Shown: positions 1 to 26,481 of the stretch, one piece after another
Layout of the letters: every line of letters starts with the position of its first letter
How positions within the stretch are numbered: position 1 is the stretch's first letter
DNA from: a virus
Length of the DNA: 26,481 nt
Direction: 5' to 3' (one strand)
IMG/VR virus record: IMGVR_UViG_3300009183_000322
Span: 1 to 26,481 of that record
Notes under the pieces: generated by a model
Told to the model about the DNA's origin: nothing
Database searches by the model: none
Seen by the model: only the letters and a program-made list of their open reading frames with translations
Program-made: the position numbers and the translations under genes

Positions 1-66
1 ATTGTGGTTGTAACGATCATTGCTGGTCAATTGATTGTTGCTACCGCACCTAGAAGAAGGAGATAA
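1..66 (+). CDS. C-terminal end of an upstream gene (partial)
   Basis: Frame 1 is open from the first base to a TAA at 64-66. It encodes about 21 residues: a hydrophobic stretch (IVVVTIIAGQLIVATA) followed by a run of arginines. This looks like a C-terminal membrane helix with a basic cytoplasmic end. The strong Shine-Dalgarno of the next gene lies inside its last codons, which supports translational coupling. The rest is outside the window, so no function can be given. Confidence 0.5.
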   Translation: MVVVTIIAGQLIVATAPRRRR

Positions 67-67
67 A

Positions 68-244
68 ATGAAAAAGTTCAAAGAATGGGGCATGGCAGCC
101 CTAAACGAAAACTTTACATTCCTTGGCTTCTTTGTGGCCTGGGTAGTACTTGAAGGCAGCGCAAAGACGGTAGTAGGGTATGTAACCCTAGCATCGGTAG
201 CCATATGGTTTGCAACCATAGGAATACGTAAAGAAGACGAATAA
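68..244 (+). CDS. Small membrane protein of the lysis region
   Basis: A 58-residue protein starting at the ATG at 68, directly behind an excellent ribosome binding site (AGAAGGAGA, 53-61). A longer in-frame start at 35 would lie upstream of that site and is rejected. The protein has a short charged N-terminus, two hydrophobic segments (about residues 17-29 and 36-53) and a charged tail (RKEDE). Two helices, small size and position two genes before a CHAP endolysin fit a holin or accessory lysis membrane protein, but no family-specific motif is visible. The gene at 463 is an equally good holin candidate. Confidence 0.7.
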   Translation: MKKFKEWGMAALNENFTFLGFFVAWVVLEGSAKTVVGYVTLASVAIWFATIGIRKEDE

Positions 245-274
245 TACTATAAAACATTATTTTAATGTATAGTA
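245..274 (+). repeat. Interrupted inverted repeat overlapping a -10 box
   Basis: Arms TACTAT (245-250) and ATAGTA (269-274) enclose ACATTA (254-259) and TAATGT (263-268), a 12-bp dyad with a 3-nt bulge and a 3-nt loop. The right end overlaps the -10 box at 273-278. It could be an operator or a weak hairpin between genes. No T-run follows, so a classical terminator is unlikely. Confidence 0.45.
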
Positions 275-278
275 TAAT
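273..278 (+). promoter_or_regulatory. -10 box (TATAAT) of a leaderless promoter
   Basis: A perfect TATAAT lies 6 nt before the ATG at 285, so transcription should start at or next to the start codon. No good -35 is seen at the expected distance, and there is no Shine-Dalgarno before the ATG. Confidence 0.6.
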
Positions 279-284
279 ATTAAT

Positions 285-470
285 ATGAGAAAGTTGACCT
301 CAGCCCTACTTTGCGGTATACTTGTAATAAGCCTTTCTGCTTGTTCAAGTCGCTACAGGTATGCCTGTCAAGACCCAGCAAACTGGAAAGAAACAAAGTG
401 CATTCCGCCAGAGTGTGAAGCAAGCGGAGTGTGCACAAAAGATTTAGTAAAGGAAACTGACAATGGGTAA
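285..470 (+). CDS. Small lipoprotein
   Basis: A 61-residue protein with a classical lipoprotein signal: basic N-terminus (MRK), hydrophobic core and lipobox LSAC, which predicts lipidation at Cys20. The mature part is short (about 42 residues) and has four further cysteines (Cys28, 39, 44 and 50) in a Pro-rich segment (CIPPECEASGVC), so two disulfides are possible outside the membrane. It overlaps the next gene by 8 nt. An Rz1-like spanin role would be odd for a single-membrane host. A lysis accessory or surface lipoprotein is a guess from position. Confidence 0.75.
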   Translation: MRKLTSALLCGILVISLSACSSRYRYACQDPANWKETKCIPPECEASGVCTKDLVKETDNG

Positions 471-867
471 ACGTAGAACGCAAGCAGAACTAGATGGTTT
501 ATTAAAGTTTGTATTAGGTCTTACTTTAGGAGCAATTTTATTCTTTACAACAATGGGTATTTTATATGCCCTCGTTTTTGTTGAGCAACCACTAACTGGT
601 CAATCTGAAAACGACAAAATGTTTTTTAATGTTTTGGGTAGCGTAGCAACTTTTATTACTGGAACGCTTGCAGGTATTTTAATTGGTCAGTCTGGTGCAA
701 AAGATATTATGGATGCACAGTTGTCTAATAAAGAAATGGATTCTAAAAATACATTAGCAGATAAAAAACTTGAATCAGAAATTGACGAAGCAAAGGCACG
801 GAGATTAAATAAACCTGACGGCGCAATGCCAGAAGAACAACCAGTCGATACAGATTGGGATAAATAA
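463..867 (+). CDS. Putative holin, two membrane helices and coiled-coil tail
   Basis: A 134-residue protein. After a basic N-terminus there are two hydrophobic segments (about residues 15-40 and 53-75), then a highly charged helical region (about 78-115) with coiled-coil character and an acidic tail. It ends one base into the start codon of the CHAP endolysin (TAATG), so the two are translationally coupled. The topology and the immediate endolysin partner make a holin the best guess. No recognised holin family signature is visible, and the membrane protein at 68 is an alternative. Confidence 0.7.
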   Translation: MGKRRTQAELDGLLKFVLGLTLGAILFFTTMGILYALVFVEQPLTGQSENDKMFFNVLGSVATFITGTLAGILIGQSGAKDIMDAQLSNKEMDSKNTLADKKLESEIDEAKARRLNKPDGAMPEEQPVDTDWDK

Positions 868-1454
868 TGGCGGAGCAAGGTACAGCAGCACGACTTATTG
901 AAGTTGCCCAAGCCGAAGTAGGAACTGTTGAAGGTCCTAAAGATAATGAAACAAAGTATGGAGCATATACTAAAGCCAATTTCCAACCATGGTGCGGATC
1001 TTTTGTAAATTGGTGCGGGAATGAAGCAGGAGTAAAAATTCCTAATACTGTTTACACTCCTGGTGGCGCAGCAGCATTTAAAAAGTCTGGTCAATGGATT
1101 GACGTAGATGTTGCAGATCCAGAGCCAGGAGATATTGCATACTTTGATTTCCCATCTGACGGGGTAGATAGAATATCCCATGTAGCAATTGTTGTTAAAG
1201 ATAATGAAGATGGAACAGTCTGGTGTGTTGAAGGAAATACTTCAGGAGATCCGAAAGGTAGTCAACGTAATGGTGGAGAGGTTTGTAAAAAACTTCGTGC
1301 TTACAAGAAAAATAAAAAAGGAATTCTTATTTCTATTGTGGGTTTTGGCAGGCCTAAATTTGGTGCCTCTGCATCAAAAACACCAGCAGCCCCTGTAAAA
1401 AAGGGTACTGCTAAACCAAAAACATGCTCAGCGTGTGGGCAAACCATTAAATAA
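867..1454 (+). CDS. CHAP-domain endolysin
   Basis: A 195-residue cell-wall hydrolase with a CHAP (NlpC/P60-type) amidase/peptidase fold. The catalytic Cys is Cys43 in PWCGSFVNWC, the His is His105 in RISHVAIV, and the third residue is probably Glu122 in CVEGN. Such enzymes cut peptide or amide bonds in peptidoglycan at the end of infection. The C-terminus is a Lys/Pro/Ala linker followed by a CSACGQ knuckle (Cys187 and Cys190). That could be half of a zinc ribbon or a wall-binding tail, and it lacks a second Cys pair. There is no signal peptide, so export would need the holin encoded just upstream. Confidence 0.9.
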   Translation: MAEQGTAARLIEVAQAEVGTVEGPKDNETKYGAYTKANFQPWCGSFVNWCGNEAGVKIPNTVYTPGGAAAFKKSGQWIDVDVADPEPGDIAYFDFPSDGVDRISHVAIVVKDNEDGTVWCVEGNTSGDPKGSQRNGGEVCKKLRAYKKNKKGILISIVGFGRPKFGASASKTPAAPVKKGTAKPKTCSACGQTIK

Positions 1455-1460
1455 TAGTAG

Positions 1461-1488
1461 TTGACAAGCAAAAATTTTTTGGTATACT
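1461..1488 (+). promoter_or_regulatory. Sigma70-type promoter for the proteasome-like gene
   Basis: TTGACA at 1461-1466, a 16-bp spacer and TATACT at 1483-1488. Transcription should begin near 1495, leaving a leader of about 20 nt with GAGAGGA before the ATG at 1516. It sits in the gap after the endolysin and should start a new transcript. Confidence 0.75.
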
Positions 1489-1499
1489 TAAATATACCA
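1480..1499 (+). repeat. Inverted repeat over the -10 box, possible operator
   Basis: TGGTATA (1480-1486) and TATACCA (1493-1499) form a perfect 7-bp dyad with a 6-bp spacer. It covers the -10 box and the expected transcription start. A repressor dimer bound here would block the promoter. Confidence 0.5.
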
Positions 1500-1515
1500 G
1501 TTTGAGAGGATTCCT

Positions 1516-2037
1516 ATGACCATTATTGCCGTTGTTAAACAAGATGGTAAAGTTTTTATGGCAGGGGATCGTGGCGCTTCCGATGATGATAATATAATGT
1601 CTATTGTTGCCCCCAAAGTTTGGAAAACTGGCCCGTATCTTTTTGGATATGCTGGAACTATGGATGGCGAAAGAATTAGACATAACTTTAAGCCACCACT
1701 ACCAGAAGGAAATTTAGATAAATTTATGTATACTAAATTTATTAAATCATTAAGAAAGTTTTATGAAGAGTGGTGGGTAGACACAACCAAAGACGCAGAT
1801 TTTGGAATGATAGTCTGTATTCGTGGAAGAATATTTGAGCACAATGCAATTGATATGTCATTAACAGAATATCAACAACCATTTTTATGTATGGGTTCTG
1901 GCTCTGCGTATGCATATGGGTCCTTATACTCAACACAAAAACAAAAAAATCCTAGAAATAGAGTAAGGCAAGCAGTTGCATCAGCAATAGAATACTCCCC
2001 TTCATGTAAAGGGCCAATAGATACGGTGAGTGCATAA
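1516..2037 (+). CDS. HslV/proteasome-beta-like Ntn hydrolase
   Basis: A 173-residue protein that starts Met-Thr-Ile-Ile-Ala. Removal of the initiator Met would expose Thr as the N-terminal nucleophile. The HslV catalytic set is conserved at the expected spacing: Thr2, Asp18 in AGDRG and Lys34 in APKVWK, matching Thr1, Asp17 and Lys33 of HslV. The later GSGSAYAYGSLY segment matches the conserved GSG region of the family. Length fits HslV (about 175). No HslU/AAA+ unloader is seen nearby. It may self-assemble and process phage proteins, or use or interfere with a host proteolytic system; neither is shown. It has its own promoter and overlaps the next gene by 1 nt. Confidence 0.85.
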   Translation: MTIIAVVKQDGKVFMAGDRGASDDDNIMSIVAPKVWKTGPYLFGYAGTMDGERIRHNFKPPLPEGNLDKFMYTKFIKSLRKFYEEWWVDTTKDADFGMIVCIRGRIFEHNAIDMSLTEYQQPFLCMGSGSAYAYGSLYSTQKQKNPRNRVRQAVASAIEYSPSCKGPIDTVSA

Positions 2038-2243
2038 TGAATAACATGTTTGAAGAAGAGCAAGAAGAACTTTCTAATATTCAGGAGTTTGACATTTGGC
2101 TAGAAAATGGAATTAACAGAAAGTGGATTACTCCACCATTTTGCAATACGCATGAAGGAGATCCATATATGACAGAAGAGGAACAACAGGAGTGGGAGGA
2201 TGGCGGAGATCCTTGCCAGGTTGTATTAAAGATAATTAATTAA
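2037..2243 (+). CDS. Small acidic protein, unknown function
   Basis: A 68-residue, strongly acidic protein whose ATG overlaps the stop of the proteasome-like gene (TAATG), so the two are probably co-translated. It has a central WITPPFCNTHEG segment and a Glu-rich region (TEEEQQEWEDGGDPC) with two Cys and one His. I do not recognise a family. Coupling to the protease gene makes a partner or substrate role possible. Confidence 0.75.
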   Translation: MNNMFEEEQEELSNIQEFDIWLENGINRKWITPPFCNTHEGDPYMTEEEQQEWEDGGDPCQVVLKIIN

Positions 2244-2244
2244 T

Positions 2245-3678
2245 ATGATAATTTTAGGTATTAACGAAACATCCCACGATGCATCTGTGTCTTTAATTGA
2301 CAATAATAAAATATTATTTGCGGGTCATTCAGAAAGATACAGCAAGCAAAAAAATGATTGGTATGTAAACAATGATTTAATTAAAGACGCATTGTCATAT
2401 GGAAAACCAGACTACATAGCCTATTACGAAAAGCCACTTTTAAAAAAAACAAGGCTTGTATTAAATGGTGGCTTGGGAGATTGGAAACCAAAGTTTAATA
2501 TAGAGAACGTTCCAAGGGTATCATTTAAACATCATTATTCTCACGCAGCAGCAGGATATTTTACAAGCACCTTTGATGATGCCGTAATAGTTGTTTTAGA
2601 TTCCATCGGTGAATTTAATACGTCAACAATTTGGACTGGAGAAGGTTCTAAAATAACATTAAAAGAAAAGCACAACTATCCATTTAGTTTTGGTCTATTC
2701 TATTCCGCATTTACACAGTTGATTGGCCTAATGCCAAACCAAGAAGAGTATATTATGATGGGCATGGCAGCGTATGGTGATTCAAAAAAATACTATAAAA
2801 AAGTTAATGACTATTTCCCATCAATAAAAAAACAAAAATATAACTTTCACAAAGGAATTACAGACTGGGGCTGGGTTAAAACAGAACAAGATAAATTTGA
2901 TATTGCTGCAGCAGTGCAGGATGTATATAAAAATAGACTGACTGAGTTTATGCAACACGCACAAAAAATTACTGGCAAATATAATTTAGTCTTTATGGGT
3001 GGGTGCGCTTTAAACTCTTCAGCAAATACAGAGTTGTGGAATATTTTTGACGATATATGGATTATGCCTAATCCTGGAGATGCTGGGTCATCTCTTGGAG
3101 CAGCAGCAGCGCTTTATGGTAAACATTTAAACTGGGAAACTCCATACCTTGGCTATGATTTAGGAGGTAAATATCCAGTCAATGAAATTGTCAAGGGTAT
3201 ATTAAAAGATAAAATTGTAGCGGTAGCAACAGGAAGAGCAGAATACGGACCAAGAGCATTAGGCAATAGAAGTATACTTGCCGACCCAAGAGATCCTAAT
3301 ATAAAAGATAGAGTTAACTTAATAAAGCAACGTGAGCCATTTAGGCCGTTTGCCCCAGTTGTCATGGAAGAATGTGCAGATAAATGGTTTGATATGGATT
3401 TTACTAGTCCATATATGCAGTACACAGTAAAATGTCTTCAGCCAGAAAAGATCCCGTCAGTTGTTCATGCTGATGGAACCTCTAGAGTACAGACAGTTAA
3501 TCGCAACCAACATAGGGATCTTTGGAGAGTTTTAAATAAGTTTTATTTAGAAACTGGTGTGCCAGTTCTATTAAATACAAGTTTAAATATTAAGGGCCAG
3601 CCCTTGCTAAATGATGAAAAAGATATAGAACTTTGGGAAAAAACTTATAATCATAAAATTATAGTAGGTTTAATATGA
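2245..3678 (+). CDS. NodU/CmcH-type carbamoyltransferase
   Basis: A 477-residue enzyme that probably transfers a carbamoyl group from carbamoyl phosphate, via carbamoyl-adenylate, onto a hydroxyl, usually of a sugar. The N-terminal Kae1-like domain has LGINETSHDAS (His11) and the metal-binding HHYSHAAAG motif (His96, His97, His100), then LDSIGE. MGGCALNSS follows mid-protein. The C-terminal carbamoyltransferase domain has GRAEYGPRALGNRS, REPFRPFAPVV and LLNTSLNIKGQP. It is shorter than the usual 550-600 residues. It leads a run of overlapping genes and ends in an ATGA overlap with the next gene. The target is probably a phage-made glycan or a phage structural protein. Confidence 0.92.
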   Translation: MIILGINETSHDASVSLIDNNKILFAGHSERYSKQKNDWYVNNDLIKDALSYGKPDYIAYYEKPLLKKTRLVLNGGLGDWKPKFNIENVPRVSFKHHYSHAAAGYFTSTFDDAVIVVLDSIGEFNTSTIWTGEGSKITLKEKHNYPFSFGLFYSAFTQLIGLMPNQEEYIMMGMAAYGDSKKYYKKVNDYFPSIKKQKYNFHKGITDWGWVKTEQDKFDIAAAVQDVYKNRLTEFMQHAQKITGKYNLVFMGGCALNSSANTELWNIFDDIWIMPNPGDAGSSLGAAAALYGKHLNWETPYLGYDLGGKYPVNEIVKGILKDKIVAVATGRAEYGPRALGNRSILADPRDPNIKDRVNLIKQREPFRPFAPVVMEECADKWFDMDFTSPYMQYTVKCLQPEKIPSVVHADGTSRVQTVNRNQHRDLWRVLNKFYLETGVPVLLNTSLNIKGQPLLNDEKDIELWEKTYNHKIIVGLI

Positions 3679-4313
3679 ATAATTTTGATTTTAATATTTG
3701 GGAAAATTCTACAAAAAAATCATTTGTTTTTATTAATAAAAGATCTAATATAAAGAATGACTGGTTAGACTATGATGAAATTTTAAAAACAGAGTATAAA
3801 GATTCAATTATAAAGCCAATCAATAAATATATGTATAAATTATCGTCACCACCGAGATTGGTTTCGATTATAGACAACACAGTTACGTTGTGTCAAGAAA
3901 ACTTTGCAGAGGTTTTTTTGCTAGAAAAAAATAGTAAACTAGATGCCATAGAAAAAATACACATGAGACAGTTTTATAAATATGGAGAAAAAACTATAGA
4001 AAATAAAGAATGTTTTAGCGAAATTTTTAGATGGGCAATGACCTGGTTTATTGATTGCGATGGGATTGAAATCGACATTTCCAGACCAGAGGACTCTCCA
4101 TTTTATTTTTATGAGGAAAAATATATTTCTAGCAAAGAAAATTCAGATATTGTTGATCCAAAAATGCTACTTTTTCAATTTAAAAACAAAGGCTCACACA
4201 TGAAGCCAGACGGGTATGGTAGAATTAAAAGAGGGCAACCAGCCTACTTCATTACTTTTACCGCAGAGAATAATGTTGTAGCAAGAATTAAGGAGTTTTA
4301 TGGCAAAGATTAA
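3675..4313 (+). CDS. Unknown protein in the modification operon
   Basis: A 212-residue soluble protein that I do not recognise. Its ATG overlaps the carbamoyltransferase stop (ATGA) and its end overlaps the next start by 14 nt, so it is firmly in the operon. Visible features are a Trp-rich segment (FRWAMTWFIDCDGIEID, about residues 117-133), an acidic loop (SRPEDSPFYFYEE) and a C-terminal YGRIKRGQPAYFITF stretch. There is no signal peptide or membrane segment. Context suggests a role in sugar or protein decoration, or an accessory subunit of the carbamoyltransferase. Confidence 0.85.
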   Translation: MNNFDFNIWENSTKKSFVFINKRSNIKNDWLDYDEILKTEYKDSIIKPINKYMYKLSSPPRLVSIIDNTVTLCQENFAEVFLLEKNSKLDAIEKIHMRQFYKYGEKTIENKECFSEIFRWAMTWFIDCDGIEIDISRPEDSPFYFYEEKYISSKENSDIVDPKMLLFQFKNKGSHMKPDGYGRIKRGQPAYFITFTAENNVVARIKEFYGKD

Positions 4314-5028
4314 ATTTTATCCTTTTAGTAAAGAGACTCAGGCAATGTCTCCTGAGCCAACTCCCGCATCTAAAAATATTCCAGAGTGGTACAAAAAACA
4401 ACCAGCATACGGCACATCAGATGAAGAACAAATGTTAAAAACTGGAGGAAGTGCATCAACAGTAAAAAGATGCATGCCAATATTTGATATTATTAATAGT
4501 GGATATATTATATACATTCCTTGTGATATATATGTGGATGCAACAGATCCAAATAAACTAAAGTGGTCTGTGCCATCTTTTGCTAGTCAGGTAAAGCGAG
4601 AGTTAGTTTCTTCTCATGCTCCAGAGCAGGTATCTCACTACCCACTAAATGAAAAACAATATCATAAAGAAATTTTTAGAATTATGCCATTTTGGTCTGT
4701 TGGAACAGAAAAAGGCTATAGCACTTTATTTACTCATCCTTTTCACTCAGATGAATTACCATTTAGAACATTTGGTGGAGTAGTAGATACAGATAAATTC
4801 ATTACAGATGGTCACTTTTCAATACAACTAGAAAAAGGATTTAAAGGAGTTTTAGAGAGAGGAACTCCACTAGTTCAGGTCATTCCATTTAAAAGAGATA
4901 GTTATTCTATGGAGTTAGTTGATGTTGAGGAATCTAACAAAATTTTATTGTCTCAAAGACTTTTAATAAGAAGTAAATTTAAAAACTTTTATAGAAATAA
5001 TTTAAGGGTTGCAAAAGATTACAAATGA
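4300..5028 (+). CDS. Uncharacterised phage family protein, copy 1
   Basis: A 242-residue protein behind a good Shine-Dalgarno (AAGGAG, 4290-4295). It is a paralogue of the next gene. Both share an N-terminal PxPAxxxIPEWYKxxxxYG motif, a K-K/R-C-M/I-P-x-F-D-x-x-x-S-G-Y segment, a central GYSxLxTHPxxxxxLPFxTxxGVVDxD block and a late KGTPxxQxxPFKRDSxxxE block. The dense Trp, Tyr and Pro motifs suggest a conserved fold with a binding cleft. It resembles an unnamed family common in phages (perhaps DUF6065, from memory only). No function is known to me. Confidence 0.88.
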   Translation: MAKIKFYPFSKETQAMSPEPTPASKNIPEWYKKQPAYGTSDEEQMLKTGGSASTVKRCMPIFDIINSGYIIYIPCDIYVDATDPNKLKWSVPSFASQVKRELVSSHAPEQVSHYPLNEKQYHKEIFRIMPFWSVGTEKGYSTLFTHPFHSDELPFRTFGGVVDTDKFITDGHFSIQLEKGFKGVLERGTPLVQVIPFKRDSYSMELVDVEESNKILLSQRLLIRSKFKNFYRNNLRVAKDYK

Positions 5029-5753
5029 TTAAAAATAAAAAACTAACCTTTATTCCAACAATTCAAGACTTTGAAAATAAACTAATACCTCCTGTGCCAG
5101 CAATCTCTCAAGTACCAGAGTGGTATAAAAGTTTATCTTTATACGGGCCAACAAATAGTGAAAAAAATTTAAATCCAATAAACCATGTAGGGACAGATGG
5201 AACTTTTGTTGCAACAAAAAAATGTATTCCTTTTTTTGACGCACTAACATCTGGCTATTATTATTTATTAGAAGACGACCTTCATGTAAGTCAAAATGAG
5301 CACGGGTATCCAAAATTAACATGGAATGGAGATGTTATGTTAATTGACAAGAGACCCACCCTTGAGGTTCCAATCCCAGGAGATTGTCACCCAGTACATT
5401 TTGGAGTAAGGATGAATTGGTTTTATAGAACACCTCCAGGATACTCTGTATTAGTAACACACCCAATGAATAGGTATGATCTACCATTTTATACTCTTTC
5501 TGGAGTTGTAGACTCAGACTCTTGGGGCTTGCCAGTATTTTTTTCTTTTTTTGTAAAAAGAAACTTTATAGGAACTATTCCAAAAGGTACGCCAGTTATG
5601 CAATTTTTTCCTTTTAAAAGAGACTCTTGGGAAATAGAGGTTGACGATAGCAATGAGATTATTGAAGAAGAAGAATTTAAAGCAGAAAATAGAAGAACAA
5701 TAGTTACTGGATATTATAAAAAAGATATTTGGAAAAGGAAAAATTTTAAATAA
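5025..5753 (+). CDS. Uncharacterised phage family protein, copy 2
   Basis: A 242-residue paralogue of the preceding gene, with an ATGA overlap to it. It keeps VPEWYKSLSLYG, KKCIPFFDALTSGYYY, GYSVLVTHPMNRYDLPFYT and GTPVMQFFPFKRDSWE. It differs in the middle (about residues 85-125). Equal length and conserved blocks suggest tandem duplication followed by specialisation, perhaps as a heterodimer. It lies between the carbamoyltransferase and the glycosyltransferase. Confidence 0.88.
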   Translation: MIKNKKLTFIPTIQDFENKLIPPVPAISQVPEWYKSLSLYGPTNSEKNLNPINHVGTDGTFVATKKCIPFFDALTSGYYYLLEDDLHVSQNEHGYPKLTWNGDVMLIDKRPTLEVPIPGDCHPVHFGVRMNWFYRTPPGYSVLVTHPMNRYDLPFYTLSGVVDSDSWGLPVFFSFFVKRNFIGTIPKGTPVMQFFPFKRDSWEIEVDDSNEIIEEEEFKAENRRTIVTGYYKKDIWKRKNFK

Positions 5754-6686
5754 ATGGTAGACAATACAAATACTAAAAAAGAATGGGATAGCATTAATGT
5801 TGTAATGTATTCTTATAAAACTAAAGATGCTATAGATACATTGTCAGATTTAATGAAAAAAGTATCTGGCGATGTTTTTATTTTTATTCACTGGCATGAT
5901 CAAAATGCAATAGATAGATCAAAACTTCTTGAAGACCTGGTTAATTCCTATGAAAACTGTAACGGAGACTATTTCCATATTAACTGGGACAATAATGAAG
6001 GCGCTGTTGATTATAAAGATAATAGATTAAAGGCAACTGTTGGGGGCAAATATCACATGACGATAACGCCAGGAACAACATTATTTCAAAATTGGGATAC
6101 TGAGTTTATAAATTATGTAAAAGATAAAAATGTTGTTATTTCTGGAAATAAACAAGTAGCGCTTGATAACTCAAAAATTTTTTATGTAAACAAAACATTT
6201 AGCAATATATCAAACTATACAGTTACTAACTATATAGATAGAAATTTAATATTTGGAAACGTGATTATGATGAAAAATAGTAAACTTGGAGAGTATAATT
6301 TTCCAGGATGGCTAAAATATCATGGAGAAGAAGAAGTTTTATCTTTACAATATTGCAAAGATGACATAGAAATAGTTGCTGCTCCAACAAACCTGGTATA
6401 TATAAGTGAATATAGCACTCTTACCGATTTTAATTATTATGTACCATTTTCTAAATATCACAATTACAATCAGGTCATAAAATTATTTAAAACAGGAGCA
6501 AATGAGATGATAGGTAATCTAGGAAAAGATTTTGTAAAAAAGTTTTATGAAAAAAATAATTTTAATTTTTCAAGTTTGCATTGGTTGCCATTTTATGCAA
6601 ATGATGTTTCTTATAAAATTAGCGAGACATCTTACGATAGATTGGGCGGAAGAAGATTTATTAAACAATATAAAGAGGTGGAATAG
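5754..6686 (+). CDS. GT60-like (Skp1 GlcNAc-transferase type) glycosyltransferase
   Basis: A 310-residue GT-A-like glycosyltransferase. It begins with INVVMYSYKTKDAIDTLSDL and SGDVFIFIHWHDQ, like the first Rossmann half of the family. The KYHMTITPGTTLFQNWDTEFI region aligns with the family block whose consensus is roughly YxLQIDSHMRFxxxWD. The later YHGEEEVLSLQYCKD segment matches the GEE catalytic region. The metal-binding D-S-H of GT60 enzymes reads T-P-G here, so metal use or activity may differ. GT60 enzymes add GlcNAc to hydroxyproline in eukaryotic Skp1. Its stop lies one base before the start of a prolyl-hydroxylase-like oxygenase. The family call is by motif memory only. Confidence 0.68.
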   Translation: MVDNTNTKKEWDSINVVMYSYKTKDAIDTLSDLMKKVSGDVFIFIHWHDQNAIDRSKLLEDLVNSYENCNGDYFHINWDNNEGAVDYKDNRLKATVGGKYHMTITPGTTLFQNWDTEFINYVKDKNVVISGNKQVALDNSKIFYVNKTFSNISNYTVTNYIDRNLIFGNVIMMKNSKLGEYNFPGWLKYHGEEEVLSLQYCKDDIEIVAAPTNLVYISEYSTLTDFNYYVPFSKYHNYNQVIKLFKTGANEMIGNLGKDFVKKFYEKNNFNFSSLHWLPFYANDVSYKISETSYDRLGGRRFIKQYKEVE

Positions 6687-6687
6687 T

Positions 6688-7236
6688 ATGCATAGAATTT
6701 CTGTTATTGAAGATTTTATTCAAGAAGAAGATGCTTTAAAATTAATTTCAGAGATGAACAATCCCTCTGAAACAAACCCTTATCCAGAGTATTATAAAAA
6801 AAGATATGGAGGTACTGCGCTTCCTTATAACGATAGTGTAATGAATATTTTAATTAAGTACGGGCACAAAACTAACAACATTCATAAATCATTAAATGGA
6901 TATTTAAACAATATATATGTATTTAAGGCATTCGGATCCCACTGGACCGCTGGAACTAAAGGTGATTTACATATAGACGCCCAAGGCCCAGAGCCATTTA
7001 TTGAGTGGAGCACTATAATGTATCTTAATGATCCCTCAGAATATCAAGGTGGAGAAATTTATTTCCCTAATCAAGGATTTACCTATAAACCTAAAAAATT
7101 TTCTGCTGTGTTTTTCCCTAGCGCTGGAACAGAATATATTCATGGAATAACAGAGATTGAGTCTGGACATAGGTATACTGCTCTTTATATGCATACATCG
7201 TTAAAACAATATTCAGATCCAGATTTTTTAAAATAA
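6688..7236 (+). CDS. Fe(II)/2OG oxygenase, prolyl-4-hydroxylase type (1)
   Basis: A 182-residue oxygenase. The start at 6688 has a Shine-Dalgarno (AAAGAGGTGG) and follows the previous stop. A longer in-frame start at 6547 lies inside the upstream gene and is rejected. The double-stranded beta-helix motifs are present: iron ligands His95 and Asp97 (LHID), the conserved YQGGEIYFP turn, distal His152 (EYIHGITE) and the 2OG-binding Arg162 (GHRYTAL). Members hydroxylate prolines or other residues with O2 and 2-oxoglutarate. It directly follows the GT60-like gene, so it may create the hydroxyl which that enzyme glycosylates. Confidence 0.92.
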   Translation: MHRISVIEDFIQEEDALKLISEMNNPSETNPYPEYYKKRYGGTALPYNDSVMNILIKYGHKTNNIHKSLNGYLNNIYVFKAFGSHWTAGTKGDLHIDAQGPEPFIEWSTIMYLNDPSEYQGGEIYFPNQGFTYKPKKFSAVFFPSAGTEYIHGITEIESGHRYTALYMHTSLKQYSDPDFLK

Positions 7237-7238
7237 AC

Positions 7239-7267
7239 TTGTCAAATTAGGGCGTAAGTGATAAACT
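7239..7267 (+). promoter_or_regulatory. Probable promoter of the tRNA cluster
   Basis: TTGTCA at 7239-7244, a 17-bp spacer and TAAACT at 7262-7267. The predicted start at about 7274 is right at the 5' end of tRNA-Asn. The -10 is not perfect. Confidence 0.45.
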
Positions 7268-7275
7268 TATTACAT

Positions 7276-7348
7276 TGGCCTATAACTCAGTAGGTAGAGT
7301 GCCGAACTGTTAATTCGGATGTCCCAGGATCGAAGCCTGGTAGGCCAG
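7276..7348 (+). tRNA. tRNA-Asn (GTT)
   Basis: A 73-nt cloverleaf. The acceptor arm is TGGCCTA with TAGGCCA (7 bp), and the D arm is ACTC with GAGT. The anticodon stem CCGAA/TTCGG encloses the loop CTGTTAA, so the anticodon is GTT (Asn). The T arm is CCAGG/CCTGG with loop ATCGAAG. The discriminator is G and CCA is not encoded. It would help read AAT/AAC, which are very common in these genes. Confidence 0.95.
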
Positions 7349-7351
7349 CGA

Positions 7352-7424
7352 GTCCCCATCGTCTAGTGGCCTAGGACGTCGCCCTTTCACGGCGTTAACA
7401 CGGGTTCAAATCCCGTTGGGGACA
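7352..7424 (+). tRNA. tRNA-Glu (TTC)
   Basis: A 73-nt cloverleaf. The acceptor arm is GTCCCCA with TGGGGAC (7 bp). The anticodon loop CTTTCAC gives TTC (Glu). The anticodon stem TCGCC/GGCGT has a U-U mismatch at its top pair. The T arm is ACGGG/CCCGT with loop TTCAAAT. CCA is not encoded. It starts 3 nt after tRNA-Asn. GAA is heavily used in this phage. Confidence 0.95.
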
Positions 7425-7430
7425 CTATAG

Positions 7431-7504
7431 GCACCAGTAGCCAAGTTGGTTAAGGCCCCGAACTCATAATTCGGATATCGTAGGTTCAAGTCCTACCTAG
7501 TGTA
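7431..7504 (+). tRNA. tRNA with CAT anticodon (Met or Ile2)
   Basis: A 74-nt cloverleaf with a weak acceptor arm, GCACCAG with CTAGTGT: one G-U pair at the end and a C-A mismatch at pair 5. The D arm is GCC/GGC with loop containing TTGGTTA. The anticodon stem CCGAA/TTCGG encloses CTCATAA, so the anticodon is CAT. The T arm is GTAGG/CCTAC with loop TTCAAGT. It could be elongator Met, or Ile2 if the C is lysidinylated. The 3' end overlaps, antisense, the stop of the gene at 7497-8192. Confidence 0.85.
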
Positions 7505-8192
7505 CATCTAATACATCGTAATGTGGATTTTCCAGCAACCCTGGTGTTGGAAAACTGTTAACTAATAAATTTTTTCTTAAAGATATAAAAGACTTATCCT
7601 CAGTAGAAATAAAATTAGCATCTGTCGATACTTTGCTTTTTTCAGATCCATATATTTTTACATCTGTTATTTTTTCCCCACCAATATTTGCAAAATTGCC
7701 ATATGTAGATCTAGGGAAATATGCGATGTCTAAGGATTCTTTAAGTTTATTTTTATTCATTATCATTGGAACGTGTATGTCGTAGTCAATGGGATCTTTT
7801 ATTCCAACAGAAACCAATTGTTTATATGTTAATTCTAAAAGTTTAATATATTTTGATGCCATGCCAAGTTCTTTGTACCTTTCAATTTTATCTATAAGAA
7901 GGCCACCGTGAAGTGTTGGGACTATTGATATTTTATTTAAAGCAAAAAAATCATCATTCATTAAAACAAAATTATTTGATATTTCTAAATGCTCTGATGC
8001 CACACGAATACAATTTCTAATATTTTCAAATTTACCGCCAACATCTTTTACATATATTAAATCTCCTATGTACCATTTTGGCCTATTCCCTATAAGCCAA
8101 ACACGACCTTCAGGCATATTTTTTTCAATTGATCTCAAAGAATAACGTAATTCTTCATTTTCCCCGTCACGGCAAATATAAACATAATCCAT
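7497..8192 (-). CDS. Stealth-like sugar-phosphotransferase / glycosyltransferase
   Basis: A 231-residue protein resembling the conserved regions of Stealth (capsular polysaccharide phosphotransferase) proteins. The N-terminus has ELRYSLRSIEKNMPEGRVWL, then IGNRPKW. In the middle is NFVLMNDDFFA (residues 74-84), like the NDD-x-F motif of the family. DIHVPMIMNK follows, like the late Stealth region with its conserved His. It is shorter than typical family members (over 300 residues). Such enzymes transfer hexose-1-phosphate in phosphate-linked polysaccharides. The start is leaderless, 6 nt after a TATACT box at 8204-8199. The last codons overlap the third tRNA. Confidence 0.75.
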   Translation of the reverse strand: MDYVYICRDGENEELRYSLRSIEKNMPEGRVWLIGNRPKWYIGDLIYVKDVGGKFENIRNCIRVASEHLEISNNFVLMNDDFFALNKISIVPTLHGGLLIDKIERYKELGMASKYIKLLELTYKQLVSVGIKDPIDYDIHVPMIMNKNKLKESLDIAYFPRSTYGNFANIGGEKITDVKIYGSEKSKVSTDANFISTEDKSFISLRKNLLVNSFPTPGLLENPHYDVLDVH

Positions 8193-8198
8193 TTTAAA

Positions 8199-8204
8199 AG
8201 TATA
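8199..8204 (-). promoter_or_regulatory. Extended -10 box (TGC-TATACT) of a leaderless promoter
   Basis: On the minus strand TGC-TATACT lies 6 nt before the ATG whose first base is 8192. No Shine-Dalgarno is present. It is back to back with the -10 box at 8213-8218, with 8 bp between them. Confidence 0.6.
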
Positions 8205-8212
8205 GCATGCGG

Positions 8213-8218
8213 TATAAT
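8213..8218 (+). promoter_or_regulatory. -10 box (TATAAT) of a leaderless promoter
   Basis: TATAAT lies 7 nt before the ATG at 8226. No Shine-Dalgarno is present, and the region where a -35 would fall is the start of the divergent gene. Confidence 0.6.
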
Positions 8219-8225
8219 AAAGTAT

Positions 8226-10142
8226 ATGGCAAAAATATTAGTTGTAAGCGCTAACTTACCAGATTGGTCAAAAAATAGTGGGGGAAAAGAAAGAACTGCA
8301 ACCTTGCTTGAGGCCTTAACTGATCATGAAGTTACGTTCTTGTCCTTTAATTGGAACAATGAACTAATTAATAAAAAGATAGGTAATAATATTACTTATT
8401 TACAGCCACAGATAGGATCTGCTATGCTTAGACGTAGAAAAAATCTTATTTCTGATTTTGCTAGTGCTAATCATGATGCTGTTTTTGAAATATTAAATGA
8501 TGATTTAAACATTTTTACTAAAGTTTTAGCAGATTTGTCAAAAGAACATGACATTTTAATTGTTGACCATTATTCAGTATCACCTCTTGTTAAAAACATT
8601 AAAAATATTCCAATCATATATAACTCACATAATGCAGAACTAGAACTAGCCAAGCAGGTTCATATCAATAATGCAGAACTTCTTGCTATAGTTGAAAACA
8701 TGGAAACCCGCATTTTAAATCAAGCAAAAGAAATTACATATTGTTCAAAATTAGACTTTATAAAATTACAAAACTACTACGGTAAAGATATTTCTGGAAC
8801 ATACATCCCCAATGGTACAACAATTCAAAATAAGATTGATTACAAAAATAGACTTAATTCTAGAGATATTATTTTTGTAGGTAGTGGACATCCACCTAAT
8901 AAGGTTGCAGCAAGAGCAGTAGTTAGTTTTGCTAAATCATTGCCAGAATTTAATTTTATTATTATCGGTGGATGTGGTAATGGAATTAAGGCTGGGAGCA
9001 TTTCAAGCAATGTTCATATTACTGGTCATGTAGATGATGAGACCTTGGATAAATATTTTAGAACATCATTTGCATTTATAAACCCTATGTCTAGTGGATC
9101 TGGAACTCATTTAAAAATGATGAAGGCATTAGGATATGGGATTCCAATAATAACATCAACTATAGGGGCAAGAGGATTCTCTAGTCAAGAAGTGGAAGAG
9201 TCAATGCTTATTGCAGATAGCGAGGATGATTTTTATGCAAAAATTAAAATCCTTAAAAATGAAAGAACATACAAAGATTTATGTGATAATTCATATAAGC
9301 ACTCACAAACCTATAACTGGGATAAAATTAAAAAAAACTATTCAGACTTTATTGATAACTGTATAGGTAAATATGTTAAAAATAAAATAGCAAAAGTTGA
9401 ACTAAAAAAAGTAAAAGAAAAAATCTTAATATGCTCTATTGCTAGGAATGATGAAGATTTTTATGTTAATTACTACAATAGGCTTAGGGCAATGGTTGAT
9501 TTTTTCCCAGAATATGAATTCTATTTGTCGTTATACGAAAATGATTCAACAGACTCAACAAAAAATTTAATATTTCAACAAGATTATTCAATGTTTGCTG
9601 GTGTATCTATTGTTTCAGAAAAAATTAATACACGGTTTTATGGTTCAACAAAAGATGAAGATAGAGTAAAGAATTTATCGGTAGCAAGAAATAAGGCCCT
9701 TACTGCTAACAACTTCTTAGAAAATGTTGACTATGTCTTGATAATAGATATTGACGTTGAATTTAAAATGCCTGCAGTGGAAAAAGTTTTAAATTTTAAA
9801 AAACTAGAGCCAGACTTTGATGTTGTTGCTTCTGCCACTTTAAGAAAAAGATCCCTTTATGATCACTGGGCAACAAGAGAGCAGGCTGAGTATGATCGTG
9901 CAATTGGAGAAAATTTTGAAATATACAGGAAATTGCCCTATAAAAAATACTACTCTGTCTCTAGTGGATTTTGCCTATATAAGGCCAAAGCCTTTAGGGC
10001 TGGGGTAAGGTGGGGGTATATTAATACAGTGACTGGCAATCCAGATTGCGAAATGGTGGTTGTTTGCCAAGAATTTAGCAAAATGGGATATAATAATATC
10101 TATATGATGCATCAAGCAGAAATGCAACATAATCATAAATAA
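8226..10142 (+). CDS. Two-domain glycosyltransferase (GT4-like plus GT69-like)
   Basis: A 638-residue fusion. Residues 1-370 are a GT-B enzyme of the GT4 type: GGKERTATLLEAL near the N-terminus, IIYNSHNAELELAK, IPNGT, FVGSGHPPNK, and the donor-site segment NPMSSGSGTHLKMMKALGYG. From about residue 397 a second domain begins with KILICSIARNDEDFY. It carries YENDSTDSTKNLI, LSVARNKAL and IIDIDVEF, which resemble the CAP59-like (GT69) mannosyltransferase fold with a D-x-D motif. One protein may thus add two successive sugars. It is leaderless and divergent from the Stealth-like gene, so the pair probably acts on one glycan. Confidence 0.85.
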   Translation: MAKILVVSANLPDWSKNSGGKERTATLLEALTDHEVTFLSFNWNNELINKKIGNNITYLQPQIGSAMLRRRKNLISDFASANHDAVFEILNDDLNIFTKVLADLSKEHDILIVDHYSVSPLVKNIKNIPIIYNSHNAELELAKQVHINNAELLAIVENMETRILNQAKEITYCSKLDFIKLQNYYGKDISGTYIPNGTTIQNKIDYKNRLNSRDIIFVGSGHPPNKVAARAVVSFAKSLPEFNFIIIGGCGNGIKAGSISSNVHITGHVDDETLDKYFRTSFAFINPMSSGSGTHLKMMKALGYGIPIITSTIGARGFSSQEVEESMLIADSEDDFYAKIKILKNERTYKDLCDNSYKHSQTYNWDKIKKNYSDFIDNCIGKYVKNKIAKVELKKVKEKILICSIARNDEDFYVNYYNRLRAMVDFFPEYEFYLSLYENDSTDSTKNLIFQQDYSMFAGVSIVSEKINTRFYGSTKDEDRVKNLSVARNKALTANNFLENVDYVLIIDIDVEFKMPAVEKVLNFKKLEPDFDVVASATLRKRSLYDHWATREQAEYDRAIGENFEIYRKLPYKKYYSVSSGFCLYKAKAFRAGVRWGYINTVTGNPDCEMVVVCQEFSKMGYNNIYMMHQAEMQHNHK

Positions 10143-10150
10143 GGAGAAGC

Positions 10151-10261
10151 ATGCGTCTTAAAATAATTAAGTTTGTTGTTAAACTACTGGGATACGAGTG
10201 GTCTGGAGACAACCTAAAATTACCAATTTGGTATGTAAAAGAAAAAAAGAAGTCTGAATAA
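10151..10261 (+). CDS. Very small basic protein, unknown function
   Basis: A 36-residue ORF at 10151 behind a clear ribosome binding site (AAGGAGAAGC). It ends in a TAATG overlap with the nuclease gene. It has an amphipathic basic N-terminus (MRLKIIKFVVKLLGYEW) and a Lys-rich end. Position, Shine-Dalgarno and overlap all favour a real gene. The product may associate with membrane or nucleic acid; no family is recognised. Confidence 0.65.
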   Translation: MRLKIIKFVVKLLGYEWSGDNLKLPIWYVKEKKKSE

Positions 10262-10668
10262 TGTACGAGTATAGAATTAAAAAAGTCACAAATGTTGTTG
10301 ATGGAGACACAATAGATGTAGAAATAGATCTTGGATTTAGTGTTTCATATGCACAAAGATTAAGACTTGCTGGTATTGATACCCCAGAATCTAGAACAAC
10401 AGATAAAGCAGAAAAGGCTTTGGGGCTTGAGGCAAAAGAATATCTTAAGGGCAAAATTAAAGACGCCAAAGACGTTATTGTAAAAACAGAAAAACCAGAC
10501 AGTTCAGAAAAATATGGAAGAATCCTTGGATGGGTTTATATAGATGGATCAAATAAATCTATTAATGAGCAAATGATTGAAGACGGTCATGCTTGGGGCT
10601 ATTTAGGAGACACGAAAGTAAAAGACTTTGCAGCCCTTGCAGTAGCCAGAAAAAAATCTCAAAAATAA
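10261..10668 (+). CDS. Staphylococcal-nuclease-like (thermonuclease) protein
   Basis: A 135-residue single-domain SNase-fold nuclease. All key residues are present: Asp16 in VDGDT, Arg35, Asp40 and Glu43 in RLAGIDTPES, and Arg87 in KYGRILGW. Family members cut DNA and RNA with Ca2+. There is no signal peptide, so it acts inside the cell, perhaps degrading host DNA. Its start overlaps the preceding small gene by 1 nt (TAATG). Confidence 0.92.
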   Translation: MYEYRIKKVTNVVDGDTIDVEIDLGFSVSYAQRLRLAGIDTPESRTTDKAEKALGLEAKEYLKGKIKDAKDVIVKTEKPDSSEKYGRILGWVYIDGSNKSINEQMIEDGHAWGYLGDTKVKDFAALAVARKKSQK

Positions 10669-10671
10669 GAC

Positions 10672-10700
10672 TTGCATAACTTACTCATATGTTGTATAAT
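10672..10700 (+). promoter_or_regulatory. Sigma70-type promoter
   Basis: TTGCAT at 10672-10677, a 17-bp spacer and TATAAT at 10695-10700. The predicted start is near 10707. AAAGAGG before the ATG at 10727 is the ribosome binding site, so this transcript has a short leader. Confidence 0.75.
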
Positions 10701-10726
10701 TAAATACAAAATAGAAAGAGGTTCAA

Positions 10727-11356
10727 ATGAAAAGTCCAATACCTGGAATTGCAATTTACAGCAATGTAATTAGCAAAGATTTAGATGTTATTAATAGGCT
10801 AAGTACCATTCTTGGCAATAGCCAAACCTATAAATGGTCTGAGTCAACTGTGGGATATTCTGAAAAGATGACTGACTTTAGAGACTGCTTTGATTTCAAG
10901 TTTAGAAAATCAACGCTTGAAAAAGATACAGGGAAAGAGTCTTTAGAATTACAAAAAATTTGGCAAGAAATTTATGATAGACAAAGTATTGCAGTTAATG
11001 AATATTGCACTACATTTTCTGTTGGAGAATTAAAATATTGGGAAGCATTTAACTTTCTTAAATATGAAAAAGGTCAGCATTTCCAGTATCACCACGATCA
11101 CTCTGAAAACTATAATTGTACAATATCATTAGTTCAATATTTAAATGATGATTACGAAGGCGGAGAGTTAAGTTTTGGTGGATGGAATTATACATACAAG
11201 CCAGTTGCTGGAGATCTTGTGATATTTCCATCTAACTATATGTATACTCATAGGGCAATGCCAGTAACAAGCGGTACTAAATATGCGCTTGCCACAATGC
11301 TAGATTATAGTGATAAGTATCACTCTCCAGAAATACATCAAAATAAACAATACTAA
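10727..11356 (+). CDS. Fe(II)/2OG oxygenase, prolyl-4-hydroxylase type (2)
   Basis: A 209-residue oxygenase. The iron ligands are His122 and Asp124 in the unusual run YHHDHS, then VQYLNDDYEGGELSF and distal His175 in YTHRAMP. The residue that usually binds 2-oxoglutarate (Arg) is Lys185 in GTKYAL, as in some family members. It has its own promoter and no overlap with neighbours. The substrate is unknown. Confidence 0.92.
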   Translation: MKSPIPGIAIYSNVISKDLDVINRLSTILGNSQTYKWSESTVGYSEKMTDFRDCFDFKFRKSTLEKDTGKESLELQKIWQEIYDRQSIAVNEYCTTFSVGELKYWEAFNFLKYEKGQHFQYHHDHSENYNCTISLVQYLNDDYEGGELSFGGWNYTYKPVAGDLVIFPSNYMYTHRAMPVTSGTKYALATMLDYSDKYHSPEIHQNKQY

Positions 11357-11368
11357 TATCAAATATGA

Positions 11369-11374
11369 TATAAT
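11369..11374 (+). promoter_or_regulatory. Extended -10 promoter of the hsp20 gene
   Basis: TGA-TATAAT (extended -10) without a good -35. The predicted start is near 11381, giving a leader of about 50 nt that contains a hairpin and the strong GAAGGAGGA site. Confidence 0.6.
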
Positions 11375-11380
11375 TAATAT

Positions 11381-11401
11381 GTACCTGCCAAATGGGGGTA
11401 C
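11381..11401 (+). promoter_or_regulatory. 5'-end hairpin in the hsp20 leader
   Basis: GTACC (11381-11385) pairs with GGTAC (11397-11401), with an 11-nt loop. It would be the first structure of the mRNA. It may stabilise the transcript or take part in temperature control; the Shine-Dalgarno is outside it. Confidence 0.4.
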
Positions 11402-11431
11402 ATTAACTTATTCGCTTGAAGGAGGAATAAA

Positions 11432-11848
11432 ATGGTAACACAATTCGCAATGGATCTATTCAATGATCCTTTTTTTATTGGCTTTAACAGAGAGTTAGGC
11501 CGTTTAAATACAGCACATAAGACAAACTCACAATCATATCCACCATATGATCTTCTTAAGTTAGACGAAGATACATATAGGCTATCTATTGCAATCGCAG
11601 GATTCTCAAAAGAAAACATTGATGTATCAGTAGATAATGGAACACTCATCATTAAGGGTGAAATTATTGAGGTAACCGATGCTGAAGTTGTTCATAAGGG
11701 CATTGCAGGTCGTAAATTTACACGATCATTTGCTCTCGGTGAATACATGGAGGTTACTGGTGCTGATCTAAAGGACGGTATGCTAAATATTAGTATTGAC
11801 CGCATAGTGCCTGAAGAGAAAAAGCCAAAAACAATTAAAATAAAATAA
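11432..11848 (+). CDS. Hsp20 / alpha-crystallin small heat-shock protein
   Basis: A 138-residue small heat-shock protein behind a very strong ribosome binding site (GAAGGAGGA). The N-terminal arm is Phe-rich (DLFNDPFFIGFNRELGRL), as in IbpA-type proteins. The alpha-crystallin domain runs from about residue 37 to 127 with YRLSIAIAGFSKENIDVSV, GTLIIKGE and the late A-D-L-K-D-G-M-L-N-I signature. A short C-terminal tail ends in KTIKIK, close to the I-x-I anchoring motif. It prevents aggregation of unfolding proteins, perhaps during phage assembly. Confidence 0.93.
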   Translation: MVTQFAMDLFNDPFFIGFNRELGRLNTAHKTNSQSYPPYDLLKLDEDTYRLSIAIAGFSKENIDVSVDNGTLIIKGEIIEVTDAEVVHKGIAGRKFTRSFALGEYMEVTGADLKDGMLNISIDRIVPEEKKPKTIKIK

Positions 11849-11884
11849 ATCTAAGACACCTGAGCATGTGTATAAAAGGCTCAC

Positions 11885-11913
11885 TTGTAATTTTTTCTAA
11901 TTTCTGGTATGAT
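11885..11913 (+). promoter_or_regulatory. Leaderless promoter (TTGTAA - 17 - TGG-TATGAT)
   Basis: TTGTAA at 11885-11890 and TATGAT at 11908-11913 with a 17-bp spacer, plus a TGG extended -10. The ATG at 11920 follows after 6 nt. Confidence 0.65.
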
Positions 11914-11919
11914 AAATGT

Positions 11920-12093
11920 ATGGCTAAAAAGAAAAGCAGCGCACTATCTTCTGGAAGCATAGGCTCATCAACTGGTGCTATGGAGTATACTAAAGGGTAT
12001 ATTAGAAGAAAATATAAACGTATGAAAGATGAAGAAAAAAAGTGGAAATCGCTTAATGGTCCAATTACTGTTAGGAAAATAAACAATGAATGA
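11920..12093 (+). CDS. Small basic protein, unknown function
   Basis: A 57-residue protein. The start at 11920 is chosen because it lies 6 nt after a -10 box; the longer frame from 11866 would begin upstream of the promoter. It has a Ser/Gly-rich N-terminal half (SSALSSGSIGSSTG) and a strongly basic helical half (GYIRRKYKRMKDEEKKW). It may bind nucleic acid or be a small structural or regulatory protein. It overlaps the next oxygenase gene by 8 nt. Confidence 0.7.
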   Translation: MAKKKSSALSSGSIGSSTGAMEYTKGYIRRKYKRMKDEEKKWKSLNGPITVRKINNE

Positions 12094-12739
12094 GTTAGTA
12101 AATTACAAAGTTATGGCTCCTGGCTTAGTGTATTATAAGAATGCAATTGCAAATCCAGAGGAAACAATTAAAACCATTGAACTAATACAAAATCGTCTTC
12201 AATCTGGCGTTGAATCAAAAGCAGAGGCCTGGGAAGAATGGAATGGTGCGGATGCAACTCTTGAAAGGTTTTGTTTAAAGTCTTGGATAACAAACCCAAG
12301 AGATATGGAAAAGAATGACCCCTTGTATGAAGAGGTGTCGGTAATATATAAAAATGTTTCCGAGGGTATTGATAAAGTTTTTGATCATTATGCAAATACT
12401 GTATATCCGTCTGCTGGAAAAACTGTAAAATCAACAGAAGGAAGACTCAGCATATTAAAATATTCTAACTCTGGTTATTTGCCTCCTCACCAGGATCAAG
12501 GGGTTAGCAGCAGATTGATCTCTACTGTTGGATATTTAAATGATAATTATAAAGGTGGAGAAATTTATTTTCCGTACCTTGATATAAAAATTAAACCAGA
12601 AGCAGGCAGTGTAGTATTTTTCCCATCAAACTATATATATGTTCACGAAGTTATGCCAATTTCTAATGGAATTAGATATGCTATTCCACAGTGGTATCAT
12701 TCATTGACTACCCAAAGAGACTCGACTGGAGAAGAATAA
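12086..12739 (+). CDS. Fe(II)/2OG oxygenase, prolyl-4-hydroxylase type (3)
   Basis: A 217-residue oxygenase with iron ligands His135 and Asp137 (PPHQDQG), then YLNDNYKGGEIYFP, distal His187 (YVHEVMP) and 2OG-binding Arg197 (GIRYAIP). The N-terminal half (residues 1-115) is a helical, Trp-containing region as in other copies in this window. Its stop overlaps the start of the zinc-ribbon gene (TAATG). Confidence 0.92.
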   Translation: MNELVNYKVMAPGLVYYKNAIANPEETIKTIELIQNRLQSGVESKAEAWEEWNGADATLERFCLKSWITNPRDMEKNDPLYEEVSVIYKNVSEGIDKVFDHYANTVYPSAGKTVKSTEGRLSILKYSNSGYLPPHQDQGVSSRLISTVGYLNDNYKGGEIYFPYLDIKIKPEAGSVVFFPSNYIYVHEVMPISNGIRYAIPQWYHSLTTQRDSTGEE

Positions 12740-12924
12740 TGGCAATTTATGAATATGACTGTATGCCTTGTGCTAAAAGATTTATAAAAGAAAGATCAAT
12801 AAGTGATGAAGATCCAGGATATGCCTGTGATTCTTGTAATAAAAAATTAATCAGAGTTTATTCACAAATTGGGGCAATTTTTAATGGTTCTGGGTTTTAT
12901 AGCACAGACAATAGAAAAAAATAA
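12739..12924 (+). CDS. FmdB-type zinc ribbon protein
   Basis: A 61-residue protein that closely follows the FmdB pattern: MAIYEYDCMPCAKRF at the N-terminus, a Ser-Asp-Glu segment, then YACDSC. Cys8, Cys11, Cys30 and Cys33 form a zinc site. The C-terminus IFNGSGFYSTD is the hallmark of the family. Members are small putative regulators, common in actinobacteria. The start at 12739 (TAATG) is preferred over 12691, which lies inside the upstream gene. Confidence 0.9.
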   Translation: MAIYEYDCMPCAKRFIKERSISDEDPGYACDSCNKKLIRVYSQIGAIFNGSGFYSTDNRKK

Positions 12925-12935
12925 AAAGTTCAAAC

Positions 12936-12964
12936 TTGACAGCCAAATAAAATAACTGTATACT
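12936..12964 (+). promoter_or_regulatory. Consensus leaderless promoter
   Basis: TTGACA at 12936-12941, a 17-bp spacer and TATACT at 12959-12964. The ATG at 12971 is 6 nt after the -10 and there is no ribosome binding site. This is one of the clearest leaderless promoters in the window. Confidence 0.82.
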
Positions 12965-12970
12965 TAGTAT

Positions 12971-13186
12971 ATGATTACACAAGAAAAATCAAGAACACTA
13001 ACTACCCTTGACCGTTGTGATAGATGCTCAGCAAGAGCCTATGTCTTGGTAGAGGGAAATGTGGGAGAACTATTGTTTTGTTCGCACCATTATAATAAAA
13101 TTGTAGACAATGCTGTTGGATATGACAACTTAATGAAATTTATGAAAAGCATAGTTGACAATCGTGACATTCTAGAAAAACCATAG
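12971..13186 (+). CDS. DUF7455-like actinobacterial Cys/His protein
   Basis: A 71-residue protein with the pattern LDRCDRCSARAYV, then GELLFCSHHYNK. Cys16, Cys19, Cys37 and His39/His40 can bind one zinc. This matches a small actinobacterial family (DUF7455 by memory) of unknown function. It is leaderless behind a consensus promoter, so probably strongly transcribed. Confidence 0.85.
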   Translation: MITQEKSRTLTTLDRCDRCSARAYVLVEGNVGELLFCSHHYNKIVDNAVGYDNLMKFMKSIVDNRDILEKP

Positions 13187-13194
13187 GGAGAAAA

Positions 13195-13413
13195 ATGGAA
13201 AGCAAAAAAAGAAGTATGTATAAATCAATTACTTGGCCAGCAGTGCACATCCTATTTGTTGGAACCTTGGTGTATTTTTTTGAAAAAATAATTACTGGGG
13301 AAGCCCATTGGGAGTATGCTGGGGCTTTTGCAATCATTTACACTACATGTGAAATGATAGGATTCTTTTTACATGAAAGAGTTTGGAATAAATTTGGTAA
13401 AAATATTAAATAA
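13195..13413 (+). CDS. DUF2061-like small membrane protein
   Basis: A 72-residue protein behind GGGAGAAAA. It has a basic N-terminus with SITWPAVHILFVGTLVYFF and a second hydrophobic stretch (AGAFAIIYTTCEMIGFFL) ending in HERVWNKFG. The conserved TW near the start and the terminal HERVW match DUF2061 membrane proteins, whose function is unknown. It follows the Cys/His gene by 8 nt. Confidence 0.82.
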   Translation: MESKKRSMYKSITWPAVHILFVGTLVYFFEKIITGEAHWEYAGAFAIIYTTCEMIGFFLHERVWNKFGKNIK

Positions 13414-13434
13414 CATAACAAAAGAGCCAACTCC

Positions 13435-13776
13435 GTGAGCAAAGATGACAATATAGATCGGATGGTTGACGATCTAATTTTGGCAGGGGCCATTGAAGTT
13501 GATGGAATAGATCCAATGACTGGTGAATTCTTGTATAAGGTGACAGATAAAATGGAATTAGTAAATAAGGACTTATATGACGCACATCTAGGTGTAATAT
13601 ATGCAGACACAATGTATTTTTGGGAACGTGGCTTTCTAGAAATAGGAGACATCACAAGTAAAAATCCAATAATTGCTTTATCTCCCAAATGTTTTGACTT
13701 AAAAGCCATTAGCGATTTGCCTTATGACAGGATACCCATCTTAATGAGCATCATAAAGGCTATGGATCCTAATTAA
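13435..13776 (+). CDS. Unknown protein with GTG start
   Basis: A 113-residue acidic soluble protein. The start is a GTG at 13435 with only a weak Shine-Dalgarno (AAAAGAG). It has an acidic N-terminus (SKDDNIDRMVDDLILAGAIEVDG) and a mixed alpha/beta composition with no motif that I recognise. It follows the DUF2061-like gene in the same transcript. Confidence 0.75.
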   Translation: MSKDDNIDRMVDDLILAGAIEVDGIDPMTGEFLYKVTDKMELVNKDLYDAHLGVIYADTMYFWERGFLEIGDITSKNPIIALSPKCFDLKAISDLPYDRIPILMSIIKAMDPN

Positions 13777-13789
13777 GGGATATAATGGC

Positions 13790-14386
13790 ATGCATAAATT
13801 TATCGAAAACATTTTTTCAGAAATAGAAATTGATTATTTAAAGGATATTATTAAAGAAAAAGAAAATCTAAAACTTTATACTCTTCGTCCAGAGACTGGA
13901 AGAATTGCTATATCCTTGCCGTATTTAAAGCCAGAAATAATTGACAAAGTGGAAAAAATTATTAAAAATAATTATGGTAAAGATTATAAAGTTAAAGATG
14001 TTGCATTTAATAGATACAAATTAGAGTATGGCCACCCAAAGTTAAAACCACACGTCGACGACGGAAACAGTGAAATTGTATTTGATTATCAAATTGAGGC
14101 AAATAAAAAATGGGATGTTGTTGTTAACGGAAACTCTATAGGCTTAAATGATAACGATGCTGTTATTTTTGAAGGAGAACAAGACGCTCATTGGAGAAAG
14201 CCAATAAGGTTTAACTCAAATGAGTATGTGTCGCTGATTAATTTTAACGCCGTAAGTTCCGACCATTGGAGCAATTTTACAGAAGTAGACCCTATTTCGC
14301 CAACAGTAAGAAAACTTGTCCAAAACAGTGTTTTTAAAGAATGGAAAAATGAGTATTTTTCTGATTTTTATAAGGCTCAACTTTAA
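13790..14386 (+). CDS. Divergent Fe(II)/2OG oxygenase-like protein (4)
   Basis: A 198-residue protein with the iron triad in a different setting. His88 and Asp90 are in LKPHVDDGN and distal His134 is in EQDAHWRKP, preceded by a GLNDNDAVIFEGE segment typical of the late beta strands. The usual YLND-x-x-x-GGE block between them is absent. There is no Arg at the usual place after the distal His; Arg136 or Arg140 could serve. AAGGGA at 13776-13781 is the ribosome binding site. It may act on a different substrate class from the other copies. Confidence 0.75.
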   Translation: MHKFIENIFSEIEIDYLKDIIKEKENLKLYTLRPETGRIAISLPYLKPEIIDKVEKIIKNNYGKDYKVKDVAFNRYKLEYGHPKLKPHVDDGNSEIVFDYQIEANKKWDVVVNGNSIGLNDNDAVIFEGEQDAHWRKPIRFNSNEYVSLINFNAVSSDHWSNFTEVDPISPTVRKLVQNSVFKEWKNEYFSDFYKAQL

Positions 14387-14394
14387 ATCAGTGA

Positions 14395-14400
14395 TATACT
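14395..14400 (+). promoter_or_regulatory. Extended -10 (TGA-TATACT) of a leaderless promoter
   Basis: TGA-TATACT ends 6 nt before the ATG at 14407. No Shine-Dalgarno and no clear -35 are present. Confidence 0.6.
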
Positions 14401-14406
14401 TGAACT

Positions 14407-15369
14407 ATGTTAAACCTTAAAGAAGGCGATTTTGTTATGGGCTCAACATCTGAGGGTGTTGTTCATGGGGTAATAGAGCACATCATGAGTGAAGGTGGGA
14501 CATACGGAACTCCTGGAACAGAATACGCAATTGAATCTATGCCCCCAGAAAATCCAGCAATGGCTGTTAGAATTTATAAAGAAGAGAACGGTACGTGGAA
14601 ACCAACAGCGTATAGCATTGGAATGATGTATAAAGATGCTAAAGAGGCAGACATAAATAATCATTCAATGAATAGCAACTCAGAAAATTCAATGATACCA
14701 ACAGATACATATCAGGGTAAGGCCTATGAAGGTTGCGGATGCGAAACATGCAAAGAATTAAATGTAAACTGTGATAACTGTCCAGTTTGTCAAGCAAATG
14801 AAATGAAAAGTGATTGTTGTCCAGATCTTAACAAGCAAGCACCATGTTGGGATGGATATGTACAGCGTGGAATGAAGCCAGGGGCTAATGGAAAGCCAGT
14901 TCCTAATTGCGTTCCTGCTGCAAAAGCAGATGACTTGTTTGAAGATGACGACACAGTTGAGTATGATACAGACACAGTATCAAAAGCAGAAGGATATTCT
15001 CCTCCAACAGGAGCAAGATCTGCTGCACGCAAAGCAATTAAATTTAAGGAGCAAGGCAAAGCAAAAGGTGCAGGAACTGCAGTAGGCTGGACAAGAGCGG
15101 GACAACTAGCAAGAGGAGAAACGATCTCTCTCAGTACTGTTAAAAGAATGTATTCTTATTTTTCTCGTCACGAAGTAGACAAAAAAGGTAAGGACTGGGG
15201 TAACTCGGCAAACCCTTCTAATGGCTATATCATGTGGCTTGCCTGGGGTGGAGATGCTGGATTCTCATGGTCAAGATCCATTGTTAATCGTGAAAAAGAC
15301 AAAGCATTATTTGCAAATTTTGGTAAAGAATACACCAACTCACAACATCTAAAGAATATATTTAGATAG
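14407..15369 (+). CDS. Mosaic phage protein: SH3-like, Cys-rich and C-terminal phage domain
   Basis: A 320-residue, three-part protein. Residues 1-80 look like a small beta-barrel (EGDFVMGSTSEGVVHGVIEHI, then AYSIGMMYKD), similar to domains fused to phage head proteases. Residues 110-168 are Cys-rich (ten cysteines, CGCETC, CDNCPVC, DCC, APCWDGY, NCVP) and may bind zinc. Residues 198-290 match a recurrent phage domain with PPTGARSAARKAI, GTAVGWTRAGQL, STVKRMYSYFSRHE and AWGGDAGFSWSR. Such domains often accompany prohead proteases or scaffolds; no protease domain is present here. It is leaderless. Confidence 0.75.
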   Translation: MLNLKEGDFVMGSTSEGVVHGVIEHIMSEGGTYGTPGTEYAIESMPPENPAMAVRIYKEENGTWKPTAYSIGMMYKDAKEADINNHSMNSNSENSMIPTDTYQGKAYEGCGCETCKELNVNCDNCPVCQANEMKSDCCPDLNKQAPCWDGYVQRGMKPGANGKPVPNCVPAAKADDLFEDDDTVEYDTDTVSKAEGYSPPTGARSAARKAIKFKEQGKAKGAGTAVGWTRAGQLARGETISLSTVKRMYSYFSRHEVDKKGKDWGNSANPSNGYIMWLAWGGDAGFSWSRSIVNREKDKALFANFGKEYTNSQHLKNIFR

Positions 15370-15375
15370 GACAAT

Positions 15376-15972
15376 ATGATTACAAAAGAAGACGTCTTGT
15401 TTTCTAAAAACAATCAACAGGTTTGTATTGCCAAAGGGTTTACTTCTAATATTTTAAATTGGGAAGATGCATTCAATTTATTTAAAATAGCAAAAAGTAA
15501 GAATTCAATTAACTTCAATTCTTACTGGACGTGTACAATTGACAAATCTGAACACTATACTCGTTTATATAAAGATTTAATTCAAGAAATATCTCCATTA
15601 CACCCTGGCAAAAAAATATCTGCATTTTCAATTATAAATTTAATTACTAGACACAAGAGTAATATTAATAGCAATATTTTTAATAGTTTTAAGGATTATT
15701 TTATTAATTCTAATCCAAATAAAATGCCAAAGGAGGAACTATTGGCAGAATCTTTTATTCCTCCTAAACACACTGACCCCGTAGATGGATTTTTTATTCA
15801 ATTTGAAGGGTCAACATTATGGAGAATTTACTATAAAAATAATGAAAAACAGTATACTTTAAAATCTGGAGATATGATATTTATTCCTAAAAACTTAGAG
15901 CACAGCGTAGAAGCATTAGAGCCAAGATGTTCAGTATCAATATCTTTTGCAGATGCAGAGGACGTCATATGA
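15376..15972 (+). CDS. JmjC/cupin-type Fe(II)/2OG oxygenase-like protein (5)
   Basis: A 198-residue protein with a C-terminal cupin fold. The iron ligands are His132 and Asp134 in PPKHTDPVDGFFIQFEG, and the distal His is His176 in KNLEHSVEA. The segments QFEGSTLWRIY and LKSGDMIFIPKNLEH strongly recall Cupin_4/JmjC enzymes such as RoxA (YcfD) and NO66, which hydroxylate ribosomal proteins. It is shorter than RoxA and lacks its C-terminal extension. Its stop overlaps the next start (ATGA). The substrate is unknown; a ribosomal or phage protein are both possible. Confidence 0.8.
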   Translation: MITKEDVLFSKNNQQVCIAKGFTSNILNWEDAFNLFKIAKSKNSINFNSYWTCTIDKSEHYTRLYKDLIQEISPLHPGKKISAFSIINLITRHKSNINSNIFNSFKDYFINSNPNKMPKEELLAESFIPPKHTDPVDGFFIQFEGSTLWRIYYKNNEKQYTLKSGDMIFIPKNLEHSVEALEPRCSVSISFADAEDVI

Positions 15973-16442
15973 GCGTAATAAAAGAATATTGGACTGTTGT
16001 CTTGACAATATGGCTATTAACCTCTATAATATATATAGGTAAAAAAACAATATTATTGTTTCATGAAAAAAATGCAAAGCCTTCTCAGTTTAAGTTTAGG
16101 CAAAGTACAATTCATGAATTAATACAAAATTTTTTACCGACCAACACAGACTTTATTAAATCTTTGATTGCTAAAAAGAAAGGTACGCATCCTTCTCAGC
16201 AGTCTAGACAAAAATATAGTCAAGACAAAATAAAAGTTATTGTAGTTGGAGATATTGCATATTGGGTTCAAGACAATATATTTTATCAAACAGTAGTTTC
16301 AGAAGATGGGAATATAGAACAGGATCTTGCTGTTCCCGTTGACACTACGCAGATGCAAGAAGAAGAAATTGATAGGCTAATGCTTATCTTAGACGATTTA
16401 AGGAGTGCAGAAAAAAATGATGGTAGTAGTTCAAGCGACTAA
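15969..16442 (+). CDS. Membrane-anchored protein of unknown function
   Basis: A 157-residue protein whose start at 15969 overlaps the previous stop (ATGA); an upstream start at 15927 lies inside that gene. One N-terminal membrane helix (about residues 7-24) is followed by a basic linker. A small beta-rich domain contains IKVIVVGDIAYWVQDNIFYQ, then an acidic helical end and a Ser/Asp tail. The topology suggests a membrane-tethered cytoplasmic domain. Confidence 0.78.
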   Translation: MSVIKEYWTVVLTIWLLTSIIYIGKKTILLFHEKNAKPSQFKFRQSTIHELIQNFLPTNTDFIKSLIAKKKGTHPSQQSRQKYSQDKIKVIVVGDIAYWVQDNIFYQTVVSEDGNIEQDLAVPVDTTQMQEEEIDRLMLILDDLRSAEKNDGSSSSD

Positions 16443-16773
16443 TGAGTTTGATGACTATTCCGTTTTTTTGCGTGCAATAGGAGTTATGCTTTCTTCTATG
16501 CCTGAAGATGATAACGAATTTGTTGTTTATTCTGTTGGATCTAAAGAAAGCAAAATTCATAATTTTGCTATGGAATTCTGCAATTTGTCAGAAAAAGGCA
16601 TGAAGGGTCGTGGTAAAAAAATTAAAACATATAAGGCTGTAGACGATTGGATAAAAGAGTTTATGCCTAATATGAATTATTTTGCATTTTTTAGTAAGCC
16701 AAAACAACAGTTATCTTCACTGGCAAAGGCTGCACAAAGTGCAAATGTTGAACTTGGAATATTTCAATACTAA
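16417..16773 (+). CDS. Unknown protein, possibly Rossmann/SLOG-like
   Basis: A 118-residue protein with AGGAG at 16401-16405, 11 nt before the ATG at 16417. A frame-compatible start at 16405 would overlap that site. It overlaps the preceding gene by 26 nt in another frame. Alternating strands and helices (EFVVYSVGSKESKIHNFAME, MNYFAFFSKPKQQLSSLAKA) suggest a Rossmann-like fold such as SLOG, but no nucleotide-binding Gly motif is clear. Confidence 0.72.
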   Translation: MMVVVQATNEFDDYSVFLRAIGVMLSSMPEDDNEFVVYSVGSKESKIHNFAMEFCNLSEKGMKGRGKKIKTYKAVDDWIKEFMPNMNYFAFFSKPKQQLSSLAKAAQSANVELGIFQY

Positions 16774-16781
16774 GGAGAATT

Positions 16782-17003
16782 ATGTTAGTTAATAAATTAG
16801 AGCACGCAGAAAAAATTGTTAAAAATTTTAAAGATCTTAGATGGGTTGGTTGGGACCTTGTGTCTAGAAAAGAATCTCCAAGTGGGTATTCAAATAAATA
16901 TGGTTCTTTTATTAACGGTAAGTGGGGAATAGACAAGGTTTATAAACTCACGAATAAAGGCTGGCACCTTCCTAACGAATACGGAGATAAAAATGGAAAA
17001 TAA
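16782..17003 (+). CDS. Small protein of unknown function
   Basis: A 73-residue protein with TAAGGAGAA before the ATG. It is rich in Trp, Lys and Gly (DLRWVGWDLV, FINGKWGIDK, NKGWHLPNEYG), a pattern of small phage proteins without known function. It ends 11 nt inside the next gene (oxygenase at 16993). Confidence 0.78.
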   Translation: MLVNKLEHAEKIVKNFKDLRWVGWDLVSRKESPSGYSNKYGSFINGKWGIDKVYKLTNKGWHLPNEYGDKNGK

Positions 17004-17730
17004 TGTTGATTATACGCCATACAAAAACTTTTTTGATATTATTGGAAAAGATAAAAAAAACATAGTAATTATTGAAAATTTTATAGATTCTGAAGATTTA
17101 AAATTAATGAATATATTTTTAAATAAATATAAAGATGATGATGAATTTATGGGTGGAAAAGATCTTAGAGACAAAGTTATTAGAGAAACAGATCCAGATG
17201 TGGCAAATCTGCTTAATAAGTATGAGCATAAAACATTTCAGGTAATTAAAGAAAAGATTATTGACGGGTATGGGGTACCAGTAAAAAGAGTACCATTTAA
17301 CCCTCCACACTTTATCAAGTGGATTCCTGGAATGAACTCTAAAGAGCATGCTGATTGTGAAAAACCAGACGGCACTCCAGCCTGGACTGCAGATTTTTAT
17401 AAATACAATATATCTGTTTTAATGTATCCTAATGACGATTATACTGGAGGAGAAATTATTTTTCCAGAATATGATTTAACATTTAAGCCAACGCCTGGAT
17501 CTTTTATTCTTTTCCCTGGAAATAACAACTATAAGCATATTGTAAGCAGAGTTGATTCTGGAGTTAGATATACAATGCCATCTTGGTATTCTTTTGATAT
17601 AAAAGAAAAAACAAGTGCAAAAAAAATGTATTCTTACCGTGACTCAGTGCAACTATGGGAAGGGTTGCCCGATTTTGATAAAATTGATCCAGTTGGAATT
17701 GACGTAAAAGGTAAAGATTTTGGCAACTAA
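16993..17730 (+). CDS. Fe(II)/2OG oxygenase, prolyl-4-hydroxylase type (6)
   Basis: A 245-residue oxygenase, the longest of the group. The motifs are His119 and Asp121 in KEHADCE, YPNDDYTGGEIIFP, distal His182 in YKHIVSRV and Arg192 in GVRYTMPSW. It has an extra C-terminal extension of about 40 residues with LWEGLPDFDKIDPVG. It overlaps both neighbours, the small Trp-rich gene before and WhiB after, so all three are probably translated together. Confidence 0.92.
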   Translation: MENNVDYTPYKNFFDIIGKDKKNIVIIENFIDSEDLKLMNIFLNKYKDDDEFMGGKDLRDKVIRETDPDVANLLNKYEHKTFQVIKEKIIDGYGVPVKRVPFNPPHFIKWIPGMNSKEHADCEKPDGTPAWTADFYKYNISVLMYPNDDYTGGEIIFPEYDLTFKPTPGSFILFPGNNNYKHIVSRVDSGVRYTMPSWYSFDIKEKTSAKKMYSYRDSVQLWEGLPDFDKIDPVGIDVKGKDFGN

Positions 17731-18016
17731 AAGAAATAAATGGAAAGACGACGGTCTTTGCATAAACTACGAAACGTCTTTGTTTTTTGAACAGTACGAA
17801 GAGGGAAGCATAGAATTTAGAAGTAATATGGATCAGTTTTGTTTAAACTGTCCCATGATAAAAACATGTTTTGCTGTTGGAGTATCTGGAAAAGAATATG
17901 GTTTGTGGGGCGGTATTTACTTAGAAGAAGGAGAGCCTTCTAAAGAGTTTAATAGTCACAAGAATAAAGAATCATGGTCTAGTCACTGGCAAGCACTAAC
18001 ATTGGAAACAAAATAA
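17720..18016 (+). CDS. WhiB-like iron-sulfur regulator
   Basis: A 98-residue Wbl protein. The four [4Fe-4S] ligands are Cys14, Cys41, Cys44 and Cys50, with the last three in CLNCPMIKTC (C-x2-C-x5-C). The GLWGGIYLEE turn (61-70) is the family signature. Wbl proteins are found only in actinobacteria and their phages and work with the primary sigma factor. The start is a TTG at 17720 with AAAGG upstream; it overlaps the oxygenase gene by 11 nt. The usual basic DNA-binding tail is weak here (HKNKESWSSHW), so it may act by binding sigma or by competing with host Wbl proteins. Confidence 0.93.
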   Translation: MATKRNKWKDDGLCINYETSLFFEQYEEGSIEFRSNMDQFCLNCPMIKTCFAVGVSGKEYGLWGGIYLEEGEPSKEFNSHKNKESWSSHWQALTLETK

Positions 18017-18246
18017 TGTATACAGATGCAATGCGTAAAGCCTTTAGGTCCATTAGAGCACCAAAAGATTTTAGCGTTGACCTGGTAGATAACGAACATT
18101 TTTTAGTCATTCGTGCCGATGAAAAGGCTTTTGTTAGGTTAGGACATGACGATAAAATCGAAGCAGTCCAGTACATGGTCAAAGTTAAAAAAGCACTTGA
18201 AGACAATGGCGCTGTAGTATTATTAACACGAAAGGCCATTAAATAG
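18016..18246 (+). CDS. Small protein of unknown function
   Basis: A 76-residue protein joined to WhiB by a TAATG overlap. Segments are FRSIRAPKDFSVDLVDNEHF, then VIRADEKAFVRL, DKIEAVQYMVKVKKALED and AVVLLTRKAIK. It looks like a compact alpha/beta protein. I do not recognise the family. Co-translation with WhiB suggests a shared regulatory time window. Confidence 0.78.
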   Translation: MYTDAMRKAFRSIRAPKDFSVDLVDNEHFLVIRADEKAFVRLGHDDKIEAVQYMVKVKKALEDNGAVVLLTRKAIK

Positions 18247-18248
18247 CA

Positions 18249-18422
18249 ATGGTTGATTTACGTGGCACACCGACACACATATGTATATGTGGTTCTAAGG
18301 TTTGGAATATTAAGGCAATGTTTGAAGAAGGTGCAATCGCATTATATTTTTTAGATATGAAGTGTGCTGAGTGCGGATCGTTGGCTACTGCACCAACCAA
18401 ACTAGATGGGGGAGAGTTGTAA
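18249..18422 (+). CDS. Small zinc-ribbon protein
   Basis: A 57-residue ORF with ATG two bases after the previous stop and no clear Shine-Dalgarno, so translation is probably coupled. CIC (Cys12, Cys14) and CAEC (Cys39, Cys42) form a plausible zinc site around an alpha/beta core. The next gene follows one base after its stop. Function unknown. Confidence 0.72.
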   Translation: MVDLRGTPTHICICGSKVWNIKAMFEEGAIALYFLDMKCAECGSLATAPTKLDGGEL

Positions 18423-18423
18423 T

Positions 18424-19122
18424 ATGGCAAAAAAACCAGTGCCCCCAATTAATGGAGACCATCATATTAGAGTTAAAAAAGATGAAATTGAATGTGCTTA
18501 TCTTATTGATCAAGAGCAATTAAATGGTGCAAAAATTTATACCAATAGGGAAGAATACATAAAAACACTTCCTAAAGGAATAAAATTTATGGAGGCTGGT
18601 GTTGCCTGGGGATATTACTCTGAGTTAGTTGCACAACAAACAGATCCAGAACTTATACATTTATTTGATTTTTTTCGAGGGGATCTAAAGTGTTGGTCCT
18701 GGAGAGAATTTGGCGAATGTAAATGTGAGCCAATAAAGCATGAATTGTTATATACAAAAAAAACCCAAGTGTCATTCATTGAAGATAAATTTAAAGGTTA
18801 TAAAAATGTTAAACTATTTCAAGGGGATGTCAGATTTACTCTGCCAAAAGTAATAGAAGAATATGACTACCTATACCTAGATACATTAAATGATAGACTG
18901 TCTATTCGACCACTTTTGCATATGGCAGCAGAAAAAACAAAAATAGGATCTATTATAGGATTAAATGATTATATAATTTATGATGGAATCACAGCAGATA
19001 TGCCATATTCCACTCTAAACGTTGTAAACGAGTTTTTGCAGAATAATAAAAATTGGCATGTTGATGGACTGTCCCTACATTCTTTAGGGTTTTATGATAT
19101 TTATATTAAAAGGAGGGGTTAG
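18424..19122 (+). CDS. Class I methyltransferase-like protein (copy 1)
   Basis: A 232-residue protein. GGGGGAGAG upstream supports the ATG at 18424. The fold looks like a SAM-dependent methyltransferase: motif I FMEAGVAWGYYSELVAQ (residues 55-71), acidic residues in LFDFFRGD at the end of strand 2, then DYLYLDTLNDRLS and GSIIGLNDYIIYDG. It resembles Methyltransf_24-type sugar O-methyltransferases. Two paralogues follow at 19138 and 22822. A CWSWREFGECKC motif with Cys and Trp is shared with copy 2 and may define the substrate site. Confidence 0.8.
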   Translation: MAKKPVPPINGDHHIRVKKDEIECAYLIDQEQLNGAKIYTNREEYIKTLPKGIKFMEAGVAWGYYSELVAQQTDPELIHLFDFFRGDLKCWSWREFGECKCEPIKHELLYTKKTQVSFIEDKFKGYKNVKLFQGDVRFTLPKVIEEYDYLYLDTLNDRLSIRPLLHMAAEKTKIGSIIGLNDYIIYDGITADMPYSTLNVVNEFLQNNKNWHVDGLSLHSLGFYDIYIKRRG

Positions 19123-19137
19123 GCGTTATGGTTAATA

Positions 19138-19848
19138 GTGGTGATCAAAATTCCTAGAAAACCAATTGCTGCAGTCATCGGTCCATTTTTGGAAAATTTA
19201 AAGAATGACGAGATAGATTGTGCCTTTTTAATATCACAAGCACAACTTAATGATGCAAAAATTTATACCAATAGAGAAGAATATGTAAAAACATTTTCTA
19301 AAGGAATAAAATTTATGGAAGTAGGTATTGCTTGGGGGTATTATTCTGCCATTGTTGCTGAATTAACCCATCCATCTAAAATGACATTAATAGATCTGTA
19401 CAACAATCAATTGATATGCTGGTCTTGGAGAAAATTTGGCGAGTGCTTATGTGATGGGGTTAAACATACAAGAGATTATACTCCAGAAACACATCAAACA
19501 TATATCAAAGATAAATTTAAAGAATACAATGCTGAAACTATTAAAGGAGACAGTCAAAGCATATTACCTAAAATAACAGAACAAGATTATGACTATATAT
19601 ATTTAGATTTGGTAAATGATAGGAATATAATAAGAAAGGCATTGTGGGATTCTTCAAAATTAGTTAAAATAAATGGAATTATTGGATTAAATGATTATTT
19701 GATTTATGATGGAATTATAGACGATACTCCATACGGGACATTTCAAGTTGTTAATGAATTTTTAAATGATAATAAAAATTGGGTTGTTGATGGATTAGCA
19801 TTACACTCTTTAGGGTTTTATGATATTTATATTAAGAGAAGAGGATAA
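19138..19848 (+). CDS. Class I methyltransferase-like protein (copy 2)
   Basis: A 236-residue paralogue of the preceding gene. FMEVGIAWGYYSAIVAE (residues 59-75), DYIYLDLVNDRN and IGLNDYLIYDGI are conserved, and the C-terminal LGFYDIYIKRRG is identical to copy 1. The start is a GTG at 19138 (a second GTG follows at once); AGGAGG lies rather far upstream (19111), so the start is uncertain. Tandem duplication with divergence suggests two different positions or substrates. Confidence 0.8.
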   Translation: MVIKIPRKPIAAVIGPFLENLKNDEIDCAFLISQAQLNDAKIYTNREEYVKTFSKGIKFMEVGIAWGYYSAIVAELTHPSKMTLIDLYNNQLICWSWRKFGECLCDGVKHTRDYTPETHQTYIKDKFKEYNAETIKGDSQSILPKITEQDYDYIYLDLVNDRNIIRKALWDSSKLVKINGIIGLNDYLIYDGIIDDTPYGTFQVVNEFLNDNKNWVVDGLALHSLGFYDIYIKRRG

Positions 19849-19853
19849 ATATA

Positions 19854-20735
19854 TTGTTTGATTTAATTAACGAGGAGTCATGTTTTACTGATTTGACTAA
19901 AAATAAATTTGATTTATCTCAATTCTTAGGCATAAAAGAAAATAAAATATTATACAAAGCATCATCTGAAAAAGAAATAAGCGATACAGATAAAAGCGTA
20001 GAATATAAATATAATGATATGTTTTTTAGATCAGACAATTTCACAACTAATCATGATGGAATCCATATTCTGTTTAGCGGATGCTCAGAAAGCGAGGGTG
20101 TTGGCGATAATATAGAAAACGCCTGGACAAATCTTCTGTATAATAAAATTTCACAAGATACAAAATGTTCTGGATTTTTTAATCTTTCAAGATCTGGCTG
20201 GGGCTGGTCAAAAATTATTGCCAATGCTTTAATTTATTTTGAGAAATATGGTTATCCAGATGTATACTTTATTTTATTGCCAAATCATCAAAGGATGCAT
20301 AAATTTTATAAAGAAAATACAGAACATTCATTCTGGAAACATGAACAGTTATATCCAAAGGGATCCTACAAAAAGACTTCTAATAATAACAAAAATGAAA
20401 AGATTTTCTCAGAAGAAAAAGAATACAATGAAGACTTTATAAAATTTCTTCTTTCATGGAAACTATTTAATAAAATATGTACAGATAATAATATTAAATT
20501 AATTTTTTCAACCTGGGATGAATTAGACTCTGACAATATAGCCAACTTAAATATGTTTGACAATTTTTTAAATATGGACCTTAGCAATAATTGTGGAACA
20601 TATATAAATAAATGGTATGAAAATAATAAAAAAACTAAAACTGACCTTAAAAAAAGAGATGGTCATAATGGCGTAATTATTCATAATTTTTGGGCAGATA
20701 GTTTTTATTCTTCATGGAAGGGCTCACAAGAATAA
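19854..20735 (+). CDS. SGNH/GDSL hydrolase-like protein
   Basis: A 293-residue protein. HILFSGCSESEGVG (residues 71-84) is a block I-like motif with G-C-S for the usual G-D-S, giving Ser78 as the likely nucleophile. FNLSRSGWGWSK resembles block II with its Gly, and FILLPNHQRM block III with its Asn. RDGHNGVIIHNFW near the end offers Asp269 and His271 or His277. SGNH enzymes remove or transfer acyl groups on glycans. The start is a TTG at 19854 with AGAGGA upstream. It follows the methyltransferases and may trim or acylate the same glycan. Confidence 0.72.
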   Translation: MFDLINEESCFTDLTKNKFDLSQFLGIKENKILYKASSEKEISDTDKSVEYKYNDMFFRSDNFTTNHDGIHILFSGCSESEGVGDNIENAWTNLLYNKISQDTKCSGFFNLSRSGWGWSKIIANALIYFEKYGYPDVYFILLPNHQRMHKFYKENTEHSFWKHEQLYPKGSYKKTSNNNKNEKIFSEEKEYNEDFIKFLLSWKLFNKICTDNNIKLIFSTWDELDSDNIANLNMFDNFLNMDLSNNCGTYINKWYENNKKTKTDLKKRDGHNGVIIHNFWADSFYSSWKGSQE

Positions 20736-20827
20736 TGATTAAAAGGTTGATAAAATTAATTATAGTAAAAAATCAAATTAGAAAATTAAAAAAACAACTT
20801 AAAAACCCAAAGCCATTTATCTATTAA
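20735..20827 (+). CDS. Micro-protein, basic helix
   Basis: A 30-residue ORF in TAATG overlap with the SGNH-like gene. It begins MIKRLIKLIIVKNQIRKLKK and ends NPKPFIY. It is a basic amphipathic helix with a short aromatic tail. Size and coupling support a gene, but there is no other evidence. Confidence 0.5.
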   Translation: MIKRLIKLIIVKNQIRKLKKQLKNPKPFIY

Positions 20828-20843
20828 GCCTATTATTCATGCC

Positions 20844-20872
20844 TTGCACAACCCAGTTCAAGGTGCTATAAT
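20844..20872 (+). promoter_or_regulatory. Promoter of the holin-like gene
   Basis: TTGCAC at 20844-20849, a 17-bp spacer and an extended TGC-TATAAT at 20867-20872. Transcription should start near 20879. The leader holds a short CCC-TGAAA-GGG hairpin and the palindrome GACAATTGTC before AAGGAG. Confidence 0.7.
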
Positions 20873-20919
20873 TAATATACCCTGAAAGGGGTGAAAGACA
20901 ATTGTCGAAAAGGAGAAAC

Positions 20920-21201
20920 ATGTCAAACATTGACACTAAACAATTAAAGGCTATGGGAGCATCCTATGGTCGTTCAGTACTTGGTGCTGGACTTGCACTA
21001 TACATGTCTGGAGTAACAGATCCAAAAGATCTTTGGGCTGCATTAGTTGCTGCCATTGCGCCCGTTGCATTGAGAGCAATTAATCCAGGAGATAAGGCTT
21101 TTGGCATCTTGCCAACAGTTGATGCCGTAGATACCGCTCTAAAGGCTGCTAAGGCGCCTGCAAAGAAGTCTGCTAAAAAGGCACCAGCAAAGAAAAAGTA
21201 A
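20920..21201 (+). CDS. Holin-like membrane protein with Lys/Ala tail
   Basis: A 93-residue protein starting at 20920 behind AAAAGGAG; a longer TTG start at 20902 would overlap that site. Hydrophobic segments are about residues 14-28 (SVLGAGLALYMSG) and 36-53 (WAALVAAIAPVALRAI), followed by a linker and a histone-H1-like tail (KKSAKKAPAKKK). Some phage holins have this layout of two weak helices and a basic tail. It has its own promoter and a terminator behind it. It is far from the endolysin, so another membrane or DNA-binding role is possible. Confidence 0.72.
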   Translation: MSNIDTKQLKAMGASYGRSVLGAGLALYMSGVTDPKDLWAALVAAIAPVALRAINPGDKAFGILPTVDAVDTALKAAKAPAKKSAKKAPAKKK

Positions 21202-21217
21202 AGCATAATATAAAATT

Positions 21218-21246
21218 GGCCATGCAGAAATGTGTGGCCTTTTTTA
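21218..21246 (+). terminator. Rho-independent terminator
   Basis: GGCCATGCA, a GAAA loop and TGTGTGGCC form a 9-bp stem (two G-U pairs) followed by TTTTTT. It closes the transcript of the holin-like gene, 16 nt after its stop, and precedes the protease promoter. Confidence 0.9.
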
Positions 21247-21275
21247 TTGACAAAACGCATTCAATTGGATATACT
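21247..21275 (+). promoter_or_regulatory. Consensus leaderless promoter of the protease gene
   Basis: TTGACA at 21247-21252, a 17-bp spacer and TATACT at 21270-21275. The ATG at 21282 is 6 nt after the -10. It begins immediately after the terminator. Confidence 0.8.
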
Positions 21276-21281
21276 TATAAT

Positions 21282-22121
21282 ATGATAAAAAAGATTTTAT
21301 TGCTCAGCGTACTTTTGTCCCTTGGAATAAATCCATCTTTTGCTATTGAAAATGGTGAAAAGGAAAAAGATCCTAGTAGGGTTGTTGTCCTTTATTTTGG
21401 GCAAGAATATCCTGGCTGTAGTGGATATTTATATGAGCCAAGAATTGTATTTACTGCTGCACATTGTTTGGCTGCTCCATATCCAGTAACACATGTTGGA
21501 TTTCCTAATAAAAGTACTGGTCTCAATGCAGCAAAAGTTAGTGTAGAAAGTGTCTTGTTGCCTGATGAGTATAATAAATCTTCTCCATATCAAAATGATT
21601 TTAGTGTATTGATTTTATCAAAACCAATTTTAATTACTGATAAAATTGTATTGCTTAATGAAGAAATAAAAAATAAAATACAAAGTGATAAAGTTCAGGT
21701 TAAAACTGCTGGGTATGGAGAGCAAAATTCTTTTGGTACCTCAAGGGAAACCATCAGAGATGCTCATTATCTATATGCAACACTTCTTGATATTTCTAAT
21801 GAAATTAACATAACCAATCCTTTGCCTGGTAGTGTTTGCAGTGGTGATTCTGGTGGGCCAAATACAATTATTTACAATAATCAAGAAGTTTATTTAGGGG
21901 CTACAAGTCATGGATTTAATCAGCCAAACTGTGGTCGATGGTCTGGTGGAGGATCAAAAATCCTACAGTTTGACCCAGTATATAAATTTAATAATATTAT
22001 AAATAAGGCTAAAGATATTGTTGGGCCAGAAGTTGTGGCTCCAATGGTTAAGCCTATTATAACAAAGCCTGTTGTTAAAAAGAAATGTGTTAAAATAAAA
22101 AACAATAAGTGCAAAAAATAA
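21282..22121 (+). CDS. Secreted trypsin-like serine protease (S1)
   Basis: A 279-residue protease. A signal peptide (MIKKILLLSVLLSLGINPSFA) probably ends after Ala21. The catalytic triad is His61 (TAAHC), Asp106 (NDFSVL) and Ser190 (GDSGGP). The mature protein would begin IENG at Ile22, the place where trypsin-type enzymes need a free hydrophobic N-terminus to pair with the Asp before the active Ser (Asp189). Cys46 and Cys62 may form the disulfide next to the catalytic His. A Lys/Cys tail (KKKCVKIKNNKCKK) ends the protein. The start at 21282 follows the promoter by 6 nt; a longer frame from 21216 runs through the terminator. Confidence 0.9.
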   Translation: MIKKILLLSVLLSLGINPSFAIENGEKEKDPSRVVVLYFGQEYPGCSGYLYEPRIVFTAAHCLAAPYPVTHVGFPNKSTGLNAAKVSVESVLLPDEYNKSSPYQNDFSVLILSKPILITDKIVLLNEEIKNKIQSDKVQVKTAGYGEQNSFGTSRETIRDAHYLYATLLDISNEINITNPLPGSVCSGDSGGPNTIIYNNQEVYLGATSHGFNQPNCGRWSGGGSKILQFDPVYKFNNIINKAKDIVGPEVVAPMVKPIITKPVVKKKCVKIKNNKCKK

Positions 22122-22126
22122 TTTAT

Positions 22127-22789
22127 TTAGTCTAAAAGTTCATTCTTAAAATCAGTAAAACGTGTCCATAAAGATACTGTGTATCTAGCCGTTCCTTTTG
22201 TTTCTGTAACACCGTGCAAAAAGTGTAAGTTACCTGGAAAAAGAACCATCATTCCTGGCTCAGGGACAATTTCAACATTTTGATCAGGGAAATACAATAC
22301 TCCACCTTCGTAAGTATCATTTAAATATACAAGAATTGAAACGTGACCGCTCCATAAAAATGGCCAATGTTTTTCTTGTTCAATTAAAAGATTTCCAACA
22401 TCATAAATTTCTTCCTGAACATAATCAATAATATCTGTATGTGGCTCTAGATATGATCCAACTGGGTGAACAAAAAAGTCAAGTCCTCTATCTTTATTAA
22501 GTTTTAGACCATACAACTCTTCTGCCTTAGACCTTAGCAATGTATTATATTTATGAAAAAGCACTGATATAGGGTTTCTTTCAATATGTATTGAATCAAC
22601 TACCCAGTGATGTGTTTTTTCTTGTTTGGTATGGAGAACGCTATCTCCAAACTTTACAAACTCTTTAATATCTTCTTCTGGCATAAAATTACGTATGACC
22701 TTGATGGTGTCTGGCCCAGTACCAATAATTTTACTTATATTGTCTATTCTTTTTTCGGGAACATAACTAGAACCAGTTTGATTTGTCAT
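22127..22789 (-). CDS. Fe(II)/2OG oxygenase, prolyl-4-hydroxylase type (7)
   Basis: A 220-residue oxygenase. The start at 22789 is used because it follows a TATAAT box by 6 nt; an ATG at 22804 lies upstream of that box. The motifs are DTIKVIRNFMPEEDI at the N-terminus, His117 and Asp119 in EPHTDI, YLNDTYEGGVLYFP, distal His192 in FLHGVTE and Arg202 in ARYTVSL. It is a close paralogue of the gene at 23751-24395. It converges with the protease gene with only a few bases between them. Confidence 0.92.
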   Translation of the reverse strand: MTNQTGSSYVPEKRIDNISKIIGTGPDTIKVIRNFMPEEDIKEFVKFGDSVLHTKQEKTHHWVVDSIHIERNPISVLFHKYNTLLRSKAEELYGLKLNKDRGLDFFVHPVGSYLEPHTDIIDYVQEEIYDVGNLLIEQEKHWPFLWSGHVSILVYLNDTYEGGVLYFPDQNVEIVPEPGMMVLFPGNLHFLHGVTETKGTARYTVSLWTRFTDFKNELLD

Positions 22790-22795
22790 CTTTCT

Positions 22796-22801
22796 ATTAT
22801 A
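22796..22801 (-). promoter_or_regulatory. -10 box (TATAAT) of a leaderless promoter
   Basis: TATAAT on the minus strand, 6 nt before the ATG at 22789. It is back to back with the -10 box at 22810-22815 with 8 bp between them, the same spacing as at 8199-8218. Confidence 0.6.
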
Positions 22802-22809
22802 CACTATGA

Positions 22810-22815
22810 TATAAT
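22810..22815 (+). promoter_or_regulatory. Extended -10 (TGA-TATAAT) of a leaderless promoter
   Basis: TGA-TATAAT ends 6 nt before the ATG at 22822. No Shine-Dalgarno is present. Confidence 0.65.
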
Positions 22816-22821
22816 TTAAAA

Positions 22822-23463
22822 ATGGTATTCATTCTCCCCCTAGCCGAGGGCGCTCCAGACGTGATACCCCAAGAAAAAATAAATGGGGCCAAATTATACT
22901 CTACAAGGTATGAATTTTTAAAAACACTAGAAAAAAATATAAAATATTTAGAGGTTGGTGTGCTGGCTGGAGATTTTTCGGAAGCAGTAATTAAAGAGGT
23001 CAATCCAAGCATTGCTGCATTAGTTGATTCATTTCAATGCAAAGACTACTTTGCCAGTGAGTATGGCGGGGCAAGGTGGGAAATGGTAAGGGGAAACGAG
23101 CACTATAATTTTGTTCGTTCTAGGTTTAAAGGAATTGCCTCTGTAAGGATGTATAGGCAATACTTCGAAACGTTTGTAACGACCAATAGGCAAAAATTCA
23201 ATTTTATTTATTTAGATGCGTGCAATGATTACTTATCCGTTAGAAACTACTTAGAAAGGTCAGCAGAAATTATAGAGGATGGAGGAATTATAGGAATAAA
23301 TGACTACAGCATTTATGAAAATAATACTGAAGCAACAACTAAAGAAAGAATTGAAGTAGTGAAGGCTGTCAATGAATTTATTCGGAATACAGATTGGTAT
23401 GTGCATGCATTTGCACTTAATGACAGTTTAACTTCTGATATTTATATTAAAAAAATAAGTTAA
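22822..23463 (+). CDS. Class I methyltransferase-like protein (copy 3)
   Basis: A 213-residue, more distant paralogue of the two genes at 18424 and 19138. Motif I is YLEVGVLAGDFSEAV (residues 42-56), then ALVDSF, NFIYLDACNDYLS and GGIIGINDYSIYE. The C-terminus SDIYIKKIS corresponds to YDIYIKRRG of the others. The CWSWR-like Cys/Trp insert is missing, replaced by YGGARWEMVRG, so the substrate probably differs. It is leaderless, divergent from oxygenase 7. Confidence 0.78.
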   Translation: MVFILPLAEGAPDVIPQEKINGAKLYSTRYEFLKTLEKNIKYLEVGVLAGDFSEAVIKEVNPSIAALVDSFQCKDYFASEYGGARWEMVRGNEHYNFVRSRFKGIASVRMYRQYFETFVTTNRQKFNFIYLDACNDYLSVRNYLERSAEIIEDGGIIGINDYSIYENNTEATTKERIEVVKAVNEFIRNTDWYVHAFALNDSLTSDIYIKKIS

Positions 23464-23479
23464 ACTAAAAAATAAAAAA

Positions 23480-23629
23480 TTATTTATCTTTACCCTTATA
23501 CTCTCCATATTTTCCTAAAACTTGACGGATTTTTCCGTCTTTACCAATTCTAACTATCATTCCATTTTTAATTTGTAATGGATTAAAAGAATTACTTCTA
23601 CTATAACTACCAGATGATCTTTTTGACAT
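23480..23629 (-). CDS. Small basic protein, unknown function
   Basis: A 49-residue ORF in TAATG overlap with the upstream micro-gene. The N-terminus is Ser/Arg-rich (SKRSSGSYSRSNSF), followed by NGMIVRIGKDGKIRQVLGKY, which looks like a short beta-hairpin domain with a basic end. No function is recognised. Confidence 0.6.
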   Translation of the reverse strand: MSKRSSGSYSRSNSFNPLQIKNGMIVRIGKDGKIRQVLGKYGEYKGKDK

Positions 23630-23724
23630 TATTTAGCCAATAGATAAACTGCTGAAATACCAGAAAAAATAGCAATTAGTAAAAATAACGCTACTACGCT
23701 TTGACTTGCTTTTTTTAAGTTCAC
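23629..23724 (-). CDS. Single-helix membrane micro-protein
   Basis: A 31-residue ORF with a GTG start behind AAAAGGAGAC. It begins VNLKKASQSVVALF (the first V read as Met) and continues as a hydrophobic helix (LLIAIFSGISAVYLLA). It overlaps the next gene (TAATG). A TATAAT box at 23748-23743 may serve it. Confidence 0.6.
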   Translation of the reverse strand: MNLKKASQSVVALFLLIAIFSGISAVYLLAK

Positions 23725-23742
23725 ATTGTCTCCTTTTATATT

Positions 23743-23748
23743 ATTATA
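23743..23748 (-). promoter_or_regulatory. Possible -10 box for the micro-protein genes
   Basis: TATAAT on the minus strand, 18 nt before the GTG at 23724, with a Shine-Dalgarno in between. No good -35. The bases before it (ATAGTG) are the same as those before the box at 22796-22801. Confidence 0.45.
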
Positions 23749-23750
23749 CA

Positions 23751-24395
23751 CTATTCAAAATTTTTTATTTTAAAAAATACAGACAGGGCAAATCTTGTAT
23801 CGCTGGCAGGAAGAATGCCATGTCTATTCCACCAATGCCCAGGAAAAGATATTAACATCCCTGACTCTGGTTTAATTTTTAAATTATGATGTGGGAAAAA
23901 CAACTCTCCGCCATTATAATCATCATTTAAATAAATTAAATTTGATATATGACCGCTCCAATTATATTTTCTATATTTTTCTGGATCAACATCTAAGTTG
24001 TCAGAATGAACTGCAGTAACAAAGTTTTTTGTTCTTCCAGCAAGATAAGAATCAAAGTTTGTCGATGGACTTGCATATTCATCATAGTCTAACTCTATAT
24101 TAAAAAGACTTTCGGACTTTTCTTTGATTTTTTTTATGTATTCTAAAACTTTAGAATCCACAATGGCTGGATTAAATTTTTTATCCTCACCCCTACCATA
24201 CATAAAATTAATTTTATTCATAATTAATTCAATGTCTTTTTTAGGCATAAAGTTTTTAACTATTTTAATTGTATCTGTATCAGAGCCATGTATCTTGGTA
24301 AAACTATCTTGTTCAGGAATAAACTGTTTTGCATAATCATCTCTAGTTAAATCATCTGAAGAATACTCTGGTGACTCAAAGTAATGCTTATCCAT
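23751..24395 (-). CDS. Fe(II)/2OG oxygenase, prolyl-4-hydroxylase type (8)
   Basis: A 214-residue oxygenase, paralogous to the gene at 22127-22789 (shared DTIKIVKNFMPKKDI block). The motifs are His130 and Asp132 in AVHSDN, YLNDDYNGGELFFP, distal His192 in NRHGILP and Arg201 in DTRFALS. Its start overlaps the end of the small gene upstream by 8 nt. It is the last large gene of a minus-strand operon of very small genes. Confidence 0.92.
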   Translation of the reverse strand: MDKHYFESPEYSSDDLTRDDYAKQFIPEQDSFTKIHGSDTDTIKIVKNFMPKKDIELIMNKINFMYGRGEDKKFNPAIVDSKVLEYIKKIKEKSESLFNIELDYDEYASPSTNFDSYLAGRTKNFVTAVHSDNLDVDPEKYRKYNWSGHISNLIYLNDDYNGGELFFPHHNLKIKPESGMLISFPGHWWNRHGILPASDTRFALSVFFKIKNFE

Positions 24396-24546
24396 TTAAG
24401 TCCTCAATTTCATTGATAATTCTATCTGCTATAAGTTCATACTCAATTTCGAGAATAGAACTATTTGGATCTATAATATGAACTTTTATTTTACCTATTT
24501 CTTCAAAAAGAATATTTGTTATTTTTTTGTGTAATTCTGAATTCAT
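24388..24546 (-). CDS. Small acidic protein, unknown function
   Basis: A 52-residue ORF in TAATG overlap with the gene before it and 8-nt overlap with the oxygenase after it. It is mostly helical and acidic (SELHKKITNILFEEIGKI, then ILEIEYELIADRIINEIEDL). It could be an oxygenase partner, but only position supports this. Confidence 0.65.
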   Translation of the reverse strand: MNSELHKKITNILFEEIGKIKVHIIDPNSSILEIEYELIADRIINEIEDLNG

Positions 24547-24728
24547 TACTTAGCCTCATCATTTTTTACATCAGTTATTCTTTGAATAGAATTAGATAAC
24601 AATGACTGTCGAAGCACTTCATACTTGACCAAAAGATTAGACTGTTTTTTCTTATTTAACAATCGTTTTTTATTTTTCCTAGATCTTTTTATCTTAATCT
24701 TATTTTTATCGTTGTTATTTTTTTTCAT
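24546..24728 (-). CDS. Very basic small protein
   Basis: A 60-residue protein with a Lys/Arg/Asn-rich N-terminal half (KIKIKRSRKNKKRLLNKKK) and a helical second half (KYEVLRQSLLSNSIQRITDV). It overlaps both neighbours (ATGA before, TAATG after). Its charge suggests nucleic acid binding. Confidence 0.65.
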   Translation of the reverse strand: MKKNNNDKNKIKIKRSRKNKKRLLNKKKQSNLLVKYEVLRQSLLSNSIQRITDVKNDEAK

Positions 24729-24835
24729 TTATGCTCCAAGCCATAGTGTCTTGAAAGGGTTTGATTGGCAAAAATTCCCCATCTAACTTCAATCTCTTTG
24801 TTACATTTTTCACAGATGACCGTCCTACTACTCAC
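24725..24835 (-). CDS. Short Cys-pair protein
   Basis: A 36-residue ORF starting at GTG 24835, overlapping the end of the upstream gene by 8 nt and the next gene by 4 nt (ATGA). It has one CEKC pair near the start and a TLSRHYGLEHK end with two His, so a Cys2-His2 metal site is possible. It looks like an isolated zinc-finger half. Confidence 0.55.
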   Translation of the reverse strand: MSSRTVICEKCNKEIEVRWGIFANQTLSRHYGLEHK

Positions 24836-24950
24836 TATCAAATTCTTTGTTGCTGACCCAAGTACCCTCTTGATCAACTCCATATGTCATGCCAATGTAG
24901 CACACAATAAACCCTGCAAAAAAACTAAACATCATAAGTAATGCTGTCAT
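24828..24950 (-). CDS. Small membrane protein
   Basis: A 40-residue protein starting at 24950 behind GAGGAG; the same frame extends to 25115 but that part lies upstream of the promoter and antisense to another gene. MTALLMMFSFFAGFIVCYIGM is one membrane helix, followed by an acidic end. It leads the minus-strand operon that ends with oxygenase 8. Confidence 0.7.
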   Translation of the reverse strand: MTALLMMFSFFAGFIVCYIGMTYGVDQEGTWVSNKEFDSE

Positions 24951-24968
24951 GTTACTCCTCTTTGTATC

Positions 24969-24997
24969 AGTATACCAAACAAAGGGGGATAAGTCAA
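24969..24997 (-). promoter_or_regulatory. Sigma70-type promoter of a minus-strand operon
   Basis: On the minus strand TTGACT (24997-24992), a 17-bp spacer and TATACT (24974-24969). It should transcribe the genes from 24950 down to 23751. Its -35 is 2 bp from the -10 box of the opposite gene. Confidence 0.75.
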
Positions 24998-24999
24998 GA

Positions 25000-25005
25000 T
25001 ATAAT
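25000..25005 (+). promoter_or_regulatory. -10 box (TATAAT) of a leaderless promoter
   Basis: TATAAT ends 6 nt before the ATG at 25012. No Shine-Dalgarno and no clear -35, because the opposite promoter occupies that space. Confidence 0.6.
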
Positions 25006-25011
25006 GTATAA

Positions 25012-25344
25012 ATGGAAAGAGCATTACTATACTTAATATATTCTCCAGCGCTAAAGGCGTTCAAGGTTGGCATATCTAACCTATCTAATCGTAGATATTC
25101 ACAGCACAGGGTCAAAGGCTGGATGTTAATTGACTATTGGTATTTTGAGAATAGGGAAGTTGCTAGGTCTGTAGAGCAGGAGGTTTTAAAGGTTTTTCGT
25201 AATAGATTTCCTGGGCGGTACTTAAACAAAGAAGACATGCCTCAAGATGGGTATACAGAAGCATTTAGTAGTGAGAAGATATCGTCAAAAAAGGTTATAA
25301 GGATTATAAATAGTACAATAAAAGATATTAGCCAACTTGATTAA
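25012..25344 (+). CDS. GIY-YIG-like nuclease domain protein
   Basis: A 110-residue protein with a GIY-YIG-type core: LLYLIYSPALKAFKVGIS, where LIY and KVGI take the place of GIY and YIG, then Arg28, His32 and GW, and a likely catalytic Glu in SVEQEVLK (Glu55 or Glu57). It resembles the compact T5orf172/MUG113 branch. It may be a free-standing nuclease acting on host DNA or a homing-like enzyme. It is leaderless and its stop overlaps the convergent gene at 25341. Confidence 0.75.
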   Translation: MERALLYLIYSPALKAFKVGISNLSNRRYSQHRVKGWMLIDYWYFENREVARSVEQEVLKVFRNRFPGRYLNKEDMPQDGYTEAFSSEKISSKKVIRIINSTIKDISQLD

Positions 25345-25454
25345 CAGTTATGGGTGCAGCCACAATCAGGACATTCTCCTCCTGGAGCAGCATTACAGTC
25401 ATCACACCAATCTGGTGGGGTTTGTAGATATCCTGGAATATTTTTTTCACTCAT
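25341..25454 (-). CDS. Small Cys-rich zinc protein
   Basis: A 37-residue ORF starting 6 nt after a TATACT box. The first half reads MSEKNIPGYLQTPPDWCDDC and the second has CPDCGC and a terminal HNC. Cys17, Cys20, Cys29 and Cys32 can form a zinc knuckle, and Cys34 and Cys37 lie near the end. The consensus promoter, the leaderless start and the Cys spacing all support a real gene. Confidence 0.72.
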   Translation of the reverse strand: MSEKNIPGYLQTPPDWCDDCNAAPGGECPDCGCTHNC

Positions 25455-25460
25455 AGTAAA

Positions 25461-25489
25461 AGTATATCAAATTTCGGCGGTAAAGTCAA
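25461..25489 (-). promoter_or_regulatory. Consensus leaderless promoter
   Basis: Minus strand TTGACT (25489-25484), a 17-bp spacer and TATACT (25466-25461). The ATG at 25454 is 6 nt downstream. Confidence 0.8.
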
Positions 25490-25560
25490 GGCGCAAAATA
25501 GAGGTTTTAGGTTCGGCGAAAAATAGAAAGAGTAAACTAATCTATGCACCTAGCGGCGCA

Positions 25561-25692
25561 CTAATAGTTAGATTCTTCTACTTTAGCCAATATTCTCTTA
25601 ATCATATCTTCTCTATATTCTGGGGTAAGAATAAAGCCAGTGTCCATCTCAGTCATAAGCACAGACATTCTTACTATTTCATTAGTATTCAA
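25561..25692 (-). CDS. Small protein, unknown function
   Basis: A 43-residue ORF if it starts at the TTG at 25692, inside the stop region of the upstream gene. An ATG at 25668 would give 35 residues. Its sequence NEIVRMSVLMTEMDTGFILT, then REDMIKRILAKVEES is a plausible two-helix protein. The tight overlap with the upstream gene favours the TTG start. Confidence 0.55.
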   Translation of the reverse strand: MNTNEIVRMSVLMTEMDTGFILTPEYREDMIKRILAKVEESNY

Positions 25693-25828
25693 TGTTTATC
25701 CAAAAGCACACAAAGTCTATGCTTAGATTATATCTGTCTACGCTAAAGCCTAATCCAAATCTACGGGGATTGAATCCAACAGAAACCCAAGTCCTATTGC
25801 TAACTCTCCATTCTTTATATTTAATCAT
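25682..25828 (-). CDS. Small beta-rich protein
   Basis: A 48-residue ORF in ATGA overlap with the upstream micro-gene. It has WRVSNRTWVSVGFNPRRFGLG, then FSVDRYNLSIDFVCFWINIEY. Alternating hydrophobic residues suggest a small beta-sheet. Similar short proteins with F-S-x-D-R-Y and F-W-I motifs seem common in phages. Function unknown. Confidence 0.65.
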   Translation of the reverse strand: MIKYKEWRVSNRTWVSVGFNPRRFGLGFSVDRYNLSIDFVCFWINIEY

Positions 25829-25926
25829 AAATTTATCTTTTCTTTATTCACGGCTTGCTTATAGCCTAATTTGTATGACAGTAGCACTAGTAAAACAATT
25901 GCTGATGAATGTAGTAAATAAAACAT
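25825..25926 (-). CDS. Single-helix membrane micro-protein
   Basis: A 33-residue ORF behind TTAAGGAGTG. One hydrophobic helix (LLHSSAIVLLVLLSYKLG) is followed by a basic tail (KQAVNKEKINL). It is the first well-supported gene after the promoter at 26042-26070. Confidence 0.65.
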   Translation of the reverse strand: MFYLLHSSAIVLLVLLSYKLGYKQAVNKEKINL

Positions 25927-25927
25927 A

Positions 25928-25987
25928 TCACTCCTTAATATAAGGGACAGTTTTAAGACTTGTCCAGGTCCTATCCTGATCAGTCAT
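25928..25987 (-). CDS. Possible 19-residue leader peptide
   Basis: ATG at 25987 opens 19 codons (MTDQDRTWTSLKTVPYIKE) and stops one base before the next ATG at 25926. No Shine-Dalgarno is seen. It fills the leader exactly and contains the ribosome binding site of the next gene, so it could control it by coupling. It may also be chance. Confidence 0.3.
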   Translation of the reverse strand: MTDQDRTWTSLKTVPYIKE

Positions 25988-26041
25988 TTATAGACGCTGT
26001 CAGGCTCTCATATTACGTCTTGGCTTTTGTTAAGCATTATA

Positions 26042-26070
26042 AGTATATAACATACTAAAAGGTTTGTCAA
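26042..26070 (-). promoter_or_regulatory. Consensus promoter for the minus-strand micro-gene cluster
   Basis: Minus strand TTGACA (26070-26065), a 17-bp spacer and TATACT (26047-26042). The start should be near 26035, so the leader before the gene at 25926 is about 110 nt, by far the longest in the window. That stretch holds only the possible leader peptide. Confidence 0.8.
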
Positions 26071-26074
26071 CTGC

Positions 26075-26080
26075 TATAAT
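26075..26080 (+). promoter_or_regulatory. Extended -10 (TGC-TATAAT) of a leaderless promoter
   Basis: TGC-TATAAT ends 6 nt before the ATG at 26087. There is no Shine-Dalgarno. It is 4 bp from the -35 of the opposite promoter. Confidence 0.65.
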
Positions 26081-26086
26081 GGCTTT

Positions 26087-26481
26087 ATGAGCAAATTATT
26101 TATGGTTGGAACTCCTATAGGAAATCCAGAAGATATGTCTATTAGATCTTTGAATTATATTAAAGAGGCTAAAAATATAGTAGCAGAAAACCCAGAAGAC
26201 TTTAAGAGATTTTTAGAATCTTTAAATATAGATAAAACTGGGGCCAACATAATGTATGCCCATACTTGGCCTGACCATATAGGGGAAGAACCAATCATTC
26301 GTAATGTCCTAGACCTATTAACATCAGGAGAGGATGTTTATGTAATTTGCGATGCAGGCATGCCAGGGGTAGCAGACCCAGGGGGAGCAATTGCCCAAGA
26401 ATGCATTAAACGTGGTATCCAAATAATATCAACTCCTGGCCCTAGTGTAATAATTTCATCTGCGGTATCTGCTGGTATCTC
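26087..26481 (+). CDS. RsmI-like tetrapyrrole-methylase-family methyltransferase (partial)
   Basis: The first 131 codons of a gene running off the window. It matches RsmI, which 2'-O-methylates C1402 of 16S rRNA in the decoding site: KLFMVGTPIGNPEDMSIRSL at the start, IVAENPED where RsmI has AEDTR, VICDAGMPGVADPGG (the SAM-site DAG-x-P-x-x-x-DPG motif) and STPGPSVIISSAVSAG. The change around AENPED and the different segment after it (residues 38-72) suggest an altered substrate. The start is leaderless. Confidence 0.85.
   Translation, partial: MSKLFMVGTPIGNPEDMSIRSLNYIKEAKNIVAENPEDFKRFLESLNIDKTGANIMYAHTWPDHIGEEPIIRNVLDLLTSGEDVYVICDAGMPGVADPGGAIAQECIKRGIQIISTPGPSVIISSAVSAGI

Follow-up and report, generated by a model that had tools for sequence, protein, structure and literature searches.

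The sequence studied was IMG/VR virus record IMGVR_UViG_3300009183_000322, positions 1-26,481 (hereafter the window, i.e., the whole 26,481-nt stretch that was analyzed), whose GC content ranges from 29 to 39% in 1-kb steps. It encodes a WhiB-like protein matching WhiB proteins of Streptomyces and Rhodococcus phages, a DUF7455 gene, a CHAP-domain endolysin, HSP20, a trypsin-like protease, a tetrapyrrole methylase and three tRNAs. Since the WhiB-like and DUF7455 genes mark it as an actinophage, the window is a fragment of a freshwater actinobacterial phage. The tetrapyrrole-methylase gene (26087-26481) is RsmI-like, i.e., of a 16S rRNA methyltransferase family, and its product shows ~35% identity to actinobacterial homologues. 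In addition, the regions 2245-7236, 10727-20735, and 22127-24395 hold carbamoyltransferase, glycosyltransferase-like and several 2OG-Fe(II) oxygenase-like genes (the oxygenases recognized by inspection), a set resembling the auxiliary gene sets of cyanophage.

An initial annotation had reported twelve start codons preceded by a -10 box with no Shine-Dalgarno (SD) sequence between. All twelve were found in place, eleven with the box at 6 nt and one (8226) at 7 nt; every start codon was ATG, and no SD-like 4-mer occurred at -20 to -4 of any site. Along the window, a small lipoprotein-like gene (285-470) would first start without a leader, from TATAAT-N6-ATG (273-287, plus strand). Next come TATACT-N6-ATG with a TG-extended -10 (8190-8204, minus strand), predicted to start gene 7497-8192 (PHROG 7999, unknown function) without a leader, and TATAAT-N7-ATG (8213-8228, plus strand), which would do the same for a glycosyltransferase-like gene (8226-10142). 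A 57-aa ORF follows TATGAT-N6-ATG (11908-11922, plus strand; TG-extended, with TTGTAA at 17 bp). TTGACA-N17-TATACT-N6-ATG occurs twice on the plus strand, at the predicted leaderless start of the DUF7455 gene (12936-12973; gene 12971-13186) and at that of the trypsin-like secreted protease (21247-21284; gene 21282-22121), and between these lies a TG-extended TATACT-N6-ATG (14395-14409, plus strand; gene 14407-15369). The remaining sites are TATAAT-N6-ATG at 22787-22801 (minus strand; gene 22127-22789, whose protein by inspection resembles 2OG-Fe(II) oxygenases), a TG-extended TATAAT-N6-ATG at 22810-22824 (plus strand; methyltransferase-like gene 22822-23463), TATAAT-N6-ATG at 25000-25014 (plus strand; gene 25012-25344, PHROG endonuclease family), a TG-extended TATACT-N6-ATG with TTGACT at 17 bp at 25452-25466 (minus strand; ~39-aa ORF) and a TG-extended TATAAT-N6-ATG at 26075-26089 (plus strand), ahead of the tetrapyrrole-methylase gene, which continues past the window end. 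Signal peptides, recognized by inspection, begin precisely at 285 (MRKLTSALLCGILVISLSACSS) and 21282 (MIKKILLLSVLLSLGINPSFA), which independently supports both start codons.

Eight of the twelve sites carry a TTGACA-like -35 at 16-18 bp and/or an extended TGN -10, as expected of sigma-70/SigA promoters, while 285, 8226, 22789, and 25012 have neither. The TGN extensions described at 8192, 11920, 14407, 22822, and 26087 are all present, and 25454 has one too. As for the four -35 elements claimed at 17 bp, those of 12971 and 21282 are exact TTGACA and that of 25454 is TTGACT, but 11920 has merely TTGTAA (4/6). The description of leaderless initiation "as a rule" agrees with ~12 of the 16 recognizable promoters but is a little strong, because by our own reading four promoter-bearing genes (1516, 10727, 11432, and 20920) have a leader with an SD. 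For instance, the HslV-like gene (1516-2037) is preceded by TTGACA, TATACT and a ~27-nt leader with GAGAGGA (1462-1518, plus strand), and the HSP20 gene (11432-11848, plus strand) by a long leader with a GGAGG SD.

The string TATAMT-N6-ATG occurred ten times in the window against an expected 1.51 +/- 1.24, a count attained in 0 of 100 dinucleotide shuffles, and all ten occurrences open a gene. Relaxing the hexamer to TATRMT gave 12 occurrences vs. 2.8 expected, the only one outside the reported sites (1648) being intragenic. The looser TANNNT-N6-ATG was not enriched in the window (41 observed vs. 34.6 expected), and therefore the signal resides in the near-consensus hexamers.

The initial annotation had proposed looking for the same spacing in related phages, and such a scan bore it out. 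Relatives were 80 viral loci (~1.13 Mb) obtained from an endolysin search, with gene starts predicted by a simple codon-based gene caller. Distances from TATAAT to ATG showed one sharp peak at 6 nt (179 vs. ~33 elsewhere), and TATACT behaved likewise (44 vs. ~17), while permuted hexamers showed no 6-nt peak in these loci. TATGAT had no such peak either (18 at 6 nt) and was rejected as a general member of the motif; 11920 is therefore the weakest of the twelve. Neither this short ORF nor that at 25454 has relatives among the viral loci. The peak coincides with predicted gene starts, TATAMT-N6 preceding 84 of 1302 gene ATGs vs. 13 of 5303 internal ATGs. An origin by chance, from AT-rich sequence and a post-hoc choice of hexamers, would be in keeping with the unenriched TANNNT string; nevertheless, the shuffles failed to match the near-consensus count, the peak recurs independently in relatives and in candidate hosts (below), and internal ATGs seldom have the motif, so that we consider chance ruled out, with a probability close to nil.

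The base at -1 was T in 75% of TATAMT-N6 starts in the relatives, vs. 21% at other starts, where A predominates; a T before ATG is consistent with transcription initiating at the start codon, on a pyrimidine/purine pair. SD motifs were found at 18% of these starts, i.e., no more than background (14-18%), compared with 55% at other starts. Start codons at 6-nt sites were ATG (137), GTG (6), and TTG (2), and TATAAT plus TATACT made up 84 of the 145. On average these sites also display TTGAC at -35 to -31 and TG at -15/-14. DSL-LC01 was rejected as a close relative since its GC content is 55% and signs of the pattern are weak (one TATAAT at 6 nt among 89 genes), and the isolated Nanopelagicales phages E7 and F5 (PMC10202952) were absent among the matches listed.

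Within the relatives, 59 of 92 strict sites lie no more than 25 nt downstream of a same-strand gene, and therefore a read-through mRNA probably exists. Conceivably, then, the promoters are real, but translation proceeds mainly off polycistronic read-through mRNA in an SD-independent manner, the leaderless transcript being secondary. However, several of the putative leaderless genes in the window head their units, including those of two divergent pairs, and the exact spacing and the T at -1 would have no cause to persist. We thus regard this explanation as improbable.

The initial annotation had made its reading depend on the spacing being preserved in relatives, and for five of the twelve genes the orthologues do preserve it; the counts are phylogenetically non-independent, near-identical loci having been dropped solely by requiring distinct upstream sequences. 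Among 54 distinct upstream sequences of gene-285 orthologues, with protein identity as low as ~44%, 45 had TATAAT at 6/7 nt, and in those chosen for 6-nt spacing T occupied -1 in 39 of 40, with variable flanks and spacer. A box at 6/7 nt was found in six of eight orthologues of gene 7497-8192 and in 22 of 33 DUF7455 (12971) orthologues. For gene 8226, all five distinct sequences had it at 7 nt; therefore, the odd spacing is conserved as well. Gene 14407 was less uniform, with the motif at 6 nt in 7 of 17 orthologues and missing in 10 of 17. For the remaining seven genes, the 80 loci contained either no orthologue or no conserved motif. In DUF7455 orthologues the box is often translated in frame, as "YN", ahead of the real start. 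One DUF7455 clade (L042, L050, L065, L072, and L073) has TATAAT abutting one ATG and 9 nt ahead of another. As GAAAGG lies upstream here, the box may double as the spacer of an SD, in which case two modes of starting would overlap.

For window genes that are not leaderless (463, 867, 11432, and 20920), the motif was present in none of the orthologues. Indeed, most SD-led genes remain SD-led in relatives, the HSP20 orthologues included. Of 55 orthologues of the HslV-like gene 1516, 14 are predicted to be leaderless, mostly in one clade at ~33% identity, while most orthologues, those of the clade near the window included, have a leader with an SD. Judged from their upstream regions, related HslV-like genes thus differ in predicted initiation mode, by clade.

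To approach the host, we compared the phage tRNA-Asn (7276-7349, plus strand) with bacterial genomes. It matched four genomes of a single Actinomycetes order at 86% identity along its full 74 bases, and no comparable match was present among ~290 other genomes of the class. This link, on which the host assignment rests, probably identifies the host order; its genomes are 1.0-2.2 Mb with 40-47% GC where sampled. The order fits Candidatus Nanopelagicales, a presumptive name; the isolate host of Nanopelagicales phages has 46.5% GC (PMC10202952). Two other markers were set aside: the RsmI fragment was uninformative (~35% identity everywhere), and scanning named genomes for DUF7455 turned up mainly high-GC actinobacteria. 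An exact TATAAT-N6-ATG was also a poor host test, since it yielded only 0-7 sites per genome and mimicked absence until TANNNT was used. With the latter, 66 of 367 gene starts in 400 kb of one genome (G013; background 3.8) and 66 of 406 in 400 kb of another (G012; background 7.0) had the hexamer at exactly 6 nt, i.e., 16-18% of sampled starts in the probable host order, and the peak was present in two further genomes (G008 and G015). The spacing therefore belongs to the host. Host -10 cores are degenerate (e.g., TAGACT, TAGGCT, TAAGGT), with TATAAT at only 1/66 (G012) and 0/66 (G013) of the 6-nt sites. The phage layout is thus mainly a known host habit and not a special phage trick; the difference between phage and host lies in promoter quality, near-consensus TATAAT/TATACT in the former vs. 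degenerate cores in the latter.

Because of the spacing, the initiator base, the depletion of SD motifs and the conservation in relatives, leaderlessness appears well supported and can be strongly inferred; the transcripts would begin at the start codons and be translated from these 5' ends. We put at roughly 0.88 the probability that the phage uses leaderless initiation in its host's own format, with a sharper -10, served by the host polymerase and ordinary ribosomes. According to this model, the phage would place a sigma-70/SigA-like housekeeping promoter with its -10 box ending 6 or 7 nt ahead of the start codon, host RNA polymerase with its housekeeping sigma factor would begin the transcript at the A of ATG, and an ordinary host ribosome would translate the leaderless mRNA from its 5'-terminal AUG. 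Genes deeper in operons, together with HSP20, the HslV-like protease and gene 20920, would rely on SD initiation.

The initial annotation had instead considered the regularity a striking phage peculiarity that might give access to a distinct ribosome pool. A phage-specific strategy, drawing on a separate ribosome population (e.g., 70S monosomes) or controlling the timing of expression, would be in line with phage promoters being far nearer consensus than those of the host, and leaderless mRNAs reportedly favor 70S in E. coli, according to a passage of PMC3890552 that cites earlier work. However, the candidate hosts use the same spacing, which is the published actinobacterial norm, and therefore a separate ribosome pool is unneeded; moreover, leaderless reporters in Mycobacterium smegmatis showed no translational advantage over leadered ones (PMC7148126). 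The layout as a phage-specific rule is accordingly ruled out, and we consider such a strategy very unlikely. Our preferred reading, leaderless initiation in the host's format, yields a rule of practical use (near-consensus -10, 6-7 nt, ATG) by which gene starts and promoters can be called in freshwater actinophages that are abundant but uncultured; these phages retain the host format yet sharpen the promoter. In the part of the literature searched, we found no description of this rule for freshwater actinophages.

The leaderless gene of phage lambda is cI. There, as here, a phage gene is translated without a leader, but lambda has a single such gene, whereas a dozen such promoters occur within the 26 kb of the window. 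A leaderless lambda mRNA is mentioned in the survey of Zheng et al. (2011; PMC3160421), which in Actinobacteria found TANNNT ~12 bp upstream of the start and >20% of genes leaderless. With the TA-led genes of Actinobacteria and Deinococcus-Thermus (PMC3160421) the phages share TANNNT with its first T ~12 nt upstream, the lack of an SD and the SD-led genes alongside: their -10-like hexamer is sharply placed, SD motifs are not above background, starts are AUG/GUG and the probable host order uses the layout widely. However, this phage lineage has near-consensus TATAAT/TATACT and an extended -10 where TA-led genes have a degenerate core. In Corynebacterium glutamicum, 33% of mRNAs are leaderless (PMC3890552), again with AUG or GUG at the transcription start, but those were mapped experimentally while the phage ones are deduced from sequence. 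The phage provides a new example of a known phenomenon, the actinobacterial leaderless layout.

The divergent pairs 8192/8226 and 22789/22822 have 33 and 32 nt, respectively, between start codons, and both -10 boxes fit back-to-back inside each gap. The 8192/8226 pair is kept in six relatives. Since two polymerases could hardly fire both promoters together, the members of a pair may be mutually exclusive in use. More broadly, it is a tentative and rather unlikely proposal that large phages of freshwater actinobacteria have two translational classes, leaderless with a near-consensus promoter vs. SD-led with a leader, and use this split to adjust relative expression or its timing in the course of infection, the HslV-like mode switches and 33-nt divergent pairs being part of the scheme. 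In the host DNA sampled, no equivalent divergent pair turned up with the identical strict hexamers.

A separate observation concerns the probable host order. One locus (L202:4669-8321; G029:C1, about 1459676-1463313) contains a 32-nt repeat in five copies of one orientation, and 14-44 nt after each copy begins an ORF whose start has TANNNT exactly 6 nt ahead of it. The RNase P RNA gene (RF00010, 8297-8643, minus strand) supplies the first copy, as its 3' end, and a 17-nt core of the repeat is present in 72 of 101 genomes from this order, frequently as 2-5 clustered copies. These results suggest a cassette-like island that has inserted at rnpB and whose genes bring leaderless promoters of their own.

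What the first reader, a model, noticed from the sequence alone, without database searches (positions are those of the whole stretch)
5754..7236. GT60-like glycosyltransferase next to a prolyl-4-hydroxylase-like enzyme
In Dictyostelium and Toxoplasma a prolyl-4-hydroxylase hydroxylates Skp1 and a GT60 enzyme then adds GlcNAc to the hydroxyproline. Here a GT60-like gene is followed after 1 nt by a P4H-type oxygenase, so a phage-encoded hydroxyproline glycosylation pathway is a reasonable guess. The target could be a tail, fibre or capsid protein, or a host regulator. The GT60 D-S-H metal motif reads T-P-G here, so chemistry may differ.
Basis: partly seen in the sequence, partly recalled or inferred. 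Interest (0 to 1): 0.85.

Follow-up and report, generated by a model that had tools for sequence, protein, structure and literature searches.

The report
Phage hydroxylase and glycosyltransferase gene pair
A family of freshwater phages, probably infecting actinobacteria, keeps a sugar-transferase gene beside a prolyl-hydroxylase-like gene in 78 of 79 relatives examined, so the virus may hydroxylate a protein and then attach a sugar to it; the target and the chemistry remain untested.

Summary
ORF 5754-6686 is a GT-A glycosyltransferase related to GT60. The window protein itself misses the Pfam GT60 profile, but 18 of 33 aligned relatives hit it (best E 1.6e-8). The model (pLDDT 85) matches polypeptide GalNAc-transferases and phage GT60 models. 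ORF 6688-7236 has an intact Fe(II)/2-oxoglutarate site, and its model's best solved match is the chlorovirus prolyl 4-hydroxylase.

The window holds at least six such oxygenases, so adjacency alone is weak evidence. The pair is conserved, though: an orthologous oxygenase follows the glycosyltransferase in 78 of 79 viral loci, across GT identities down to about 24-30%. It sits in a compact run with a carbamoyltransferase, an unknown protein and two phrog_7084/DUF6065-like proteins. In a clade where the block has split, the two largest contigs keep both genes, with the GT among tail-fibre genes.

The metal motif reads TPG (NPG in two sequences) in the window's own clade, SD[DN] or GD[DNS] in most relatives, and DSH/DAH in canonical GT60 paralogs. 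The gene is under purifying selection.

A Skp1-like hydroxylate-then-glycosylate pathway on a phage protein is the best single explanation (about 0.4). Proline, GlcNAc and target are not shown. I do not file the GT as GT60 proper.

The parts
5754..6686 (+). GT-A glycosyltransferase, GT60-like, 310 aa; D-x-H site reads T105-P106-G107
   Evidence: ORF; AF2 model; Foldseek; PF11397 in 18/33 relatives; motif census; dN/dS 0.12-0.20
6688..7236 (+). 2OG-Fe(II) oxygenase, prolyl-hydroxylase-like, 182 aa; H95xD97...H152...R162
   Evidence: phrog_61; invariant triad; profile vs PDB; model, vCPH best match; dN/dS 0.02-0.04
5025..5753 (+). phrog_7084 / DUF6065-like protein B, 242 aa, function unknown
   Evidence: lies upstream of the GT in most loci; homologs in haloarchaeal tailed viruses
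4300..5028 (+). phrog_7084-like protein A, 242 aa, paralog of B
   Evidence: synteny
3675..4313 (+). conserved unknown protein, 212 aa, first gene of the five-gene core
   Evidence: no family hit; synteny
2245..3678 (+). Nol/NodU-type O-carbamoyltransferase, 477 aa; upstream of the core here, downstream of the oxygenases in other clades
   Evidence: Pfam 2e-53, phrog_1601; position differs between clades
12086..12739 (+). second 2OG-Fe(II) oxygenase (OX12086), the gene after OX6688 in the non-window clades but moved away here
   Evidence: PF13640 2e-14

Best explanation
The pair works as a hydroxylate-then-glycosylate unit. The prolyl-hydroxylase-like oxygenase (6688-7236) puts a hydroxyl on a peptidyl residue, most plausibly proline. 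The GT60-like enzyme (5754-6686) then transfers a sugar from a nucleotide-sugar to that new hydroxyl. The likeliest target is a phage virion protein of the tail-fibre or adhesin class. Neighbouring enzymes (second oxygenase, carbamoyltransferase) may extend or cap the modification. Shown by computation: both folds, the intact oxygenase site, tight conserved linkage, purifying selection. Inferred: proline, order of reactions, sugar identity, target. In the window's clade the transferase lacks the usual acidic metal site and would have to work without it or bind metal otherwise.
For: Oxygenase directly downstream of the GT in 78 of 79 loci with downstream sequence, in 37 of 38 GT clusters at 95% identity and 16 of 17 at 60%, while the carbamoyltransferase and second oxygenase move. 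In the clade with separated genes, both large contigs (98 and 116 kb) still carry both genes. Closest solved GT folds are polypeptide GalNAc-transferases, with LH3 and ColGalT1 (hydroxylysine glycosylation) also listed. Closest solved oxygenase folds are vCPH, P3H1, B. anthracis P4H and the EF-Tu prolyl hydroxylase. In the split clade the GT block lies between fibre-type genes, and a series of GT loci have a LamG-like protein downstream. Relative G001 encodes a collagen-like tail-fibre-type protein. In Toxoplasma a GT60 enzyme requires the prolyl hydroxylase PhyA (PMC6939170).
Against: No substrate is known, and fold cannot assign substrate residue. The oxygenase misses the Pfam 2OG profiles itself. 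At least six oxygenases lie in the window, so these phages use this fold for many jobs. Conserved synteny covers five genes, not only this pair. In the split clade the GT sits apart from this oxygenase. The window-clade GT lacks the metal-site residues.
Confidence: 0.4

Rival explanations
1. The GT and the oxygenase belong to one pathway but act on separate sites: the GT glycosylates Ser/Thr of a virion protein directly, as GT27 and the trypanosome GT60 enzyme do, while the oxygenase hydroxylates something else.
For: The top fold matches are Ser/Thr GalNAc-transferases. GT60 also contains the Trypanosoma cruzi polypeptide GlcNAc-transferase (PMC6939170). In the split clade the two genes are not adjacent.
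Against: Direct adjacency in 78 of 79 loci is tighter than needed for unrelated steps.
Confidence: 0.25
2. The module decorates a glycan, lipid or small molecule (host surface polysaccharide, or a sugar nucleotide), with the oxygenases, carbamoyltransferase and glycosyltransferases as tailoring enzymes.
For: A NodU/Nol-type carbamoyltransferase, whose known relatives carbamoylate sugars and antibiotics (own knowledge), lies in the same run. Other glycosyltransferases (7497-8192, 8226-10142) and methyltransferase-like genes are close by.
Against: The best fold matches of both enzymes are protein-modifying enzymes. Carbamoyltransferase position is not fixed relative to the pair.
Confidence: 0.2
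3. In the window's clade the GT is no longer a catalyst but a binding or scaffold protein, the acidic metal site having decayed to TPG/NPG.
For: TPG/NPG in all 13 distinct sequences of the clade against an acidic motif in most relatives; faster protein change than the neighbours.
Against: dN/dS 0.12-0.20. D49-Q50, W114-D115, G191-E192-E193-E194 and H236 are kept in the clade. Metal-independent GT-A enzymes exist (own knowledge, e.g. GT14).
Confidence: 0.15

Closest known systems
Skp1 PhyA/Gnt1 pathway of Dictyostelium and Toxoplasma (P4H plus GT60)
   Same: Pairs a prolyl-hydroxylase-fold enzyme with a GT60-related GT-A enzyme; GT60 profile found in relatives of this GT.
   Different: Phage genes in an operon-like run; GT lacks the D-x-H motif; no Skp1 homolog identified here; proline, GlcNAc and dependence untested.
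Polypeptide GalNAc-transferases (GT27)
   Same: Best solved fold matches (E 2.4e-9, TM by query about 0.58); W-D and G-E-E-type motifs in comparable places.
   Different: About 12% identity, no lectin domain, metal motif absent in the window's clade.
Chlorovirus PBCV-1 prolyl 4-hydroxylase (vCPH)
   Same: Best solved fold match of the oxygenase; Fe/2OG residues conserved; virus-encoded.
   Different: About 20% identity, different kind of virus, no peptide substrate known here.
phrog_61 phage 2OG-Fe(II) oxygenases
   Same: The oxygenase matches this family, as do five others in the window.
   Different: This one has a fixed glycosyltransferase neighbour; no specific substrate is assigned to the family by that name.
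Lysyl hydroxylase LH3 and ColGalT1 (collagen hydroxylysine glycosylation)
   Same: Hydroxylation followed by GT-A glycosylation of the new hydroxyl; both GT domains appear among the GT fold matches.
   Different: Different residue and family; lower-ranked matches.

Membership tests
CAZy GT60 (Pfam PF11397) | GT-A fold | tested here: met
   AF2 model pLDDT 85.3; Foldseek to GT-A enzymes
CAZy GT60 (Pfam PF11397) | profile match above the curated cut-off | tested here: not met
   No hit for the window protein; 18 of 33 relatives hit at E up to 10, best 1.6e-8, some above cut-off
CAZy GT60 (Pfam PF11397) | D-x-H metal motif | tested here: not met
   TPG in the window; SD[DN]/GD[DNS] in most relatives; DSH/DAH in canonical paralogs
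CAZy GT60 (Pfam PF11397) | alpha-GlcNAc transfer to protein hydroxyproline or Thr | not testable with these tools
   needs enzyme assay
2OG-Fe(II) oxygenase superfamily (phrog_61) | double-stranded beta-helix with HxD...H and a basic 2OG residue | tested here: met
   H95, D97, H152, R162 invariant in 24 sequences; model and Foldseek; phrog_61 8.4e-15
Prolyl hydroxylases (P4H/P3H type) | closest solved relatives are prolyl hydroxylases | tested here: met
   vCPH, P3H1, bacterial P4H lead the fold list; profile search P3H1 1.1e-5; the PKHD enzyme 3dkq is also near the top
Prolyl hydroxylases (P4H/P3H type) | hydroxylation of peptidyl proline | not testable with these tools
   needs enzyme assay or mass spectrometry
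Skp1-type hydroxyproline glycosylation pathway | GT needs prior hydroxylation by the paired oxygenase | tested here: inconclusive
   Only genetic linkage tested: 78/79 adjacent, both genes in both large contigs of the split clade

The most novel reading that the evidence does not exclude
Phages of actinobacteria carry a complete hydroxyproline glycosylation pathway that decorates their tail or adhesin proteins. It is built from a prolyl hydroxylase and a GT60-like transferase that in one clade has become independent of the metal site. This would be the first hydroxylation-dependent protein glycosylation found in a bacterial virus that I know of.
Probability: 0.25. Interest if true: 0.85.

Novelty: new variant of a known kind. 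Interest (0 to 1): 0.62.

Why it matters
Phages carry many 2OG-Fe(II) oxygenases resembling prolyl hydroxylases (Phold paper, PMC12774648), and a study of Baltic Sea viruses says how viruses use prolyl 4-hydroxylase 'remains cryptic' (PMC9301287). A strictly paired glycosyltransferase gives one such oxygenase a specific, testable role. If true, it would extend hydroxylation-dependent protein glycosylation to bacterial viruses.

Tried and rejected
Chance adjacency: rejected by synteny, although the oxygenase-rich window made it a fair worry. GT as pseudogene: rejected on open frames and dN/dS. Window protein against Pfam, PHROGs, PDB sequences and named phages: no useful hit; only the relatives revealed GT60. 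GT profile against PDB sequences: nothing. DUF6065-like profile against PDB: only a 0.22 laccase hit. Its haloarchaeal homologs sit by tail-fibre or adhesin genes, with no such GT or oxygenase annotated nearby. Scan of bacterial genomes with the GT alignment could not run. PF11397 rang in none of the 14 control genomes, so those controls say nothing. Promoter scan of the run at chance level (33 found, 31.8 expected). Literature: no phage paper with PF11397, none found pairing GT60 with phage hydroxyproline.

Full report
The window is a 26,481-base viral record from IMG/VR. The two genes are as described: 5754-6686 and, 1 nt later, 6688-7236, both on the + strand. They close a run of six genes from 2245 with overlaps or gaps of 0-1 nt: carbamoyltransferase, a conserved unknown, two phrog_7084/DUF6065-like paralogs, the glycosyltransferase and the oxygenase. 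Three tRNA genes follow.

Glycosyltransferase. The window protein alone finds no Pfam family, no PDB sequence relative and no named phage. Relatives from viral contigs changed that. An alignment of 33 shows that 18 members reach Pfam PF11397, the GT60 family (best 1.6e-8), and 9 reach Glycos_transf_2. The AF2 model from that alignment is good (pLDDT 85.3, pTM 0.84). Its best solved matches are polypeptide GalNAc-transferases (2.4e-9), with TarP, WrtF, LH3 and ColGalT1 further down. Among viral models, several phage proteins named 'Glycosyltransferase, GlcNAc' match at 2.5e-13 to 5.7e-10. So the fold is GT-A and the relation to GT60 is real but distant.

Metal motif. In 88 distinct family sequences this site reads TPG or NPG in 13 (the window's clade), SD[DN], GD[DNS] or similar in most others, and DSH or DAH in 9 canonical GT60 paralogs found in the same phage loci (PF11397 confirmed at 1.7e-17 to 7.5e-21 for three from G004). 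A second small group (L063, L065, L085, L103, L104) has also lost the acidic residue. The window's clade keeps D49-Q50, W114-D115, G191-E194 and H236, and the gene is under purifying selection (dN/dS 0.12-0.20). It evolves faster than its neighbours but is not decaying.

Oxygenase. The protein matches phrog_61 and keeps H95, D97, H152 and R162 in all 24 aligned homologs. A profile search finds prolyl 3-hydroxylase 1 at 1.1e-5 and B. anthracis prolyl 4-hydroxylase at 0.0036. The AF2 model (pLDDT 86.8) matches the chlorovirus prolyl 4-hydroxylase best (6.6e-9), then P3H1, a Shewanella PKHD enzyme and bacterial prolyl 4-hydroxylases, including the one that modifies EF-Tu. 'Prolyl-hydroxylase-like' is justified; position 3 or 4, and proline itself, are not settled.

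Is the pairing meaningful? The window contains at least six phrog_61-type oxygenases plus two more candidates, so one adjacency is weak evidence. Conservation is strong evidence. Of 80 GT loci, 79 have sequence downstream, and in 78 the next gene is the OX6688 ortholog, at spacings from overlapping to 29 nt. The exception, L142, has one gene between. Collapsing relatives, 37 of 38 clusters at 95% identity and 16 of 17 at 60% show it. Meanwhile the carbamoyltransferase lies upstream in the window's clade and downstream in others, and a second oxygenase (OX12086) comes and goes. Family labels are best hits to seeds from this window. The 80 loci were found by a GT pattern, so they sample this GT family and not all GT60 genes.

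Exceptions tested. Eight oxygenase loci had no adjacent GT. Searching six of those records plus two truncated ones, GT was found in 4 of 8: both contigs of 98 and 116 kb, and two as pieces cut by a contig end; the other four are fragments of 11.6-33.7 kb. In the two large ones the GT block has moved between fibre-type genes (a tail-fibre-like and an fn3-domain protein upstream, a protein of the same family as the LamG-like one downstream) and is flanked by a different family with H-D-H...GHPH...PR motifs that I read by eye as another oxygenase; it has no Pfam or PHROG match.

Which phages and what target? The major capsid protein of the nearest large relative (G001; GT 63% identical) is about 38% identical to Streptomyces phages, suggesting an actinobacterial host; this is inference. 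G001 also encodes a collagen-like tail-fibre-type protein and G004 a (PEPT)n-rich protein. A series of GT loci have a LamG-like protein a few genes downstream. These make virion adhesins the leading target class, without proof.

Verdict. The hydroxyproline glycosylation reading is the best single explanation at about 0.4. The GT should be called GT60-like, not GT60, because two tested features fail in the window protein. Assay and mass spectrometry are needed to decide.

Noticed in passing
window 10727-11356, 12086-12739, 16993-17730, 22127-22804 (-), 23751-24395 (-): Five further phrog_61-type 2OG-Fe(II) oxygenases, plus a likely one at 13790-14386 and a JmjC/cupin protein at 15376-15972.
   Followed up: partly
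L214:5147-7951 and L166:4707-5998: A repeated family of about 215-aa proteins (HKFF...H-D-H...GHPH...PR) interleaved with the GT in split-clade phages; no Pfam match, oxygenase-like by eye.
   Followed up: partly
L200:10995-11951 (-), L201:7974-8927 (-), L201:14184-15104: One phage contig (G004) carries three canonical GT60 proteins with intact DSH motifs, one directly after the second oxygenase of the module.
   Followed up: partly
window 8226-10142: Two-domain glycosyltransferase: GT-B-type (Glyco_trans_1_4) N-terminus fused to a CAP59-like C-terminus; split into two ORFs in relative L002.
   Followed up: no
L202:849-2180 (-): Proline-rich (PEPT)n protein encoded close to the module in G004; a conceivable prolyl hydroxylase substrate.
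   Followed up: no
L212 and L213: phrog_7084/DUF6065-like homologs in haloarchaeal tailed viruses lie beside tail-fibre, adhesin or concanavalin-like virion genes.
   Followed up: partly
window 18406-19122, 19138-19848, 22822-23463: Three related methyltransferase-like genes, two of them in tandem.
   Followed up: no
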